A stretch of DNA of 64,000 nucleotides from Streptomyces sp. 840.1 (GTDB lineage: Bacteria > Actinomycetota > Actinomycetes > Streptomycetales > Streptomycetaceae), in assembly GCF_003751445.1 (NCBI RefSeq), contig NZ_RJUU01000002.1, positions 930,001 through 994,000 of the forward strand, given 5' to 3'. Below the pieces are notes generated by a model. The model made no database searches, was not told where the DNA came from, and worked only from the letters and a program-made list of their open reading frames with translations. Positions 1 through 64,000 of this stretch are shown piece after piece (the stretch's first letter is position 1; each line of letters starts with the position of its first letter). Both the position numbers and the translations under genes were made by a program.

Positions 1-2207
1 TCGTCCACGACGAAGCTGGTCTGCAGGTAGGCGTCCTCCTTACTGGTGAACCCCAGCGTGACCGTCTGTCCCGAGGCGGAGCCGACGTCGAAGCTCTGCT
101 GGACGTACCCGCTGCCCGCGTCGAGATTCGAGTACGTGGCCAGCGTCCGCGTCCCCAGCTTGACGGTGAACGTGTCGTAGGCGCTCGCGTCGGCCGCCGA
201 CTCGTCGGTGTCGGTGCGCAGGAAGAACGACAGCCTGTAGGTCGAGCAGCCTGCGGGGACGGTCAGTGACTGCGAGGCGCTGTCACTGTGGGTGCTGCCC
301 CAGCCGCCGAACCAGGCCTGGTAGGCGCCCGTGTGCGCCGGCTTCTCCGACGTCCGGTTGTTGATGACCCCGTCCGTCTGGGTCCATGGCGCCGTGCCGT
401 TCTCGAAGCCGCCGTTGGCCACGACCTGCCGCGCCTGGCAGTTGCCGCCACCGCCGACGACCAGCGAGTAGGTGGTGGTGTGGGTGGCGGTGCCCGTCGC
501 GGTCACCGTGAGCGTGTACGTGCCTGCGGTGGCCTGGGCCCCCGCCGACACGGTCATCGTCGAGGACGATCCCGACTGCACGGTCGCCGGGGCGAAGGAG
601 ACGGTGACCCCGTTCGGCGCGCCGGAGGCGGTCAGGCGGACGCTCTGTCCGGAACCGCTGGTGGTGGCCGTGGACACGGTCGCGGTCGCCGAGGCGCCCG
701 GCTGCACGTTGCCGGACACCGGGTTCACCGAGACGGAGAAGTCGTCGGCCGGTGCGGTGGTGCCGACCGCCGTCTTCCACACCGTGTAGGCGACACCGTC
801 GGCGCTGCGGTCGAGCGCGGTCGCGCTGATGTTGGCGGTGGTGTCACACGACTGGTGGTAGCACGGATCGTACGAACGACCTGCCGTTCCGCCCCACTTG
901 GCGGCCTGGGCCGAGGTCTTCGTGTCGCTCGCGCCGGTCGCGTAGCCCGAGGTGGCGATCCCGCCCTGCTGGAAGGAGTAGTCGTCGGAGCGCCCCTGGC
1001 CCTCGACGTTCTCCTCCGGGGCGAGGCCGAGCGAGGCCCAGTACTCCTTCATCGGGGCCGAGGCGGCCGAGTTGAGGTTGTTGATGAAGTAGCCGCCGTT
1101 GGTGGAGGCGATCATGTCGAAGTTGTAGTACGCGCTGATGGCTGTGCGCTGGGCGGCGGTGAGCTGGCCGACGTAGTACTGGGAGCCCTGCAGGCCCTGT
1201 TCCTCGCCGTTCCACCAGGCGAAGCGGACGTGCTTGGTCATCGTCGGGTTCTGCTGGGCCAGCGCGAGCGCGTTCTCCAGCAGGGTGGCGGAGCCGGAGC
1301 CGTTGTCATTGATCCCGGGTCCGGCGCTGACGCTGTCCAGGTGGGCGCCGAACATCACGGTCCTGTCCGCCGGACCGCCCGGCCAGTCCGCGATGAGGTT
1401 CTTGCCCGCGTAGGTGCAGCTGCCGCAGGTCTGCTCGCTGACGGTGAAACCGGCCGCCTGGAGCTTGCCCTTCACATAGGCGAGCGAAGCGGTGTACCCG
1501 GCGCTGCCGGCCCGGCGGTTGCCGCCGTTCTGCGAGGCGATGGTACTGAGCTGCGAGAGGTGCGCCTGCACATTGGCGACGCTGATGTCGGGCGGCGTGC
1601 CGCCCGGTGTGCCGCCGCCGTTGCTGATGGTCAGCGTGTACTGCGCGGTGTGTTCCTGGGTGCCGGCGCCCTTCACGGTGAGCGTGTAGGTCCCGGGCGC
1701 CGCGGCCGAGGTCGTCGAGACGGTCATGGCCGAGGTCGCGCCCGACTGCACGGCGGACGGGCTGAAGGAGACGGACACCCCGCTCGGCTGACCGGTCGCG
1801 GACAGGTTCACCGTCTGCGCGCTGCCGGAGCTGACGGTCGTCCTGACCGTGGCTGTCACGGAGCTGCCGGGCTTCACCGAGCCGGTGGCCGGGTCCAGCG
1901 ACATGGAGAAGTCGTTGTTGCCGCTCGGGGTGCAGGTCGGGTCACCGCTCTGCGCGGGCACGCTGACGGCGTCCCAGGCCGCCTTCGTCCGGTTGAACAG
2001 CACACAGGTGGCGTCCAGCGTTCTGGCCGAGGTGAGCGTGGCCGTGCGGTAGCGCTTGTACGTCATGCCGCTGGTCTTGAGCAGCATGCCGCCGTAGAAG
2101 ACCTTTCCGGCGCTCTGGATGCCCACCCCGGTGACCGATGAGCTGTTGCACGTCGGGCTGGACGGCTTGCTGCCGCCGGGGCTCGATCCCTCGGCCAGCA
2201 GGTAGAA
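1..2207 (-). pseudogene. M28 aminopeptidase part of a split M4-M28 secreted protease (runs off left edge)
   Basis: This frame is the uninterrupted continuation of the M4 protease gene beyond its TGA at 2208-2210, and it stays open to base 1. Reading leftwards it gives the last segment of the M4 domain (FYLLAEGS onwards), a linker, an Ig-like domain (about 1920-1630), an M28 zinc aminopeptidase like the secreted Streptomyces griseus enzyme (about 1600-770), a second Ig-like domain (about 755-450) and a C-terminal beta-sandwich-like, probably substrate-binding, domain. The M28 zinc ligands are visible: His in GAHLDS (1341-1343), Asp in GINDNGS, Glu in NGEEQG, Asp in NFDMIAS and His in CYHQSCD. 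The part has no signal peptide or plausible start of its own, so without readthrough it should not be secreted. The stop codon lies left of the window. It could be intact if the TGA is a sequencing error. Confidence 0.72.
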
Positions 2208-3476
2208 TCAGTGGTTGAGCGGACCGGCCGCCGCGTGCTCCTCGGTGCTGGGTATGGAGGAGCTGTAGCAGTTCGGGTCGCCGATCTGGCCCGGGTTGTA
2301 CATGATCCGGATCGGCCCGTTGCCCACGAGGTTGATCTTCTCGCCGACGGTGTAGTCCGGGTCGTCGTACGGGGCCGGCTCGTTGGTGTACGCCTCGGTG
2401 AGCGCGCCCATGATGTCGCCGGTGGCCTCACCGAGTCCGGACTCGTTGTTGGCGCCGCCGGGTGTGTACTGGTCGATGCCGTGGCCGAACTCGTGGCCGA
2501 CGACGTCCATGGCGCCGATCCACTGGTTGGCGTTGTTGTGGCCGATGGAGACGGTGGAGCCGTCCCAGTAGGCGTTCACGTCGTTCAGCCCGACCTTGAC
2601 GGGCCAGCTGCGGCCGTTGCCGTCGTGACCGTTGCGCCCCAGCCAGTCGCGCAGCATGTCCCACTCGTGCTGGGCCGCCCACATGACGTCGACGCAGCCG
2701 GTCTCCTTGCTGGAGGCGCTGCCGGTGCCCCAGGAGTCGGAGGACTTGGTGAAGACGCCGCCGGTGCTGTAGTCGGCGCAGCTCAGGCCCGGCCTGCCGG
2801 GGTCGCGGAGGGAGTAACTTCCGCCCGAGGAGGTGGTGTTGATGGACAGCGGGGAGGGGCCGTTCCACTGGCTGTTGCCGGTGCCGGCCTTGACGTCGTC
2901 GTAGCTGTCGAGCACCGCGCCGGTGCCCGCGTCGACGAAGACGTGCAGATGGCTGGGCGCCTTCGCGGTCCGGCCCGTCAGCACCGTCTCCCAGGCCAGC
3001 CGGGACTTCCGTCCGGTGGCCCGGACGACCAGCCGGTGGCTGTCCACCCGCTCCACCGACTTCAGCTTCCCGCGTGCGGTGCTCTCGGCCCTCGCTGCCG
3101 AAACGGTCGCGGTGGTGGGGACGTTGATGCGCCGGGAGACCGCCGACTGTGCGCCGCGGACCCGCCCCTTGGAGTCGGCCACCACGACGGCGTCCCCGCC
3201 GACGACCGGCAGTCCTCGGTAGGTGCGCTGGTAGGCGACCGAGTAGAGCCCGTTGACCCAGGGGGTCACGTTCTGCCGCTCGTAGCGCTCCTCGGGCCCC
3301 TTCGCCAGGGCGTCGAGCCCGCTGGCGGCCGCCCGGTCGGCGGCCGACACGGCGGCGGCGAGGGGGGTGGGGGCCGGGGGAGACGGTTCGGCGGAAGCCG
3401 GCCGGCCGTTCGTGACGACCAGCATTGCGGCGAGGACGGCCAGGGTTGTCCCGGCCGTCATCGGTCTGCGTTTCAT
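2208..3476 (-). CDS. Secreted M4 (thermolysin-like) metallopeptidase, cut by an in-frame TGA
   Basis: Zinc endopeptidase of the thermolysin family, exported and activated by propeptide removal. The ATG at 3474-3476 follows a GAGGAG ribosome site and starts a signal peptide (cleavage about residue 29, ASA). An FTP-type propeptide (about 60-105) and a PepSY-like segment (about 130-180) come next, then the catalytic domain with HEFGH (328-332), the third zinc ligand Glu350 and the transition-state His414. Translation ends after 422 residues at LNH-stop. M4 enzymes normally continue here with Trp-Phe-Tyr-Leu-Leu, and the same frame does so after the TGA, so TGG has become TGA. Only the last part of the M4 C-terminal lobe is lost, but this probably impairs folding. 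The M28 module downstream is lost entirely. Confidence 0.85.
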
Positions 3477-3978
3477 CGAGGCTCCTCGGTTCGTGGGGAG
3501 CTCGATCCCGGGCAGCGGCGTGGGGAGACGCCCCTCCCGCGCGGCTGCCGTCGGCCGTCCGCCCAGGTGGTGTCCGTGATCGAGCGACCGAACACTCACA
3601 CGTCGCCATGCACTGGTCAACGAACTGGGGCCGCTGCAAGGGGAGTTGGCAAGTCTGGTCAAGTCACCCTGGTGGGATCGCACAGCGAACGCACAGCCGG
3701 TACACAGCGGCCGTGCGGTGAACGCGCCGCGAGGGGTGAGGGGTTGACCGCGTGGTTCGCGCGAGAGACCGAGGGTGCGCCGGCGATCGGGCGCGGGAGG
3801 AGCGCGCGAGGAAGTGGACAGATTCGCGGGGCGGGGTTTACTATGCACCCGCACTGAATGATCTTGCCACGAAAATATCCACCGTTACTGTACCACCTCT
3901 TACTCGAATGCGCAAGTGCTCCTGACGTACCGTCACGTGGTGGGCTCCGGTCCGCCGCCCACGAGGAAGACGACAGAC
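3477..3978. other. Divergent intergenic region (M4 protease / aldo-keto reductase)
   Basis: About 500 bases separate the divergently transcribed protease and the first aldo/keto reductase. No convincing gene is seen on either strand. The right part (about 3838-3930) is clearly more A+T rich than its surroundings and probably carries the reductase promoter, but I cannot assign -35 and -10 boxes with confidence. Confidence 0.5.
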
Positions 3979-4893
3979 ATGACTTCGGGAACAATCACCG
4001 CAGCGGCCGCCGGGACCTGGCGGCTGGGCGACCTGACCGTCAACCGGATGGGCTTCGGCGCCATGCGCCTGACCCAGGACGGTGCGGCGCTCACCACCGT
4101 CCGCACCCCGCACGACCGGGACCGCGCCATCGCCGTGCTCCGCCGCGCCGTGCACCTCGGCGTGAACCACATCGACACCGCGGCCTTCTACTTCTCCCCG
4201 ATGCGCTCCGCCAACGAGCTCATCAACCGGGCGCTCGGCCCGTACCCGGACGACCTGGTCATCACCACCAAGGTCGGCCCCGGCCGGGGGCCCTCCGGCG
4301 ACTGGCTGGACTGGGCCCGGCCCGAGGACCTGCGCGGCCAGGTCGAGGAGAACCTCCGCCAGCTCGGCCGCGACCACCTCGACGTGGTGAACCTCCGCAT
4401 GAACGGGCCCGCCTCCGTCGCGGACAGGTTCGGCGCCCTGGCCGAACTGCGCGAGGAAGGGCTCATCCGCCACCTGGGGCTCTCCAACGTGGGGGCCGAC
4501 CAGATCGCCGAGGCCCTGCCCATCGCCCCGGTCGTCTGCGTGCAGAACCGCTACGGCATAGCCTCCCGCCGCGCGGACTCCGACGAGGTGCTCCGGCTGT
4601 GCGGAGAGCGGGGCATCGCTTTCGTGCCGTTCTACGCCATCGCCGGCGAGGGCCACGAGGCCGGGGCCGCCGAGGCCGCCGTGAGCGAGGTGGTGTCGGC
4701 CGTCGCCGGGGCCCACGACGCCTCGCCCGCCCAGATCCGGCTGGCCTGGACGCTCCAGCGCGGCCCGCACGTACTGGCCATCCCGGGCACCGGCAACCCC
4801 GGACACCTCACCGAGAACGTGGCGGCGGCCGCCCTGCGGCTCACCGACGACGAGCTGCGGCTCCTCTCCGGACCCGGTCGGGACGCGGGCTGA
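3979..4893 (+). CDS. Aldo/keto reductase (lacks the usual catalytic His)
   Basis: NAD(P)H-dependent oxidoreductase with the AKR TIM-barrel, 304 residues. The N-terminal LGDLTVNRMGFGAMRL strand, the NHIDTAAFY segment with catalytic Asp and Tyr, and the ITTKVG strand with catalytic Lys are all present. At the position where most AKRs have His (DLYQLH) this protein reads DVVNLRMNG, so the fourth tetrad residue is replaced; such members form a known bacterial subgroup. The cofactor-binding end IPGTGNPGHLTEN is typical. ATG 3979 was chosen because the sequence becomes AKR-like directly after it; a weak GAGGAAG lies upstream. The substrate is unknown. A strong hairpin separates it from the next, only distantly related, AKR gene. 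Confidence 0.88.
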   Translation: MTSGTITAAAAGTWRLGDLTVNRMGFGAMRLTQDGAALTTVRTPHDRDRAIAVLRRAVHLGVNHIDTAAFYFSPMRSANELINRALGPYPDDLVITTKVGPGRGPSGDWLDWARPEDLRGQVEENLRQLGRDHLDVVNLRMNGPASVADRFGALAELREEGLIRHLGLSNVGADQIAEALPIAPVVCVQNRYGIASRRADSDEVLRLCGERGIAFVPFYAIAGEGHEAGAAEAAVSEVVSAVAGAHDASPAQIRLAWTLQRGPHVLAIPGTGNPGHLTENVAAAALRLTDDELRLLSGPGRDAG

Positions 4894-4900
4894 GACACGC

Positions 4901-4937
4901 CGCCGGCCGGCCCCGGGGCGCCCGGGGCCGGCCGGCG
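4901..4937 (+). terminator. Hairpin terminator after the first aldo/keto reductase
   Basis: Perfect 17-bp inverted repeat (4901-4917 with 4921-4937) and a 3-base loop, starting 8 bases after the stop codon. There is no U tract, as is usual for Streptomyces terminators. It lies in front of a co-directional gene. Confidence 0.75.
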
Positions 4938-4958
4938 CGCAGACGTAGCATGATCCTC

Positions 4959-5942
4959 ATGGAGCAGCGCGAACTGGGCAGGACCGGACGGGACGTATCG
5001 GTCGTCGGGCAGGGCACATGGCAGCTCGGCGGGGACTGGGGCGAGGTGCGGGAGGCCGATGCCTTCGGTGTGCTCGACGCGGCCGTCGAGTCCGGAGTCA
5101 CCTTCTTCGACACCGCGGACGTGTACGGGGACGGCCGCAGCGAACAGCTCATCGGCCGCTATCTGAAGGAGCGTCCGGACGCGCGGGTCCTCGTCGCGAC
5201 CAAGATGGGCCGGCGCGCCGACCAGGTGCCGGAGAACTACGTCCTTGACAACTTCCGTGCCTGGAACGACCGCTCGCGGTCCAACCTGGGCGTCGACACC
5301 CTGGACCTGGTGCAGTTGCACTGCCCGCCGACCGCCGTCTACTCCTCGGACGCGGTCTACGACGCCCTCGACACCCTGGTCGCGGAGGAGCGGATCGCCG
5401 CTTACGGGGTGAGTGTCGAGACCTGCGCCGAGGCGCTGACGGCCATCGCCCGCCCCGGCGTCGCGAGCGTTCAGATCATCCTCAACCCGTTCCGCCTCAA
5501 GCCGCTGGACGAGGTGCTCCCGGCCGCGCGTGCCGCCGGTGTCGGCATCGTCGCGCGGGTGCCGCTCGCCTCCGGGCTGCTCTCCGGCAAGTACACGAAG
5601 GACACCGTCTTCGCGCCGGGGGACCACCGCACGTACAACCGGAACGGCGAGGCGTTCGACCAGGGCGAGACCTTCTCCGGAGTCGACTACGCGACCGGGG
5701 TGGCCGCCGCGGCCGAATTCGCCGGGCTCGCTCCCCAGGGGGCGACGCCGGCGCAGACCGCGTTGCGCTGGATCATCCAGCAGCCGGGCGTCACCAGCGT
5801 GATCCCGGGCGCGCGTTCGGTGGAGCAGGCCCGCGCCAACGCCTCGGCTGCGGCGCTGGAGCCGCTTCCGCAGCGGACGCTCGACGCGGTACGTGACCTC
5901 TACGACCGCAGGATCCGCGCGGCGGTGCACGGCCGCTGGTAG
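4959..5942 (+). CDS. Aldo/keto reductase
   Basis: NAD(P)H-dependent AKR of 327 residues with an intact tetrad: Asp and Tyr in FFDTADVYGDGRSEQ, Lys in VATKMGRR and His in LDLVQLHCPP. The C-terminal VIPGARSVEQARANASA segment binds the cofactor phosphate. The first ATG (4950) begins MILMEQRELG; the second (4959) begins MEQRELGRTG, which matches the usual AKR N-terminus, so I chose 4959. It is transcribed in the same direction as the preceding AKR but lies behind its terminator, so it probably has its own promoter in a very short gap. The substrate cannot be told from the sequence. Confidence 0.88.
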   Translation: MEQRELGRTGRDVSVVGQGTWQLGGDWGEVREADAFGVLDAAVESGVTFFDTADVYGDGRSEQLIGRYLKERPDARVLVATKMGRRADQVPENYVLDNFRAWNDRSRSNLGVDTLDLVQLHCPPTAVYSSDAVYDALDTLVAEERIAAYGVSVETCAEALTAIARPGVASVQIILNPFRLKPLDEVLPAARAAGVGIVARVPLASGLLSGKYTKDTVFAPGDHRTYNRNGEAFDQGETFSGVDYATGVAAAAEFAGLAPQGATPAQTALRWIIQQPGVTSVIPGARSVEQARANASAAALEPLPQRTLDAVRDLYDRRIRAAVHGRW

Positions 5943-5953
5943 CGGGCGGGAGC

Positions 5954-5989
5954 AGGGGCTGTCCGGCGGATCAGGGCGGGACAGGCCCT
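5954..5989. terminator. Convergent terminator between AKR and kinase genes
   Basis: Imperfect inverted repeat (5954-5964 with 5978-5989) in the 45-base gap between two convergent genes. The right arm touches the kinase stop codon, so it could serve both directions. Confidence 0.5.
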
Positions 5990-7229
5990 ACCGGCCGTCG
6001 TCGTCGGGGGCCGGTGACTGCGCACCACTCGTCGAGGTGACGTCGTCCGGGGTGGTGGCCGAACTGGAGTCGGGGGAGAAGAGGCTCATCCCCAGGTACA
6101 CGGCGGCGAGGAAGGCGACCGTGCCCGCGATGGCGCTGGCCACTCTCGGGCGGCGTCTTATCGCCTCACGGGTGCTGCGCCGCGGGGTGTTCCTCGACCG
6201 GCCCGCCGCGCGCCGCCCGTGTCCGGCGGCAGCCTGGGGCAGCCGGTAGGTCGTCGGAGCGCCGGAGTCCTCACCGGAGCCGGAAGCGGAGGCGCGGCCG
6301 GCCGCCGGCCCGGATGCGGGCCGGCGCGTTGCCGGGGGGGACGGTGCGTGCGCCGGCGGGTAGGCCGTGGCCGCCGTCTGCGGCGGGGCGGGCCGGTACA
6401 TCGGCAGCGGCTCCGCCTGTCCGCGCCAGGCCTCGCCGCTGAACCAGTCGGCGACCTGCTGGGCGGTCGGCCGGTCCTCGGGCTGCTTCGCGAGGAGCCC
6501 CAGCAGATACGAGTCGAAGGCGGCGGACATCTCGACCCCGCGCTGCCTCAGCGGCACGGGCGGGGTGTCCACGTGCTGGTAGAGGGTGGCGGTCGGGGTG
6601 TCGGAGCGGAACGGCGGCTGGCCGAGCAGCAGTTGGTAGATCACGCAGCCGAGCGAGTACATGTCGGAGGCGGCGTCCGCCGTACGGCCCAGCGCCCGCT
6701 CCGGAGCCAGGTAGAGGCTCGTGCCGACGATGTGGCCGGTGGTGGTGAGCGCGGCGGACGGATCGTCGACGAACTGGGCGATGCCGAAGTCGCCGATCTT
6801 GACGGCGCCCTCCGCGTCCAGCATCAGGTTTCCGGGCTTGATGTCCCGGTGGACGATGCCCTGCCGGTGGGCGGCGGCCAGTCCGGCGGCGGCCTGGCCC
6901 GCGATGCGGGCGACCTGCTCGGGCTCCAGCCGTTCCTGGGCCAGCAGCAGATCGGACAGGCTCCGGCCCTCGACGAGCTCCATCACGAGGAAGAGCCGGT
7001 CCTCCCAGGACCCGAAGTCGAACACGGCCACCAGATGCGGATGGCTCAGCCGGGCCGCCGTCTGGGCCTCCAGCCGGAAGCGGGCGGTGGCCGACTCGTC
7101 CGCATGCTCACCCAGCAGCAGCTTCACGGCGACGGCTCTGCCGAGGACCTCGTCCGTGGCGCGCCAGACCTCGCCCATCCCGCCACGACCGATGGCGGAT
7201 ATCAATCGGTACCGACCAGCAACCAGCAC
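5988..7229 (-). CDS. Membrane-anchored Ser/Thr protein kinase (PknB type)
   Basis: Hanks-type kinase that phosphorylates Ser/Thr on proteins; its targets are unknown. The kinase domain fills about residues 7-265: glycine loop GRGGMG (14-19), catalytic Lys36 in AVAVKLL, HRDIKPGN catalytic loop near 127, DFG near 148 and the APE-type motif YLAPERAL. A Pro/Ala-rich linker follows, then one hydrophobic segment (about 365-385, AGTVAFLAAVYLGMSLF) and a short acidic, Ser/Thr-rich tail outside the cell. There are no PASTA repeats, so no obvious ligand sensor. MLVAGRYRL at 7229 is the natural start for this family. It is a single gene converging on the AKR gene. Confidence 0.93.
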   Translation of the reverse strand: MLVAGRYRLISAIGRGGMGEVWRATDEVLGRAVAVKLLLGEHADESATARFRLEAQTAARLSHPHLVAVFDFGSWEDRLFLVMELVEGRSLSDLLLAQERLEPEQVARIAGQAAAGLAAAHRQGIVHRDIKPGNLMLDAEGAVKIGDFGIAQFVDDPSAALTTTGHIVGTSLYLAPERALGRTADAASDMYSLGCVIYQLLLGQPPFRSDTPTATLYQHVDTPPVPLRQRGVEMSAAFDSYLLGLLAKQPEDRPTAQQVADWFSGEAWRGQAEPLPMYRPAPPQTAATAYPPAHAPSPPATRRPASGPAAGRASASGSGEDSGAPTTYRLPQAAAGHGRRAAGRSRNTPRRSTREAIRRRPRVASAIAGTVAFLAAVYLGMSLFSPDSSSATTPDDVTSTSGAQSPAPDDDGR

Positions 7230-7381
7230 CTGCGCACACCTATCTCGAGTTTTGGGCCGAGGACCGCTTCGACTGCCGCGGCTGCGACCTCATCGGGAAC
7301 TGACGGGGTGGGGGACACGCAGCAAGATCAGGATATCCGCCGCGCGGCCTCCGGACGACCGTCGGGCGGCATCGGAACGGA

Positions 7382-8068
7382 TCAGGCGAACAGCCACTCA
7401 CAGGCGGCCTGCGCGCTGAACTCGCCCTGACCGCCGGGGAAGAGCAGGTCCGCCGCCACGAACGCGGGGTCACCGGCCGTCGCCCGGACGTAGGGGACCG
7501 CGATGCAGCGCATGCCCGCCGCCCGAGCCGCGGCGGCGCCCGGCGGGGCGTCCTCCACCACCACACAGCCGGCCGGCCGGACGCCGAGGCGACGGGCGGC
7601 TTCCAGGAAGACATCCGGCGCCGGCTTCCCGCGCGTGACCTCCTCGGCGGACACGTACTCGGTGAGGTACGCGTCGAGGCCGGTGCCCTTCAGCACGGCC
7701 TCTATCGCGGCCCGCGAGGAACCAGAGGCCACCGCCATGGCGACGCCGCGCGCGTGCAGCGCAGTCACGAACTTCCGCATCTCGGGAAAGGCCTCGGTCG
7801 AGCGGGCCGCCAGCTCCAGATAGATGGCGTCCTGACCCGCCACCAGTTCGCCGACGGACGCCTCGATGCCGTATTCGGTACGCAGCACGGCCAGCGCCTC
7901 GGGATTGCTGATTCCGATGAACCGGGCGTTCTGCTCCCAGGTGAAGTCCGGTACTCCGTACCGCTCAAGCAGCCGCCGTATCGACTCGTATGCGTTCGGC
8001 TCGCTGTCGACGAGGGTTCCGTCCAGGTCGAAGAGGACCGAAGGGGGCTGTGCGTGTGACGAGTTCAT
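7382..8068 (-). CDS. HAD-family phosphatase (beta-phosphoglucomutase-like)
   Basis: Haloacid-dehalogenase hydrolase, 228 residues. Motif I LFDLDGTLVDSEP holds the nucleophile and acid Asp, motif II is VASGSSRAAIE, and KPAPDVFLEAARRLGV plus VVEDAPPG supply the Lys and acidic motif III/IV. The helical cap between motifs I and II puts it in subfamily IA with phosphoglucomutase-type and sugar-phosphate phosphatases. ATG 8068 (MNSSHAQPP) was preferred; ATG 8077 adds only three residues. It follows the Lrp/AsnC regulator by about 25 bases on the same strand and is probably co-transcribed with it. The substrate is likely a small phosphorylated metabolite. Confidence 0.88.
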   Translation of the reverse strand: MNSSHAQPPSVLFDLDGTLVDSEPNAYESIRRLLERYGVPDFTWEQNARFIGISNPEALAVLRTEYGIEASVGELVAGQDAIYLELAARSTEAFPEMRKFVTALHARGVAMAVASGSSRAAIEAVLKGTGLDAYLTEYVSAEEVTRGKPAPDVFLEAARRLGVRPAGCVVVEDAPPGAAAARAAGMRCIAVPYVRATAGDPAFVAADLLFPGGQGEFSAQAACEWLFA

Positions 8069-8092
8069 GGCGGCCATGCTGTCAGCCGCTGA

Positions 8093-8578
8093 TCATCCCG
8101 TGCCACTCGCGGCCGCCCGGCCCACCGATTCCACCAGGGGCAGCAGCCGGTGCGCCACCCGCTCCCGCAGAGCGACCTCGGTGCTGGTCCTGACCACGCC
8201 CGGAAGCTGGATCAACTGCTGGATCACATCCTCCAGATGACCGTTGTCCCGGGCCACCACCCGGGTCAGCAGGTCGCCGCCGCCCGTGGTGGAGAAGGCC
8301 TCGACGATCTCGGGCACGGCGGAGAGCGCCTCGCCCACGTCGTCGAGATGTCCCTGCGTGACCTCCAGGTGCACGAAGGCGAGCACCGGGTGGCCGAGCG
8401 CGGCGGGGGAGAGGACCGGTCCGCTGCCGGTGATCACGCCGTCCCGTTCCAGCCGGTCGAGGCGGGCCTGGAGGGTGCCGCGGGCGATGGAGAGGATCCG
8501 CGCGTACTCCCGCACGCTGGTGTGCGGCTGTTCGATGAGCAGCCGCAGGATACGGGTGTCGAGCGCGTCCACCGCCAT
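8093..8578 (-). CDS. Lrp/AsnC-family transcriptional regulator
   Basis: Feast/famine regulator, 161 residues. The N-terminal winged helix-turn-helix (LDTRILRLLIEQPHTSVRE, then ARILSIARGTLQARLDRLE) is followed by the RAM ligand-binding domain that forms dimers and octamers (FVHLEVTQGHLDDVGEALS, GGGDLLTRVVARDNGHLED). ATG 8576-8578 gives the standard family start MAVDALDTRIL; longer readings of the frame run into the LPMO gene and are not real. The HAD phosphatase lies directly downstream, which suggests joint regulation. The ligand is probably an amino acid, as known for the family; nothing here tells which. Confidence 0.92.
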   Translation of the reverse strand: MAVDALDTRILRLLIEQPHTSVREYARILSIARGTLQARLDRLERDGVITGSGPVLSPAALGHPVLAFVHLEVTQGHLDDVGEALSAVPEIVEAFSTTGGGDLLTRVVARDNGHLEDVIQQLIQLPGVVRTSTEVALRERVAHRLLPLVESVGRAAASGTG

Positions 8579-8682
8579 GGTCGGCCGGCCTCTCCCTGGT
8601 ACGTCGGTCGGGGCAGCGACTGTACCAATGGCGCACCGGCCGCCGCCCCGGACCGGCCGGTGGCCGAGGCGGCGGCGGGACG

Positions 8683-9273
8683 TCAGAACTGCACGTCGGA
8701 GCAGGCGTAGAAGGCGTTCCCCGTGTCGGAGATCGTCCAGACGCCGAGGATGAGGTGCTTGCCGGACTTCTGCGGCAGTACGCCCGAGTGGCTCACGGTC
8801 GAGCCGGGCAGCTTGCCGCCGAAGGGCACGGTGAGGAACGGCTGCGGCTCCAGGTCGGCCCGGGTGAGCGGCTTGGCCGGGTCGTAGCCGTCCTTGGTGA
8901 TGTAGTACCGGAAGTCGGTCGTGGCGTGCCGGGCCTCGATCCGCCAGTTGAACGTGTAGTTCTGCCCCGCGGTGACCTGGGTGGCGGGCCAGGCACCGCC
9001 CCGTGGGTCGTCGAGTTCGGAGAACCGGCCGATGCCGCCCGAGCAGATGTGGCCGTCGGCGGGTCCGCGGGTGGGGAAGCCCTTGGGGCCCTCGACGCTC
9101 GGGGGCTCCCACTGGATCTGCCCGCAGTGCTTGACGGTGCCGATCCCGCAGAGCTGCTGACGGCTGATGGGGGAGTCGGTGTAGCCGTGGCTCTGGGCGC
9201 TGCCGGAGGTGGCGAACAGTGCCGCACCGGCGAGGCCGAGCCCGGCCAGTAAGGAGGTGATCTTTCTGCGCAT
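8683..9273 (-). CDS. Secreted lytic polysaccharide monooxygenase, AA10
   Basis: Copper enzyme that oxidatively cleaves crystalline chitin or cellulose outside the cell. The signal peptide ends before His29 (SAQS-HGYTDSP). His29 and His116 (in ARHATTDFRYY) form the copper histidine brace, and Phe188 near the C-terminus (NAFYACSDVQF) is the usual axial residue. The 196 residues hold only the AA10 domain, with no extra binding module. The residues around ITKDG and LEPQPFLTVP resemble small chitin-active Streptomyces AA10 proteins, but substrate specificity cannot be fixed by eye. A DasR-type operator lies 41 bases upstream of the start codon, so induction by N-acetylglucosamine metabolites is likely. 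Confidence 0.95.
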   Translation of the reverse strand: MRRKITSLLAGLGLAGAALFATSGSAQSHGYTDSPISRQQLCGIGTVKHCGQIQWEPPSVEGPKGFPTRGPADGHICSGGIGRFSELDDPRGGAWPATQVTAGQNYTFNWRIEARHATTDFRYYITKDGYDPAKPLTRADLEPQPFLTVPFGGKLPGSTVSHSGVLPQKSGKHLILGVWTISDTGNAFYACSDVQF

Positions 9274-9620
9274 ACGTAGCTCCTGGAGATGTGGGGTGAT
9301 GTCCGGAGAGTTCTGCGGTCTAGACCAAGGGTGAGCGTAGTCATGTCAACTCGCCGTGTCCATACCGTCCTGAAGGCCCCGTCGCCGGTCCCTGGGAAGG
9401 GTCGGCGGTCACATGGCGGCCCTCTGGCCGGTGACCGTCCTTCGCGCACCGATGGCATAGAGGGGTGGGCCGATGGCCTCGCTGTGGCTGGCGAGGAACG
9501 GCTGTGATGGGCCATTGGCATACATGGAGCGGCCTCGGTTGAACCAACAGCCTCATAGGTGCTGAGATGGTTCCGCGACGGCGCTGCGGGTCCCCCGGGG
9601 ATCTCTGCGGCGCCTTTCTC
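9274..9620. other. Divergent intergenic region (LPMO / FUSC protein)
   Basis: About 350 bases between divergent genes. The left end carries the DasR-type operator for the LPMO gene. The rest contains no convincing gene. The start of the FUSC gene is uncertain, so the right end of this region may shift by about 50 bases in either direction. Confidence 0.5.
9314..9329. promoter_or_regulatory. DasR-responsive element (dre) of the LPMO gene
   Basis: The 16 bases contain GGTCTAGACCA (9317-9327), matching the core of the known DasR palindrome ACTGGTCTAGACCAGT. It sits 41 bases upstream of the LPMO ATG, where a repressor would block transcription. DasR binds such sites in chitin-utilisation genes and is released by GlcNAc-6-phosphate or GlcN-6-phosphate. 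Confidence 0.8.
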
Positions 9621-11171
9621 ATGTCCGGACCGATCTGTGTACGTAAGGGGCGGGGCAACTTGCTGAAGAGGGTGTTCGTCGCGCAGGACCCGGGGCTGGT
9701 ACGGCTGCGCTTCGCATCCAGGGCCGTGCTCGGCATCGGGCTCGCCGTCGCGCTGTGCGGAGCGGCGGGGCACTCGCTGGTGGCGGCCATCACCGGCGGC
9801 CTGGCCGCACTGCTCGCCCTGTTCACGGTGACCGACCCGACGGTGCGCGGGCAGGCGGCGACGACCGCGCTGCTCCCCGTCGTCGGCCTCCCGGTCCTCA
9901 CCCTGGCCGCCGTGCTGCACGATGTGCCCGTCGCACGGGACCTGGCGTTCCTCGCCGTCGTCGGGGCGGGGGTCTACGCACGGCGGTGGGGGCCGCGCGG
10001 GCACTCACTGGGTGTGTTCGCCTTCATGGCCTATTTCGCCGCCCAGTTCCTGCACACCGTGCCCGCCCAGCTGCCCGAGCTGTACGCGGCCGTGCTGCTG
10101 TCGCTCGCCACGTCGTCCGTGGTGCGGTTCGGTGCGTGGTGCTACGAGCGCCGGATCGCCGCCCCCGTTGCCGTCGGACTCCCCTCCGGAGCGACGGGAC
10201 TGGGGCGGATCACGACGCGACAGGCCGTACAGGCGACGCTCGGCGCGGGGTTCGCGCTCGCCGTGGGGCAGCTGCTCTCCGACCAGCGGTGGTACTGGGC
10301 GGTCGGCGCCACGTGGTGGGTGTTCGTGGCCACGACCTCGCGCGGCGAGACCGTCGTACGCGGGTTCAGGCGAATGCTGGGGACGGTGCTCGGGATCGGG
10401 CTTGGCTTCGCCGTGGCCGTTCCGCTGCACCATGAGCCGGTCGCGGCCGCCGTGGTCGTGGCACTGGGCGTGTTCGGGATCTTCTACACCGCCGCCGTCT
10501 CCTACACCTGGATGATGCTGGCCGTGACCGTGATGGCGAGCATGCTGTACGGGCTGCTCGGCGTGCTCGACGCGGGGCTGCTCGTGCTCCGGGTCACCGA
10601 GACGGCCGCGGGGGCGCTCGGTGCCGTACTCGCGGTGCTGTTCGTGCTGCCGGTGACCACCCACTCGGTGACCGAGGCGTGGGTGGAGCGGGCGCTGCGC
10701 TGTGTTCACACCTGCACGGCGCAGGCTGCCGCCCGGCTCGCGGGAAGCGAGGACGCCGACCCGCCCCGGCACGTCGCCGAACTGGAGGCGATTCTCGGCC
10801 GGGTCCGCCTGTCGCTGGCCCCTCTGGTGCATCCGCTCAACCCGATGAGGGCCCGCAAGGGACGGGCGCGGCACGTGCTCGCGCTGCTCGACGACTGCGC
10901 ACGCGAGGTGCGCGGCCTGGCCTCCGTCGCCGCCGATCCGGAGGCCTCGCACGACGCCCGGCTCGCCGCCGCCTGCTGGCGCGTGGAGAGCGCGGTGGAA
11001 GCGCTGACGGCGTCCGAGCGGCGGGCGCGCACCCCGCTCGCCGTCGGGCTCCCGGCGCACACCGCCGAAGCCGGACCCGCCCTCGCCCACCTGCACGGCC
11101 TGGAGCGCGCGCTGGCGGAACTGGCCACGCCGCTGCACGGCCGGCCGCCGGCCCCGCTCGCCGCAGCCTGA
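9621..11171 (+). CDS. FUSC-family integral membrane protein
   Basis: Predicted inner-membrane protein of the FUSC / aromatic-acid-exporter-like superfamily, about 516 residues. Two blocks of hydrophobic segments (first about 30-150, second about 205-350), separated by a basic loop with CYERR, precede a long soluble helical C-terminal domain of about 170 residues. Duplicated hydrophobic halves with cytoplasmic domains are typical of the family, whose members export small aromatic or organic compounds; the substrate here is unknown. Possible starts are ATG 9567, ATG 9621 (MSGPICV) and TTG 9660, which has AAGGGG at good distance. I list 9621 as a compromise. Confidence 0.75.
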   Translation: MSGPICVRKGRGNLLKRVFVAQDPGLVRLRFASRAVLGIGLAVALCGAAGHSLVAAITGGLAALLALFTVTDPTVRGQAATTALLPVVGLPVLTLAAVLHDVPVARDLAFLAVVGAGVYARRWGPRGHSLGVFAFMAYFAAQFLHTVPAQLPELYAAVLLSLATSSVVRFGAWCYERRIAAPVAVGLPSGATGLGRITTRQAVQATLGAGFALAVGQLLSDQRWYWAVGATWWVFVATTSRGETVVRGFRRMLGTVLGIGLGFAVAVPLHHEPVAAAVVVALGVFGIFYTAAVSYTWMMLAVTVMASMLYGLLGVLDAGLLVLRVTETAAGALGAVLAVLFVLPVTTHSVTEAWVERALRCVHTCTAQAAARLAGSEDADPPRHVAELEAILGRVRLSLAPLVHPLNPMRARKGRARHVLALLDDCAREVRGLASVAADPEASHDARLAAACWRVESAVEALTASERRARTPLAVGLPAHTAEAGPALAHLHGLERALAELATPLHGRPPAPLAAA

Positions 11172-11181
11172 TACCGCACCC

Positions 11182-11197
11182 TTTGGTCCAGACCAGT
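11182..11197. promoter_or_regulatory. Possible DasR-type operator upstream of the lactonase gene
   Basis: TGGTCCAGACCA (11184-11195) differs from the dre core TGGTCTAGACCA by one base and keeps both half-sites. It lies about 80 bases upstream of the GTG start at 11276 in a 104-base intergenic gap. It is weaker than the site before the LPMO gene. Confidence 0.5.
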
Positions 11198-11275
11198 CGG
11201 TCGCACTGCTACCGTCGCCGCGGAAGATCGCGACGGTCCCTCCGTCCTGATCAGTCGGCGGAGAGAGGCAGTGCG

Positions 11276-12346
11276 GTGGACAGCAGCAACGGTGCCGGAC
11301 GGGCATTCATCGGGTCGTTCACCTCGGCGGGCGGGCGGGGAATCACCGCCGCCGCCGTGGACCGGGAGACCGGGGCGCTCACCGTCCTCGGCGCTACGGA
11401 CTCCGTACCCGACCCCTCGTACCTCGTGCTGGGCCGGGGCGGCGGGCCCGGCGGCGCGGTCCTGTACGCGGTCAGCGAGACCGAGCCGGGAGCGGCCGCC
11501 GCCCTCGACGTCACCCAGGACACACCGAGGCCGATCGGCGCCCTGCGGCCGGTGGATGGCGACGGCCCCACACACCTCGCCCTCGCGGGCGGCCGGCTGC
11601 TCACCGCCAACTACGGCTCCGGCAGCGTCACTGTCCTGCCCGTGAGTGAGGACGGTTCGCTCGGCGCCGCTAGCAGTGTGCTCCGGCACGAGGGCGGCGG
11701 CCCGGACGCCTCCCGGCAGGAGAGCCCGCACGCCCACCAGGTACTCCCCGACCCCTCGGGGAACTGGGTGCTCAGCGTCGACCTCGGAACCGATTCGGTA
11801 CGGGTCTGCGCGCTCGACCCGGACACCGGAGCGCTGCGCCTGCACGGAGAGACGGCGCTGCGGCCCGGCACCGGACCGCGCCATCTCGCCTTCCACCCCG
11901 GCGGCGCTCACGCCTATGTGCTCAACGAGCTCGAACCCACGGTCACGGTGTGCCGGTGGGACGCCGCCGCCGGGGTGCTCGAAACGGTCGGCGAGACGCC
12001 CGTACTGCCGCCGGAGGCGACCGGGGACAGCGCCCCGGCGAGCTACGCGTCCGAGGTCGTCGTCTCGCACGACGGCCGCTTCCTCTGGGTGGCCAACCGC
12101 GGGCACGACAGCATCTCGGTGCTCGGCCTCGACGCCTCGGGCGAGAACGCGTCCCTGGTCACCACGGTGAGCTGCGGCGGGCACTGGCCGCGCGACCTCG
12201 CCCTCGACCCCACCGGGCGACGGCTGTACGTGGCCAACGAGCGGTCCGGGAACGTCGCCTGGTTCGCCGTGGACCGAGCGACCGGCATCCCGGTCCAGGA
12301 AGGCTCTCTGGAGGCTCCTGCGGCCTCCTGTGTGATCTTCGCCTGA
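11276..12346 (+). CDS. Lactonase-family beta-propeller (6-phosphogluconolactonase-like)
   Basis: Seven-bladed beta-propeller of the Pgl/muconate-cycloisomerase lactonase superfamily, 356 residues, with no signal peptide. Typical blade motifs are seen: GDGPTHLALAGGRLLTANYGSGSVTVLP, ESPHAHQVLPDPSGNWVLSVDLG, GPRHLAFHPGGAHAYVLNEL, DGRFLWVANRGHDSISVL and the closing VANERSGNVAWFAVD. The His and Arg of PHAHQ and GPRHL line the pocket in characterised YbhE/Pgl enzymes. GTG 11276 follows GGAGAGAGG at good spacing. Likely role: hydrolysis of a sugar lactone, perhaps 6-phosphogluconolactone. The dre-like site upstream hints at a link to amino-sugar metabolism. Confidence 0.85.
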   Translation: MDSSNGAGRAFIGSFTSAGGRGITAAAVDRETGALTVLGATDSVPDPSYLVLGRGGGPGGAVLYAVSETEPGAAAALDVTQDTPRPIGALRPVDGDGPTHLALAGGRLLTANYGSGSVTVLPVSEDGSLGAASSVLRHEGGGPDASRQESPHAHQVLPDPSGNWVLSVDLGTDSVRVCALDPDTGALRLHGETALRPGTGPRHLAFHPGGAHAYVLNELEPTVTVCRWDAAAGVLETVGETPVLPPEATGDSAPASYASEVVVSHDGRFLWVANRGHDSISVLGLDASGENASLVTTVSCGGHWPRDLALDPTGRRLYVANERSGNVAWFAVDRATGIPVQEGSLEAPAASCVIFA

Positions 12347-12406
12347 GTGGCCCGTTCGCGCAGGTGGCGAGCCGTTACGGGCGCCACCCGGGCCCTTCGG
12401 GCGGAT

Positions 12407-12445
12407 GGGGCCCGGGGCCGGCTGTCACAGCCGGCCCCGGGCCCC
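12407..12445. terminator. Strong bidirectional terminator
   Basis: Perfect 18-bp stem (12407-12424 with 12428-12445) with a TCA loop, midway between the convergent lactonase and CbiX-like genes. Confidence 0.85.
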
Positions 12446-12477
12446 GCCGCGCGACGCGGAACGCACCCCGGAACGGA

Positions 12478-13401
12478 TCAGTGGGCCGGGGCCCCCTGGG
12501 CCACCGGGGGAGCGATACCGAGCGCCGTCGTGTACATCGACATCACCAGCTTGCCGATCGCCGGGTAGGCGCCGAGCGGCTCGGCCGCCGCGCAGCCCGC
12601 TTCCTTGACCGCGGAGTCCAGCAGGCCCTCGGCCACCTCGGGACCCACCAGGTACGGCGCGACCGCCAGCTGGAGCGAGCCGGAGTCCTTCAGCTGCGTG
12701 GCGATCGACGCGACGGAACCCTCGACGTCGAGTGCGGCGGCCATCACGGGCACCGCGAGCCGCGCGGCCAGCAGCATGCCGGTGATCCCGGCCGCCTGCA
12801 CGGCCTCCTCGCCGCCCACCGTGGCCAGCACGATTCCGTCGGCTGCTGTGGCCACCGTGAACAGCCTGGCCCGGTCCGCGCGGGCGAGGCCCGCCTCGGA
12901 GAGCCGTACGTGCAGCGCCTCGGCGAGAAGCGGGTGCGGGCCGAGCACATCGGTCAGCTCGACCGGTGCCTGGCTGTCCGTGATCGCTTGGCCTATCCGC
13001 TGCACGAGGGCGCTGTCCGGTCCCGCGAGCAGCGGCACCACCACGGCGGCCGGACCCTCGGGCGGAGCGACCTCGCGGCCGGCGGCCGTCGCCTGCTCGA
13101 AGCGCGCGGTGCGCTCGGCGGCGCAGTGCGCGAGAGCCGAGACGAGAGTCGGGAACTCGGCATCGTCGCCGTCGAGGTAGCCGATCACGGCGTTCAGGCC
13201 GGGCAGCTCGGAGCGGGCGATGCTGATGACCTCTTCGGCCAGACTGCGGCTGGCCGAAGAGGGGGTACCGGGAACGGCGAGAACGAGCGCGGCAGCGCCC
13301 TCAGGTGCGACCACGGGCTCCGGGCGGCGGTGCCGTCCGGACTGGCGAGGTCGCGGCATTCGTACAGGCAGGCCGGAAGCGGGCCCAGTGGGGGTGCTCA
13401 T
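12478..13401 (-). CDS. CbiX/sirohydrochlorin-chelatase-like protein
   Basis: 307-residue protein built like two tandem CbiX halves: LVLAVPGTPSSASRSLAEEV with the following strand-helix units, then VVVPLLAGPDSALVQRI and ADRARLFTVATAADGIVLATVGG. Class II chelatases insert Co or Fe into sirohydrochlorin using His/Glu residues at the ends of such strands. The first-half chelatase His seems to be absent (PGTPS where GHGS is usual), so this may be a degenerate or regulatory homologue. An Arg/Pro-rich N-terminus of about 30 residues precedes the domain. It stands alone, and no cobalamin or siroheme gene is nearby. Confidence 0.68.
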   Translation of the reverse strand: MSTPTGPASGLPVRMPRPRQSGRHRRPEPVVAPEGAAALVLAVPGTPSSASRSLAEEVISIARSELPGLNAVIGYLDGDDAEFPTLVSALAHCAAERTARFEQATAAGREVAPPEGPAAVVVPLLAGPDSALVQRIGQAITDSQAPVELTDVLGPHPLLAEALHVRLSEAGLARADRARLFTVATAADGIVLATVGGEEAVQAAGITGMLLAARLAVPVMAAALDVEGSVASIATQLKDSGSLQLAVAPYLVGPEVAEGLLDSAVKEAGCAAAEPLGAYPAIGKLVMSMYTTALGIAPPVAQGAPAH

Positions 13402-13496
13402 GGCGCCGCATGCTACTGGTTTTGGGTACCCCGCTGCGCGGGGAGGGTCCGGTCGCGCGTTGTCTGTCCGTATTTATCCGATGGGCGGCTTACCGG

Positions 13497-14630
13497 TCAA
13501 CTGCCCTGCTCTGTCACCCCCGCGGCGGCCGCTTGGTCCAATCCGGACAACGGAATGCTGAGCAGGGTCGGATGGTGCGGCAGGCGCAGACCGCCGGTGG
13601 CCAGGGCCCGCGCGATGCGCAGGGAGCCGATCAGCGGATCACCCGAACCGGGGACCGCTTGTGCGTGCGGCAGCAGCCGGGCCAGCTCCTCGCGCAATGG
13701 TACGAGCAACGGGTCGCCCATCCGGAACAGGCCACCGGCCAGCGCCACTTCGCACGGCTCGTCGTCGGCTCCCCGGCTCGGGCACACGGCGGCGGCGGCC
13801 TCCGCGATATGTCCGGCTGCGTCGCGCAGGATGCCCTCGGCGACGGGGTCGTGCGCCGCGCAGCCCGCCACCTCGGGAGCGAACGAGGCCAGTACGGCAG
13901 GCCGGTCGGTACGCGGATAGAGCAGTGCGGGGAGTCCGGGCGCCGGGCCGAACACCGCCTCCAGCCGGGCGAGCAGTGCCGGCGATCCGCCGCGCCGCCC
14001 GTCGTGGGCACGCATCGCCGCGTCGAGACCGGCCCGGCCGATCCAGGCGCCGCCACCGCTGTCCCCCAGCAGATGGCCCCAGCCGTCGGCCCGCCGCCAC
14101 CGCGTCAGATCCGTGCCCAGGGCGATCAGGCCGGTGCCGGCCGCGACCACGGCGCCGGGCCGCTGGCCGACCGCGCCGGCGTACGCGGTCACGGCGTCGG
14201 CGGCGAGCGCCAGCCGGTGCACCCCGAGCGCGTCCGCCAGGGCGGCGGGCAGCTCGGCCCGCAACCGGTCCCCGAGCGTGCCCATACCGGCCGCGCCGAT
14301 CGCCGCTGCGGCGATCCCGCCGTCGCCGTGCCGTCCGAGCAGCTCCCGGACGGCCGGCAGCAGTTGGTCCAGCAGATGGGCGGCGTCGATCCCGGAGGGC
14401 CCCGTCCGCACCGGCTCTGCACACACCGCCGTGTCCAGAGGCTCGTCCGAGCCCACGGTGCCCAGGGCCACCCGCAGTCCGGAACCACCCGAGTCCACGC
14501 CGAGGACGTACTCCCCCGCGGGGCCGGGCCGTGCGGAGGCGCCGGACGCCGGGCCGGGCCCGACGGGTGCGGCCGTCACGGCCGTCGCCGGCCGGCCGGC
14601 GCGGCGCTCCGGGGCTCCGGATGCGCGCAT
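13497..14630 (-). CDS. BadF/BadG/BcrA-type ATPase, N-acetylglucosamine-kinase-like
   Basis: Sugar kinase of the ASKHA fold, about 377 residues. The phosphate-1 motif YVLGVDSGGSGLRVALG lies near residue 45, the phosphate-2 region is AVVAAGTGLIALG, and the third glycine-rich motif is VALAGGLFRMG. This arrangement matches the eukaryotic-type GlcNAc kinase group (BadF/BadG family), which phosphorylates amino sugars. ATG 14628-14630 starts MRASGAPERR; about 40 low-complexity residues precede the kinase fold, so the true start may lie further in. With the dre-controlled LPMO and lactonase nearby, a role in GlcNAc use is plausible. No dre was found in front of this gene itself. Confidence 0.78.
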   Translation of the reverse strand: MRASGAPERRAGRPATAVTAAPVGPGPASGASARPGPAGEYVLGVDSGGSGLRVALGTVGSDEPLDTAVCAEPVRTGPSGIDAAHLLDQLLPAVRELLGRHGDGGIAAAAIGAAGMGTLGDRLRAELPAALADALGVHRLALAADAVTAYAGAVGQRPGAVVAAGTGLIALGTDLTRWRRADGWGHLLGDSGGGAWIGRAGLDAAMRAHDGRRGGSPALLARLEAVFGPAPGLPALLYPRTDRPAVLASFAPEVAGCAAHDPVAEGILRDAAGHIAEAAAAVCPSRGADDEPCEVALAGGLFRMGDPLLVPLREELARLLPHAQAVPGSGDPLIGSLRIARALATGGLRLPHHPTLLSIPLSGLDQAAAAGVTEQGS

Positions 14631-14832
14631 TCGGGACGAGGGGCCGACCTGTCGTGATGACGGCGAGTGAGCGCACTGGTCACTGGATGCAACGTACCCC
14701 CCTCGCTCCTGCCGAGCGGCTGCGGACTCCGCTCGCGTGGCTTGATGATCTGGATGACGAAGGGTAGCGCCTTGGGGGTGGCCACCCCGCAAGGGGGCTT
14801 CCCCTGTACGCGGTTGAGTAGGCTGACCCGTC

Positions 14833-15510
14833 ATGGCACCACGACCCTTGAACGAGCTTGTCGAACCCGGATGGGCGAAGGCTCTCGAACCCGTAGCCGA
14901 ACGTGTCGGCGCTATGGGCGACTTCCTCCGCGCCGAGATCGCGGCCGGCCGGACATACCTGCCCGCCGGCCCGAATGTGCTCCGCGCGTTCCAGCAGCCC
15001 TTCGACGACGTCCGCGTCCTGATCGTCGGACAGGACCCCTATCCCACCCCGGGGATGCCCATCGGGCTCAGCTTCGCGGTGGCTCCCGAGGTGCGAAACG
15101 TCCCGGGAAGCCTGGAGAACATCTTCCTGGAGATGGGCCGCGACGTCGGTACGCCAACGCCCTCCAACGGGGATCTGACGCCCTGGACGCGGCAAGGAGT
15201 CCTCCTCCTGAACAGGGTTCTCACGACGGCGCCCCGCCAGTCGGGGGCGCACCGGGGCAAGGGCTGGGAAGCGGTGACCGAGCAGGCGATTCGCGCCCTC
15301 GCGGCGCGCGAGAAGCCGCTCGTGTCGATCCTCTGGGGCAACGATGCCCGCAGCTTGCGCTCGCACCTCGGCCGGTATCCGGTCGTCGAGTCCGCGCATC
15401 CCTCGCCCCGATCGGCGGACCGGGGCTTCTTCGGCTCGCGGCCCTTCAGCAGAGCGAACGATCTGCTCACGCAACAGGGGGCCCAGCCGGTCGACTGGCG
15501 GCTTCCGTAA
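14833..15510 (+). CDS. ung: Uracil-DNA glycosylase, family 1
   Basis: DNA repair enzyme that removes uracil from DNA. All family-1 motifs are present in 225 residues: the catalytic water-activating loop GQDPYP (Asp68 in residues 66-71), the uracil-binding GLSFAV, the LLLNRVLT segment, the ILWGND strand with the uracil-contacting Asn, and the minor-groove loop HPSPRS near residue 189. Length and order match bacterial Ung. ATG 14833 gives the expected N-terminus. The gene is monocistronic, converging on tsaD with a hairpin between. Confidence 0.97.
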
Positions 15511-15521
15511 CGGCTGTTCGT

Positions 15522-15547
15522 CGTGGCCGGCCCCGGGCCCGGCCACG
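15522..15547. terminator. Convergent terminator between ung and tsaD
   Basis: Nine-bp perfect stem (15522-15530 with 15539-15547) with a short GC loop in the 44-base gap between the convergent genes. Confidence 0.65.
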
Positions 15548-15554
15548 AGCCCCG

Positions 15555-16622
15555 TCAGGCGGCCCTGGTGGCACGGGCGACGGGGTGCAGTGCGGCGAAG
15601 TCCAGCGGGGCGGACGGATCGATGGACACATCCAGCGGGGCGGGTTCGGCTCCTGCCCGGACCAGGAGGTCACCGACGGCCGCGACCATCGCTCCGTTGT
15701 CGGTGCACAGCTTCGGCGGCGGAACCCGCAGCGTGATCCCCGCGGCCGCGCAGCGTTCCTCCGCGAGCGCCCTGACCCGGGAGTTGGCGGCCACGCCGCC
15801 CACCACGACCAGCGTCCGCACCCCGTGCTCGCGGCAGGCGGCGACGGCCTTTCGCGTCAGCACGTCGGCCACGGCCTCCTGGAGTGAGGCCGCCCCGTCC
15901 GCGAGGGGCAGCTCCTCGCCCCGCAGCCGGTGCTGCTCGGCCCAGCGGGCGGCGGAGGTCTTCAGGCCGGAGAAGGAGAAGTCGTGGCGCGAGTCCCCGG
16001 GCCCGGTCAGCGGCCGGGGAAACGCCACGGCGTGCCGGTCTCCCTCCCGCGCGGCGCGGTCGACGGCGGGGCCGCCCGGGTACGGCAGCCCGAACACCCG
16101 GGCCACCTTGTCGAAGCACTCGCCCGCCGCGTCGTCGATGGTGTCGCCCAGGTGCGTGATGGGGTCCCTCGCCAGATCGCGTACCAGCAGCAGCGAGGTG
16201 TGACCGCCCGAGACGATCAGCACCATGCAGGGATCGGGCAGAGGTCCGTGCTCCAGGGTGTCGGCGGCGACGTGCCCGGCCAGGTGGTGCACCCCGTACA
16301 GCGGCACCCCCAGTGAGAACGCCAGCGCCTTCGCACCGGCCAGACCCACCTGAAGCGCCCCGGCCAGGCCGGGACCGGTGGTCACGGCTACCGCTGCGAT
16401 GTCCGGCATCCGCAGTCCGGCCCGGTCCAGGGCCTCGCGCACGACGGGCGTGAAGGAGTGCAGATGAGCCCGCGCGGCGATCTCCGGAACCACTCCGCCG
16501 AACCGCGCGTGCTCGTCCATGCTCGACGCGACCGCGTGCCCGAGCAGCCGCCCGTCGCGTACGAGACCAGCACCCGTCTCGTCGCACGACGACTCGATGC
16601 CCAGCACTAGTGGAGACTCCAC
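15555..16622 (-). CDS. tsaD: tRNA N6-adenosine threonylcarbamoyltransferase TsaD
   Basis: Transfers threonylcarbamoyl from TC-AMP to A37 of ANN-decoding tRNAs, acting with TsaB and TsaE. The ASKHA fold begins with [16 protein letters not shown]. The metal-binding [10 protein letters not shown] (HxxxH), the [11 protein letters not shown] phosphate loop, the [13 protein letters not shown] segment, [12 protein letters not shown] and the CTDNGAMVA end are all present. The 355-residue length is typical. The GTG start at 16620-16622 has GGAGGG upstream. In most Streptomyces tsaD sits with tsaB, rimI, tsaE and alr; here it stands alone between ung and a merR gene, so it may be a relocated or second copy. 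Confidence 0.95.
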
Positions 16623-16735
16623 GCCACACCCTCCTGCACCCCATGATTAACTGCGATCAATGTGCAATAAGGGTACGGCTGGACCGGCCTGCCCGGTGTC
16701 CTGCCACCGGCGCGGACGGGCCCGGCCCTCTCGCG

Positions 16736-17092
16736 CTACCGGAAGGGTGCGTCGGCGATGACGGCTCCGAGCATCGTGCGGGATGTCTGCAACTCCTCGA
16801 TGGCGCGGCCGATCCTCGCGTGTTCCTGCCGCAACCGGGCGACCAGGTCCGGGCAGGTGGGCACGATGCGCTCGTCGTCCGCCTCGATGCAGGGCAGGAC
16901 CTGGGCGATCACGGACGTCGGGAGCCCCGCTGCCAGCAGGCACCGGATGCGGCGCACCGTTTCCACGTCCGGTTCGCTGTAGACCCGGTAGCCGCTCGAC
17001 AGCCGGGCCGGTTGCAGCAGTTGCTGCTGTTCGTAATAGCGCAGGAGCCGTTCGTGGACTCCGGTGCGCCGGACCATCTCCTTCATGCGCAC
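16736..17092 (-). CDS. MerR-family transcriptional regulator
   Basis: 118-residue regulator. The N-terminal winged helix-turn-helix is clear: MKEMVRRTGVHERLLRYYEQ, the wing residues SSGYRVYSEPDVETVRRI and the dimerisation helix RIGRAIEELQTSRTMLGAVI. There is no Cys-rich metal-binding tail, which argues for an organic effector rather than metal sensing. GTG 17090-17092 has GGGGGCGG at 5-base spacing and puts the start at the family position; ATG 17086 is the alternative. It is divergent from the alpha/beta hydrolase at 17157, with a perfect palindromic operator in the 64-base gap, so the hydrolase gene is its likely target. Confidence 0.93.
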   Translation of the reverse strand: MRMKEMVRRTGVHERLLRYYEQQQLLQPARLSSGYRVYSEPDVETVRRIRCLLAAGLPTSVIAQVLPCIEADDERIVPTCPDLVARLRQEHARIGRAIEELQTSRTMLGAVIADAPFR

Positions 17093-17117
17093 GTGGTCCG
17101 CCCCCGATTCGCACGGC

Positions 17118-17149
17118 TTGACTCTGACATTGATGTCAGAGTTTAGCGT
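17118..17149 (+). promoter_or_regulatory. MerR-type promoter with operator palindrome in its spacer
   Basis: A -35 box TTGACT (17118-17123) and a -10 box TAGCGT (17144-17149) are 20 bases apart, the over-long spacing typical of MerR-activated promoters. Within it lies a perfect inverted repeat, ACTCTGACAT (17121-17130) and its complement (17133-17142), separated by TG. The expected transcription start is at or next to the hydrolase ATG (17157), so that mRNA may be leaderless. Confidence 0.75.
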
Positions 17150-17156
17150 CGTCGGC

Positions 17157-17966
17157 ATGACCACCGGACATGCGCTTCCCGCTCCCCGCCTCGCTGCCCT
17201 GGTGCAGGGCAGCGGCCCCGCCCTGTTGCTCGCCCATGGTGCCGGGGGCGGCATCCACGGCAACTTCGGCCTCGTGCTCGACGACCTGGCCCGTGATCAC
17301 ACGCTCGTCGGCCCTCACTACCCGGGCGCCGGTGGCACCGCTGTCGCCGAGAAGCCCCTGGAACTCGACGATCTCGCCGACCAACTGGTCGCGTCCGCCG
17401 TAGCGGCAGGGCAGGAGTCGTTCACCGTGCTCGGTGAGTCACTGGGCAGTGCTGTGGCCGTGCGGGTCGCCACCCGTCATCCCGAGCGGGTCACGGCACT
17501 CGTTCTCACTGCCGGATTCGCCGTCGCGGACCCGGTCCTGGCGTTGGCGGCCCGGCTCATCAAGTCTCTTGCGGCCGCGGATCGGTGGGATGACGTGGCC
17601 CGGCTCGCCTGCCTGTCCTGCATGTCCGCGAGGGACCTGGCAGACATCGGGCGCGCCGAACTCGACACCCTGGTGACCGGGACGAGGGCTGCCATGCCGC
17701 CGGGGACGGTGGACCACTTCGACCTGGTGTCCCGGGTGGACGTCCGGCCGGACCTCGCGCACCTGTCCGTCCCCGTGCTGGTGGTGGCCCCGACCGGTGA
17801 CAGGCTCGTCCTCCCCGACAGCTCCTTCCGGCTGGCGGCCGGCATCACGGGTGCCGAGCTCGTCGAACTGCCCGGCGCCGCACATGTCCTCAACGAGGCC
17901 GACCGGGCGGCATGGCTGGGGCACGTCCGCGCATTCCTGCGCAGGCTCCCCCCACGCGCGGCATGA
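17157..17966 (+). CDS. Alpha/beta hydrolase
   Basis: 269-residue alpha/beta hydrolase. The oxyanion HGAGGG segment is near residue 27, the nucleophile elbow is GESLGS (Ser95), the acid lies in VVAPTGDRLVLPD and the catalytic His in GAAHVLNEAD near the end. There is no signal peptide, so it is cytoplasmic. ATG 17157 is set by the frame and by the MerR promoter directly upstream; no ribosome site fits, consistent with leaderless translation. Reading the frame further upstream crosses the operator and is not real. The regulator pair suggests an inducible detoxification or catabolic esterase; the substrate is unknown. Confidence 0.88.
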   Translation: MTTGHALPAPRLAALVQGSGPALLLAHGAGGGIHGNFGLVLDDLARDHTLVGPHYPGAGGTAVAEKPLELDDLADQLVASAVAAGQESFTVLGESLGSAVAVRVATRHPERVTALVLTAGFAVADPVLALAARLIKSLAAADRWDDVARLACLSCMSARDLADIGRAELDTLVTGTRAAMPPGTVDHFDLVSRVDVRPDLAHLSVPVLVVAPTGDRLVLPDSSFRLAAGITGAELVELPGAAHVLNEADRAAWLGHVRAFLRRLPPRAA

Positions 17967-17968
17967 TC

Positions 17969-18019
17969 GCCCCGGGGCCGTCCCGGGCCGGCCCGGGTGT
18001 GCCCGCCGGCCCCGGGGGC
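17969..18019. terminator. Convergent terminator between hydrolase and mbtH-like gene
   Basis: GC-rich inverted repeat of about 11 bp (17969-17980 with 18007-18019, one bulge) filling the gap between the two convergent genes. The inner sequence can form a second hairpin. Confidence 0.6.
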
Positions 18020-18035
18020 GGCGGGCACGACGCGG

Positions 18036-18272
18036 TCAGTCCCTGGCGGTGGCCTCGTCCATCCGCAGGCGCAGGCTCAGCGGGCGCATGTCCGTCCACA
18101 CCGTCTTGATGTGCTCCAGGCACTCGGCCTTGGGGCCGGTCTTGCCCTCCGGGCGCCAGCCGAGCGGGAGCTCCCGGTCCGCCGGCCAGAGGCTGTACTG
18201 CTCCTCCTGGTTCACCACCACCTGGTAGGTGCGGTTGTCCTCCTGGTCGTTCCAGCTCTCGTCGTTGCTCAC
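18036..18272 (-). CDS. MbtH-family protein (orphan)
   Basis: Small activator protein of 78 residues. MbtH proteins bind adenylation domains of nonribosomal peptide synthetases and are needed for their activity. The family signature is complete: [10 protein letters not shown] in the middle, [21 protein letters not shown] with conserved Trp, Gly and Cys, then the second Trp in [16 protein letters not shown] 18270-18272 starts MSNDESWND. No NRPS, siderophore transporter or tailoring gene occurs anywhere in the window, so it must serve a synthetase encoded elsewhere or be left over from one. Confidence 0.93.
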
Positions 18273-18402
18273 GCCGTCTCCTTGTCCGCTCGTCGGTTGG
18301 TTCGCCAGCCGGTGAACGAAGAGGAGGGCGTTCCGTCACGGAGACCTCGTCCGGAGGGCGTGGTGCGACGGCGGTCCGCTGCCGCAGGTGCGGCGGCGTG
18401 GA

Positions 18403-19491
18403 TCAGCCGCCGGTGGCCGCCGCCCGGACGCAGAGGACATCCGGCAGGTGTGAGATGAGCTGCTGCCAGCTGTCCCCGTCGTCCGCGCTCGCGTAGACCT
18501 CGCCGTTGCGGTTGCCGAAGTAGACCCCGGCCGGATCGGCGTCGTCGGTGCAGAGCGCGTCACGCAGCACCGTGCCGTAGTGAGCCCCCTCCGGGAGGCC
18601 CGTGGACAGGGGCTCCCAGCTGTCACCCGCGTCCCTGGTCCGGAAGACCCGGCAGCGGTGCCCGGCCGGGACCCGGTCGGCGTCGGCGTTGATCGGGAAG
18701 ACGTACGCGGTGTCCGCCCGGTGCGGGTGCGCCGCCACGGCGAAGCCGAAGTCGGAGGGCAGCCCCTCGCCGATGTCCGTCCAGTTGCTCCCGGCGTCGT
18801 CGCTGCGGAACACGCCCCAGTGGTTCTGGAGGTAGAGCCGGTCGGGGTCGACCGCGTCCCGGCTGACCTTGTGCACGCACTGGCCGAACTCCGGGTTCGG
18901 GTCGGGCAGGAAGACGGCCGAAACGCCCTTGTTGGCCGGGGTCCAGCTCTCGCCGCCGTCGGCGGTCCTGAACACCCCGGCGGTGGAGACCGCGACCGTC
19001 ACCGCCTGTGCGTCCCGCTCGTCGGTCAGGACGGTGTGCAGCCCCTCGCCGCCCCCGCCCGGCACCCATTTCGAACGCGTCGGATGCTCCCAGAGCGGGC
19101 GGATCAGCTCGAACGACTCGCCGCTGTCCCGCGAACGGAACAGCGCGGCCGGCTCGGTGCCCGCGTAGACGACGCCGGGAGCCTCGGGGCCCGCGGGCTG
19201 CAGCTGCCAGACCCGCTCCAGGGATGCCCCGGTGAACTCCGGGAACTTCACCGCCGGGCGCTTGGGTTCGACCCAGCCGGCGCCCAGGTCGTCGGAGTGG
19301 AAGACGGACGGGCCCCAGTGCGCGCTGTCGCCGCCGACCAGCAGGCGGGGGACCTCCCGGCGGGTGTCGATGGCCACCGAGTAGATCGCCTGAGCATTGA
19401 AATGCGGACCGTCGAACTTCCACGCGCCATCGTGTCTGCGGCCGATGAAGAGTCCTTTGCGGGTACCCACGGTGAGCAGAACATCGGTCAT
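18403..19491 (-). CDS. BNR/sialidase-like beta-propeller protein
   Basis: 362-residue cytoplasmic beta-propeller with Asp-box (BNR) repeats: FHSDDLGAGW, FRSRDSGESF, FRTADGGESW, FRSDDAGSNW, FRTRDAGDSW and YASADDGDSW, about 50 residues apart. Such proteins are often annotated as exo-alpha-sialidase or glycosyl hydrolase, but the sialidase catalytic Arg triad, Tyr and Asp are not evident, so enzymatic activity is doubtful. The N-terminus MTDVLLTVGTRKGLFIGRR is characteristic of this actinobacterial group. ATG 19489-19491. The role is unknown; it may be a scaffold or binding protein. Confidence 0.85.
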   Translation of the reverse strand: MTDVLLTVGTRKGLFIGRRHDGAWKFDGPHFNAQAIYSVAIDTRREVPRLLVGGDSAHWGPSVFHSDDLGAGWVEPKRPAVKFPEFTGASLERVWQLQPAGPEAPGVVYAGTEPAALFRSRDSGESFELIRPLWEHPTRSKWVPGGGGEGLHTVLTDERDAQAVTVAVSTAGVFRTADGGESWTPANKGVSAVFLPDPNPEFGQCVHKVSRDAVDPDRLYLQNHWGVFRSDDAGSNWTDIGEGLPSDFGFAVAAHPHRADTAYVFPINADADRVPAGHRCRVFRTRDAGDSWEPLSTGLPEGAHYGTVLRDALCTDDADPAGVYFGNRNGEVYASADDGDSWQQLISHLPDVLCVRAAATGG

Positions 19492-19607
19492 GACCCGAAC
19501 CTCCCGAAACGCCGTTGTGCCGGATACGGGCCAGTCTGCACCCGGCCACTGACAGCGGCGCGCAGGACGGCGCGGGACGCCGCCGCTTCCGCAGCCGCGC
19601 CCGCTGC

Positions 19608-19666
19608 GCGGCGCCCTGCCGCTGACCCGGACCCGCGACGGCTCCGGGTCAGCGGCAGGGCGCCGC
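19608..19666 (-). terminator. Very strong terminator at the end of the LacI (xylobiose) gene
   Basis: Perfect 23-bp inverted repeat (19608-19630 with 19644-19666) with a 13-base loop. The right arm contains the last codons and the stop codon of the LacI gene, so the stem forms just as that gene ends. Confidence 0.85.
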
Positions 19667-20707
19667 CGTGCTGCTGCGTACGACCAGGTTGGTGGCCAGG
19701 TCGACCCGGGTCGTCGCCGGCTGCCGGCCCCGGCCCAGGTCGAGGACCAGGCGGGCGGCCGTCTCGGCCATCTCTATGAGCGGCTGGCGCACGGTGGTGA
19801 GCGGCGGGCCGATCCACCGGGTGAGGGGCAGGTCGTCGAAGCCCACGACGCTCAGGTCCTCGGGGATACGCAGGCCCAGCTCCCGCGCCGCCTCGTACAC
19901 GCCGAGTGCCTGGAGGTCGTTGCCGGCGAAGACCGCCGTCGGCCGGTCGGCGCGGCGCAACAGCTCCAGGCCCGCGGTGTAGCCCGCCTCGTGCTGGAAC
20001 TCGCCCTCGCGGACCAGGGTGGGATCGATCGGCAGGCCCGCGGTCTCCAGGGCGGCGCGATAGCCGTCCACCCGGGCCCGGCTGCACATCATCCGGGACG
20101 GGCCGCTGATGACCCCGATCCGCCGGTGCCCGAGCGCGGTGAGATGCCGGGTGGCGGCCAGCCCGCCCTGCCAGTTGGTCGTCCCGACCGAGGGGACGTC
20201 GTCGCCGGGATCGCCCGCCGGGTCGACGACCGCGTACGGGATGCTGCGGCTGGTCAGCTGGGCGCGCTGGGCCGCGGTGAGGTCGGAGAGCACCAGGATC
20301 ACCCCGACCGGCCGCCTGGCCAGCACCCCGTCCACCCAGGTCTGTCCCGGGGTGAGCCGGCCCGCGCTCTCCGAGAGGACCAGGCTCAGCCCTTCCTCCC
20401 TGGCGACGTTCTCCACCCCGCGCACGACCTCCATGGCCCAGGCGCTGTCCAGCTCGTGGAATACCAGGTCGATCAGCTGGGACTGGGTCGTGGAGCCGCG
20501 TCTGCGGCGGTAGCCGTGCGCCAGCAGCAGCTCCTCCACCTTGGTGCGGGTAGCCGGGGCGACGTCGGCGCGCCCGTTCAGCACCTTCGAAACTGTCGGA
20601 GCCGAGACTCCGGCCGCTCGGGCGATTTCCGCCAGCGTGGCGGTGCCTTCCGACGATTCGCCGGTCGGCGCATTCTCCTGATGTGACTGGACGTTTGCGG
20701 GGCTCAT
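19649..20707 (-). CDS. bxlR: LacI-family repressor of the xylobiose operon (BxlR-like)
   Basis: 352-residue LacI/GalR repressor. The helix-turn-helix is at about residues 24-45 (TLAEIARAAGVSAPTVSKVL) with the hinge NGRADVAPATRTKVEELL, followed by the periplasmic-binding-protein-like effector domain (DLVFHELDSAWAMEVVRGV, VFAGNDLQALGVYEAARELG, DLSVVGFDDLPLTRW). It is divergent from the solute-binding protein gene at 20859, in the same arrangement as bxlR and bxlEFGA of other streptomycetes. A CGAA-N3-TTCG palindrome lies in the shared region. Expected effector: xylobiose or xylose. The gene name is inferred from context. Confidence 0.88.
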   Translation of the reverse strand: MSPANVQSHQENAPTGESSEGTATLAEIARAAGVSAPTVSKVLNGRADVAPATRTKVEELLLAHGYRRRRGSTTQSQLIDLVFHELDSAWAMEVVRGVENVAREEGLSLVLSESAGRLTPGQTWVDGVLARRPVGVILVLSDLTAAQRAQLTSRSIPYAVVDPAGDPGDDVPSVGTTNWQGGLAATRHLTALGHRRIGVISGPSRMMCSRARVDGYRAALETAGLPIDPTLVREGEFQHEAGYTAGLELLRRADRPTAVFAGNDLQALGVYEAARELGLRIPEDLSVVGFDDLPLTRWIGPPLTTVRQPLIEMAETAARLVLDLGRGRQPATTRVDLATNLVVRSSTAAPCR

Positions 20708-20780
20708 AAAGGGATCGTAGCTTCCCGGGGCTCCGTCCGGCGCCTGGGTCAGGCGCGGGCAAATACCGTTCCCCGACCCC

Positions 20781-20809
20781 TTGACGCACCCGAAACCCGA
20801 CCGTACCGT
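20781..20809 (+). promoter_or_regulatory. Likely promoter of the xylobiose operon
   Basis: TTGACG (20781-20786) and TACCGT (20804-20809) are spaced 17 bases, a good match for a vegetative streptomycete promoter. It lies about 50 bases upstream of the lipoprotein ATG, with the presumed repressor operator just downstream. Confidence 0.6.
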
Positions 20810-20833
20810 TCCGGCAACATTCGGAAGTCACAC

Positions 20834-20844
20834 CGAAACATTCG
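20834..20844. promoter_or_regulatory. Likely LacI/BxlR operator
   Basis: CGAAACATTCG is an 11-base palindrome of the form CGAA-N3-TTCG, lying between the probable promoter and the start codon of the binding-protein gene. CGAA/TTCG half-sites were reported for BxlR (from memory; the spacer there may differ). The same form recurs at 26508-26518. Confidence 0.6.
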
Positions 20845-20858
20845 ACAGAGGTGCGGTC

Positions 20859-22169
20859 ATGCGGTCGGGCATATTCACTCAGGGCACACGTACGGCGAGA
20901 TGGACCGCGGCCGGCGCCGCCATGGTCATGGCCGGCCTGCTGGCCGGCTGCGGATCCGGCAGCGACAGCGGGGGCGGCGGCGGAACCCTCACCGCCTACG
21001 TCTACGGGGACGACGCCGTGAAGATCCAGGAAGCGGCGGTGAAGGAGTTCAACACGACCTCCGACGTCAAGGTCAAGCTCGTCCCCGTACCCGGCACCGA
21101 CTACGTCAACAAGCTCCGCAGCGCCATGGGCTCCCCGAGCGCCCCCGACATCTTCTACAACTGGGGCGGCGGCTCCATCAAGCCGTACGTGGACGCCGAG
21201 CAGGTTGTCGACCTCACCTCGACGATCAAGAACGACCCCACCCTCAAGGACGGCTTCCTCCCGTCGATCGTCGAGGCGGGCAGCCTCGACGGGAAGATGT
21301 ACGGCGTCCCGATGCGCGGCATGCAGCCCGTGATGCTCTTCTACAACAAGACCCTCTTCGCGCAGAACAAGCTCCGGCCCCCCACGACCTGGGAGGACAT
21401 GCAGAAGGCCATCACCGTCTTCAAGGGCAGGGGCATCACGCCGTTCGCCCTCGGCGGCTCCGACAAATGGCCCGAGCTGATGTGGATGGAGTACCTCCTC
21501 GACCGGATCGGCGGCCCCGGCGTCTTCCGGAAGATCCAGGGCGGCGACAGCTCCGGCTGGGGCGACCCCGCCGTCCTCAAGTCGGCACAGACCGTCAAGG
21601 AGCTCGTCGACGGCGGCGCGTTCGGCAAGAACTTCAACTCCGTCGACTACGGCAACGGAGGCGCCCCCACCCTGCTCAACAAGGGCAAGGCCGCCATGCA
21701 CCTGATGGGCTCGTGGGAGTACTCGACGCAGCTCGGCAAGGCGCCCGCGTTCGCCAGGAAGGACCTCGGCTGGACCGCCTTCCCGACCGTCGCGGGCGGC
21801 GTCGGCGACCCGGCCGACGTGGTCGGCAACCCCACCAACTACTGGTCCGTCAACACCAGGACCAAGCACAAGGGCGCCGCCATCGCGTTCCTGAAGACCA
21901 TGGCCGCCAAGTCCTACAGCAAGGCCCTGGTCGACAACGGCGACATCCCGACCACCTCGAACGCCGCCTCGACCCTGGACTCCTCGCCCAACCCGCAGTT
22001 CGCGCACGACCAGTACTCCATGGTCCAGAAGGCGCCGAGCTTCACGCTCTCCTGGGACCAGGCGCTGGAGTCGCAGATCGCCACCCCGCTGCTCACCGAG
22101 ATCAGCAAGCTGTTCGCCGGCAAATCGACCCCCGAGCAGTTCGTCGCCGCGATGAAGGCCGTCAAGTAA
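20859..22169 (+). CDS. bxlE: Sugar ABC transporter substrate-binding lipoprotein (xylobiose type)
   Basis: 436-residue family-1 extracellular solute-binding protein. The signal peptide ends in the lipobox LLAGC, so Cys31 is lipidated and the protein is anchored outside the membrane. The mature part starts [19 protein letters not shown] and shows typical cluster-1 motifs, including [18 protein letters not shown] and [22 protein letters not shown] 20859 has AGAGGTG upstream; the frame is open back to 20781 but crosses the promoter. It is followed after 2 bases by the first permease. With the adjacent GH3 xylosidase it probably binds xylobiose or other xylo-oligosaccharides. Confidence 0.93.
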
Positions 22170-22171
22170 CG

Positions 22172-23101
22172 ATGTCCCAGCTCTCTCCGTACGCCCAGGT
22201 GCGTGGAGGAAGGAAGGCGGCCGCCGGCAACGTCGGCCGCCCGCCCGTCGGCTGGGCGCTGCCCGGCATCCTCTTCTTCGCCGTCTTCGCGATCGTCCCG
22301 CTGGCGATCGCCGTCTACCTGTCCTTCTGCCACTGGGACGGGCTGAACTCCCCGACCCCGGTCGGCACGGACAACTGGACCCGGCTGTTCAAGGACCCCG
22401 AATTCCGTCAGGCCGCCTGGCTGAGCCTGCTGCTCACCACCGTCAGCTGGGCCTTCCAGACCCCGGTGGCGCTGCTGCTGGGCGTCTGGGCGGCCGGCAG
22501 ACAGCGCAGCCGGACCTTCCTCTCCGCCGTCTTCTTCATCCCGCTGCTGCTCTCCACCACCGCCATCGCGATGCTCTTCCACGCACTGCTCGACCCCAAC
22601 TTCGGCGTCATCGAGCAGATCGGCCCCTGGCTCGGCATCGACCCCAACGTCATGGGCTCGTCCACCGGTGCCCTGCTCACCGTGGCGTTCGTCGGCGGCT
22701 GGCAGTTCATGCCGTTCCACACCCTGATCTACCAGGGCGGCGCCCGGCAGATCCCGGAGGTCCTCTACCAGGCTGCCGCCATCGACGGCGCCGGGATGCT
22801 GCGGCAGTTCTTCCACATCACCCTGCCGCAGCTGCGCAACACCATCACGACCTCGTCGGTCCTGATGATCGTCGGCTCGCTCACGTACTTCGACACCGTG
22901 CTGATCATGACCAAGGGCGGTCCGGGCACGGACACCACGATCCTGCCCTACCTGATGTACCGCACCGGCTTCCAGACCTACGACCTCGGCTACGCCGCGG
23001 CCATCGCCACCGCCCTGGTGGTCGTCGCGACCGGTCTGTCACTGATCCTGGTGCGCTTCAGCGGCTTCGGGTCCATGCGTTCGACGCGGGAAGGTATGTG
23101 A
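22172..23101 (+). CDS. bxlF: Sugar ABC transporter permease (MalF-like)
   Basis: 309-residue inner-membrane permease with six predicted transmembrane segments, beginning WALPGILFFAVFAIVPLAIAV. The cytoplasmic EAA loop EVLYQAAAIDGAGMLRQFFH contacts the ATPase. ATG 22172 comes 2 bases after the stop of the lipoprotein gene, which shows translational coupling. No ATPase gene is present in the operon; carbohydrate importers of this type in Streptomyces usually share the multi-use ATPase MsiK encoded elsewhere. Confidence 0.94.
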   Translation: MSQLSPYAQVRGGRKAAAGNVGRPPVGWALPGILFFAVFAIVPLAIAVYLSFCHWDGLNSPTPVGTDNWTRLFKDPEFRQAAWLSLLLTTVSWAFQTPVALLLGVWAAGRQRSRTFLSAVFFIPLLLSTTAIAMLFHALLDPNFGVIEQIGPWLGIDPNVMGSSTGALLTVAFVGGWQFMPFHTLIYQGGARQIPEVLYQAAAIDGAGMLRQFFHITLPQLRNTITTSSVLMIVGSLTYFDTVLIMTKGGPGTDTTILPYLMYRTGFQTYDLGYAAAIATALVVVATGLSLILVRFSGFGSMRSTREGM

Positions 23102-23105
23102 CGTC

Positions 23106-23999
23106 ATGTCTGTCGACACCCGTCGTGCGGCGCCGCCCACGACGCCCCCCTCCCCGGCCCGGAACGCCACCGCCCGCCGGCGCCGGAAGCGGGGAAACCC
23201 GCTGGCCGGACTCGGCTCGCTGGTCTGGCTCGTCATCGTCGTCGTACCGCTGTACACGCTGGTCTCCTCGTCGCTGATGCACCAGGACGAGGCGCTCAGC
23301 GGCGATCCGCTGGCGTTCCCGGCCGACCCGACGCTGGAGAACTACAACAGCGTGCTGCACAGCGGCTTCCTCACGCTGCTGGGCAACACCGCGATCGTGG
23401 CCGCCGCCACGGTCGCCATCGTGCTGGTCCTCTCGGTGCCCGTCGCCTACGTGGCCGTGCGCACCCGCAGCCGGCTCTCCTCGCTGGCCTTCCGGACGTT
23501 CCTGCTCGGTGTGGCCATCCCGGCCCAGGCCGTGATCGTGCCGCTCTACCTGCTGATCGGCAAGATGGGCCTGTACGACACGCTGCCCGCGATCATCCTG
23601 CCGACCGCGGCCTTCGCGATGCCGGTGGCCGTCCTCGTCCTGAGCGGCACCATGCGGGACGTCTCCGAAGAGATGTACGAGGCGATGGCACTGGACGGCG
23701 CCACACCCCTGCGGATGCTGTGGCAGCTCGCCATCCCGATGTCCAAGGGCGGCATCAGCACCGTGGCGATCTTCTCCGCGCTGCAGGCCTGGAACGGATT
23801 CCTCTTCCCGCTGATCCTCACCCAGTCGCAGGAGAAGCGCGTCCTGACGCTCGGCCTCTTCAACTTCATGTCCCAGTTCGGAGTGAACATCCCGGCCGTG
23901 CTCGCGGCGATCGTGCTCTCCGTGGTGCCGATCTTCGCCGTGTACCTCGTGGCGCGCAGGGCGCTGGTCAACGGACTGATGGGGGTGGGCGGCAAATAA
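23106..23999 (+). CDS. bxlG: Sugar ABC transporter permease (MalG-like)
   Basis: 297-residue second permease of the importer, with an Arg-rich cytoplasmic N-terminus, six predicted transmembrane segments and the EAA loop EEMYEAMALDGATPLRMLWQ. The ATG lies 4 bases after the previous stop, with GGAAGG at good distance. The NGLMGVGGK C-terminus is characteristic of MalG-type permeases of this operon class. Confidence 0.94.
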   Translation: MSVDTRRAAPPTTPPSPARNATARRRRKRGNPLAGLGSLVWLVIVVVPLYTLVSSSLMHQDEALSGDPLAFPADPTLENYNSVLHSGFLTLLGNTAIVAAATVAIVLVLSVPVAYVAVRTRSRLSSLAFRTFLLGVAIPAQAVIVPLYLLIGKMGLYDTLPAIILPTAAFAMPVAVLVLSGTMRDVSEEMYEAMALDGATPLRMLWQLAIPMSKGGISTVAIFSALQAWNGFLFPLILTQSQEKRVLTLGLFNFMSQFGVNIPAVLAAIVLSVVPIFAVYLVARRALVNGLMGVGGK

Positions 24000-24051
24000 C
24001 GCACCCACGCCGCCCCGCACCACCGCACTCATGAGAGGAACCCCTGCCCCC

Positions 24052-26460
24052 ATGGCAATCCCCGCTGTCCCGCACGCCCGCCGCACCGAGACGGTCCCCG
24101 CCACCGAAGGCCCCTGGCGCGACCCCTCGCTCACCCCGGGGGAACGGGTGGCCGACCTGGTCCCCCGGATGACCCTGGAGGAGAAGGCCGCCCAGCTGTA
24201 CGGAGTCTGGGTGGGCGCCGACGCCGACGGCGACGGGGTCGCGCCGCACCAGAACGACATGGTCGACCCGGTCGACTGGGACGAGCTCACCACCCGGGGC
24301 CTCGGCCAGCTCACCCGGCCCTTCGGCACCGCCCCCGTCGACCCCGGGCTCGGCGCGCTCGCCCTGGCCCGCGCCCAGCGCCGGATCGCCGGGGCCGGAC
24401 GGTTCGCCATCCCGGCCCTCGCCCACGAGGAGTGCCTGGCCGGCTTCACCGCCTGGGGCGCCACCGCCTACCCCGTCCCGCTGTCCTGGGGCGCGGCCTG
24501 GAACCCGGAACTGGTCACCGAGATGGCCCACCGGATCGGCCGGGACATGCGCTCGGTCGGCGTCCACCAGGGCCTGGCCCCCGTCCTGGACGTGGCACGC
24601 GACCTGCGCTGGGGCCGCGTCGAGGAGACCATCGGCGAGGACCCCTACCTCGTCGGGACCATCGGCACGGCGTACGTACGCGGCCTGGAGTCCGCCGGCA
24701 TCGTCGCCACCCTCAAGCACTTCGCCGGGTACGCGGCATCGGCGGGCGCCCGCAACCTCGCACCCGTCAGGGCCGGGGCCCGCGAGATGGCCGATGTGAC
24801 CCTGCCGCCCTTCGAGATGGCGCTGCGCGAGGGCGGCGCCCGCTCGGTGATGTCCTCCTACGCCGAGATCGACGGAGTGCCGTCGGCGGCCGACCCGGGT
24901 CTGCTCACCGAACTGCTCAGGAACACCTGGGGCTTCACCGGAACCGTCGTCGCGGACTACTTCGGCATCGGCTTCCTGGAGACGCTGCACAAGGTCGCCG
25001 CCGACCGCGCGGACGCCGCCCGGCTCGCCCTGGGCGCCGGCGTGGACGTGGAACTGCCCACCGTCCGCAGTTACGGCGACGCCCTCGTGGCCGCCGTTCG
25101 AGAGGGGACCGTGGCCGAGGAACTGGTCGACCGCGCGCTGTACCGCGTACTGCTGCAGAAGTGCGAACTCGGCCTGCTCGACCCCGACTGGTCGCCGCTG
25201 CCCGCCGCCCTGCGGGACACGGACCCCGGGCGGGCCCGGGACACCGTCGACCTCGACCCGCCGGAGAACCGGGCACTGGCCCGCGAACTGGCCGAGCAGG
25301 CCTGTGTGCTGCTCGCCAACCCCGACGGCGTGCTGCCGCTGCCTGGCACCGGCCGGATCGCGGTCGTCGGACCGCGCGCGAACGACCCGCTGGCCATGCT
25401 CGGCTGCTACTCCTTCCCCAGCCATGTCGGCGTCTCGCACCCCGAGACCGCGATGGGGATCGACGTGCCGACCGTGCTGGAGGCGCTGCGCGGCGAACTC
25501 CCGGGCGCGGAGATCGGCTTCGCGGCCGGCTGCGAGGTGGACGGCAGCGACACGTCCGCGATCGCGGACGCCGTCCGGCTGGCCGGGGACGCCGATGTAT
25601 GCGTCGCCGCGGTCGGTGACCGGGCCGGCCTCTTCGGCCGAGGCACCTCGGGCGAGGGCTGCGACGCGTCCGACCTCTCACTGCCCGGCGCCCAGGGTGA
25701 GCTGCTGGACGCCCTGCTGGCCACCGGCACCCCGGTGATCCTGGTCCTGCTGACCGGGCGCCCGTACGCGCTGGGGCGGTGGGCGGACCGGGCGGCCGCC
25801 GTCGTGCAGACCTTCTTCCCCGGCGAGGAGGGCGGCCCGGCGCTGGCAGGGGTGCTCTCCGGGCGGGTCAACCCCTCCGGCCGGCTGCCGGTGGGCGTAC
25901 CGAAGGGGCCGGGCGGCCAGCCGTGGACGTATCTGCAGCCGCCGCTGGGACTGGCGAGCGGGGTCAGCAATCTGGACCCGACACCGCTCTACCCCTTCGG
26001 ACACGGCATCTCCTACACCTCCTTCGACTGGGAGCAGCCCGGTCCGGTCCCGGCCGAGATCCCCACCGACGGCTCGGCCGGCATCGAACTCACGGTCCGC
26101 AACACGGGTGACCGCGAGGGCGCCGAGGTGGTGCAGTTGTACGTCCACGACCCGGTCGCCCAGACGACCCGCCCGCAGATGCGGCTGATCGGCTACGCGC
26201 GGGTGGAGCTCGCCGCAGGTGCGGCGGCCAGGGTCCGCTTCCGCTTCCACGCGGACCTGGTGTCCTTCACCGGCATCAGCGGCCGGCGGGTCGTCGAACC
26301 CGGTGAGCTCGAACTGCGGCTCGCCGCCTCCAGCGCCGCCACCGCCGTCCGCCGGACGGTGCGGCTGCGGCTGACCGGGCCCGAGCGGACCGTCGACCAC
26401 CGGAGGCGGCTCGTCTGCGGGACCTCGGTCGAGCCCGTGGCGGAGCCGGCCGCGCACTGA
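24052..26460 (+). CDS. bxlA: GH3 beta-xylosidase/beta-glucosidase (BxlA-like)
   Basis: 802-residue glycoside hydrolase of family 3 without signal peptide, so it splits imported xylobiose or other beta-linked oligosaccharides in the cytoplasm. The N-terminal barrel has LAHEECLAGFTAWGATAYP, RWGRVEETIGEDPYLVG, TLKHFAGY and the nucleophile Asp302 in VVADYFGIG. The (alpha/beta)6 sandwich with VAAVGDRAGLFGRGTSGEG and the C-terminal FnIII-like domain (from about 670) complete it. Sequence style and operon position match BxlA beta-xylosidases. ATG 24052 (MAIPAVPHA) was chosen over 24031, whose upstream lacks a ribosome site. Confidence 0.92.
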   Translation: MAIPAVPHARRTETVPATEGPWRDPSLTPGERVADLVPRMTLEEKAAQLYGVWVGADADGDGVAPHQNDMVDPVDWDELTTRGLGQLTRPFGTAPVDPGLGALALARAQRRIAGAGRFAIPALAHEECLAGFTAWGATAYPVPLSWGAAWNPELVTEMAHRIGRDMRSVGVHQGLAPVLDVARDLRWGRVEETIGEDPYLVGTIGTAYVRGLESAGIVATLKHFAGYAASAGARNLAPVRAGAREMADVTLPPFEMALREGGARSVMSSYAEIDGVPSAADPGLLTELLRNTWGFTGTVVADYFGIGFLETLHKVAADRADAARLALGAGVDVELPTVRSYGDALVAAVREGTVAEELVDRALYRVLLQKCELGLLDPDWSPLPAALRDTDPGRARDTVDLDPPENRALARELAEQACVLLANPDGVLPLPGTGRIAVVGPRANDPLAMLGCYSFPSHVGVSHPETAMGIDVPTVLEALRGELPGAEIGFAAGCEVDGSDTSAIADAVRLAGDADVCVAAVGDRAGLFGRGTSGEGCDASDLSLPGAQGELLDALLATGTPVILVLLTGRPYALGRWADRAAAVVQTFFPGEEGGPALAGVLSGRVNPSGRLPVGVPKGPGGQPWTYLQPPLGLASGVSNLDPTPLYPFGHGISYTSFDWEQPGPVPAEIPTDGSAGIELTVRNTGDREGAEVVQLYVHDPVAQTTRPQMRLIGYARVELAAGAAARVRFRFHADLVSFTGISGRRVVEPGELELRLAASSAATAVRRTVRLRLTGPERTVDHRRRLVCGTSVEPVAEPAAH

Positions 26461-26474
26461 CACCGGAGCCGTCC

Positions 26475-26508
26475 GGGAGCCTCCCAGCCGAGGTGCGGGG
26501 AGGCTCCC
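26475..26508 (+). terminator. Terminator of the xylobiose operon
   Basis: Perfect 11-bp stem, GGGAGCCTCCC (26475-26485) with its complement (26498-26508), and a 12-base loop, beginning 15 bases after the xylosidase stop. Confidence 0.8.
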
Positions 26509-26518
26509 GAAACTTTCG
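26508..26518. promoter_or_regulatory. Second CGAA-N3-TTCG palindrome, likely LacI/BxlR operator
   Basis: CGAAACTTTCG has the same form as the site at 20834-20844. It lies right after the operon terminator and just upstream of the GH115 gene remnant, where the promoter of that gene would have been if most of its body was deleted. Confidence 0.45.
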
Positions 26519-26529
26519 AAGCCCCCTGA

Positions 26530-26775
26530 TGCAGAGCTTTCCGCTGGTGGCAGTGGGTCCGTCACGCCTCCGACAACGTCAACATCACCCCTACCGTGCA
26601 CCGCGTCGCCTCGGCCGGTGTACCTGTGCTCAAATTCTGGATGGTCGACCCGGTGGCGGTGCTCCAGAACCTGGTGACCGGCACCGGCGGCCCCGGGCCC
26701 AGCTATCTGGGCCCGCCGGAGTGCCTCCGCGGGAGGTCCGGGACGACGGTGAACAGGGAGCGGCGGGGCGGATGA
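26530..26775 (+). pseudogene. 3' remnant of a GH115 alpha-glucuronidase gene
   Basis: Between the xylosidase terminator and the next small gene one frame is open from 26530 to the TGA at 26773. It reads SDNVNITPTVHRVASAG, then VLKFWMVDPVAVLQNLV and SYLGPPE. This block is what I recognise as the conserved C-terminal end of GH115 (xylan alpha-1,2-glucuronidase) proteins. No start codon, signal peptide or catalytic domain precedes it, so roughly 90% of the gene is missing. The frame runs on with low-complexity residues until it overlaps the ATG of the next gene. GH115 enzymes remove methylglucuronic acid from xylan, which fits the xylobiose operon next door. Confidence 0.65.
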
Positions 26776-27164
26776 AGAGCGTGAACGAGGACAGCGGTGT
26801 GCCGGCCGGACACCTTGAGGTGACCCCCGTCGGTGCGGGGGTCGAGATCAGGCTCGGCACGCAGTCGGGAGAGCTCTCGCTGATCTGCACCCCGGAGAGG
26901 GCCCGCGAGCTGGCCGCCTCCCTCGGCCTCGCGGCGGACGAGGCCGACAGCGTGCGCTCGGCGGAGCCCGTCACCGTCAACGCGGAAGAGCTGCGCCGCG
27001 GCGACGTGCGGGACGGCGACCGGGCGATGACGGTGGACGGTGTCAGGACCGACGGGGCCACCGTCCACGTCACCTGGAAGTCGGGCGCGGGCCGCAGCTG
27101 GAACCAGCTGTACGACGCGGACGCCCGCATCACCCTGCGCCGCCGCGCTGATCCGCTCCGCTGA
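26772..27164 (+). CDS. Hypothetical small protein
   Basis: 130-residue soluble, acidic protein that I do not recognise. It has a beta-rich start (GHLEVTPVGAGVEIRLGTQSG), a helix (PERARELAASLGLAADEADSV) and a C-terminal part with alternating strands (VHVTWKSGAGRSWNQLYDAD). No signal peptide or membrane segment is seen. ATG 26772 overlaps the end of the GH115 remnant frame; GGAGCGGCGGGGCGG upstream could serve as ribosome site. It is co-directional with the DUF1876 gene 54 bases downstream, so the two may be co-transcribed. Confidence 0.65.
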   Translation: MKSVNEDSGVPAGHLEVTPVGAGVEIRLGTQSGELSLICTPERARELAASLGLAADEADSVRSAEPVTVNAEELRRGDVRDGDRAMTVDGVRTDGATVHVTWKSGAGRSWNQLYDADARITLRRRADPLR

Positions 27165-27218
27165 TCCGTCGCGCATCGCCGGCGGAAGGGGCGCACCCTG
27201 GAGGAGGAGGCTCCGGAG

Positions 27219-27500
27219 GTGAGCACCATGACTCAGACCGCTGTCGGATGGCACGTCGAGCTGGAATTCGAGGAGGACACGCATCGCACCCGCGCCGCCG
27301 CCCTGGTGCGGCTCTCCGACGGGAGCGAGGTACGTGCCCACGGCTACGCCAGCCGGCACCCCTCGGATTCCGGCCAGCCCCGGGTGGGCGAGGAGATCGC
27401 GGGCGCGCGTGCGCTCAACGAGCTGGCGATGAAGCTGCTGACCAAGGCCCACGACGAGATCGACGAGGAGTCCGGCCGTACGTCCTATCCGCTGACCTGA
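27219..27500 (+). CDS. DUF1876 domain protein
   Basis: 93-residue conserved actinobacterial protein of unknown function. The sequence GWHVELEFEEDTHRTRAAALVRL, then HPSDSGQPRVGEEIAGARAL and the KAHDEIDEESGRTS end are the DUF1876 pattern, a small alpha/beta fold resembling double-stranded-RNA-binding domains. GTG 27219 has GGAGGAGGAG 8 bases upstream; ATG 27228 with GGAGG directly before it is an equal alternative. Confidence 0.85.
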   Translation: MSTMTQTAVGWHVELEFEEDTHRTRAAALVRLSDGSEVRAHGYASRHPSDSGQPRVGEEIAGARALNELAMKLLTKAHDEIDEESGRTSYPLT

Positions 27501-27582
27501 GGGGCCCCGGGCCTGCGACGCGTGACCGGCGAGGCGGAGCCGCATCGCTTGTACGAGAGGCGTCGTAATTTGACGGACGTCG

Positions 27583-27604
27583 TAGTACGGGATGTATCGT
27601 ACTA
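27583..27604. promoter_or_regulatory. Operator-like palindrome in front of the Old Yellow Enzyme gene
   Basis: Perfect 7-bp arms TAGTACG (27583-27589) and CGTACTA (27598-27604) with an 8-base spacer, overlapping the probable -10 region (TATCGT 27595-27600, -35 TTGACG 27570-27575). It looks like a TetR- or ArsR/MarR-type operator. No matching regulator gene is adjacent. Confidence 0.5.
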
Positions 27605-27639
27605 GCGATCCTTCCGTACCCGGCGAAACGGAGTCCGTC

Positions 27640-28737
27640 GTGAGTGCCCTTTTCGAGCCCTTCACCCTGAGGTCGCTTGTCGTACCGAACCGTGTGTGGA
27701 TGGCGCCCATGTGCCAGTACTGCGCCGAACCGGTCGGGCCCGGGGCGGGCGTGCCCACCGACTGGCACTTCGCCCACCTCGCGGCGCGTGCCACCGGCGG
27801 CACCGGGCTCATCCTCACCGAGGCGACGGCCGTCAGCCCCGAGGGGCGGATCAGCCCGGCCGACCTCGGTATCTGGAACGACACCCAGGTCGCCGCGTTC
27901 CGCCGGATCACCGACTTCGTCAAGTCGCAGGGCTCGGTGGCCGGCATCCAGCTGGCCCATGCCGGGCGCAAGGCGTCGACCGCCGCCCCCTGGACCGGCG
28001 GCGGACCCGTCGGGCCCGACGCGCACGGCTGGACGCCCGTCGCGCCCAGCCCGCTGCCGTTCGACACCGGCCACCCCGTGCCCCACGAGCTGACGACCGA
28101 CGAGATCCAGGGCATCGTCGCGGACTTCCGCGAGGGCGCGCGCCGCTCGCTCGAAGCGGGGTTCCAGGTCGTCGAGGTGCACGGCGCGCACGGCTACCTC
28201 ATCGGCCAGTTCCTCTCCCCGCACAGCAACAGGCGCACCGACGAGTACGGCGGCGGCTACGAGAACCGCGTCCGGTTCGCCCTCCAGGTCGTCGACGCCG
28301 TGCGCGAGGTGTGGCCCGAGGACCTGCCCGTCCTCTTCCGCATCTCCGCCACGGACTGGCTCACCGAGAACGCCGACGACGAGCGCGAGGGCTGGACCGC
28401 CGACGAGACCGTGCGGCTGGCCGCCGAACTGCGGGCCCACGGCGTCGACCTGCTGGACGTCTCCACCGGCGGGAACGCCCCCCGCGCCCGCATCACGGCC
28501 GAGCCCGGCTACCAGGTCCCGTTCGCCGAGCGCGTGAAGCGCGAGACCGGCCTGCCCGTCGCGGCCGTGGGCCTGATCACCGACCCGCAGCAGGCCGAGA
28601 AGATCATCACGGAGGAGCGCGCGGACGCCGTCCTCCTCGGCCGCGAACTGCTGCGCAACCCGTTCTGGGCGCAGCACGCGGCGCGCGAACTGTCCGGCAC
28701 GGTACGCGTTCCCGAGCAGTACGAGTACGCGATCTGA
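27640..28737 (+). CDS. NADH:flavin oxidoreductase (Old Yellow Enzyme, YqjM-like)
   Basis: FMN enzyme of 365 residues that reduces activated C=C bonds, for example of enals, enones or nitro compounds. Typical features are the N-terminal FEPFTLRSLVVPNRVWMAPMCQY with the FMN-tuning Cys of the YqjM subgroup, IQLAHAGRKAS, the catalytic HGAHGYLIGQFLSPHSNRRTDEYGG, and the phosphate-binding AAVGLIT and VLLGRELLRNP segments. GTG 27640 has GGAG 6 bases upstream and gives the family N-terminus; the frame before it crosses the promoter. Regulation probably acts through the palindrome at 27583-27604. It may serve in stress or electrophile detoxification. Confidence 0.92.
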   Translation: MSALFEPFTLRSLVVPNRVWMAPMCQYCAEPVGPGAGVPTDWHFAHLAARATGGTGLILTEATAVSPEGRISPADLGIWNDTQVAAFRRITDFVKSQGSVAGIQLAHAGRKASTAAPWTGGGPVGPDAHGWTPVAPSPLPFDTGHPVPHELTTDEIQGIVADFREGARRSLEAGFQVVEVHGAHGYLIGQFLSPHSNRRTDEYGGGYENRVRFALQVVDAVREVWPEDLPVLFRISATDWLTENADDEREGWTADETVRLAAELRAHGVDLLDVSTGGNAPRARITAEPGYQVPFAERVKRETGLPVAAVGLITDPQQAEKIITEERADAVLLGRELLRNPFWAQHAARELSGTVRVPEQYEYAI

Positions 28738-28946
28738 CCCACTGCCCGCCACCGCCCGCCCTTCGCGCACACCCCGCCCCGGCCCGCCCGGGACGTGCGC
28801 GAAGGGCGGACGCGCGTACCGTCACGCGGCAACCTTTCACCGCGCGTTCACCGGGTATGACGACCGGGGCATTCCCTCCCGCGCCCCGGGGATCTACGCT
28901 CGGCCGCGAATCGATCACCGTTGTCCCCGGCCGCACCCCGGACGAA

Positions 28947-28958
28947 GACAACGTTGTC
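28947..28958. promoter_or_regulatory. CGTTG-centred operator upstream of the GH92 gene
   Basis: GACAACGTTGTC is a perfect 12-base palindrome with the CAACGTTG core seen also at 40662-40669 and, in part, at 40828-40839. It ends 25 bases before the GH92 ATG. The CG-centred symmetry is typical of LacI-family operators. Confidence 0.6.
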
Positions 28959-28983
28959 CGAACTCCCCGGAAGGTACCGCGAC

Positions 28984-31422
28984 ATGCCCACCAGACCGTT
29001 GCCCGCGGCCCGGCGCCTCGCCGCGCGAACAGCCGCCGTACTCGTCACCGGCGCACTGGCCGCCGCAGTCCTGCCCCCCGCCGCCGGGGCCGCGACCCCG
29101 GCTGTCCGCCCCACCGCCTACGTGGACCCGCTGATCGGCAGCGCCAACGGCGGCAACACCTTTCCCGGCGCCACCCTCCCGTACGGCATGATCGCCTGGT
29201 CGCCCACGAGCACCAAGGGCGACCAGACGGGCACCGGCGCCGCGAACGGCTACCAGTACGACACCACCCGGCTGCGCGGGCTGAGCCTCACCCACGTCAA
29301 CGGCGCCGGGTGCGACCCCGGTGCGGCAGGTGACATCCCGATCATGCCGTTCGTCGGGGACGTCACCTCGTCGCCCTCGGCCGACACCAAGGACGCCGTC
29401 TACGCCGCGGACTTCTCGCACGAGGACGAGCGCGCCGTCCCCGGCCGCTACACCGTCGGCCTCGACTCCGGAGCCACCGCCGACCTCGCGGTCAGCCGGC
29501 GCGCGGGCGTGGCCGACTTCGGCTTCCCCGCCGGGAAGCCCGCCAATCTGCTCTTCCGCGTCTCGAACTCGCTGAACGGCAGCGAGGACGCCCAGGTGAA
29601 GATCGACACCGCGCACCGCAAGGTCACCGGCTCGGTGCTCACCGGCGCGTTCTGCGGGCGGCGTGCCAACGGCGGCACCAACAACCGCAAGAGCTACTAC
29701 CGGCTCTACTTCAGCGCCTCCTTCGACCGCGCCTTCTCCACCACCGGCACCTGGAAGGACGGCACGCTCGCCCCGGGCTCGACCACCGGCGGCGGGGGCG
29801 AGGGCTATGCCACCGGAGCGGACCGGGCCGGGCGCGGATCGGGCGGCTGGGTCGGCTTCGACACCGCCTCCGACAACGATGTCCACATGCGCATCGGCAT
29901 CTCCTACGTCAGCCGGGCCGGCGCGGAGGCCAACCTGCGCTCCGAGATCGCCCCGCACGCCGGGGTGGACGACGTGGCGGCCGCCGCGAGCCGGACCTGG
30001 GACCGGGAGCTGGAGTCCGTCCGCACGGGCGGCGGCACCGAGGCTCAGCGCACCACCTTCTACACCGCGCTGTACCACTCCCTGATGCAGCCCAACATCG
30101 TCAGCGACACCGACGGCCGCTACCCCGGCATGGACGGCGAGCCCCACCGGATCGGGCGTGGACAGGGGGCGCAGTACAGCAACTTCTCCGGCTGGGACCA
30201 GTACCGGGCCCAGATACAACTGCTCGCCCTGCTGAAACCGGAGGTGGCCGGGGACTTCGCCCAGTCGCTGTACAACTTCGCCCGGCAGAACGGCGGCGTG
30301 TGGGACCGCTGGGTGCACATCAACGGCGCCACCCACGTCATGACCGGTGACCCCACCGCGGCCACCCTCGCCACGTTCTACGCCATGGGGGTGCGGAACT
30401 TCGACTACGAGGGCGCCTACGAGTCGCTGGCCCGTCAGGCGACCGTCCCCGTCGAGGACGGCCTCTCGGACGCCGGCTGTCCCGGCCAGTGCACCGGCCA
30501 GCGGCCCAACCTGGCCCAGTACCTTCAGTCCCACTACGCGCCGCAGGACGTCTGCCACTGCTGGGGCGGAGCCGCCGAGACCCTGGAGGACGCGGTCGCC
30601 GACGACGCGCTCGGCCGCTGGGCCGCGCTGCTCGGCCGGGACGCGGAGGCCAAGTCGTTCAAGGAGCGCGGCGGCTGGTGGCGCAACGTGTTCAACGCGG
30701 GGGCCACCGACGGAGCCGGCACCAGCGGCTACATCCAGGCCCGCAACGTCGACGGCTCCTGGGTCACCCCGTTCGGCCCGGGGAGCGACCTGGGCTTCGC
30801 GCAGGGCACCAGCGCCACGTACACCTGGATGGTGCCGCAGGACGTCCAGGGGCTGGCGGCGGCGATGGGCGGCCGGGACGTCGCGGCGGAGCGCCTCGAC
30901 GGCTTCTTCCACAAGGCGGACGGCTCCTGGTCGGTGAAGGGCGGCGACTCCGTGCGCTACGACCCGACCAACGAGCCCGGCATCCACGCCCCTTGGCTCT
31001 ACAACGCGCTCGGTCAGCCGTACAAGACCCAGGCGACCGTCCGCGAGATCCTGAACACGGTCTACGGGACGGGCCCGCGCGGTCTGCCCGGCAACGACGA
31101 CCTGGGGACCATGTCCGCCTGGTACGTCTTCTCCGCGCTGGGGATGTACCCGCAGTCCCCGGGCGGCGCCGCGATGCTGCTGGGCGCCCCGTTGTTCCCG
31201 AAGGCGGTCATCGACCGGCCGCACGGCAGGGACATCACCATCACCGCACCGGCCGCCGACGCCGGGCATCCGTACATCGACGCGGTGACGGTCGACGGAC
31301 GCGACCACGACCGGTCCTGGACGGACCCGAGCCTGCTCACCCGGGGCGGCAAGCTGGCCTTCAGCCTCTCCGGCGAGCCCAACACCACCTGGGCTACAGC
31401 CGCTTCGGGGCTGCCGCGCTAG
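28984..31422 (+). CDS. Secreted GH92 alpha-mannosidase
   Basis: 812-residue exported calcium-dependent exo-alpha-mannosidase. The signal peptide reaches about residue 38 (PAAGAATPA). The N-terminal beta-sandwich begins YVDPLIGSANGGNTFPGATLPYGM, and the catalytic (alpha/alpha)6 domain has FSGWDQYRAQIQLLALL and WDRWVHINGATHVMTGDPTA. The highly conserved end NEPGIHAPWLYNALGQPYKTQ plus GLPGNDDLGTMSAWYVFSALG carries the catalytic acid and base residues. ATG 28984 follows GGAAGG. GH92 enzymes release mannose from alpha-mannans, such as fungal or yeast wall mannan. It opens the furanose/mannan gene region, with an operator of the same type as the later ABC operon. Confidence 0.94.
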   Translation: MPTRPLPAARRLAARTAAVLVTGALAAAVLPPAAGAATPAVRPTAYVDPLIGSANGGNTFPGATLPYGMIAWSPTSTKGDQTGTGAANGYQYDTTRLRGLSLTHVNGAGCDPGAAGDIPIMPFVGDVTSSPSADTKDAVYAADFSHEDERAVPGRYTVGLDSGATADLAVSRRAGVADFGFPAGKPANLLFRVSNSLNGSEDAQVKIDTAHRKVTGSVLTGAFCGRRANGGTNNRKSYYRLYFSASFDRAFSTTGTWKDGTLAPGSTTGGGGEGYATGADRAGRGSGGWVGFDTASDNDVHMRIGISYVSRAGAEANLRSEIAPHAGVDDVAAAASRTWDRELESVRTGGGTEAQRTTFYTALYHSLMQPNIVSDTDGRYPGMDGEPHRIGRGQGAQYSNFSGWDQYRAQIQLLALLKPEVAGDFAQSLYNFARQNGGVWDRWVHINGATHVMTGDPTAATLATFYAMGVRNFDYEGAYESLARQATVPVEDGLSDAGCPGQCTGQRPNLAQYLQSHYAPQDVCHCWGGAAETLEDAVADDALGRWAALLGRDAEAKSFKERGGWWRNVFNAGATDGAGTSGYIQARNVDGSWVTPFGPGSDLGFAQGTSATYTWMVPQDVQGLAAAMGGRDVAAERLDGFFHKADGSWSVKGGDSVRYDPTNEPGIHAPWLYNALGQPYKTQATVREILNTVYGTGPRGLPGNDDLGTMSAWYVFSALGMYPQSPGGAAMLLGAPLFPKAVIDRPHGRDITITAPAADAGHPYIDAVTVDGRDHDRSWTDPSLLTRGGKLAFSLSGEPNTTWATAASGLPR

Positions 31423-31436
31423 GAGTACGACGGCGC

Positions 31437-31477
31437 CGTGCCGGATCGCCGCGCCCCGTGCGCGGTGATCCGGCACG
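31437..31477 (+). terminator. Terminator of the GH92 gene
   Basis: 17-bp stem with one G-U pair (31437-31453 with 31461-31477), starting 14 bases after the stop codon. It separates GH92 from the following GH2 gene. Confidence 0.8.
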
Positions 31478-31571
31478 GGGCGCGCCGAACCGACTTTCTA
31501 TCGTTGAAAATTCTCCGTGCATGACTGTTGTTTTACGTTTGATGCTGTGGCTGAATGTTCGATTGTGTGCT

Positions 31572-31593
31572 GTGCCTCACAGGTTCGAGGCAC
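31572..31593. promoter_or_regulatory. Inverted repeat in the leader of the GH2 gene
   Basis: Perfect 7-bp arms GTGCCTC (31572-31578) and GAGGCAC (31587-31593) with an 8-base spacer, about 27 bases before the TTG start. It could be an operator or a leader hairpin. The sequence before it (31490-31570) is unusually A+T rich and likely holds the promoter. Confidence 0.35.
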
Positions 31594-31619
31594 TTCAGCT
31601 CTCTCGACAGGACGACGCC

Positions 31620-34600
31620 TTGAGACGACAAATGCCCCGCCCCCGTGCTCTGTTCAGGACGGCGGTCTGTGCCGCCGCGCTGCTGATCCCCGTCGGGGCC
31701 ACCCTGGTCCCGGCTGCCGCAGCCACCCCCGCCGCAGCCGCCGGCGCCGCCTCCGCGACCACGTTCAAGGCCGGGAATCCGGCCACCGAGGTCCACGGGC
31801 TGAAGGGCGAGTACTTCAGCATGTCCGCGCCCGGCGCGCGGGACTTCGACAAGCTCGGCGGAGTCGCCCTCGACCCGCAGATCAACTTCCCCGGCCTCAC
31901 CGGCACGTTCGAGTCCACCACCGGGCAGACGGAGAACACCACCGCCCGCTGGACCGGCGGCATCACGGCCCCCGAGGACGGTGACTACACCTTCGCCGCG
32001 AGCGGTGACAACGGCTTCCGTCTCTACATCGACGGCAAGGTGGTCATCGACCACTGGGAGCCGGACTGGGACAACGAGCAGACCAGCGCGCCGGTCGCGC
32101 TGAAGGCCGGTGAGACGCACGAGTTCAAGCTGGAGATGTTCCAGGACACCGGCGGCGCCAACATGTTCCTGCGCTGGTCCAGCGCGAAGCTCGCCAAGCA
32201 GGTCGTGCCCGAGTCGGCCTTCACTCCGCCGGCCGACTTCGAGGTCTACCCCGTCGGGCTGAGCGTCGCGAGCGACGGGCAGAAGCTCCGGGCCACGTTC
32301 GACGACAAGGTCGCCTCCTTCTCCCGGGTGAAGGACCACCTCAAGATCGAGGCGGACACCTCGCCGATCCCGGTGAAGTCCGTCGCCCGCGCGTCCGGCA
32401 GCTCCAAGGCGCTCACCGTCACCCTGGCCGCACCCGTCCAGAAGGGCCAGCAGGTCCGCATCGCGTACGACGGGAAGGCCGGCCTCACGGTCGGCGGCGA
32501 GACGGTCCCCGAGATCAGCCGCACGGCCGAGAACCTGTCGGCGCACCGCCTCACCACGACCTGGGGCGACAAGCTCGACCGCGAGCACCCGCTGCCCGAG
32601 TACCCCAGGCCGCAGCAGGTCCGCGACCAGTGGAAGAACCTCAACGGGCCCTGGGAGTTCGCCGGAGCCGAGGCGGGCGAGCAGCCCGTGTTCGGGAAGA
32701 AGCTCGGTGAGCGCATCACCGTGCCGTTCCCCGTCGAGTCGCAGCTCTCCGGCCTGGAGCGCCACGAAGACCACATGTTCTACCGCAAGCTCGTCACGGT
32801 GCCGAAGAACTGGTCGGTGAAGAGCGGCAAGGACAAGAGCGGCAAGGGCAGCGCCGGAAACCGGCTGAAGCTCAACTTCGGTGCCGTCGACTACCAGGCC
32901 ACCGTCTGGGTCAACGGCAAGCAGGTCGCCGAGCACACCGGCGGCTACACCTCCTTCACCGCCGACATCACCGACGCGGTCAAGGGCAGCGGACCGCAGG
33001 AGATCGTCGTCGCGGTCACCGACACCACCGGTGACGACCAGCCCAAGGGCAAGCAGTCCCGCAGCCCCGGCGGCATCGTCTACACGCCGTCCTCCGGCAT
33101 CTGGCAGACCGTCTGGATGGAGCCGGTGGCTCCCGCGTCGGTGGACTCCCTGACGACCACGCCCGACATCGGCAAGGGCGCCCTGGCCGTCAAGGTCAAC
33201 TCCGCCGCGGCCTCGGCCGGTGCGCGGGTCACCGCCGTCGCCCGGGACAAGAAGGGCAAGGTCGTCGGCACGGTCTCCGGACCGGCCAACCGCGAGCTGA
33301 GCCTGCCCGTGAAGAAGCAGCACCTGTGGACCCCGGACGACCCGTACCTGTACGACCTCGACGTCAGCCTCACCGACGGACGCTCCAAGGACACCGTCGA
33401 CAGCTACTTCGGAATGCGCTCCCTCGGCATCGAGAAGGTCGGCGGCTACCAGAAGCTGGTGCTCAACGGGAAGCCGTTCTACTCGCTCGCCATGCTGGAC
33501 CAGGGCTTCTGGCCCGACGGGCTCTACACCCAGCCGAGCGACGCCGCGCTGACCTTCGACCTGAAGGCACAGAAGGAACTCGGCTTCAACGCGGTGCGCA
33601 AGCACATCAAGGTGGAGTCGGCCCGCTGGTACTACCACGCGGACCAGCTCGGACTGCTGGTCTGGCAGGACTTCGTCTCCTCCGACATCACCGGTGAGAA
33701 GGGGCAGCAGGCCTTCCTCTCGCAGGGCAAGCAGATGATGGAGCAGCTCCACAACTCGCCCTCGATCGGCGGCTGGATCGTCTTCAACGAGGGCTGGGGC
33801 GAGTGGGACCGCACCGAGACCGGCAAGATCACCGAGGCGGTCAAGGCCGCCGACCCCTCCCGCGTCGTCAACGCGCACAGCGGTGTCAACTGCTGCTCGT
33901 CCAAGGGTGACTCGGGCAAGGGCGACATCATCGACCACCACGACTACCTCAACAACGACGCCCCGTTCCCGGACAACCGGGCGGCCATGGACGGCGAGCA
34001 CGGCGGCTTCACCCTCCGTACCGCCGGCCACATGTGGCCCGGTGCCCCCGCGGCGATCTACAGCGGGGTCGCGGACAAGGACGCCCTGACGGCCAAGTAC
34101 GTCGACAACACGCGCACCTACTACCTCGCGGCCGCCGGAGCCGAGCTGTCGGGCTCGGTGTACACGCAGGTCAGCGACCTGGAGAACGAGCTCAACGGTC
34201 TGTACACCTATGACCGGCGCGAGATCAAGGTCGACCCCGAGCAGGTCCGGAAGATCAACGAGCAGGTCATCGCGGCGGGCGCCGCCGCCGGCCACCGCGA
34301 CGAGGTGAAGGGCGGCGCCGCCTGGAACCTCGACGAGGGCAAGGGCACCAAGGCCGCCGACCAGGGCCCCAACCGCCTGCCGCTCACCCTGTCCTCCGGC
34401 ACCACCTGGGCGCCCGGCGTCCAGGGTTCGGCGCTGAAGTTCAACGGTGAGGGCCAGTACGCCGAGACCACCACCCCGGCGGTCGACACCACCGAGGACT
34501 ACACGGTGTCGGCCTGGGCCCAGCTCGACGCGCTGCCCGGCAACTACGCGACGATCGTCAGCCAGGACGGACGCCGCACCGAGAATCCGTTCTACCTCCA

Positions 34601-34922
34601 GTACGGGCAGGGCGCGTTCGCCTTCAGCACCCCGGGCGGCAAGCGCGCGCGGGCGGAGATGACGCCCGAGACCGGCAGGTGGTACCACCTGGTGGGCGTG
34701 CGTGCGGGCGACGAGCTGAAGCTGTACGTCGACGGCAGCCTCGCGGCCACGGCCCAGGCCGGTACCGCCGACGCCAGCACCGGCCCGCTCTCGGTCGGCC
34801 GTGCGCAGTACGCGGGCGAGAAGGGCGACTTCTGGAACGGTTCCATCGACCAGGTCAGGGTGTACGACAAGGCCCTGACCGCGGACGAGGTGAGCGCGCT
34901 GCACGGCACCGAGAAGCCGTAG
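31620..34922 (+). CDS. Secreted GH2 hydrolase with PA14 and LamG-like domains (beta-galactofuranosidase-like?)
   Basis: 1100-residue exported glycoside hydrolase. After the signal peptide comes a PA14 carbohydrate-binding domain (about 55-195, GLKGEYFSMSAPG to FLRWSSAKL), an Ig-like linker, then the GH2 sandwich (LNGPWEFAG onwards), Ig-like and TIM-barrel domains. The acid/base Glu is in FNEGWGEWD and the nucleophile Glu in DGEHGGFTL. A C-terminal LamG/concanavalin-like domain follows (about 900-1100, GQYAETTTPAVDTTEDYTVSAW). TTG 31620 is preferred because AGGA lies 7 bases upstream; ATG 31632 is too far from it. It is related to the GH2 at 35610. A Streptomyces GH2 beta-galactofuranosidase is known and the nearby importer is Galf-type, so that activity is my best guess. 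Confidence 0.85.
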   Translation: MRRQMPRPRALFRTAVCAAALLIPVGATLVPAAAATPAAAAGAASATTFKAGNPATEVHGLKGEYFSMSAPGARDFDKLGGVALDPQINFPGLTGTFESTTGQTENTTARWTGGITAPEDGDYTFAASGDNGFRLYIDGKVVIDHWEPDWDNEQTSAPVALKAGETHEFKLEMFQDTGGANMFLRWSSAKLAKQVVPESAFTPPADFEVYPVGLSVASDGQKLRATFDDKVASFSRVKDHLKIEADTSPIPVKSVARASGSSKALTVTLAAPVQKGQQVRIAYDGKAGLTVGGETVPEISRTAENLSAHRLTTTWGDKLDREHPLPEYPRPQQVRDQWKNLNGPWEFAGAEAGEQPVFGKKLGERITVPFPVESQLSGLERHEDHMFYRKLVTVPKNWSVKSGKDKSGKGSAGNRLKLNFGAVDYQATVWVNGKQVAEHTGGYTSFTADITDAVKGSGPQEIVVAVTDTTGDDQPKGKQSRSPGGIVYTPSSGIWQTVWMEPVAPASVDSLTTTPDIGKGALAVKVNSAAASAGARVTAVARDKKGKVVGTVSGPANRELSLPVKKQHLWTPDDPYLYDLDVSLTDGRSKDTVDSYFGMRSLGIEKVGGYQKLVLNGKPFYSLAMLDQGFWPDGLYTQPSDAALTFDLKAQKELGFNAVRKHIKVESARWYYHADQLGLLVWQDFVSSDITGEKGQQAFLSQGKQMMEQLHNSPSIGGWIVFNEGWGEWDRTETGKITEAVKAADPSRVVNAHSGVNCCSSKGDSGKGDIIDHHDYLNNDAPFPDNRAAMDGEHGGFTLRTAGHMWPGAPAAIYSGVADKDALTAKYVDNTRTYYLAAAGAELSGSVYTQVSDLENELNGLYTYDRREIKVDPEQVRKINEQVIAAGAAAGHRDEVKGGAAWNLDEGKGTKAADQGPNRLPLTLSSGTTWAPGVQGSALKFNGEGQYAETTTPAVDTTEDYTVSAWAQLDALPGNYATIVSQDGRRTENPFYLQYGQGAFAFSTPGGKRARAEMTPETGRWYHLVGVRAGDELKLYVDGSLAATAQAGTADASTGPLSVGRAQYAGEKGDFWNGSIDQVRVYDKALTADEVSALHGTEKP

Positions 34923-34940
34923 CCGTCCGGCGCGGTAACC

Positions 34941-34978
34941 CGCTGCCCGCCCCCGCGTCCGTGCTGGGGCGGGCAGCG
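34941..34978 (+). terminator. Terminator of the PA14-GH2 gene
   Basis: Perfect 13-bp stem (34941-34953 with 34966-34978) and 12-base loop, 18 bases after the stop codon. Confidence 0.8.
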
Positions 34979-35027
34979 GTAGGCCCCGGCAGCCGGGCCG
35001 GGCACGGGGCCGTGTGAGGATCGGGGG

Positions 35028-35540
35028 ATGGATGATCCGGAGATCCGCCGACGCCGCGACGACGACCTGAAGGCGTGCGTCGAGGCACTGGCCACGGTGT
35101 ACGAGGCGGACCGCTACCCGGCCCGGTGGCCGGACGACCCGGCGGGCTGGCTGACCCCCGAGGGGCTGGTCGACGCCTGGGCGGCCTGGGACGGCACGCA
35201 CGTGCTGGGGCATGTCGCGCTCACCCGGACCGGCCCCGCCATGGCGGCGGAGGCCGGGCTCGCGCCGGACCGACTGGCCTCGGTGTCACGGCTGTTCGCC
35301 ACGGCGTCGGCGCGGCGGCGCGGAGTGGCGAGCGCGCTGCTCTCGACCGCGTCGGCCGCCGCCGCGGCCGCCGGCCGGCGGCCGGTCCTGGAGGTGGAGG
35401 ACGGCGGCGGCGCGGCGGTCCGGCTCTACGAGAACGCCGGCTGGCGGCTCGTCTCGAGCCGCGTGGGCGACTGGACGACGGCCGACGGCCGGACGGCGCT
35501 GCTGCGCACGTACATCGCACCGGCGGCTGCGGCGCGGTAG
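35028..35540 (+). CDS. GNAT-family N-acetyltransferase
   Basis: 170-residue acetyltransferase. It starts with a short acidic and basic strand (IRRRRDDDLKACVEALATVY), shows the central strand VLGHVALTRTG, the acetyl-CoA pyrophosphate loop in VSRLFATASARRRGVASALL, and the C-terminal AVRLYENAGWRLVSSRVGDW of motif B. The substrate is unknown; the Glu/Asp-lined N-terminal region suggests a small amine. ATG 35028 has GAGGATCGGGGG upstream. It stands between two hairpins, so it is its own transcription unit. Confidence 0.85.
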   Translation: MDDPEIRRRRDDDLKACVEALATVYEADRYPARWPDDPAGWLTPEGLVDAWAAWDGTHVLGHVALTRTGPAMAAEAGLAPDRLASVSRLFATASARRRGVASALLSTASAAAAAAGRRPVLEVEDGGGAAVRLYENAGWRLVSSRVGDWTTADGRTALLRTYIAPAAAAR

Positions 35541-35544
35541 TACA

Positions 35545-35590
35545 CCTGCGGCCCGGACGCGACGCGTTCGCGTCGTGTCCGGGCCGCAGG
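35545..35590. terminator. Very strong bidirectional terminator
   Basis: 22-bp stem with one G-U pair and a 2-base loop (35545-35566 with 35569-35590), between the convergent GNAT and AbfB-GH2 genes. Confidence 0.85.
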
Positions 35591-35609
35591 CCTGCGTGGT
35601 GCGGGGCGG

Positions 35610-37955
<2,346 letters not shown>

Positions 37956-37996
37956 CGGTTCGTCTCCTTCGCCGGGGGCTGCCCCGGTACGGGAAA

Positions 37997-38022
37997 CTCC
38001 CCGCGCCGGGTGGCGCGGGGAG
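37997..38022 (-). terminator. Hairpin between GH127 and the downstream GH2 gene
   Basis: Perfect 11-bp stem CTCCCCGCGCC (37997-38007) with its complement (38012-38022) and a 4-base loop. It lies in the 100-base gap, so it either ends the GH127 transcript or attenuates into the next gene. Confidence 0.6.
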
Positions 38023-38055
38023 CGGTGCGGGGGGAACTGGGGAACGGTCAGGGGG

Positions 38056-40503
38056 TCAGACGAGCTGCCAGAGGTGGTCGTCGGTGCCGTTGTCGTCGAA
38101 CTGGACGACGTGGGCGCTGTCGGCGGTGGACATGTTGTCGACGCCGAGCACCTTGCCCGAGTGCCGGTTGCGGATGCGGTACCAGCCGTCGGCATCGGGA
38201 ACCAGTTGCCAGAGGTGGTCGTCGGTGCCGTTGTCGTCGAACTGGACGACGTGGGCGCTGTCGGCGGTGGACATGTTGTCGACGCCGAGCACCTTGCCCG
38301 AGTGCCGGTTGCGGACGCGGTACCAGCCGTCGCCCTCGGGAACCAGCTGCCAGTCGTGGTCGTCGGTGCCCGTGTCGCCGAACTGGACGACGTGGGCGCT
38401 GTTCGCCGTGGACATGGTGTCGACGCCCAGCACCTTGCCGGAATGCCGGTTGCGGATGCGGTACCAGCCGCTCGTCAGCCAGGGCGTCCCGTCCGGACCG
38501 GCGGTCGGGAACGAGGTGATGCGCAGCCGCGCCGCCCCCATGGGTACGAGCGTGACCTCCACCACCGGCTCCGTGCTGCGCGCCGGGCTGTCCTGGAGCG
38601 GGGTGACGACGTGTTCCCCGTCCGCGGTCCACTCCGGGATCCGGCGGGCCCGCGCGGTCATGGTCAGCGGGGTGCCCTCCAGCGTGAACGGGTTGTCGTC
38701 CCTGACCGGGCGCACGGTGTGGGGATGCAGCGAGGCGGCAGGCTTCTTCCCGTCCAGGACGAGCCCGTAGTTCCACGGCCCGGTGGCGTGCACCTCGTAC
38801 TCGGGGAACTGGTCGGTGCCGCCGGTGCGCCTGTACTCCTCGCCGATCCGCAGCGAGTACGTGAGAGGGCCCCGGTCCACGCTCACGGAGCCGTGGTTGT
38901 GCTCCCAGGTGCGTACGGTGGTCGTCTGCGGGAAGCGCAGGGTCACCTTGTCGCCGTCGGCCCAGGTGCGTTCGACGCGGGTGAAGGCGGGACCGGCGGG
39001 GGCGTCCACCCGGCGCCCGTTCACCTTGATCTCCGGCGCCTCGCACCAGGCGGGCACCCGCAGTACCAGCGGGAAGCGCAGCTGCCCCGGCGCCTTCAGG
39101 GTGAGGGTGACCGAGTCCGTGAACGGGTAGCCGGTCTCCTCGGTGAAGGTGACCTCGGTGCCGCCGGCGACCTTCGCGGTGACCTCGCAGGCGGCGTACA
39201 TCGCGGCGGCGAGACCCCCGTCGGGGGTGGCGAGCCAGAGCTCCTCGGTGAAGTACGGCCAGCCCATGCCGTAGTTGTGCGGGCAGCAGCGGTACTGGTC
39301 GACGCCCGGCAAGAACGCCTGCATCGCGAAGCCGTTCTGGAACTGCCGGTCGTTCTTGGGCGCGTTGTCCAGGTCCACGCTGTTGGCGCTGGTGATGTAG
39401 TGGACCGACTTGCCCGAGGGGTCGAGCGAGGCCGGCAGCGAGTTGAAGGCCAGCTCCTCGCAGCGGTCCGCCCACAGCGGGTCGCCGGTGATCCGGGTCA
39501 GCAGCTGGTGGCTGGCCATGAACTCGACGATCCCGCAGGTCTCGAAGCCCTGCCGGGGGTCGCCGTGCCCGGGGCGCGCGTTCTCGTCCCCGGCGAAGCC
39601 GCCACCGGGGAACTGCCCGTACTGGTCCATGGCCTTGCCGTACGTCCCGTAGGTGTTCCGGGTGTCCTGGGCCGAACCGCTGCGCAGCGCGTACTGGGCG
39701 GGCTCGCGGAAGCCCTGCGCGATGTTCACGTTGTGCGGGCTGACCAGGTTGTCGCCCCAGTCGGCCCCGTTCGCGTGGATCTTGTCGGCGAGGTCGAGGA
39801 GGAAGGCGTCGCCGGTGCGGTTGTAGAGCCAGAACACGCTGTCCAGCCCGTCGCCCCAGCGCAGCGCGATCCAGCTGGTGTTGAAGGCGCCCGGCCCCTG
39901 GGCGTTCATGTAGCGGAAGAACCTGCTGAGGAACGGGATGATCCGGGTGTCGCCGGTGTACTCCTGCCAGGAGCGCAGCGCCTGGACCAGCGGCAGGAAG
40001 GGCCAGAAGTCAGGGCCGCCGTTCAGCGACGTGCGCAGCGATTTCGGGCCGAAGAAGCCGTCGGACTGCTGGGTGCTGAGAATGGCGTCGAACCAGCGGC
40101 GTACGGCGGCCAGGGCCCGGTCGTCGCCGGTGAGGACCGCGAGGTCGGTGTAGCCGCGCAGCCAGTACGGGACCTCCTCCCAGCCGCCCAGTTCGGGGCG
40201 GACCCAGCCGGTGGCGGCGAAGTCGAGGAAGTGGGAGAACTCCTCGTACCGGCCGCACAGGCCGTCCAGTTGGAGCTTCAGCTGTCCGGCCAGCCAGCCG
40301 CGTGCGGTGACCCGGCCCGGCGGGAGCTTCAGGAACGCCGTCGGGTGCAGCGGAGCGGCGTTGGGGGAGTAGTGGCCGCCGCGGGCCGGTTTCGCCCGGT
40401 GCTCGGCCGCGGTCGCGGTGGTGGCCCAGCGGCCGTTCGCCGCCGTCGCCGCCGCGGCCGTGGCCAGCGCACCTGCCATGAGTTGTCTGCGGTTCAGGGG
40501 CAT
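38056..40503 (-). CDS. Secreted GH127-family hydrolase with C-terminal three-fold repeat domain
   Basis: 815-residue protein with a NRRQLMAGALA twin-Arg-like signal. The (alpha/alpha)6 domain belongs to GH127/DUF1680, the beta-L-arabinofuranosidase group. The conserved Glu and Cys of FETCG and the double-Cys RCCPHN are the positions that bind zinc and form the unusual Cys nucleophile site in the characterised enzyme. The C-terminus holds three 47-residue repeats (WYRIRNRHSGKVLGVDNMST with VVQFDDNGTDDHLWQLV), a ricin-type beta-trefoil lectin. ATG 40503 starts at the Tat-like motif; ATG 40554 would add 17 odd residues. It is divergent from the furanose importer operon across a shared control region. 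Confidence 0.9.
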   Translation of the reverse strand: MPLNRRQLMAGALATAAAATAANGRWATTATAAEHRAKPARGGHYSPNAAPLHPTAFLKLPPGRVTARGWLAGQLKLQLDGLCGRYEEFSHFLDFAATGWVRPELGGWEEVPYWLRGYTDLAVLTGDDRALAAVRRWFDAILSTQQSDGFFGPKSLRTSLNGGPDFWPFLPLVQALRSWQEYTGDTRIIPFLSRFFRYMNAQGPGAFNTSWIALRWGDGLDSVFWLYNRTGDAFLLDLADKIHANGADWGDNLVSPHNVNIAQGFREPAQYALRSGSAQDTRNTYGTYGKAMDQYGQFPGGGFAGDENARPGHGDPRQGFETCGIVEFMASHQLLTRITGDPLWADRCEELAFNSLPASLDPSGKSVHYITSANSVDLDNAPKNDRQFQNGFAMQAFLPGVDQYRCCPHNYGMGWPYFTEELWLATPDGGLAAAMYAACEVTAKVAGGTEVTFTEETGYPFTDSVTLTLKAPGQLRFPLVLRVPAWCEAPEIKVNGRRVDAPAGPAFTRVERTWADGDKVTLRFPQTTTVRTWEHNHGSVSVDRGPLTYSLRIGEEYRRTGGTDQFPEYEVHATGPWNYGLVLDGKKPAASLHPHTVRPVRDDNPFTLEGTPLTMTARARRIPEWTADGEHVVTPLQDSPARSTEPVVEVTLVPMGAARLRITSFPTAGPDGTPWLTSGWYRIRNRHSGKVLGVDTMSTANSAHVVQFGDTGTDDHDWQLVPEGDGWYRVRNRHSGKVLGVDNMSTADSAHVVQFDDNGTDDHLWQLVPDADGWYRIRNRHSGKVLGVDNMSTADSAHVVQFDDNGTDDHLWQLV
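38059..38481 (-). repeat. Three tandem 141-bp coding repeats (lectin domain of the GH127 enzyme)
   Basis: Units 38059-38199, 38200-38340 and 38341-38481 encode 47 residues each. The first two (C-terminal in the protein) are nearly identical in DNA, the third somewhat diverged, which shows recent duplication or gene conversion. Confidence 0.9.
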
Positions 40504-40661
40504 GGAGGGGGCTCCTGCTCTCTGCCGGCCGGGGTTCCGGCTCGGGGAAGGCACATGACACGGGTGGGGCCGTCATGACGCAGCGAACCGGAGGGAGCCG
40601 GAGCGCGTGCATGGCGAGATGAGCCGTCGCGGCGGAAAGGGGCTGCGCGGCGCGGTGCTTG

Positions 40662-40669
40662 CAACGTTG
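40662..40669. promoter_or_regulatory. CGTTG-centred operator, GH127 side
   Basis: CAACGTTG is a perfect 8-base palindrome inside TTGCAACGTTGGAAA, 159 bases upstream of the GH127 start codon. It shares its core with the operator of the GH92 gene and the one on the importer side, so one LacI repressor (gene at 46262) could control all three. Confidence 0.55.
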
Positions 40670-40803
40670 GAAATTTGGCTACCGGCGGTATGACAGCACG
40701 GCGTCGGGCGGCTGTCCAGGGTTGCGGCAGTAACCGGGCGCCGGTGGCCGCCATTTCGCCCCGGGCGGCTCCGACACATTTTGGAAACGCATCGACAACG
40801 CTC

Positions 40804-40839
40804 TTGCCGCCCGTGCCGCGCCGCCTATATAACGTTGTA
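40804..40839 (+). promoter_or_regulatory. Promoter of the furanose importer operon with overlapping operator
   Basis: TTGCCG (40804-40809) and TATATA or TATAAC (from 40826/40828) are 16-18 bases apart. The palindrome TATAACGTTGTA (40828-40839) overlaps the -10 box and the likely start site, the classical place for a LacI-type repressor. Confidence 0.6.
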
Positions 40840-41031
40840 AACCGAGCCGCCGAGAGGCCGCGCAGGCTCTCACGACCGCAGTTCGTGCAGCTGGGGCCCG
40901 CCCCCGCGAAGCACTGGCGGGGGTCGTGAGGAATGCAGTGACATCAGCCGCCGTGCGGCCGATGCATCGTCCAGCCATGCCCGACCGCACACCCGCCGGT
41001 GTGCCGTCAACCCGCCAAGGAGCCCCCGCGC

Positions 41032-42117
41032 ATGATGATCCAGCGCCGAACCCGTACCCTCGCCGTGGCCTGCCTCCTCGCCGCCACAGCCACGCTGGCC
41101 GCCTCCGGCTGCTCCAAGTCGGAGGGCTCGGACAACGCGAGCTCTGACAGCAGCCAGGGCGCCCAGGCGGCCAAGTCCCCCGAGTCCTCCTCCGGTTCCG
41201 GCTGCTCGCTGCAGACCTACGGGTCGCCGAAGCTGGACCTGAAGAACGCGGTCGTCGGCTTCTCGCAGTCGGAGAAGGAGGCCAACCCGTTCCGGATCGC
41301 CGAGACCCAGTCCATCAAGGACGAGGCGAAGAAGGTCGGCGTCAAGAAGCTCCTCACCACCAACGCCCAGTCGCAGCTGTCCAAGCAGATCAGCGACATC
41401 CAGGACATGCTGTCGCAGGGCGCCCAGTTCCTCATCGTCGCCCCGCTGAACTCCGACGGCCTGGAGCCGGCGCTCAAGGCAGCCGCGGCCAAGAAGGTCC
41501 CGGTCCTCACCGTCGACCGCAAGCTCAACTCCACCGCGTGCAAGGACTACGTGGCCTTCCTCGGCTCCGACTTCGTCGAGCAGGGAAAGCGCGCGGCGGA
41601 CGCGATGATCAAGACGACCGGTGGCAAGGGCAAGGTCGCCATCCTCCTCGGCGCCTCGGGCAACAACGTCACCACCGACCGCACCAAGGGCTTCGTCGAC
41701 CAGCTCAAGGCCAAGGCTCCGGGGCTGAAGATCGTCGCCCAGCAGACCGGTGAGTTCGCCCGCGACAAGGGCCAGCAGGTCATGGAGCAGCTCATCCAGT
41801 CCAAGCCCGACATCACCGCCGTCTACGCGGAGAACGACGAGATGGGCCTCGGCGCCGTCACCGCGCTGAAGGCCGCCGGCAAGAAGCCCGGCAAGGACGT
41901 CAAGATCGTCTCCGTCGACGGCACCCGCAACGCCGTCCAGGCCCTGGTCAACGGCGAGTACAACGCCGTCATCGAGTCGAACCCGCGCTTCGGCCCGCTG
42001 GCCTTCGCGACCGCCCAGAAGTTCTACGGCGGCGAGGAGATCCCGGAGAACGTCATCATCTCCGACCGCGCCTACGACGAGTCCAACGCCAAGGCCTCGC
42101 TCGGCGGCGCGTTCTGA
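41032..42117 (+). CDS. Sugar ABC transporter binding lipoprotein, galactofuranose (YtfQ) type
   Basis: 361-residue type-I periplasmic-binding protein (ribose/galactose class). The lipobox LAASGC puts the lipidated Cys at residue 27. The mature protein opens KLDLKNAVVGFSQSEKEANPFRIAETQSI, the pattern of the Escherichia coli galactofuranose binder YtfQ (GFSQ-E-N-FR-A-T-S). Further ligand-site segments are LIVAPLNSDGLEPAL, VDRKLN, AVYAENDEMGLGAV and VSVDGTRNAVQAL. AAGGAG 9 bases before ATG 41032. First gene of the operon. The expected ligands are galactofuranose, arabinofuranose or a short oligomer; the fine specificity is inferred only. Confidence 0.92.
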   Translation: MMIQRRTRTLAVACLLAATATLAASGCSKSEGSDNASSDSSQGAQAAKSPESSSGSGCSLQTYGSPKLDLKNAVVGFSQSEKEANPFRIAETQSIKDEAKKVGVKKLLTTNAQSQLSKQISDIQDMLSQGAQFLIVAPLNSDGLEPALKAAAAKKVPVLTVDRKLNSTACKDYVAFLGSDFVEQGKRAADAMIKTTGGKGKVAILLGASGNNVTTDRTKGFVDQLKAKAPGLKIVAQQTGEFARDKGQQVMEQLIQSKPDITAVYAENDEMGLGAVTALKAAGKKPGKDVKIVSVDGTRNAVQALVNGEYNAVIESNPRFGPLAFATAQKFYGGEEIPENVIISDRAYDESNAKASLGGAF

Positions 42118-42228
42118 CCGCGACCGGCACCACCTGCCCGTAGCACCCGCGGGGGCCCGCCGGGCCGGGACCGGCCGCGCGATGAACCGCACGCGTCCCG
42201 CCCGGCCCGTACCGGCCCCCGGCGCACC

Positions 42229-42260
42229 GCCGCCGTGACGCTCCCACCCGTCACGGCGGC
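42229..42260 (+). terminator. Intercistronic hairpin after the binding-protein gene
   Basis: Perfect 12-bp stem (42229-42240 with 42249-42260), 8-base loop, inside the 187-base gap before the ATPase gene. Such hairpins usually attenuate or stabilise, so that the binding protein is made in excess. Confidence 0.65.
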
Positions 42261-42304
42261 CACCGGGCCCACACCCTTGGAAGAGCGGAAGGCCGAGACC
42301 AGCC

Positions 42305-44134
42305 ATGGCACCACCCGAAGCAGTACCGCAGCCGCCGGAGCCGGCCGCCGACGTGAAGGAGCCGACCGAGCCCGACGCCCCCGTGAAGGAGGCCACCGAG
42401 GCGAAGGACGCCACCGAGGCGACGGGCGCCACCGAGGCGACGGGCGCCCCCGGCACGAGCGCCGTCCCCGGGGCGAAAGACGCCTCCGGCCCGGACGCCG
42501 TCACCGGCCCGGACGCCGTCACCGGCCCGGACGCCGTCACCGGCCCGGACGCCGTCACCGGCCCGGACGACGGCTCCGCCCCGGCCGTCCTCGAAGCCCG
42601 CGCGGTGAGCAAGCGGTTCCCCGGCGTCGTCGCCCTCGACGGTGTCTCGTTCTCCCTGCGCGCCGGGGAGACCCACGCACTGGTGGGGGAGAACGGAGCC
42701 GGCAAGTCCACCCTGATCAAGGTGCTGACCGGGGTGTACCAGCCCGACGAGGGCGAGCTGCGGCTGACCGGCCGACAGATCGCCTTCGCCCGCCCGTTCG
42801 AGGCGCAGCAGGCCGGCATCTCCACGATCTACCAGGAGGTGAACCTCGTCCCGCTGATGAGCGTGGCGCGCAACATCTTCCTCGGGCGTGAACCGAAGAA
42901 CCGTTTCGGCCTGATCGACTTCGGCCGCATGCACCGCGAGACCACCGAACTCCTCGACGGCTTCGGCGTCCGTGTCGACCCCAAGCGGCCCCTGCACACC
43001 CTGGGCATCGGTACCCAGCAGATGGTCGCGCTGGCCCGCGCCGTCTCGGTCAACGCGCAGGTCGTCATCATGGACGAGCCCACCTCCTCGCTGGAGCCGC
43101 GTGAGGTCGAGACGCTCTTCCGGGTCATCGAGGACCTGCGTGAGCGCGGCATCGCGGTGCTCTACGTCAGCCACCGCATGGACGAGCTCTACCGGATCTG
43201 CGACCGCGTCACCGTCCTGCGCGACGGCCGGCACATCCACACCGGCGACCTCGCCGACCTCGACCGCATGCAGCTCGTCTCGATGATGCTCGGCCGCGAC
43301 ATGGCCGAGGTCCGCCGCTCCGGTCTCACCAGCTTCGGCTCCGAGGGCCACGACGCCTCGCGCACCCCGGTGCTCACCGCGTCCGGCCTCTCCCGCAACC
43401 ACCAGCTCCACGACATATCCCTGTCCCTGTACGCCGGTGAGGTGCTCGGCCTCGGCGGACTCCTCGGCTCCGGCCGCAGCGAGACCGCGAAGGCCCTGGC
43501 CGGTGCGCTGAACCTGGACTCCGGCGAGATCGGGATCGGCGGACGTGCGCTGCGCAGGCTCACCTCCGCCGGCGCCATCCGCGCCGGCATCAGCCTGCTC
43601 CCCGAGGACCGCAAGGCCGAAGGCATCGTCCCCGGCCTCTCGGTGCGCGAGAACATCGTGCTGGCCGCGATGCCACGCCTCTCCCGCGCGGGTGTCGTCT
43701 CCCGCGCCAAGCAGGACCGCATCGTCGAGATCTTCATGAAGCGGCTGCGGATCAAGGCGGCGAGCCCCGAACAGAAGGTCGGCGAGCTCTCCGGCGGCAA
43801 CCAGCAGAAAGTCCTGCTGGCCCGCTGGCTCTGCCTGGAACCCAAGGTGCTGCTGCTCGACGAGCCCACCCGCGGCATCGACGTCGGCGCCAAGGCCGAG
43901 GTCCAGAGCCTCATCGACGACCTCGCCCGCGAGGGCCTCGCCGTGCTGCTCATCTCCTCCGACATCGAGGAACTCATCGAGGGCGCCGACCGCATCGTCG
44001 TCCTGCGCGGCGGCGCGGTCGCGGGTGAACTGGCGGGCGACGAGGTGGCCGAGAGCCATCTGCTCGAAGTGCTCGCCGACCACTCACCGGCGCCCGCAGG
44101 GCAGGCCCCGGCCGCTCAGGAGGACCCCCGATGA
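42305..44134 (+). CDS. Sugar ABC transporter ATP-binding protein (two nucleotide-binding domains) with repeat-rich N-terminal extension
   Basis: 609-residue double ATPase of the RbsA/YtfR class. Domain 1 has Walker A GENGAGKST (about 128-136), a Q-loop TIYQEVNLVPLMS, and the DEPTSSLEPRE Walker B. Domain 2 has the degenerate GGLLGSGRSETAKAL, the LSGGNQQKVLLARWL signature and DEPTRGIDVGAK. About 93 residues before the fold are unusual: Pro/Glu/Ala/Thr-rich, with two copies of ATEATG and four of GPDAVT. Family members normally start with only a few residues before the first beta-strand. ATG 42305 is the natural start; a later start such as GTG 42607 would remove the extension. The stop overlaps the permease ATG (ATGA). 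Confidence 0.92.
   Translation: MAPPEAVPQPPEPAADVKEPTEPDAPVKEATEAKDATEATGATEATGAPGTSAVPGAKDASGPDAVTGPDAVTGPDAVTGPDAVTGPDDGSAPAVLEARAVSKRFPGVVALDGVSFSLRAGETHALVGENGAGKSTLIKVLTGVYQPDEGELRLTGRQIAFARPFEAQQAGISTIYQEVNLVPLMSVARNIFLGREPKNRFGLIDFGRMHRETTELLDGFGVRVDPKRPLHTLGIGTQQMVALARAVSVNAQVVIMDEPTSSLEPREVETLFRVIEDLRERGIAVLYVSHRMDELYRICDRVTVLRDGRHIHTGDLADLDRMQLVSMMLGRDMAEVRRSGLTSFGSEGHDASRTPVLTASGLSRNHQLHDISLSLYAGEVLGLGGLLGSGRSETAKALAGALNLDSGEIGIGGRALRRLTSAGAIRAGISLLPEDRKAEGIVPGLSVRENIVLAAMPRLSRAGVVSRAKQDRIVEIFMKRLRIKAASPEQKVGELSGGNQQKVLLARWLCLEPKVLLLDEPTRGIDVGAKAEVQSLIDDLAREGLAVLLISSDIEELIEGADRIVVLRGGAVAGELAGDEVAESHLLEVLADHSPAPAGQAPAAQEDPR
42410..42445 (+). repeat. Two tandem 18-bp coding repeats (ATEATG)
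   Basis: Identical copies at 42410-42427 and 42428-42445 in the N-terminal extension of the ATPase; a related third copy precedes them in degenerate form. Confidence 0.85.
42488..42568 (+). repeat. Tandem 18-bp minisatellite (GPDAVT), four copies and a half
   Basis: Unit GGCCCGGACGCCGTCACC at 42488, 42506, 42524 and 42542, all identical, plus 9 bases at 42560-42568. In-frame copy changes alter only the length of the ATPase tail, so it may vary between strains. Confidence 0.95.
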
Positions 44135-45105
44135 CCCAGGCCACGCTCTCCACCCCCGCCGCCCGCCCGCTGGCGCGGCTGCGCGACCCCGCCTGGTACC
44201 AGGAGTACGGGGTGTACCTCGCCGTCGCGGTGGTGCTCCTGTTCAACGCCCTGTTCACCGAGCACTTCATGACCGCGGACAACCTGCGCACCCAGCTCGT
44301 CCAGGTCGCGCCCATCGTCATCGTCGCCCTGGGCATGGCCCTGGTGATCGGCACCGAGGGCGTCGACCTCTCCGTCGGCTCGACCATGGCGGTGGCCGCG
44401 GCCCTGCTGCCGCTCTACCTCGGCTACGGGCTGGTGCCCGCACTGGTCATGGCGCTGCTGGCCGGCGCGCTCGTCGGAGCGGTCAACGGCACGCTGGTCT
44501 CCCTCGTCGGGCTCCAGCCGATCGTCGCCACCCTCGCGCTGTTCGTCGGCGGCCGAGGCCTGGCCCTCGTCATGGCGGACGGCCAGCTCAAGCAGATCGT
44601 CAACCCCGACCTGCTCTCGCTCGGCACCGGGTCCTTCCTCGGCATCCCCCTGGTCGTACTCATCGCCGCGGTCCTCGCGGTCGCCGTCGCCTTCCTCGTC
44701 CAGCGCACCACCTTCGGCCGCCAGGTCGTCGCCATCGGCGGCAACCGGGCCGCGGCCTCGCTCGCCGGACTGCCCGTGCGCCGCGTACTGATCGGTGTGT
44801 ACGTGCTCTGCGGGGTGCTGGCCGCACTGGCCGGCATCCTCGCCACCGCCAGGCTCACCGCCAGCGACCCCTCCTCGCTCGGCACCCTCATGGAACTCTC
44901 CGCCATCACGGCGGTCGTGGTCGGCGGCACCCCGCTCAACGGCGGTTCCATCCGGGTGCTCGGCACCGTCGCGGGCGCCCTGCTGATGCAGCTCCTGCGC
45001 GCCACCCTCGTCAAGCACGACCTGCCCGACTCCACCGCACAGATCGCCCAGGCGGCCATCATCATCGCCGCCGTCTACGTCGCCCGGGAGCGTCGGTCCC
45101 GATGA
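44131..45105 (+). CDS. Sugar ABC transporter permease (YtfT-like)
   Basis: 324-residue membrane protein of the ribose/galactofuranose permease family (BPD_transp_2). The characteristic GTEGVDLSVGSTMAVAAALLP and VGGTPLNGGSIRVLGTVAGALLM segments are present, with 8-10 predicted helices. ATG 44131 overlaps the ATPase stop by four bases. It forms the channel heterodimer with the next permease, as YtfT does with YjfF. Confidence 0.94.
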   Translation: MTQATLSTPAARPLARLRDPAWYQEYGVYLAVAVVLLFNALFTEHFMTADNLRTQLVQVAPIVIVALGMALVIGTEGVDLSVGSTMAVAAALLPLYLGYGLVPALVMALLAGALVGAVNGTLVSLVGLQPIVATLALFVGGRGLALVMADGQLKQIVNPDLLSLGTGSFLGIPLVVLIAAVLAVAVAFLVQRTTFGRQVVAIGGNRAAASLAGLPVRRVLIGVYVLCGVLAALAGILATARLTASDPSSLGTLMELSAITAVVVGGTPLNGGSIRVLGTVAGALLMQLLRATLVKHDLPDSTAQIAQAAIIIAAVYVARERRSR

Positions 45106-46163
45106 ACGAAACCTCACCCGCACCGGTGGCCCAGGCCCCGGCACCGCGCAAGACCCCCGCAGCCGCGGGCGGCGGCGCGCCCCGCCCCGTGACCGGCGCA
45201 CCGCCCCCGCTCGGGCAACGGCTCGCCGAACTCCTCCAGCGTCAGGGCGTGCTCGCGGTCCTGCTCACGGTCGTGATCGTCGCGTCGTTCATCTACCCGA
45301 CGTTCGCCACCCTGGACAACGCCCGCGGCGTGACCGTCCAGGCCTCTTTCCTGGCCGTGGTCGCCCTCGGCATGACCATGGTCATCATCACCGGCGGCAT
45401 CGACCTGTCCGTCGGCTCCGTCTTCGCGCTCGGCGGCGTCCTCGCCGCCTGGGCCTCCCAGTGGGGCTTCCTGCCCGCACTGCTCGTACCACTGGTGGCG
45501 TGCGGCGCGATCGGACTGCTCAACGGCTTCCTGGTCGCCCGCGCGGGGATGGCACCGTTCATCGTCACGCTGGCCACCCTGCTGGGAGCCCGCGGCATCC
45601 TGCTCGCCTTCACCGACGAGGGCGCCACCACCTACCTGGTCCCCAAGGGATCGGCCTTCGCCGAGCTCGGGCAGGGGAGCGTGTGGGGCTTCGGCTACCC
45701 GATCCTCATCGCCCTCGTCCTGTTCGGCGTCGGCGGCCTGCTGCTGCAGCGCACCTCGTTCGGGCAGACCCTCTTCGCCGTCGGCGGCAGCAGCGACGCG
45801 GCCACCCTGATGGGCCTGCCCGTGGCCCGCACCAAAATGCTGGTCTACACGCTCAGCGGACTGCTGGCCGGACTCGCCGGCGCGCTCAACGCCGCCCGGC
45901 TGTCGTCCGGGGTCACCATCGTCGGCGTGGGCATGGAGCTCGACGCGATCTCCGCCGTCGTCATCGGCGGCACCCTCCTGATCGGCGGCGCCGGCTCGAT
46001 CAGCGGAACGCTCTGGGGCGTACTGCTGCTCGCCGTCATCCAGAACCTGATCAACCAGATCGGCTCGCTGAACTCCTCGTACCAGTCGGTGGTCAGCGGA
46101 GGGTTCCTTATCGTTGTCGTCGTGGCGCAGCGCTATCTGGCGCGCAGCCGCAGAACCACTTGA
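45102..46163 (+). CDS. Sugar ABC transporter permease (YjfF-like)
   Basis: 353-residue second permease with the family signature ITGGIDLSVGSVFALGGVLAAW, GLPVARTKMLVYTLSGLLAGLAG and VIGGTLLIGGAGSISGTLWG. A Pro/Ala-rich N-terminal tail of about 40 residues precedes the first helix. ATG 45102 overlaps the previous stop (ATGA). Together with the three genes before it, this reproduces the gene order of the E. coli galactofuranose importer ytfQ-ytfR-ytfT-yjfF. Confidence 0.94.
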   Translation: MNETSPAPVAQAPAPRKTPAAAGGGAPRPVTGAPPPLGQRLAELLQRQGVLAVLLTVVIVASFIYPTFATLDNARGVTVQASFLAVVALGMTMVIITGGIDLSVGSVFALGGVLAAWASQWGFLPALLVPLVACGAIGLLNGFLVARAGMAPFIVTLATLLGARGILLAFTDEGATTYLVPKGSAFAELGQGSVWGFGYPILIALVLFGVGGLLLQRTSFGQTLFAVGGSSDAATLMGLPVARTKMLVYTLSGLLAGLAGALNAARLSSGVTIVGVGMELDAISAVVIGGTLLIGGAGSISGTLWGVLLLAVIQNLINQIGSLNSSYQSVVSGGFLIVVVVAQRYLARSRRTT

Positions 46164-46261
46164 ACCTGTGCCGGGGCCCCGGGCCCCGGCACAGGCCGAG
46201 CCGAACCGGCGCAGCCGGGCCACCGCGCGTCAACGCGCGTCAAGTCGATTCAGGGAGTGCC

Positions 46262-47296
46262 GTGGGCGTCAGCCTCAAGGACGTTGCGCAACGGGCGGGC
46301 GTATCCATCAAGACCGTGTCGAACGTGGTGAACAACTATCAGCACGTCACACCGAAGATGCGCGCCAAGGTGCAGCAGGCCATCGACGAGCTCGGCTACC
46401 GGCCGAACCTCACCGCACGGCATCTGCGCAAGGGCCGTACGGGCATCATCGCCCTCGCCGTCCCCGAGTTCGGCAACCCGTACTTCGGGGAGCTGGCCGG
46501 GGAGGTCGTCGACGCGGCCGCCCGGCACGACTACACCGTGCTGGTCGACCACACGGGCGGGCTCCGGGAGAAGGAACTCCTGGTCAGCCAGGGATTCCGG
46601 TCCCATGTGATCGACGGCCTCATCCTCAGCCCCATCCACCTGGAGACCGAGGACCTGATGGCACGGGCCGAGACGGCCCCGATGGTGCTGCTCGGCGAGC
46701 GCGAGTACGAGGCGCCCTACGACCACATCGCCATCGACAACGTGGCGGCCTCCCGGGAGGCCGTACGCCACCTCATCGACCAGGGCAACCGGCGGATCGC
46801 CTTCCTCGGCTCGCGCACCGGCCGCGAACGGCAGCCGGCCCACCTGCGGCTGCGCGGCTGGCGGGAGGAGCTCGCCGCCGAGGGCATCGTCCCCGACGAG
46901 TCACTGGTCGTCGTCACCGACGGCTACGGCCGCGAGGACGGGGCCACCGCGATGGCCGCCCTCCTGGACCGGGGCGAGCAGCCCGACGCCGTGTTCGCCT
47001 ACAACGACCTCATCGCCATCGGGGCGATGCGCACCCTCTCCGAACGCGGTCTGCGCATCCCCGAGGACGTCGCCGTGGTCGGCTTCGACGACATCGAGGA
47101 GAGCCTCTACGGGGCCACCACCCTCACCACGGTCGCCCCGGACAAGGAGGCCATCGCCCGGCTCGCCGTCGACAGCCTCGTGGAGCGACTCTCCGGCGAC
47201 GCGTCCCCCGCCCCCCGGCGCCCCCGGCCCGGCTACCGGCTCATCGTCCGGGAGTCCACCGTCCCCCGGCCCCCCGCACGGCCGGCCGGAACCTAG
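46262..47296 (+). CDS. LacI-family repressor of the furanose operon
   Basis: 344-residue LacI/GalR repressor. The helix-turn-helix is VSLKDVAQRAGVSIKTVSNVV at residues 3-23 and the hinge helix PKMRAKVQQAIDELGYRPN. The effector domain has IALAVPEFGNPYFGELAGEVV, LILSPIHLETEDL, VFAYNDLIAIGAM and VAVVGFDDIEESLYG. GTG 46262 with GGGAG close upstream. As the fifth gene of the operon it is probably autoregulated through the palindrome at 40828-40839. Its stop codon TAG is formed by the first bases of a MITE-like element, though the C-terminus appears to have normal length. Confidence 0.92.
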   Translation: MGVSLKDVAQRAGVSIKTVSNVVNNYQHVTPKMRAKVQQAIDELGYRPNLTARHLRKGRTGIIALAVPEFGNPYFGELAGEVVDAAARHDYTVLVDHTGGLREKELLVSQGFRSHVIDGLILSPIHLETEDLMARAETAPMVLLGEREYEAPYDHIAIDNVAASREAVRHLIDQGNRRIAFLGSRTGRERQPAHLRLRGWREELAAEGIVPDESLVVVTDGYGREDGATAMAALLDRGEQPDAVFAYNDLIAIGAMRTLSERGLRIPEDVAVVGFDDIEESLYGATTLTTVAPDKEAIARLAVDSLVERLSGDASPAPRRPRPGYRLIVRESTVPRPPARPAGT

Positions 47297-47381
47297 GGCG
47301 TGTTTCGAAAGCAGCGTCGTCCGCCGGCAGGGCGGGCGTGCCGGACGCCGCCACGCAGACGGGACTTTCGAAACACGCCCT
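47295..47381. mobile_element. MITE-like element with 17-bp perfect terminal inverted repeats
   Basis: 87 bases bounded by AGGGCGTGTTTCGAAAG (47295-47311) and its exact complement (47365-47381). The GGGCGTGTTTCGAAAG-type end resembles termini seen around insertion elements in Streptomyces genomes (from memory). The inside is too short for a gene. No target-site duplication is clear. It can also fold into a hairpin and act as a terminator. Confidence 0.65.
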
Positions 47382-47421
47382 GGTACCCCTCCCGGCCGTC
47401 CGCTCCTCGCAAGGACCTCTG

Positions 47422-48495
47422 ATGCCTCGCCCCACCGTGAACCGCAAACCGTTCGGCGCCCATGGGAACACGGACGTCGATGTCTGGACGCTCGACTCCG
47501 GCAACGGAGTCCGCGCCGAGATCCTCACCTACGGCGGCATCCTGCATCGTCTGACCGTGCCGGACACCGGGGGAGCCCCCGCGTCCGTCGTCCGGTCACC
47601 GGCGGACCTGGCCGGCTACACGGGCGGCAGCCCGTTCTTCGGCGCCCTCATCGGCCGCTTCGCCAACCGCATCGCGCACGGCCGCTTCACCCTCGACGGG
47701 GCGGTGTACCAGGTCCCCGCCACCGACCGGGGACACGCTCTGCACGGGGGGCCCGGGGGCTTCCACACCCGCGTCTGGCAGGCCGACGGGGAAGCCACCG
47801 ACGTGGCCGCGAGGCTCCGGCTCACCCTGCACAGCCCCGACGGCGACATGGGATTCCCCGGTGCGCTGGACGTCACCGTCACCTACGTCCTCGACACGGC
47901 GGGCACCCTCACCCTCGGCTACACCGCGACGACGGACCGCCCCACCGTCGTCAACCTCACCAATCACGCCTACTTCGACCTCGCCGCCAAGGGAGACATC
48001 CTCGGCCACACCCTCCAGGTGGACGCCGACAGCTACCTCCCCGTCGACGAGGACGGCATCCCCGAAGGGCCGGCCGCGCCGGTGCACGCCACCCCGTTCG
48101 ACCTCACCACCCCGCGCACGGTCGGCGACCGGATCGCGCTCCCCGACGAACAGCTGCGCAGGGCGGGCGGCTTCGACCACTGCTGGATCATCCGGGACCG
48201 CAACACCGGTCTCAACCGCGCCGCCCGCCTCACCGCCCCCGGGGGCGGGCGGATCATGGAGGTGTGGACCACCGAACCCGGCATCCAGGTCTATACCGCC
48301 AACCAGCTCGACGGCACCCTCGCCGCCCTCGGCGGCGGCCGCCACGAACGTCACAGCGCCGTCTGCCTGGAGACCCAACACCTTCCCGACTCACCCAACC
48401 GGCCGGACCACCCGGGCACCGTGCTGCGCCCGGACGAGGTCTTCCGCAGCCGGACCGAGCTCAGGTTCCCGCACCTCGCGCCCGGCGCGGCCTGA
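47422..48495 (+). CDS. galM: Aldose 1-epimerase (mutarotase)
   Basis: Converts alpha- and beta-anomers of free aldoses such as galactose, arabinose or xylose, preparing imported sugars for kinases. 357 residues with the family motifs: FFGALIGRFANRIAHGRF, HALHGGPGGFHTRVW, the catalytic His in NLTNHAYFDLA, the AGGFDHCWI segment, and the catalytic Glu in CLETQHLPDSPNRPD. ATG 47422 has AAGGAC 5 bases upstream. It follows the LacI gene by about 125 bases, most of which is the MITE-like element, so it was probably part of the same operon. It may now rely on readthrough or its own promoter. Confidence 0.95.
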   Translation: MPRPTVNRKPFGAHGNTDVDVWTLDSGNGVRAEILTYGGILHRLTVPDTGGAPASVVRSPADLAGYTGGSPFFGALIGRFANRIAHGRFTLDGAVYQVPATDRGHALHGGPGGFHTRVWQADGEATDVAARLRLTLHSPDGDMGFPGALDVTVTYVLDTAGTLTLGYTATTDRPTVVNLTNHAYFDLAAKGDILGHTLQVDADSYLPVDEDGIPEGPAAPVHATPFDLTTPRTVGDRIALPDEQLRRAGGFDHCWIIRDRNTGLNRAARLTAPGGGRIMEVWTTEPGIQVYTANQLDGTLAALGGGRHERHSAVCLETQHLPDSPNRPDHPGTVLRPDEVFRSRTELRFPHLAPGAA

Positions 48496-48518
48496 GCCCC
48501 CGGCCGCGAGCGTGAAAC

Positions 48519-48558
48519 GGCCCGGCCCGCGGATGTCGTACTCTCCGCGGGCCGGGCC
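48519..48558. terminator. Bidirectional terminator between galM and the amylase gene
   Basis: Perfect 15-bp stem (48519-48533 with 48544-48558) and 10-base loop between convergent genes. Confidence 0.85.
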
Positions 48559-48573
48559 TCCTGCTGTGCCGCG

Positions 48574-51500
48574 CTACTTCAGGTACGGACCCGCCGCCCC
48601 GACCTTCCCCGGAGCGGCGTTGCGGCCGCCGAGGTCCAGGACGTAGACCCGCATGTTGCCCTTGCCGGGGGCCGCCACGGCCAGCTTGCCGTCCGTCACC
48701 ACCTTCGTGTCACCGGTGACGGCGTCCTTGTAGGTGCCGTTGGGGACACCCGTGTACGTGGCCGCGGAGGTGACCGTCACCAGGGCGAAGCTGTCCACTC
48801 CGCTCGCGGCGTCGGTGTAGCGCCGCTTGTACGCCATCTGCCCGGTGATGCCCTCGGTGGAGTACTGACCCATCTGCAGGGCCGGCACCGCACGACGGAT
48901 CTCGTTGAGCCGCTGGACGTGCTTGACCAGCGGCTTGCTCAGCGTGTTCGCGACCTCGCCGGTGGCCGACGAGACCTTGCCGAAGTCGGAGGCCTCGACC
49001 GTGCCCGCGACATGGTCGCCGTAGTAGGCGCGGCCGGTGGTCGCCAGCGGGCAGCTGGGCCCGCAGTCGATCTTCTTGCCGGCCTGGAACTCGATCTCCG
49101 ATCCGTAGTAGAGCGTGGGGATGCCGCGGAACGTCCACATCAGGGCCATGTTCTCGGCCCAGGCGTCGGTGCCGCCCGCATAGCGCTCACTGCTCTTGTT
49201 GGGGCCGTAGTCGTGACTGTCCACGTAGACGACGTTGTACGTGGCGTCGTTGTAACTGTCGTCCGAGTCCTTGCCGTTGTTGTAGGCGTTGTTGGCGTCC
49301 CCGAAGTTCATGTGCATCCGCATGTCGATGACGTTCATGCCGGAGAACTTGCTGTGGTCGGGGGTGTGATAGGCGTTCCCGTCGAGGAAGGCGTTGGTGG
49401 ACGTCGGCTGTGCACCGGTGCCCAGCTTCTCCTCGTAGTCGTACATCTCCAGGGCGGCCTTGGTGTCGTCGGCGTTGTACTCCTTGCGCTCCTTCCAGGT
49501 GAAGAACTGCGCGGAGTGGTTGACCGAGCCGCGGTTCCACTTGTCGTTGACGAACGCGCCCACCTCACCGAAGACGAAGAAGTTCTTCGCCGCCTCAGCG
49601 CCGAACTGCTGGGTGACGCGCTCCTGGATCGCCGGCAGGAACCGGCGGTTCCAGGTGGTGCGTGGAATGTGGACGGCGGTGTCGATCCGGAAGCCGTCGA
49701 CGCCCATGTCGATGTACTTGTTGTACGCCCCGATCAGGTAGTTCTGGACGGGGGCGGACTCGGTGTTGAAGTCGGCCAGATCGTCGTGCAGCCAGCAGGA
49801 GCGCGAGTCCTCTCCCTCCCAGTTCCCCAGCCAGCAGTTGTGGTAGTACTGCTTCGGGAACATGCCCGAAGTCGGGTTGGGCCACTGGCAGTTGTAGATC
49901 CGGTAGCCCTCAGGGGAGGTGTACTGCGTGGGCTTCCCCCAGTCCACGCAGGTGTTGCCGGCCGGCTCCGCGGTCGACCACAGGTCACCGTTGTAGTACG
50001 ACTTGCCGGTCTTGGGGTCGATGGTCAGACCGTCGTACTCGAAGCCGTCCTGCTTCTCGTCGTAGTACCAGCTCCACTGGTCGTCCCGGACCCCGTAGAC
50101 GGTCGGCGTGTACAGGCCCTTGGCGCCCCAGCGCGAGGAGTGGTTGTAGACGACGTCCTGGTAGATCTTCATGCCCTTGGCGTGCGCGGCGTTGATCAGG
50201 TCCTGGTACGAGGCGCCCGCCGATTCGAGCCGGGGGTCGACCTTGTAGAAGTCGTAGCCGTGATAGCCGTGGTAGTCGTAGTCGGACCGGTTCAGGACCA
50301 CCGGAGTGATCCAGATCGCGGAGAAGCCCAGGCCCTTGACGTAGTCGAGCTTGTTGACCAGGCCCTTGAAGTCGCCCCGGAACATGGGGTCGTTGTTGGC
50401 GGCGTTCCCGGACTTCACATCCTGGTTTCCGCCCCTGTTGTTGCTCGTGTCCCCGTCGTTGAAGCGGGCGGTGAGGACGAAGTAGATCGGGTCCTTGCGG
50501 GGGTCGGTGCCCAGCGGCTTGCCGGCTGCCGGAGTCGCGGGCCTGGTTCCCGTGGTCGCCTTGGCGGCGGCGGACGGCGCCGAGGTGTTGCCCGCCGCGT
50601 CGACCGCCCTGACGGTGTAGCTGTACGCGGTCTTCTCCTCGAGGTTGGCGTCGGAGAAGACGGTCGAGCCGACGTCGCTCACCATCGTGCCCTTGCTGCC
50701 ACCGGTACGGGTGACCTGGTACTTCGTCACTCCCCGGTTGTCGCTGGACGGTTCCCAGGTGAGGACGACCGACACGCCGTCCGCGTCGGCCTTCACGGTG
50801 GCCGGGACGGTGGGTGCCTCGGTGTCCGGCGGTTCGGCGACGCAGGGGTCCGCGGCGTCCTTGGTGACCTTCCGGTCCTTGACCGTGGTGACCCCTGCGG
50901 GGATGCGGTAGTCGCTGCCGTTGTTGTTGTCCCAGACCCCGTTGCCGTTGTTGAAGGCGGCCTGCATCTCCGTGGCGCTGCCGAGGTCGACCGACCGCTT
51001 CACCCAGCCGGTGCAGGCGGCTTCCATGCCGACGCCGGGCACGGTGGTCCAGGCGCCTCCGGCGGGCCGGTAGTGCAGGTTCGTGGTGCTCCAGCCGACG
51101 GTCTTGGTCGAGTAGTAGACCGTCGCGCCGTTCCCCGTACCCGGCGAGGGCTCCTGGCCCGGATCGGTCCCGGCGCACGGATCGCTGTGCGCCACCACGC
51201 CGTCCTTGACGGTGATGGTGCCGGTCCCCAGCGCGTAGTTCTTGCCGGAGTTGTTGTCCCAGACGCCCGATCCGTTGTTGAAGGTGGCGGCCAGCCCCGA
51301 TGAACTGCCCAGCGGAACGGTCTTCTTGACCCAGTCCGTGCAGGCGGCCTCCATACGTGTGCCGGGCACGGCCGTCCAGGAGCCGCCGTCGGGTGCGTAG
51401 TGGAGGTTGTACGCGGTCCAGTCGCGGGTCTTGGTGTAGTAGAAGACCGTGGCGGTGTTCTCGGCGGCCGCCACGGGCACGGCTGACGAGGCGTCCGCCG

Positions 51501-51594
51501 GATCCGGTACGGCGGTGAGCAGACTCAGCAGCCCGGCGGCGGCCGCCGCTGCTGCCAGAGGGCGTCTGAGCCGTCGGTGGGGGATGCGTTTCAT
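48574..51594 (-). CDS. Secreted GH13 alpha-amylase with two CBM25-type modules
   Basis: 1006-residue exported starch-degrading enzyme. The signal peptide ends near residue 36 (ADASSA). Two CBM25-like starch-binding modules follow (about 48-135 and 155-245; ATVFYYTKTRDW and ATVYYSTKTVGW, each with FNNG-GVWDNN), then an FnIII domain (about 265-345) and the GH13 barrel. Conserved regions are DVVYNHSS (I), GFRIDTAVHI with the nucleophile Asp (II), FGEVGAF with the acid/base Glu (III) and VDSHD (IV). A C-terminal beta-sandwich closes it. The ATG 51592-51594 has GGAGAG upstream. It is not linked to the furanose operon and is probably controlled by a MalR-type regulator. Confidence 0.94.
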   Translation of the reverse strand: MKRIPHRRLRRPLAAAAAAAGLLSLLTAVPDPADASSAVPVAAAENTATVFYYTKTRDWTAYNLHYAPDGGSWTAVPGTRMEAACTDWVKKTVPLGSSSGLAATFNNGSGVWDNNSGKNYALGTGTITVKDGVVAHSDPCAGTDPGQEPSPGTGNGATVYYSTKTVGWSTTNLHYRPAGGAWTTVPGVGMEAACTGWVKRSVDLGSATEMQAAFNNGNGVWDNNNGSDYRIPAGVTTVKDRKVTKDAADPCVAEPPDTEAPTVPATVKADADGVSVVLTWEPSSDNRGVTKYQVTRTGGSKGTMVSDVGSTVFSDANLEEKTAYSYTVRAVDAAGNTSAPSAAAKATTGTRPATPAAGKPLGTDPRKDPIYFVLTARFNDGDTSNNRGGNQDVKSGNAANNDPMFRGDFKGLVNKLDYVKGLGFSAIWITPVVLNRSDYDYHGYHGYDFYKVDPRLESAGASYQDLINAAHAKGMKIYQDVVYNHSSRWGAKGLYTPTVYGVRDDQWSWYYDEKQDGFEYDGLTIDPKTGKSYYNGDLWSTAEPAGNTCVDWGKPTQYTSPEGYRIYNCQWPNPTSGMFPKQYYHNCWLGNWEGEDSRSCWLHDDLADFNTESAPVQNYLIGAYNKYIDMGVDGFRIDTAVHIPRTTWNRRFLPAIQERVTQQFGAEAAKNFFVFGEVGAFVNDKWNRGSVNHSAQFFTWKERKEYNADDTKAALEMYDYEEKLGTGAQPTSTNAFLDGNAYHTPDHSKFSGMNVIDMRMHMNFGDANNAYNNGKDSDDSYNDATYNVVYVDSHDYGPNKSSERYAGGTDAWAENMALMWTFRGIPTLYYGSEIEFQAGKKIDCGPSCPLATTGRAYYGDHVAGTVEASDFGKVSSATGEVANTLSKPLVKHVQRLNEIRRAVPALQMGQYSTEGITGQMAYKRRYTDAASGVDSFALVTVTSAATYTGVPNGTYKDAVTGDTKVVTDGKLAVAAPGKGNMRVYVLDLGGRNAAPGKVGAAGPYLK

Positions 51595-51740
51595 TCGTCT
51601 CTCCAGGGGAGTGCGACGGCCACCTGGCCGTCACGGCCGACAGCGGGCGCTCATCGAGCACCCGCAGGTCCCGCCGGAGAACCCGGACGCGCCTCGGGGT
51701 TCGGGCGAGCAGTGCTTCCGACAGCAAGAACCGTCTGAAT

Positions 51741-51751
51741 GTTGCTGCAAC
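51741..51751. promoter_or_regulatory. Palindrome upstream of the amylase gene (possible MalR-type operator)
   Basis: GTTGCTGCAAC, an 11-base palindrome (GTTGC-T-GCAAC), about 147 bases before the amylase start, in an otherwise gene-free 293-base gap to the thioesterase gene. TTGCAG-type repeats are known in maltose-regulated amylase promoters of Streptomyces. Assignment to MalR is inferred. Confidence 0.4.
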
Positions 51752-51887
51752 CTTTTGCGACCAGGAAGTTACCCGTGCATGACAGGTACGTACAGGGTCC
51801 GGACGGTGACGATTGCGGGGGGACCCGGCGGCGTGCGCTGCCGTCCGGCGGGGGAATGCCGGATCACGCCGTGCTGTTTCGACGTCC

Positions 51888-52304
51888 ATGACCTTCTTTG
51901 TTGACGTCACCGTGCGCGGCTACGAGCTCGACACCCAGGGCCATCTGAACCAGGCCGTATACCTCCAGTACGCCGAGCACGCGCGCTGGGAGCTGCTGCG
52001 GGCCGCCGGACTGCCGCAGGACAAGCTGCTGGCCGACGGGGTGGGGCCGGTCGCACTGGAGGTCACGGTGAGGTTCCGCCGCGAACTGCGGGGCGGCGAG
52101 CGGGTACGGGTGTCCTGCCGGTTCGACTACGGCGAGGGCAAGACCTTCACGGTCGCGCAGCAGATCCTCAAGGAGGACGGCACGGTCGCGGCGGACATCA
52201 CGGGCGTTGCCGGCATCCTCGACCTGTCGACCCGCAGGCTGGTCCCCGACCCGGGCGGCCGTCTCGCCTCGCTCGCCAAGGACCCGGAGCTGCTGGCCGG
52301 CTGA
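51888..52304 (+). CDS. Acyl-CoA thioesterase (hotdog fold)
   Basis: 138-residue hotdog thioesterase of the 4-hydroxybenzoyl-CoA thioesterase/YbgC type. The signature YELDTQGHLNQAVYLQYAEHARWELL has the catalytic Asp/Gly/His/Asn pattern, followed by the strands VALEVTVRFRREL and RVRVSCRFDYGEGKTFTVAQQI. ATG 51888 starts MTFFVDVTVRGYELD, the family N-terminus; no clear ribosome site precedes it, so the mRNA may be leaderless. The acyl substrate is unknown. The next gene downstream is unrelated and separated by about 80 bases. Confidence 0.9.
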   Translation: MTFFVDVTVRGYELDTQGHLNQAVYLQYAEHARWELLRAAGLPQDKLLADGVGPVALEVTVRFRRELRGGERVRVSCRFDYGEGKTFTVAQQILKEDGTVAADITGVAGILDLSTRRLVPDPGGRLASLAKDPELLAG

Positions 52305-52385
52305 CGCCTACTCACATCGCGGGCCCGGACGGGGCCATATCGGCAGAGCCGTCCCGGCGCGGCGGCCGTCCGGCAGGATGGCCGC

Positions 52386-52784
52386 GTGTTGGTCAGAACA
52401 GAGACGGTGCGGCAGGCCCCTTCGACGCCCGCGGTGGTCCGCGTCCACTGCGCGGTGGGAACCGCGGTGGTGCACTGGCGGGGCGCCCCGGACGGGCCGG
52501 GCGCCGAACACCATGTGGAGTGGACCGTCGACGAGGGCATCGACTGGGCGGTGAACACACGTCCGGCGGCCTCCGCGACGCCGAAGCTGTCGCAGGAGGC
52601 CGGCCGCGTCGTCTTCCGGGGCCGCCTCAGCCTCAGGGAGGACGACGTGGCCGTACTGGACATGGGCGGCGCGCTGATCCTGCTCGATCTGGCAGGTCCC
52701 CGGCCCCCGGACGGCGCCGACGGGTCGTGGATCGAGATTCACGTGGGCCGGGACCACGTCAGCGTCTGGCCGTACCTGCCCTGA
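52386..52784 (+). CDS. Hypothetical protein
   Basis: 132-residue protein not recognised. It seems all-beta: VVRVHCAVGTAVVHWRGAP, HHVEWTVDEGIDWAVN, GRVVFRGRLSLREDDVAVLDMGGALILLDL and SWIEIHVGRDHVSVWPYLP. No signal peptide or membrane segment. Coding character (G/C-rich third positions) is good through the whole frame. GTG 52386 or TTG 52389 may be the start; GGCAGGA lies upstream. It is convergent with the SDR gene. Confidence 0.65.
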   Translation: MLVRTETVRQAPSTPAVVRVHCAVGTAVVHWRGAPDGPGAEHHVEWTVDEGIDWAVNTRPAASATPKLSQEAGRVVFRGRLSLREDDVAVLDMGGALILLDLAGPRPPDGADGSWIEIHVGRDHVSVWPYLP

Positions 52785-52799
52785 CCCCCGTCGGCCCCG

Positions 52800-52826
52800 G
52801 ACGACGGCTCTCCCGCGCCCGTCGTC
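52800..52826. terminator. Convergent terminator before the SDR gene end
   Basis: Eight-bp stem GACGACGG (52800-52807) with CCGTCGTC (52819-52826), overlapping the SDR stop codon; a short bidirectional hairpin. Confidence 0.5.
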
Positions 52827-53784
52827 AGAACGCGTCGAGCCCGGTGAGCCCGGCGGACAGTTCCCACAGCCGCGACGCCGCTTCGCGGTCGGTGGCCCAT
52901 GGCTTGACCCCGCCGACGAGCATGTCCTCGGTGGTGGCCGGTTCCGCGATGTCGCAGTCCTGGCAGTAGGCGCCCCCGTCACCGTCGAGCAGCGGTGACG
53001 TCGCGGCCCATACGGCTGTCGCCGCGCCCTGCTGCGGGGTCTTGAAGCCCGCGGACGGCGCCCCGTCCGGGGTCACCCAGCCCTGCGCGAGCCATTCCTC
53101 GCGGGGGATGTGGCGCTGCAGCGGGGTGAGGATGCTGCCGGGGTGCACCGCGAATGCCCGCAGCCCGAGGCCGGAGCCGAGGCTGTCGAGGTGGCGGGCG
53201 AAGAGGGCGTTGGCGGTCTTGGACTGGGCGTAGGCCAGCCAGCGGTCGTAGCCGGTGCGGAAGTGGATGTCGTCCCAGCGGATGCCGGACAGGAAATGAC
53301 CGGACGAGGCCACGGACACCACCCGTGCCCCTCCGGAGGCCGAGGCCAGGGCCGGACGGAGACGCTGGACGAGCGCGAAGTGCCCGAGGTGATTGACCGC
53401 GAAATGCGCCTCCCAGCCGGGACCGGTCCGTGTTTCCGGGCAGGCCATGATGCCCGCGCTGTTGATGAGGATGCCGAGGGAACGGCCGGTGTCCAGGAAA
53501 CGGCCGGCGAAGGCGCGGATGCTCTCGGGATCCGCCAGGTCGAGAGCGTGCACCTCTGCTCCGGGGACCTCGCGCAGAGCGCGTTCGGCGGCCTCGGGAC
53601 GGCGGGCGGGGACGACGACGTGTGCTCCCGCCCGCACGAGGGCGCGGGTGGTCTCCAGCCCGAGGCCGGAATACCCGCCGGTGACGAGGGCGGTCGTGCC
53701 TGTCAGGTCGATGCCGGCGAGGACGTCGTCGGCCGTGCTGTGGGCACCGAATGCGGTGCCGATCCTGCGCTGCTTCGTGATCAT
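52825..53784 (-). CDS. Short-chain dehydrogenase/reductase
   Basis: 319-residue NAD(P)-dependent oxidoreductase with a Rossmann fold. The glycine-rich loop is ALVTGGYSGLGLETTRAL with a following Arg-Arg pair (PARRPEA) suggesting NADP. ILINSAGIMAC corresponds to the NNAG motif, Ser sits in VSVASSGH, and the active site is YAQSKTAN (YxxxK). The length and TPLQRHIPREEW region are those of the WW-domain-oxidoreductase-like/retinol-dehydrogenase-like bacterial group. ATG 53784. Divergent from an ArsR gene with an inverted repeat in between, so it is probably the regulated target. Confidence 0.92.
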   Translation of the reverse strand: MITKQRRIGTAFGAHSTADDVLAGIDLTGTTALVTGGYSGLGLETTRALVRAGAHVVVPARRPEAAERALREVPGAEVHALDLADPESIRAFAGRFLDTGRSLGILINSAGIMACPETRTGPGWEAHFAVNHLGHFALVQRLRPALASASGGARVVSVASSGHFLSGIRWDDIHFRTGYDRWLAYAQSKTANALFARHLDSLGSGLGLRAFAVHPGSILTPLQRHIPREEWLAQGWVTPDGAPSAGFKTPQQGAATAVWAATSPLLDGDGGAYCQDCDIAEPATTEDMLVGGVKPWATDREAASRLWELSAGLTGLDAF

Positions 53785-53910
53785 CCCCCGACGCTAGGAG
53801 CTGGAGTGCACGCCAGGTCAAGATGAGCTGCCGGGGTCCTGGGGCGAACGGCGTCCCGCGACCACCGGTGTCCTCCGGTCATCCGTGTGTGCGAAGGACC
53901 GGCCCCGAGC

Positions 53911-53930
53911 TACGACGGATCTCGTATTAT
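53911..53930. promoter_or_regulatory. ArsR operator and -10 box in the SDR/ArsR divergent region
   Basis: Inverted repeat TACGA (53911-53915) and TCGTA (53922-53926), 6-base spacer, overlapped by a good -10 box TATTAT (53925-53930) reading towards the ArsR gene. This is the usual autoregulation layout. Confidence 0.5.
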
Positions 53931-53965
53931 GGGAGCCCCGGACGAAGCGACGATGTGGAGCCACC

Positions 53966-54334
53966 GTGACCCCTGCCAGTGCCACAGAGCCGGCCGTCGG
54001 CGCGCGCACGCTGGCCCACCCGGCGCGTGAGGACATCAGGATCGAGGCGGTGCTGCACGCGCTCTCCGACCCGGTGCGGCTGTGCGTGGTGCGTGAACTG
54101 GCTGCCGCCGAGGAGGAACTCACCTGTTCCCGGTTCGACCTGCCGGTGACCAAGTCGACCACCACCCACCACTTCCGGGTGCTGCGCGAGAGCGGTGTCG
54201 TCCAGCAGATCTACCGGGGCACCGCCAAGATGAACGGGCTGCGCCGGGAGGATCTGGAGGCGCTGTTCCCCGGACTGCTGGACCGTGTGCTCGACGCGGC
54301 GAACCGGCAGGCGGACCGGCTCGGCGAGGGCTGA
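53966..54334 (+). CDS. ArsR-family transcriptional regulator
   Basis: 122-residue winged helix-turn-helix regulator. It has AVLHALSDPVRLCVVRELAA (first helices), the recognition region DLPVTKSTTTHHFRVLRESGVV and the wing IYRGTAKMNGLRREDLEALFPGLLDRVL. The metal-binding ELCVCDL motif of true ArsR/SmtB is replaced by ELTCSRFDL, with one Cys left, so it is likely not a metal sensor. GTG 53966 with GGAG 5 bases upstream was chosen; the frame is open to 53885 but crosses the operator. Probably represses itself and the divergent SDR gene. Confidence 0.9.
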   Translation: MTPASATEPAVGARTLAHPAREDIRIEAVLHALSDPVRLCVVRELAAAEEELTCSRFDLPVTKSTTTHHFRVLRESGVVQQIYRGTAKMNGLRREDLEALFPGLLDRVLDAANRQADRLGEG

Positions 54335-54376
54335 CCGCCTGCGCCACCGCCGCCAGCGATACCGCCGTGGGCGCCC

Positions 54377-55747
54377 CTACCCGCCGTCGCCCCGTGCCGC
54401 GTCCAGCAGGCCCGGCCAGTCCGGGATCTTCACCTGCCCGCGGCCGAGCGACCGCCCCAGGGCCGCCTCGGCGCGCTCGATCGACAGCCAGCCGTCCCAC
54501 TCCACCGGGCGCAGCCCGTACGCCCGCAGAGCGGCCACCGGGTCCGGGGCCGAGGGGCGTGCGGCGAGCAGCGGGGCGTCCTCGGCCAGCGAGGCGACCG
54601 TCTCCTTGGCACACGACCGGTTCGATCCGATCACCCCGGACGGGCCCCGCTTGATCCACCCCGCGACGTACTCCCCGGGCGAGGGGGCCCCGTCCCGCAG
54701 CACCCGTCCGGCCAGGTGGGGCACTGTCCCGCGCACCGGGTCGAAGGGGAGGCCGGGCAGCGGCAGCCCCCGGTAACCGACCGCCCGAAGGACCAGCCCC
54801 GCCTCGATCTCCTCGAACGTACCAGTGTCGCACACACCGCCCCTGCCGTCCGGCGCGGTACGGGCGAACCGCACTCCCGCCACCCGTCCCCGGCGTTCGA
54901 GGAGCTCGACGGGGCGCAGGTAGAACCGCAGCCCGATGGTCCGGGGCGGCGCAGGTCCGACGGCAGCGGCCCCCGTGGCCCACCCGCGCAGCACGTCGAG
55001 GTTCCGGCGCACCATCGCCGGGAGCGGTGGGGAGCCGGGCGTCGTACCGGCGTACGCCGGGTCCCGGACGAGCTCCGCCGGGTCCACGACGACCCGCGCC
55101 CCGGGCAGCGCCCCGAGCTCCCGCAGCTCCTTGGTGGTGAACCGGGCTTGCGAGGGGCCCCGCCTGCCGGTCAGGTGGATCTCGCGCACCCGGCTGCCGG
55201 CCAGGGCACCGAGCGCGGGCTCCGGCACATCGGTGGGCCGCAGCTCCTCGGCGCCCCGCGCGAGGATCCGCGCCACGTCCACGGCCACGTTGCCGACCCC
55301 GATCACCACGGCCGAACGGGCCTGGAGCGCGAAACGGCGTGCGGCGGCATCGGGGTGCGCGCTGTACCAGGAGACGAAGTCGGTCGCGGAGTGGCTGCCG
55401 GGCAGCTCCTCCCCGGGGATGCCCAGCGGGCGGTCCGCGGCCGCCCCCACGCAGTAGACCACTGCCTGGTACAGCCGGCCGAGCCGTTCGGGCGACACCC
55501 CGTCCCCGCCCACCGGGACATTGCCGACGAACGTGACCCGGTCGTGCTCCAGGACCGCCCGCAGGCTCTGCTGGAGCGACTTGATCTTCTCGTGGTCCGG
55601 GGCGACGCCGTACCGCACCAGGCCGTACGGGCAGGGCAGCCGGTCCAGGACGTGCACCCGCAGGCCGGGCAGCAGGGGGTGGCTCACCAGGGCCTGGGCG
55701 GCGTAGATCCCGCTGGGGCCGGAGCCGACGACGGCAACACGGTGCAC
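54377..55747 (-). CDS. FAD/NADP-dependent ferredoxin reductase (FprA/adrenodoxin-reductase type)
   Basis: 456-residue flavoenzyme that passes electrons from NADPH to ferredoxin, commonly for P450s. The FAD-binding site is VAVVGSGPSGIYAAQAL, then CPYGLVRYGVAPDHEKIK (the characteristic adrenodoxin-reductase loop). The NADPH-binding site is VVIGVGNVAVDVARIL with TGRRGPSQARFTTKELREL, and a C-terminal AGWIKRGPSGVIGSNRSCAKET interacts with both cofactors. GTG 55745-55747 has AGAGG 6 bases upstream and places the FAD motif at residue 4, as usual; ATG 55780 is possible. No ferredoxin or P450 gene lies nearby. Confidence 0.92.
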   Translation of the reverse strand: MHRVAVVGSGPSGIYAAQALVSHPLLPGLRVHVLDRLPCPYGLVRYGVAPDHEKIKSLQQSLRAVLEHDRVTFVGNVPVGGDGVSPERLGRLYQAVVYCVGAAADRPLGIPGEELPGSHSATDFVSWYSAHPDAAARRFALQARSAVVIGVGNVAVDVARILARGAEELRPTDVPEPALGALAGSRVREIHLTGRRGPSQARFTTKELRELGALPGARVVVDPAELVRDPAYAGTTPGSPPLPAMVRRNLDVLRGWATGAAAVGPAPPRTIGLRFYLRPVELLERRGRVAGVRFARTAPDGRGGVCDTGTFEEIEAGLVLRAVGYRGLPLPGLPFDPVRGTVPHLAGRVLRDGAPSPGEYVAGWIKRGPSGVIGSNRSCAKETVASLAEDAPLLAARPSAPDPVAALRAYGLRPVEWDGWLSIERAEAALGRSLGRGQVKIPDWPGLLDAARGDGG

Positions 55748-55863
55748 GGCGCACCTCTTCCCGGAGGGTGCCTCCAGCATCGCACCGGTGGGCCCGGCGC
55801 GGGAGAGGTGCGCCGGTGCTTCGTCGGGGCGCCCGTGTTTCGTCGAGCTGCGCCGGTGTGCCG

Positions 55864-56535
55864 TCAGGTGGAGAGGGCGCGCATCCGGCTGATCTCGGTG
55901 GTCTGCTGGGCGACGACGTCGTCGGCCATCTCCTCGACCTGGACGTTGTTCCCCTGAGAGAGCACCTCGGTCGCCATGGTGACCGCCCCCTGGTGGTGGG
56001 TGATCATGCGCTTGAGGAACAGCTGGTCGAAGGCCTTGCCCTTCGCGGCCCGGAGCTGTTCCAGCTGGGTGTCGGTGGCCATGCCGGGCATGGCGTCGTG
56101 GTCGTGGCCCCCGGCCTGCCCGGTCCGTCCGTGGCGGCTGAGCCAGCCCTTCATCGCACCGATCTCCGGCTGCTGGGCCGCGGTGATGCGCTCGGCGAGC
56201 CGTTTGACGGCGGCCGAGTCGGAGCGGGCGGGGACCAGCCGGGCCAGCACCAGCGCCTGGGCATGGTGTTCAATCATCATCCGGACGTAGCGGACGTCAG
56301 CGGAGTTGGGCGTGTCCACCCCTGCGGCGGCCTTCGCCGCCTCGGTGGCCGAGAGCGTGCGTGCGGGCTCACCGGGCTTTCCGGGCGCCACGACCGAACC
56401 GCCGCCGCCCGCCCGGTCCTTCGAGCCGTTGTCACCGCCGCTTCCGTCACAGCCGGCCGAGGTGAGCAACGTCGCGGTCACGGCGACGATGACGGCGAAT
56501 CCGCGGAACCGCCGGAACTGACGTCGAATCAACAA
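55864..56535 (-). CDS. DUF305 lipoprotein
   Basis: 223-residue exported lipoprotein with a DUF305 ferritin-like four-helix domain. The lipobox LLTSAGC gives a lipidated Cys near residue 29. Two His-rich repeats carry the probable metal site: YVRMMIEHHAQALVLARL and FLKRMITHHQGAVTMA, with HDHDAMPGM in the linker. TTG 56535 or the next TTG (56532) fits a GGAGG ribosome site; ATG 56580 would add 15 residues before the signal peptide. It is divergent from the LVIVD protein gene, a pairing common in actinobacteria. DUF305 proteins are often linked to copper handling; the function here is not established. Confidence 0.88.
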   Translation of the reverse strand: MLIRRQFRRFRGFAVIVAVTATLLTSAGCDGSGGDNGSKDRAGGGGSVVAPGKPGEPARTLSATEAAKAAAGVDTPNSADVRYVRMMIEHHAQALVLARLVPARSDSAAVKRLAERITAAQQPEIGAMKGWLSRHGRTGQAGGHDHDAMPGMATDTQLEQLRAAKGKAFDQLFLKRMITHHQGAVTMATEVLSQGNNVQVEEMADDVVAQQTTEISRMRALST

Positions 56536-56622
56536 AGCGACCTCCGTTGATACATGGGTGGTTGCGCTCTGTATTAGCACGTCAACGAACAGGTGTGATC
56601 AGAAACTTTCATTACGTCTCTG

Positions 56623-56650
56623 TTGCCATCTGTTGGGATGCCCATGGCAA
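56623..56650. promoter_or_regulatory. Inverted repeat in the DUF305/LVIVD divergent region
   Basis: Perfect arms TTGCCAT (56623-56629) and ATGGCAA (56644-56650) with 14-base spacer. A possible promoter for the LVIVD gene, TTGGGA (56633-56638) and GATACT (56655-56660), overlaps it. It may be the operator of the pair. Confidence 0.4.
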
Positions 56651-56710
56651 GGACGATACTGCCGGAGTCCGTGAACCGGTCAACTACATTCTGATCCATG
56701 GGAGGACGCA

Positions 56711-58201
56711 GTGACCTCGTTGCACACCACCCCGGTGCGGCGCAGACGTCTGGGCGTGGCGGCTGCCGCCGCCGGGCTCTTCGCCACTCTGCTGATGGCC
56801 GGACCCGCGGCCGCTACCCCCGACCCGGGAGACTCGGCCTCGACCCCGGAAAAAGTCTCCACGCGTCAGGAGGCGGAGGCGACCGCCGCGATCAGGAGCG
56901 GTGAGATACCCGGCGTGGACGAGATCGTCCACAGCCGCAACATCACCCATCTCGCCAACGTCCCCAAAGACGCGCTCCAGGGGCTGAACACGGACCTGGC
57001 CTTCCAGGGGAAGTACGCCTTCGCCGGGAACTACGACGGCTTCAGGATCTTCGACATCAGCAACCCGAAGTCGCCGAAGACGGTCGCCCAGGTCCTGTGC
57101 CCCGGATCGCAGAACGACATCTCCGTCTCCGGGAACCTGCTGTTCCTGTCGACGGACTCCTCGCGGAGCGACAACTCGTGTGCGAGCACCACCCAGCCCG
57201 CCACGGAGAAGTCCTCCTGGGAGGGCATGAAGGTCTTCGACATCAGCGACAAGCGCAATCCGAAGTACGTCGCCGCCGTCGAGACCGCGTGCGGATCGCA
57301 CACCCACACCATCGTTCCCGAGCGCAAGAACGTATACGTATACGTCTCCTCCTACTCGCCGAGCGAGACGTTCCCGGACTGCCGGCCCCCGCACGACGGG
57401 ATCTCGATCATCAAGGTGCCGCGCCAGGCACCCGAGAAGGCCCGCATCGTGAACTTCCCGGTGCTCTTCCCGGACGGCGGGAACCCGGGCGCTCCCACCA
57501 ACCCGGGCGTGTCCAAGACCACCGGCTGCCACGACATCACCGTGCTGCCTTCCAAGGACCTGGCGGCCGGTGCGTGCATGGGCGACGGCCTGCTGTTCTC
57601 CATCAAGGACCCGGAGAACCCGCGCATCATCGACCGGGTGCAGGACAACGTGAACTTCGCGTTCTGGCACTCGGCGACGTTCAACCAGCGCGCGGACAAG
57701 GTCGTCTTCACCGATGAGCTCGGCGGCGGCGGCGCGGCCACCTGCAACGAGGAGGTCGGGCCCAAGCGCGGCGCCGACGGCATCTACGACATCGTCGGCA
57801 AGGGTGATCACCGCAAGCTGGTCTTCCGCAGCTACTTCAAGATCGACCGCCCGCAGGCCGACACCGAGGTCTGCGTCGCCCACAACGGGTCGATCATCCC
57901 GGTCAAGGGCCGCGACCTGATGGTCCAGGCCTGGTACCAGGGCGGCGTCTCGGTCTGGGACTTCACCGACTCGTCGAAGCCGAAGGAGATCGGCTACTTC
58001 GAGCGCGGTCCCGTCACCCTGGACGAGGTCACCACGGCCGGCCCCTGGTCGGCGTACTACTACAACGGCTACATCTACTCCAACGACATCGAGAAGGGTT
58101 TCGACGTCCTGAGGATCGACGACCGGCGCACCGATCCTGCGAAGCGGGTGCGGACTGACGAGCTCAACGTCCAGACGCAGCCCGACTACTTCGAGCGCTG
58201 A
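56711..58201 (+). CDS. Secreted LVIVD-repeat beta-propeller protein
   Basis: 496-residue exported protein. The signal peptide (RRRRLGVAAAAAGLFATLLM) ends near AAATPDP (about residue 37). LVIVD-type blades follow, for instance YAFAGNYDGFRIFDISNPKSP, EGMKVFDISDKRNPKYVAAV and VQAWYQGGVSVWDFTDSSKP, about 40-60 residues apart. Several conserved His (SHTHTI, GCHDITV, WHSATF, AHNGSI) could bind metal inside the propeller. GTG 56711 has GGAGGA directly upstream. Divergent partner of the DUF305 lipoprotein; both are outside the membrane and may work together on the cell surface. Confidence 0.9.
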   Translation: MTSLHTTPVRRRRLGVAAAAAGLFATLLMAGPAAATPDPGDSASTPEKVSTRQEAEATAAIRSGEIPGVDEIVHSRNITHLANVPKDALQGLNTDLAFQGKYAFAGNYDGFRIFDISNPKSPKTVAQVLCPGSQNDISVSGNLLFLSTDSSRSDNSCASTTQPATEKSSWEGMKVFDISDKRNPKYVAAVETACGSHTHTIVPERKNVYVYVSSYSPSETFPDCRPPHDGISIIKVPRQAPEKARIVNFPVLFPDGGNPGAPTNPGVSKTTGCHDITVLPSKDLAAGACMGDGLLFSIKDPENPRIIDRVQDNVNFAFWHSATFNQRADKVVFTDELGGGGAATCNEEVGPKRGADGIYDIVGKGDHRKLVFRSYFKIDRPQADTEVCVAHNGSIIPVKGRDLMVQAWYQGGVSVWDFTDSSKPKEIGYFERGPVTLDEVTTAGPWSAYYYNGYIYSNDIEKGFDVLRIDDRRTDPAKRVRTDELNVQTQPDYFER

Positions 58202-58207
58202 GTTGAC

Positions 58208-58235
58208 GGCCGGTCCGCCTCACGGCGGGCCGGCC
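58208..58235. terminator. Terminator after the LVIVD gene
   Basis: 12-bp stem with one G-U pair (58208-58219 with 58224-58235) and a 4-base loop, 6 bases after the stop codon, before a convergent small gene. Confidence 0.7.
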
Positions 58236-58287
58236 CGCCGGGGTGACCGCCGGTTCGGGCGGCGCGGGCGACCGCCGGAGGGACGTC

Positions 58288-58512
58288 TCAGGCCGCCTCG
58301 TACCGGTGCGCCCGACCACCGCGCCACTCGACCCACTCGGGGCTGTCCAGAATCCGCTCGGGGTCGTCGAGCCCCGCGCCCTCCAGGAACACGATCACAT
58401 CGTGGTCGGAGTGCGCGAGGCCGAGTATCTGGACCCGCCCGTCGCGTTGCACGGTGACGCGCCGCCCGCCCGAGGGAGAGGGGCGGAAGATCACGATCGG
58501 GGGAGGTGTCAT
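58288..58512 (-). CDS. Small hypothetical protein (74 aa)
   Basis: Small soluble protein MTPPPIVIFRPSP followed by GRRVTVQRDGRVQILGLAHS and VIVFLEGAGLDDPERILD. Two beta-hairpins and a short helix are likely. Not recognised as a named family, but the codon usage is that of a real gene and the sequence style is common in Streptomyces. ATG 58510-58512 is chosen; longer versions run into low-complexity sequence antisense to the next small gene. Function unknown. Confidence 0.65.
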   Translation of the reverse strand: MTPPPIVIFRPSPSGGRRVTVQRDGRVQILGLAHSDHDVIVFLEGAGLDDPERILDSPEWVEWRGGRAHRYEAA

Positions 58513-58591
58513 GCCTCCAGGGTGCGACGCGACGGAGGGCGCCGCACAGTGAACCGGAAACCCGGCGCCTGGGCGGATCGGGGAGGCGCGC

Positions 58592-58771
58592 TCAGGCCGC
58601 GGACCGGCGGCCGCCGCCCGTGGCGGCCGCCCACTCGACGAGCAGCCGCTGGTACTCCTCCTCGTCCTCCGGCGACAGGCGTCCGCCCGAGCGCTGCCAC
58701 AGTTCGCGAATGTCTTCATTCACCACTGCGGCGGAACGCACGGAACCGGACGGGCACGGAGTCGGGGACAT
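58592..58771 (-). CDS. Small hypothetical protein (59 aa)
   Basis: The ATG at 58769-58771 opens a 59-residue frame MSPTPCPSGSVRSAAVV followed by NEDIRELWQRSGG and EDEEEYQRLLVEWAAAT. An acidic amphipathic helical core is likely. I recall similar short NEDIRELW... proteins in other Streptomyces, usually annotated hypothetical. A GTG at 58721-58723 (VNEDIREL) may be the true start, giving 43 residues. It lies in the same direction as the 74-residue gene that follows. Confidence 0.6.
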   Translation of the reverse strand: MSPTPCPSGSVRSAAVVNEDIRELWQRSGGRLSPEDEEEYQRLLVEWAAATGGGRRSAA

Positions 58772-58841
58772 ACGTACCAGGCTAAGGCCACGATGTGACT
58801 ATCAGACCCATTGGGCGCAAGGGACATCTCTCACATGTTCC

Positions 58842-59543
58842 TCAGGCAACCTCGGGCACCAGTCCGAGCTCCCGTAGTCCGTGCGGCCGCTCGGCCAGCG
58901 GCGCGGGCTCCACGAACCGCACCTCGCAGCCCACTGCGGCGGCTCCGGCGTCCGCGTGCCGGTCGTCCCCGACCATCACCACATCCGCCGGATGCTGTCC
59001 GAGAAGTGTGCAGGCGATGTGAAACAGCTGTGCGTCCGGCTTCTGGATGCCGTGCTCGAAGGACAGCGCGTACGCGTCCACGAAGGCGTCCAGACCGTGC
59101 GCCCGCAGGACCGGCCGCAGATCCCAGCCGATGTTGCTCACCACGCCGATCCGGACGCCGCCGGCGGCCAGCGCGCCCAGCACCTCGGCCGCGTCCGGAT
59201 ACGGGCGCCAGGCCTCCGGGTTCCGGTGCCGTTCGTAGAGCGCGTCGTACAGCCCGGGATCCGGCAGCGCGACCTGGCGGGCCAGACCGGTGTACGCGGC
59301 CCGGTGCGCCTCCGCGCTCTCGTCGCGGGAGGCCCAGACCTCCGCCAGGTGCTCCGGCACCCGCTGTGGAGCGGGCCCGCCCGGCAGCGCGCGGGCGGCC
59401 TCCAGCTCCCGTGCGTACTGGCCGAAGGCGGCCTCGTCCACGCTCACCCTGCGCTCGGCGAGGGCCGCGGCCAGCCAGGACCGGACGGACTCGATGCGGA
59501 ACAGCGTCCCGGAGAAGTCGAAGAGCACACCCTTGATCGCCAT
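58842..59543 (-). CDS. HAD-family hydrolase
   Basis: 233-residue haloacid-dehalogenase-like phosphatase. Motif I is VLFDFSGTLFRIES: the second Asp of DxDxT is replaced by Ser (DFSGT), which occurs in some actinobacterial HAD-IA members. Motif II is IGVVSNIGWD, the Lys is in GIQKPDAQLFHIA and motif III/IV VVMVGDDRHADAGAA. A helical cap lies between motifs I and II. ATG 59541-59543 gives MAIKGVLFDFSG, as usual. The missing general acid Asp suggests a dehalogenase-like or altered activity. Substrate unknown. Confidence 0.86.
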   Translation of the reverse strand: MAIKGVLFDFSGTLFRIESVRSWLAAALAERRVSVDEAAFGQYARELEAARALPGGPAPQRVPEHLAEVWASRDESAEAHRAAYTGLARQVALPDPGLYDALYERHRNPEAWRPYPDAAEVLGALAAGGVRIGVVSNIGWDLRPVLRAHGLDAFVDAYALSFEHGIQKPDAQLFHIACTLLGQHPADVVMVGDDRHADAGAAAVGCEVRFVEPAPLAERPHGLRELGLVPEVA

Positions 59544-59590
59544 GGCCCCGATCCTTGCCGATGCGCCGACGGCCCCGCAAGGATGCCTGT

Positions 59591-60286
59591 TCAGTCCTTG
59601 TGCGAAGGCCGGTCGCGGGCCTCGTACCGGTTGAATCCCGCCACCGCGAACGCGGCCAGTGCGGCCCCCAGCAGCCACCCGCCCAGCACGTCGGACGGCC
59701 AGTGCACGCCCAGGTAGAGCCGGGTGATCCCGACCCCCAGGACCGAGACCCACGCCGCCACCAGGGCCGCCCGCCACATCCTGCGGCCGGTACCGTGCCG
59801 GTGCAGCAGCCACAGCAGCAGTCCGCAGCTCACCGTCGCGGTCATCGCGTGTCCGGACGGGAACGCCGCGTAGTGGGCGGAGTCCACCGGGTCGGGCCAT
59901 TGGGGCCGCTCCCGGTCCACGGCCGCCTTGATCCCCTGCTGCAGCAGGCTGGACAGCACGCTCACCGCCGCCACCCAGACCGCGAGCGACCGGGCACCGC
60001 GCCACCACAGGGCCACCACGGCGACGGCGATCAGCGCGCGCATCGTCCACGGGTCCCACAGCCAGTCCGTCAGCACCCGGTTGACGTGGACGAGGCCGGG
60101 CTCCGTCACCGCCCGCCGGTGAAGCGCGTCGGCGACGGTACGGTCCAGGCTCATCAGCGGGGACCATCGCGCGGCCACCAGGACCAGCAGCGCCAGGAAG
60201 AGGGCCGCGCAGGCCGCCCCGCTCCGCAGGACCTGGGCAGAGGCGCGGACGCGGTCCGGGCGGGGGAGCGGCGGGGAGGAGAGCAT
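59591..60286 (-). CDS. PAP2-family membrane phosphatase
   Basis: 231-residue integral membrane phosphatase (undecaprenyl-diphosphate or phosphatidic-acid phosphatase type) with about five or six helices. The three catalytic motifs are present: KAAVDRERP (KX6RP), PSGHA (with catalytic His) and RLYLGVHWPSDV (RX5HX3D with the nucleophile His). ATG 60284-60286 follows GAGAGG. Longer readings cross the MITE-like element and are not real. It probably recycles lipid-carrier diphosphate or dephosphorylates a lipid outside the membrane. Confidence 0.92.
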   Translation of the reverse strand: MLSSPPLPRPDRVRASAQVLRSGAACAALFLALLVLVAARWSPLMSLDRTVADALHRRAVTEPGLVHVNRVLTDWLWDPWTMRALIAVAVVALWWRGARSLAVWVAAVSVLSSLLQQGIKAAVDRERPQWPDPVDSAHYAAFPSGHAMTATVSCGLLLWLLHRHGTGRRMWRAALVAAWVSVLGVGITRLYLGVHWPSDVLGGWLLGAALAAFAVAGFNRYEARDRPSHKD

Positions 60287-60366
60287 GGAGCGATCCTCTC
60301 CGACATGAGGTGCGCCGGGCCATTCCCGGTGCCCCGGCCCGGCGCGGCGTGTCCCGCCGGACGGGT

Positions 60367-60515
60367 CTAAAGGTTGTTGCACAAGGCCCGAACGATCTCC
60401 AGGGCCAGCCTGCGGTCGCCGCCCAGGCCGGTGGAAAACGGTGCACAAACGGGCAGTTGATCATGCCCGAGATGGCCGAATCCGGGCGTGATCGCCGTTG
60501 TGCAACAACCTTTAG
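60367..60515. mobile_element. MITE-like element with 18-bp perfect terminal inverted repeats
   Basis: 149 bases bounded by CTAAAGGTTGTTGCACAA (60367-60384) and its exact complement (60498-60515). If a TA target duplication is assumed (60368-60369 and 60513-60514), the ends read AAGGTTGTTGCACAA. The termini resemble those of Streptomyces transposases (from memory). The inside has no transposase motif. It lies in the gap between the M56 and PAP2 genes. Confidence 0.75.
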
Positions 60516-60542
60516 GGCCCGCGAAGATCCGCCGGGCAGGCC

Positions 60543-61478
60543 TTAGCCCAGGGCGCTGATCGCCGGAACGAGCGCGACGAGCAGGGGGATCGCCGGAACG
60601 AACGCGGCCGCCGCGGTGAGCCGCAGCCGACGGCCCGCGGTGAGCCGCCCCGCGGGCGCCAGCAGCCGGTCGACCCGGAGCGGCACCTGCGCGTCCGGCG
60701 TCCCGGACGGGCCGAACACGCCCCGGTCCTCGTTGAGTTCGACCAGCGCCAGTGCGGTCGTCAGGCGGCCGAAGCGGCGTGACGCCACATCGTCTGCGGC
60801 CAGTTCGACGAGCCGGTGCATCTCGCCCCGGAAGGCCGCGAACACCGGCACCTGCGGAAACCCGGACGCCAGCGCCGCCGAGCAGTTCAGCAGCCAGTCG
60901 TGGCGGGCCTTCGCGTGCCCCTGCTCATGGGCGAGGACCGCGTCCAGCTGACGGCCCTTCAGTCTGCCCAGCGCCCCTGTGGTGATGACCAGTTGAGGCG
61001 CCGATCCGGGCAGCCACCAGGCATCGGGGCGCTCGCCCTCCAGCACCACCAGCCGTTCGCTGCCGGGCTCCTCGCCGGGCAGCAGTGGGGAACGCACCAG
61101 GAGTTCGGTGCGCCGCTGCTTGCGCCGCAGTCGCGCCCGGCGGATCTCGCGGCTCAGCATCGCTGCCGTCCACACCCCGCCCAGTGCCAGCAGTACGGCC
61201 ATCACGGCCGACCACGGACCGTACGCGGCAAGGGCGTAGGCCTCGACCACGGCGCGCGGCGCGGGTGCGAAGACATGACCGCGCACCGCCTGCCAGGCCG
61301 CCGCGGCGCTGAACGTCATGGACAGGGCGAAGGAGAGCAGCACGCCCGCCACCACGCACTGCCACACCCACAGCGCCACAACGGGCTCGTGCTCCGGCCA
61401 TTCGGCCCGCGCCATCAGCCGCGGGGTCACGACGGCGGCCAGTGCACCGAGCAGCAGCAGCGCGAGGGAGACCAACAT
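60543..61478 (-). CDS. M56-family membrane metallopeptidase (BlaR1-like)
   Basis: 311-residue membrane protease. Hydrophobic segments at about 1-20, 35-65 and 88-110 and a final one near the C-terminus (AAAAFVPAIPLLVALVPAIS) flank a cytoplasmic gluzincin domain with HEQGHAKARHD (HExxH) and, further on, ELAADDVASRRFG with the third ligand Glu. In classical systems M56 proteins cleave a BlaI repressor encoded next to them; no such gene is here, and no penicillin-binding sensor domain is present. ATG 61478 starts directly with the first membrane helix. Confidence 0.9.
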   Translation of the reverse strand: MLVSLALLLLGALAAVVTPRLMARAEWPEHEPVVALWVWQCVVAGVLLSFALSMTFSAAAAWQAVRGHVFAPAPRAVVEAYALAAYGPWSAVMAVLLALGGVWTAAMLSREIRRARLRRKQRRTELLVRSPLLPGEEPGSERLVVLEGERPDAWWLPGSAPQLVITTGALGRLKGRQLDAVLAHEQGHAKARHDWLLNCSAALASGFPQVPVFAAFRGEMHRLVELAADDVASRRFGRLTTALALVELNEDRGVFGPSGTPDAQVPLRVDRLLAPAGRLTAGRRLRLTAAAAFVPAIPLLVALVPAISALG

Positions 61479-61564
61479 GGCGTCACCTTATGAGGGGCAA
61501 GGCGCGTGCGGGTACGGCTGTGCTCGGCAAGTGACGTACGCCACGGTTTGCCGGGCCCGCCGTC

Positions 61565-62203
61565 TCACAGGGTGAGCAGCATCGCGAACATGGATATCCC
61601 CATGGTCAGACGGCAGGCGAGCGCCAGCTCCGGCCGGTTCGCCCAGCCTGCCGGCGCCGGCCCGCCGGACATCGCGCCGCCCGTCACCGATCCGCCCGCC
61701 ATCGCCCCGCCGCCCGCCATCGCACCACCCCCGGCCGTCGTCGCGGCCACCGGGATCAGCCGGGCGCCCGATCGCAGCACATAGGCGGCGTAGTAGGCGA
61801 GGAGCAGTCCGGTCAGCAGCGGAACGCCGCCGGCCGCGGCCATGGTGTGCGCCCCGTGGCCGCCGTGTGCGGCCGCGCCGGGCCCCGCCATGGCGACGGC
61901 CATGTAGACCATCGCCGACGAGCCGACCAGATGATGCAGATGGTGACCGCTGCGGCGGGAGAACCAGAGGGCGCGCAGGGCGGCGACGCCGAACAGCGCC
62001 GCGTACACGGCCCATGCCCACGCGGGCGGGGCGACGACGGCGGCGGGCACCGCCATCGCGGCCATGCCGAAGCCCATCAGCGCCTCCGCGCGCGCCGTTC
62101 TGCGCTCCTCGCCGGTACCACCACGGGTACGCAGCAGGCAGTACGCGCCCGTCAGCGCGCACAACGCCATCAGCAGCCAGCCGGACATCGCCGGTCCATG
62201 CAC
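61565..62203 (-). CDS. DUF5134 membrane protein
   Basis: 212-residue membrane protein with five or six helices and His-rich stretches: SGHHLHHLVGSSAMVYMAVAM and AAHGGHGAHTMAAAGG. Between helices it has a Gly/Ala/Met repeat (AGGGAMAGGGAMAGG). These features match DUF5134, an actinobacterial family often found next to copper- or M56-related genes; the His/Met content suggests metal contact, but no function is known. GTG 62201-62203 has GGGGGAGG 6 bases upstream; the ATG at 62188 and 62230 are alternatives. The next gene on this strand is M56. Confidence 0.83.
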   Translation of the reverse strand: MHGPAMSGWLLMALCALTGAYCLLRTRGGTGEERRTARAEALMGFGMAAMAVPAAVVAPPAWAWAVYAALFGVAALRALWFSRRSGHHLHHLVGSSAMVYMAVAMAGPGAAAHGGHGAHTMAAAGGVPLLTGLLLAYYAAYVLRSGARLIPVAATTAGGGAMAGGGAMAGGSVTGGAMSGGPAPAGWANRPELALACRLTMGISMFAMLLTL

Positions 62204-62364
62204 AGCAGACCTCCCCCGGGCGAACGACATCGCCGTCGCTCCATCGATGCCCGGGGCCGGACACCTGTACGCGGCGCACTGGAGTACTGGGGGAGCGCGC
62301 GACGGTGGTGTATTGCGTTACGCCTGGTGCGAGCGGCCCCTGAGGGTGTGAGCGGTCCCGGACG

Positions 62365-62751
62365 TCAGGGCCTGAACCGCAGCGGATGGTCCTCCGGCAC
62401 CTCGACGACGGCGATGCGGACCCCGTCCGGATCGGAGATCCACATCTCGTCGAGCCCCCAGGGCTCACGTCTAGGCGCCCGCAGCACCTCCACACCGCGG
62501 GCCGACAGCTCCTCGTACGCCGCCCGCACATCGGCCACCTGGAGCCACAGCAGCAGCCCGGGAGCCGGTGGCGCGTCACCGCGGCCGGACACCTCCAGGA
62601 ATCCGCCGCCCAGGAAGTAGACCGTCCCCCGCTCAGGACCGGTACCGAACTCCCGGTGGACGGGCAGGCCGAGGGACTCCCCGTAGAAGACACGTGATCG
62701 TTCGGGATCCGTGGGGCGCAACAGGATCCGGCTGCTCAGCACATGAACCAT
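62365..62751 (-). CDS. VOC-family (glyoxalase/bleomycin-resistance-like) protein
   Basis: 128-residue protein with two beta-alpha-beta-beta-beta units of the vicinal-oxygen-chelate fold: SSRILLRPTDPERSRVFYGESLGL and LLLWLQVADVRAAYEELSARGVEVL, ending in the strand MWISDPDGVRIAVVEV. Metal-ligand positions are only partly conserved, so it may be a binding protein rather than an enzyme. ATG 62749-62751 (MVHVLSSR). Divergent from the GNAT gene at 62827. Confidence 0.87.
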   Translation of the reverse strand: MVHVLSSRILLRPTDPERSRVFYGESLGLPVHREFGTGPERGTVYFLGGGFLEVSGRGDAPPAPGLLLWLQVADVRAAYEELSARGVEVLRAPRREPWGLDEMWISDPDGVRIAVVEVPEDHPLRFRP

Positions 62752-62826
62752 GGTCCGGAGCGTAGGCCGGTCGGGGAGGGCTACGCTGCTGCGGCACGGC
62801 AACACGGAGAAACGGAGAGCCCCCTC

Positions 62827-63384
62827 ATGGACACCGCCCCGCCCCGGGACTCGGGAGAGCTGACCTTCCGCGACGCGACCGACGCGGATGTGCCCGCGCT
62901 CGTGGAGCTCATCCAGTCCGCGTACCGAGGTGACTCCAGCCGCGTGGGCTGGACCACCGAGGCGGACATCCTCCAGGGGCAGCGGACCGACCCGGAGGGG
63001 GTCCGCGCGGTGGTGGAGGACCCCGGCAGCAGGCTGCTCGTGGTGGAGCGCGACGGGGTGCCGGTCGCCTGCTGCCAGCTGGAGCACCGTGGCGAGGCCG
63101 CCTACTTCGGGATGTTCGCGGTCCGCCCCTCGCTCCAGGGCGGCGGGCTGGGCAAGGTGATCATCGCCGAGGCCGAGCGCACGGTCCGGGAGAGCTGGGG
63201 CGCGCGGGAGATGCAGATGACCGTGATCTCGGTCCGGGAGGACCTGATCGCCTGGTACGAGCGCCGCGGCTACCGCCGTACGGGAAAGATGAGCCCGTTC
63301 CCGTACGGCGACGAGCGCTTCGGCGTCCCGCAGCGGGACGATCTCGCCTTCGAACTGCTGGTCAAGGAGCTGCCGGCCGGCTGA
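62827..63384 (+). CDS. GNAT-family N-acetyltransferase
   Basis: 185-residue acetyltransferase. It has the N-terminal strand LTFRDATDADVPALVELIQSAY, the central strand CCQLEHRGEAAYFGMFAVRP, the acetyl-CoA loop LQGGGLGKVIIAEAE (Q/RxxGxG/A type) and the C-terminal LIAWYERRGYRRTGKMSPFPYG. The last motif is shared with acetyltransferases active on small amines or drugs. GGAGAG upstream of ATG 62827. Substrate unknown. Confidence 0.9.
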   Translation: MDTAPPRDSGELTFRDATDADVPALVELIQSAYRGDSSRVGWTTEADILQGQRTDPEGVRAVVEDPGSRLLVVERDGVPVACCQLEHRGEAAYFGMFAVRPSLQGGGLGKVIIAEAERTVRESWGAREMQMTVISVREDLIAWYERRGYRRTGKMSPFPYGDERFGVPQRDDLAFELLVKELPAG

Positions 63385-63391
63385 CCCCCGG

Positions 63392-64000
63392 CTATGCGGT
63401 GAACCGGCCCGCGCGGCGGATCTCCGGGAAGTCGGTCGTCGCGCCGTCGAGCCCGAGCCCCCGCGCGAGCCGCAGATGGTCCTGGGTGTTGACCACCCAG
63501 CCGACCACGGTCAGTCCCTCGGCGTGCGCCTTCTCGACCAGTTCCAGGGTGATGCGCCGGACGTTGAGGACCAGCCGGGTGGCGCCCACCGCCTTCGCGC
63601 GGTCCACCACGTCGCCGCCCCAGCGGCTGGCGACGAGCGCCGTGCGCACCCCGGGCACCAGCTGCGCGATCTCGGCGATCGCCTCGTCGTGGAACGAGAT
63701 CACCTCGACCCGGTCGACGAGACGGCGCCGCCGCATCACCTCGGCCAGCGTGCGGGCGGCGGCCACGTCCTTGATCTCCGCCTGCATGGCGGATCCCACC
63801 GCGTCGAGGACCTCCTCGAAGACCGGGATCCGCTCGCCCAGGCCGGCGTCGAGTTCGCGCAGCTCGGCCAGGGTCTTCTCCGCGATCGGGCCCTTGCCGT
63901 CGGTCGTCCGGTCCACGTCGGCGTCGTGCATGACGGCCAGGGCGCCGTCCTTGCTCAGGTGAAGGTCCAGTTCGATGAGGTCCATCCCGGCCTGCTCGGC
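63392..64000 (-). CDS. Glycerophosphodiester phosphodiesterase (GDPD), 5' end beyond right edge
   Basis: Hydrolyses glycerophosphodiesters to glycerol-3-phosphate and an alcohol. The visible part holds MDLIELDLHLSKDGALAVMHDADVDRTTDG, the GDPD signature with the Ca-binding Glu/Asp and the catalytic His (HD), followed by ELDAGLGERIPVFEEVLDAV, VEVISFHDEAIAEI and VGWVVNTQDHLRLARGLGLDGATTDFP at the end of the TIM barrel. The N-terminal HRG motif is off the window. The stop codon lies at 63392; the frame stays open to base 64000. No signal peptide can be judged. It converges on the GNAT gene with a 7-base gap. Confidence 0.93.
   Translation of the reverse strand, partial: AEQAGMDLIELDLHLSKDGALAVMHDADVDRTTDGKGPIAEKTLAELRELDAGLGERIPVFEEVLDAVGSAMQAEIKDVAAARTLAEVMRRRRLVDRVEVISFHDEAIAEIAQLVPGVRTALVASRWGGDVVDRAKAVGATRLVLNVRRITLELVEKAHAEGLTVVGWVVNTQDHLRLARGLGLDGATTDFPEIRRAGRFTA

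What the first reader, a model, noticed from the sequence alone, without database searches (positions are those of the whole stretch)
28947..48495. Candidate locus for furanose-decorated mannan (for example fungal galactomannan)
Seen: GH92 alpha-mannosidase, two related GH2 enzymes (one with PA14 plus LamG-like, one with AbfB, a furanose-binding domain), a GH127 furanosidase-type enzyme, a full importer with the gene order of E. coli ytfQ-ytfR-ytfT-yjfF (galactofuranose), a LacI regulator and galM. Known: fungal galactomannan is alpha-mannan with galactofuranose side chains, and a GH2 beta-galactofuranosidase is known from Streptomyces. Inference: extracellular enzymes strip Galf (or Araf) and mannose from fungal walls, the Galf-type importer takes up the released sugar, and GalM adjusts it. 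I know of no such actinobacterial locus described as a unit.
Basis: partly seen in the sequence, partly recalled or inferred. Interest (0 to 1): 0.78.

Follow-up and report, generated by a model that had tools for sequence, protein, structure and literature searches.

The report
Fungal-wall galactofuranose scavenging locus in Streptomyces
A soil bacterium carries, side by side and under linked control, enzymes that clip a rare ring form of galactose off mannose-rich glycans like those of fungal cell walls and an importer that probably takes it up; each part resembles something known, but we found no paper describing the whole set as a unit.

Summary
The genes are as described, plus a ricin-type lectin on the GH127 and an unrelated GNAT ORF. 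GH2-AbfB matches the crystallised Streptomyces JHA19 beta-D-galactofuranosidase (1087 bits). PA14-GH2 has the architecture of the second published actinobacterial galactofuranosidase type. All 8 positions whose alanine mutants of the JHA19 enzyme kept under 16% activity are conserved in both.

In 121 Streptomyces genomes, 34 of 39 binding-protein matches lie within 20 kb of such a GH2 gene, in several gene orders.

Two operator types split the control. TTTCCAACGTTGGAAA-like sites precede the GH2, GH127 and importer operons. GACAACGTTGTC precedes the GH92; it precedes all 4 GH92 genes of this genome, lies inside the 5' end of its only GH76 gene, and precedes stand-alone galactofuranosidase genes in nine other species' loci. 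That ties galactofuranose release to alpha-mannan degradation.

Open: the importer's ligand (the binding protein is about equally far from GafA and ribose-binding proteins and meets no curated cut-off; of four relatives outside the genus, one sits with galT-galK, three with oxidative genes) and the GH127 substrate. Nothing was tested at the bench. New variant of a known kind.

The parts
28947..28958 (.). Operator GACAACGTTGTC, 25 bp before the GH92 start; mannosidase-regulon type
   Evidence: one of 12 perfect RACAACGTTGTY sites in the genome; upstream of 4 of 4 GH92 genes of the genome and of 10 of 10 GH92 genes examined
28984..31422 (+). Secreted GH92 exo-alpha-mannosidase
   Evidence: start chosen by eye from ATG, Shine-Dalgarno and signal peptide
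31495..31510 (+). Variant galactofuranose-type operator TTTCTATCGTTGAAAA, 137 bp before PA14-GH2
   Evidence: best match, 12-14 of 16, at -137 to -140 in 35 of 35 layout-A promoters
31632..34922 (+). Secreted PA14-GH2-LamG, predicted beta-D-galactofuranosidase (PA14 type)
   Evidence: (481 bits to 9j6n); PMC5391426
35610..37955 (-). Secreted GH2-AbfB, predicted beta-D-galactofuranosidase (AbfB type)
   Evidence: (1087 bits to 9j6n)
38056..40503 (-). Secreted (twin-Arg-like signal by eye) GH127 with ricin-type lectin; predicted 1,2-cis furanosidase, substrate unknown
   Evidence: ETC and CCPxN motifs aligned with GH127 4qjy
40659..40672 (.). Operator TTCCAACGTTGCAA before GH127-GH2AbfB; the only TNNNAACGTTGNAA match in the genome
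40826..40841 (.). Operator ATATAACGTTGTAAAC before the importer operon
41032..42117 (+). Lipoprotein substrate-binding protein, CUT2 type, separate clade between GafA/YtfQ and RbsB
42305..44134 (+). Double ATPase of the importer (best model YtfR)
44131..45105 (+). Permease 1 (best model RbsC, then AraH, YtfT)
45102..46163 (+). Permease 2 (best model YjfF)
46262..47296 (+). LacI-family regulator; predicted to bind the TTTCCAACGTTGGAAA-type sites
   Evidence: operators; the pairing is inference
47422..48495 (+). GalM-type aldose 1-epimerase

Best explanation
This is a Streptomyces locus for using beta-D-galactofuranose (Galf) carried on alpha-mannan glycans, most likely fungal galactomannan and galactomannoproteins. 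Secreted GH2 enzymes, one with AbfB and one with PA14/LamG, remove terminal Galf. GH92 (with GH92 and GH76 enzymes encoded elsewhere in the genome) takes the exposed alpha-mannan apart. The CUT2 importer takes up the released galactose, probably still as the furanose before it rearranges to the pyranose. GalM equilibrates it inside and central galactose metabolism uses it. The local LacI controls the galactofuranosidase, GH127 and importer operons; a second regulator acting at GACAACGTTGTC controls GH92 as part of a genome-wide mannan regulon. Shown by computation: gene content, similarity to characterised Galf-ases, conserved linkage, operators. Inferred: importer ligand, which protein binds which operator, natural substrate, fate of the sugar. 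The GH127 probably removes a 1,2-cis furanoside (beta-L-Araf or alpha-D-Galf) from the same kind of glycan.
For: GH2-AbfB matches PDB 9j6n/9j6m (beta-D-galactofuranosidase 2) with 1087 bits over residues 117-709 of the ORF; PA14-GH2 gives 481 bits to the same chain. The 8 positions at which alanine mutants of JHA19 ORF1110 kept under 16% activity are all conserved in both window enzymes. JHA19 enzyme: Galf only, no Araf activity, releases galactose from A. fumigatus galactomannan (PMC4560423, part 1 of 5, passages and section 22); two actinobacterial types, AbfB and PA14 (PMC5391426, whole text). Linkage: 34 of 39 SBP matches within 20 kb of a GH2 of this type; genomes with both 37, SBP only 1, GH2 only 24, neither 59, Fisher p about 1e-13, not corrected for relatedness. 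Several gene orders, one with LacI-importer-GH2AbfB in a row. SBP in 46 of 80 GH2AbfB loci. One importer relative outside the genus followed by DeoR-galT-galK. GACAACGTTGTC upstream of 4 of 4 GH92 genes and inside the 5' end of the only GH76 gene of this genome, and upstream of stand-alone GH2AbfB in nine loci. Galf-type operator variant in 35 of 35 layout-A PA14-GH2 promoters.
Against: The SBP is 36-40% identical to three GafA proteins and 33-39% to two ribose-binding proteins; no Ytf model reaches its cut-off; the stacking Trp of GafA is Phe in 62 of 62 sequences. Foldseek ranks GafA entries 1-4 and a ribose-binding protein 5. GH92 lies in only 12 of 100 related loci, so it is an accessory. 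Of four importer relatives outside the genus with readable surroundings, three (L136, L138, L139) lie with a GMC/gluconate-dehydrogenase-type gene, two of them also with aldehyde dehydrogenase, rather than with Leloir genes. The GACAACGTTGTC site of GH76 lies inside its signal-peptide codons, and among the 12 perfect sites L002, L009 and L012 show no clear glycan enzyme link. Most GH2AbfB promoters, 75 of 92, have no AACGTT site within the stretch scanned (in layout A the gene follows GH127).
Confidence: 0.75

Rival explanations
1. An L-arabinofuranose locus for plant arabinan, arabinogalactan-protein or hydroxyproline-arabinosides: AbfB binds Araf, GH127 releases beta-L-Araf, and the CUT2 importer takes up L-Araf.
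For: The closest solved GH127 is a beta-L-arabinofuranosidase (PDB names); AbfB is an arabinofuranosidase domain; GafA proteins of Shewanella and M. smegmatis bind L-Araf (PMC10191376, abstract and passages).
Against: The characterised homologue of GH2-AbfB has no Araf activity. No araA/B/D-type gene was recognised in the layouts, though many genes there were left unannotated. Operator shared with alpha-mannosidase genes. GalM in layout A. One importer relative with galT-galK.
Confidence: 0.11
2. The Galf target is bacterial: mycobacterial or nocardial arabinogalactan and lipoarabinomannan, or a Galf-containing O-antigen, rather than fungal galactomannan.
For: Mycobacterial galactan is beta-1,5/1,6-Galf (PMC7278926 passage); lipoarabinomannan has an alpha-mannan core (recalled).
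Against: None of the proteins scanned with Pfam in this locus or at the operator sites fits a D-arabinanase; the genome was not searched for the GH172, GH183 or GH116 families. The published Galf-ases were shown on A. fumigatus galactomannan.
Confidence: 0.08
3. Loosely neighbouring carbohydrate genes without a common pathway: a ribose-type importer, a mannosidase and arabinofuranosidase-like enzymes that happen to be close.
For: GH92 and GH127 are each absent from many loci; the SBP lies between GafA and RbsB in sequence.
Against: Linkage survives several gene orders and 34 of 39 matches; related operators recur before GH127 (31 of 35), SBP (AACGTT in 45 of 64, 40 of them of this type and 5 with a GAC half-site) and, as a variant, PA14-GH2 (35 of 35).
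Confidence: 0.06

Closest known systems
Streptomyces sp. JHA19 ORF1110 beta-D-galactofuranosidase (GH2_18; PDB 9j6m/9j6n)
   Same: Long, strong match to GH2-AbfB, same GH2 + AbfB architecture, 8 of 8 activity-critical positions kept
   Different: Described as a single enzyme; the parts of the papers read mention no importer, regulator or locus
Streptomyces sp. JHA26 ORF0643 PA14-type beta-D-galactofuranosidase
   Same: N-terminal PA14 + GH2, homologous to ORF1110 (PMC5391426)
   Different: The window protein also has a C-terminal LamG; the ORF0643 sequence itself was not compared here
GafABCD / YtfQ-YtfR-YtfT-YjfF furanose importers (E. coli, M. smegmatis MSMEG_1712, Shewanella ANA-3)
   Same: Gene order, two permeases, best models for three of four subunits, Arg38 and Asp111 equivalents kept
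   Different: 36-40% identity, Trp replaced by Phe (NPFR for SGWR), curated cut-offs not met; PMC10191376 collected GafAs at 45% identity or higher (passage)
Shewanella ANA-3 L-arabinofuranose system (GafABCD)
   Same: Couples enzymatic release of a furanose to a furanose importer (PMC10191376, abstract)
   Different: L-Araf from plant polymers instead of Galf on mannan; other gene set
GH127 beta-L-arabinofuranosidase (PDB 4qjy) and the chain 5mqo
   Same: ETC and CCPxN motifs
   Different: Only 52-72 bits, over about 230 residues of the catalytic and middle region; extra ricin-type lectin; linked to galactofuranosidase genes in several layouts and unlinked in other genomes

Membership tests
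GH2 beta-D-galactofuranosidase (GH2_18) | Long similarity to a characterised member, above other GH2 | tested here: met
   GH2-AbfB 1087 bits; next chain 502; PA14-GH2 481 bits to 9j6n; next other chain 383
GH2 beta-D-galactofuranosidase (GH2_18) | Positions critical in ORF1110 (D201, D330, E405, D423, E464, D500, E530, E594) | tested here: met
   numbering mapped through the alignment, offset +7 before and +5 after a 2-residue gap
GH2 beta-D-galactofuranosidase (GH2_18) | Activity on pNP-beta-D-Galf, none on Araf or Galp | not testable with these tools
   bench assay needed
GafABCD furanose importer | Curated model cut-off (YtfQ 510, YtfR 850, YtfT 535, YjfF 363 bits) | tested here: not met
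   203, 573, 177.5, 210.6 bits
GafABCD furanose importer | Gene order SBP-ATPase-permease-permease | tested here: met
GafABCD furanose importer | Binding-site Trp, and Arg38 and Asp111 (E. coli numbering) | tested here: inconclusive
   Arg and Asp kept, Trp replaced by Phe, in 62 of 62
GafABCD furanose importer | Binds a furanose sugar | not testable with these tools
   ligand binding needed
GH92 alpha-mannosidase | Both GH92 domains over cut-off | tested here: met
GH127 | Catalytic and middle domain over Pfam cut-off; Glu/Cys site (ETC, CC) | tested here: met
   the role of these residues in HypBA1 is recalled, no call
GH127 | beta-L-arabinofuranosidase activity | not testable with these tools
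   substrate unknown

The most novel reading that the evidence does not exclude
The importer is a new subfamily of CUT2 transporter that takes up D-galactose in the furanose form, and the GH127-ricin enzyme is the first alpha-D-galactofuranosidase (alpha-D-Galf has the ring configuration of beta-L-Araf, recalled). Together with the two beta-galactofuranosidases they would make a complete two-anomer galactofuranose scavenging pathway, nested in a GACAACGTTGTC regulon for feeding on fungal walls.
Probability: 0.18. Interest if true: 0.8.

Novelty: new variant of a known kind. Interest (0 to 1): 0.6.

Why it matters
Galactofuranose is absent from mammals but present in many filamentous fungi (PMC4560423, introduction). 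Galactofuranosidases have been described one enzyme at a time, and a review calls their contribution to galactofuranose metabolism unclear (PMC7278926, passage). A locus that joins release, likely uptake and control gives a testable pathway, a candidate transporter for a short-lived sugar form, two regulators with predicted operators, and a GH127 with no obvious substrate. It suggests that many Streptomyces feed on fungal wall glycans with a dedicated system.

Tried and rejected
Structure prediction of the GH127 gave a poor model (mean pLDDT 62.5) and was not used. The binding-protein model (80.9) compared with the PDB does not separate GafA from ribose-binding proteins. L010, an operator-linked unknown enzyme, matched only small carbohydrate-binding-type chains and stretches of N-acetylglucosaminidases in the PDB. 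AACGTT sites near 17.2 kb in L034-like loci looked like promoter operators of PA14-GH2, but one search found no AACGTT at the promoters of that group (0 of 36); one search then showed the variant site at -137. Of the 38 one-mismatch GACAACGTTGTC sites I fetched 9; their surroundings showed no glycosidase by eye, and only two of their genes were scanned, an ABC ATPase and DnaA, so the regulon claim rests on perfect sites. Arabinose locus, bacterial arabinogalactan and chance neighbourhood were considered (see rivals). Searches for an already published locus: (open-licence papers only), judged from listings except for the five papers opened: PMC5391426 (whole), PMC4560423 (part 1 of 5, passages, section 22), PMC12243196, PMC7278926 and PMC10191376 (passages). 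Operator literature; one search listed 12 papers holding the string, none on Streptomyces by title; none was opened.

Rows dropped before counts: one search used 89 of 114 GH2 rows (25 rows of 284 bits or less left out) and 39 of 40 SBP rows (second piece of a split gene in G119). Its five misses: G075, G028 and G119 (GH2 match on another contig), G117 (no GH2), and the 40% paralogue of G116. One search dropped loci with under 200 bases upstream and PA14-GH2 matches under 60% identity. One search kept 80 of 209 loci. The Fisher test treats related genomes as independent.

Full report
The window lies at bases 930001-994000 of contig C2 of an 8.84 Mb genome. By this locus its closest named relatives are Streptomyces: of the 80 loci returned for GH2-AbfB (80 of 209 kept), 78 are Streptomyces and 2 Kitasatospora. 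GC is 0.68-0.74 in 4-kb steps.

Observation. The order is GH92 > PA14-GH2-LamG > (GNAT ORF) < GH2-AbfB < GH127-ricin, then divergently SBP > ATPase > permease > permease > LacI > GalM. The ricin-type lectin on the GH127 is an addition. The four hydrolases have signal peptides and the SBP a lipobox by eye.

The two GH2 enzymes. GH2-AbfB aligns with PDB 9j6n/9j6m, beta-D-galactofuranosidase 2, at 1087 bits; the next chain, 7sf2, gives 502 bits. The GH2 subfamily paper assigns 9J6M to GH2_18 and its reference list names the source Streptomyces sp. JHA19 (PMC12243196, passages). PA14-GH2 gives 481 bits to the same chain. In JHA19 ORF1110 eight alanine mutants kept under 16% activity, D423A and E464A only 1.8 and 2.6% (PMC4560423 section 22); all eight positions are conserved in both window enzymes. 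The published enzyme acts on Galf but not Araf and releases galactose from A. fumigatus galactomannan (PMC4560423, part 1 of 5 and passages). The authors report two actinobacterial types, with AbfB or with PA14, the PA14 domain being important on galactomannan and AbfB dispensable (PMC5391426, whole text). This window has one of each.

Linkage. In 121 Streptomyces genomes the SBP is found in 38. Of 39 SBP matches, 34 lie within 20 kb of a GH2 of this type on the same contig. Genomes with both number 37, SBP only 1, GH2 only 24, neither 59 (25 weaker GH2 rows and one split SBP row left out). Of 80 GH2-AbfB loci, 46 hold an SBP match. Gene orders differ. Layout A is that of the window. Layout B is LacI-SBP-ATPase-permeases-GH2AbfB in one direction with PA14-GH2 facing it (L072, L080). 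Layout C has another PA14-type GH2 (PA14 found in L102), with GH127 in some, divergent from the importer (L102, L104, L112), and GH92 nearby in L102 and L112. L111 keeps GH2-GH127-LacI without the importer. GH92 is found in 12 of 100 loci, so it is optional. GH127 relatives occur in 29 of 121 genomes, one of them at only 34% identity, in some of them away from the GH2 genes.

Which sugar does the importer carry? The binding protein is 36-40% identical to three GafA proteins and 33-39% to two ribose-binding proteins, and forms its own clade in an unrooted tree. Of the features that PMC10191376 (abstract and passages) ties to furanose binding, Arg38 and Asp111 are kept and the stacking Trp is Phe, in 62 of 62 sequences (which residue is Arg38 was worked out from the E. 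coli sequence). Homology alone does not settle the ligand. In a draw of 246 genomes of the phylum, 10 have a match, 5 of them outside the genus at 48-59% identity. Of these, L135 is too short to read. L137 is followed on the same strand by DeoR, galT and galK. L136, L138 and L139 lie with a gene of gluconate-dehydrogenase/GMC type; L136 and L138 also with aldehyde dehydrogenase, L136 with an enolase-superfamily gene and L138 with a lactate-racemase-type gene. The outside evidence is thus mixed. Within Streptomyces, galactose is the best guess because the linked enzymes release galactose; the furanose form is inferred from that and from the Arg/Asp pair.

Operators. The genome has 12 perfect RACAACGTTGTY sites, and 50 with up to one mismatch against 9 for the reversed control pattern. 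All 4 GH92 genes of the genome have a perfect site upstream. The only GH76 gene has one about 40 bp inside its coding start. Other perfect sites precede a GH2 of the glucosaminidase/mannosidase type, a LacI/ROK pair with a GH27 next to it, an MGH1-like hydrolase and an unknown secreted enzyme with F5/8 domains. The site in L012 lies at the start of, or inside, a ThuA-type gene, that in L009 probably inside a coding region, and L002 shows no glycan gene. In related loci the site precedes 10 of 10 GH92 genes and, in nine loci of other species (L067, L071, L075-L079, L084, L086), the stand-alone galactofuranosidase gene itself. This is the strongest sign that galactofuranose and alpha-mannan are attacked together.

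A second operator type, TTTCCAACGTTGGAAA or TATAACGTTGTAAA, lies before GH127 (31 of 35), SBP (40 of 64; 5 more have AACGTT with a GAC half-site), all 21 PA14-GH2 promoters of the 60-76% identity group, LacI where it comes first in layouts B and C (AACGTT in 21 of 68 overall), and some stand-alone GH2AbfB genes. GalM, inside the operon, has AACGTT in 1 of 38. In layout A the PA14-GH2 promoter carries the variant TTTCTATCGTTGAAAA at -137 to -140 in 35 of 35, best score 12-14 of 16; 63 of 2000 random 300-base windows of the same loci, real sites included, reach 12. These 35 are related sequences, not independent events. In this genome the strict pattern TNNNAACGTTGNAA occurs once, here. The second PA14-type GH2 of the genome (L011) has a looser site of this kind, and its GH92 neighbour has the mannosidase type. 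Local LacI as the binder of the second type is inference, as is the LacI of L006 for the first.

GH127. It keeps the ETC and CCPxN motifs of GH127 but is remote from both solved relatives (52-72 bits). Its linkage to galactofuranosidase genes in several layouts, and the operator, suggest that it acts on the same glycans. The abstract start of PMC3520571, seen in the listing, speaks of alpha-D-Galf units in glycans and names Penicillium varians; that its polysaccharide varianose holds them is partly recalled. The terms alpha-galactofuranosidase and alpha-D-galactofuranosidase have 0 occurrences in the 12 papers listed of the 16 that hold any of the three search terms. An alpha-galactofuranosidase role is possible but untested.

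Known or new. Each enzyme family and the importer type are known. No paper seen in the listings announces the locus as a unit; one search found no paper at all, and the library holds open-licence papers only. I file it as a new variant of a known kind: a glycan utilisation locus for galactofuranose-bearing mannan. The claim that the importer is a GafABCD member is not made, since curated cut-offs were tested and not met; that it works like one is likely.

Noticed in passing
G000, 12 sites listed (L002-L012, window 28947): A genome-wide set of GACAACGTTGTC sites that covers all 4 GH92 genes, possibly the only GH76 (site inside its coding start), and further secreted glycosidases; a LacI/ROK pair with a GH27 next to it (L006) is the likely regulator locus.
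   Followed up: partly
L011 (G000:C3:544700-552700): Second PA14-type GH2 of the genome beside a GH92, one with each operator type; no importer gene recognised in the 8 kb fetched.
   Followed up: partly
L010:4063-7230: Operator-linked, Tat-like secreted 1055-residue protein with F5/8 domains whose N-terminal 600 residues match no Pfam family and no PDB chain.
   Followed up: partly
window 47296-47380: Perfect 16-base inverted repeat (GGGCGTGTTTCGAAAG) between lacI and galM; one more single copy elsewhere in the genome. Terminator-like or a remnant of a mobile element.
   Followed up: partly
window 20781-26460: Separate sugar importer genes (SBP_bac_1, BPD_transp_1) next to a GH3 glycosidase, upstream of the locus.
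   Followed up: no
window 48574-51594: GH13 alpha-amylase with two CBM25 and an Fn3 domain next to galM.
   Followed up: no
L136, L138, L139: Importer relatives in other actinobacterial families beside GMC/gluconate-dehydrogenase-type genes, with aldehyde dehydrogenase in L136 and L138: possible oxidative sugar pathway.
   Followed up: partly
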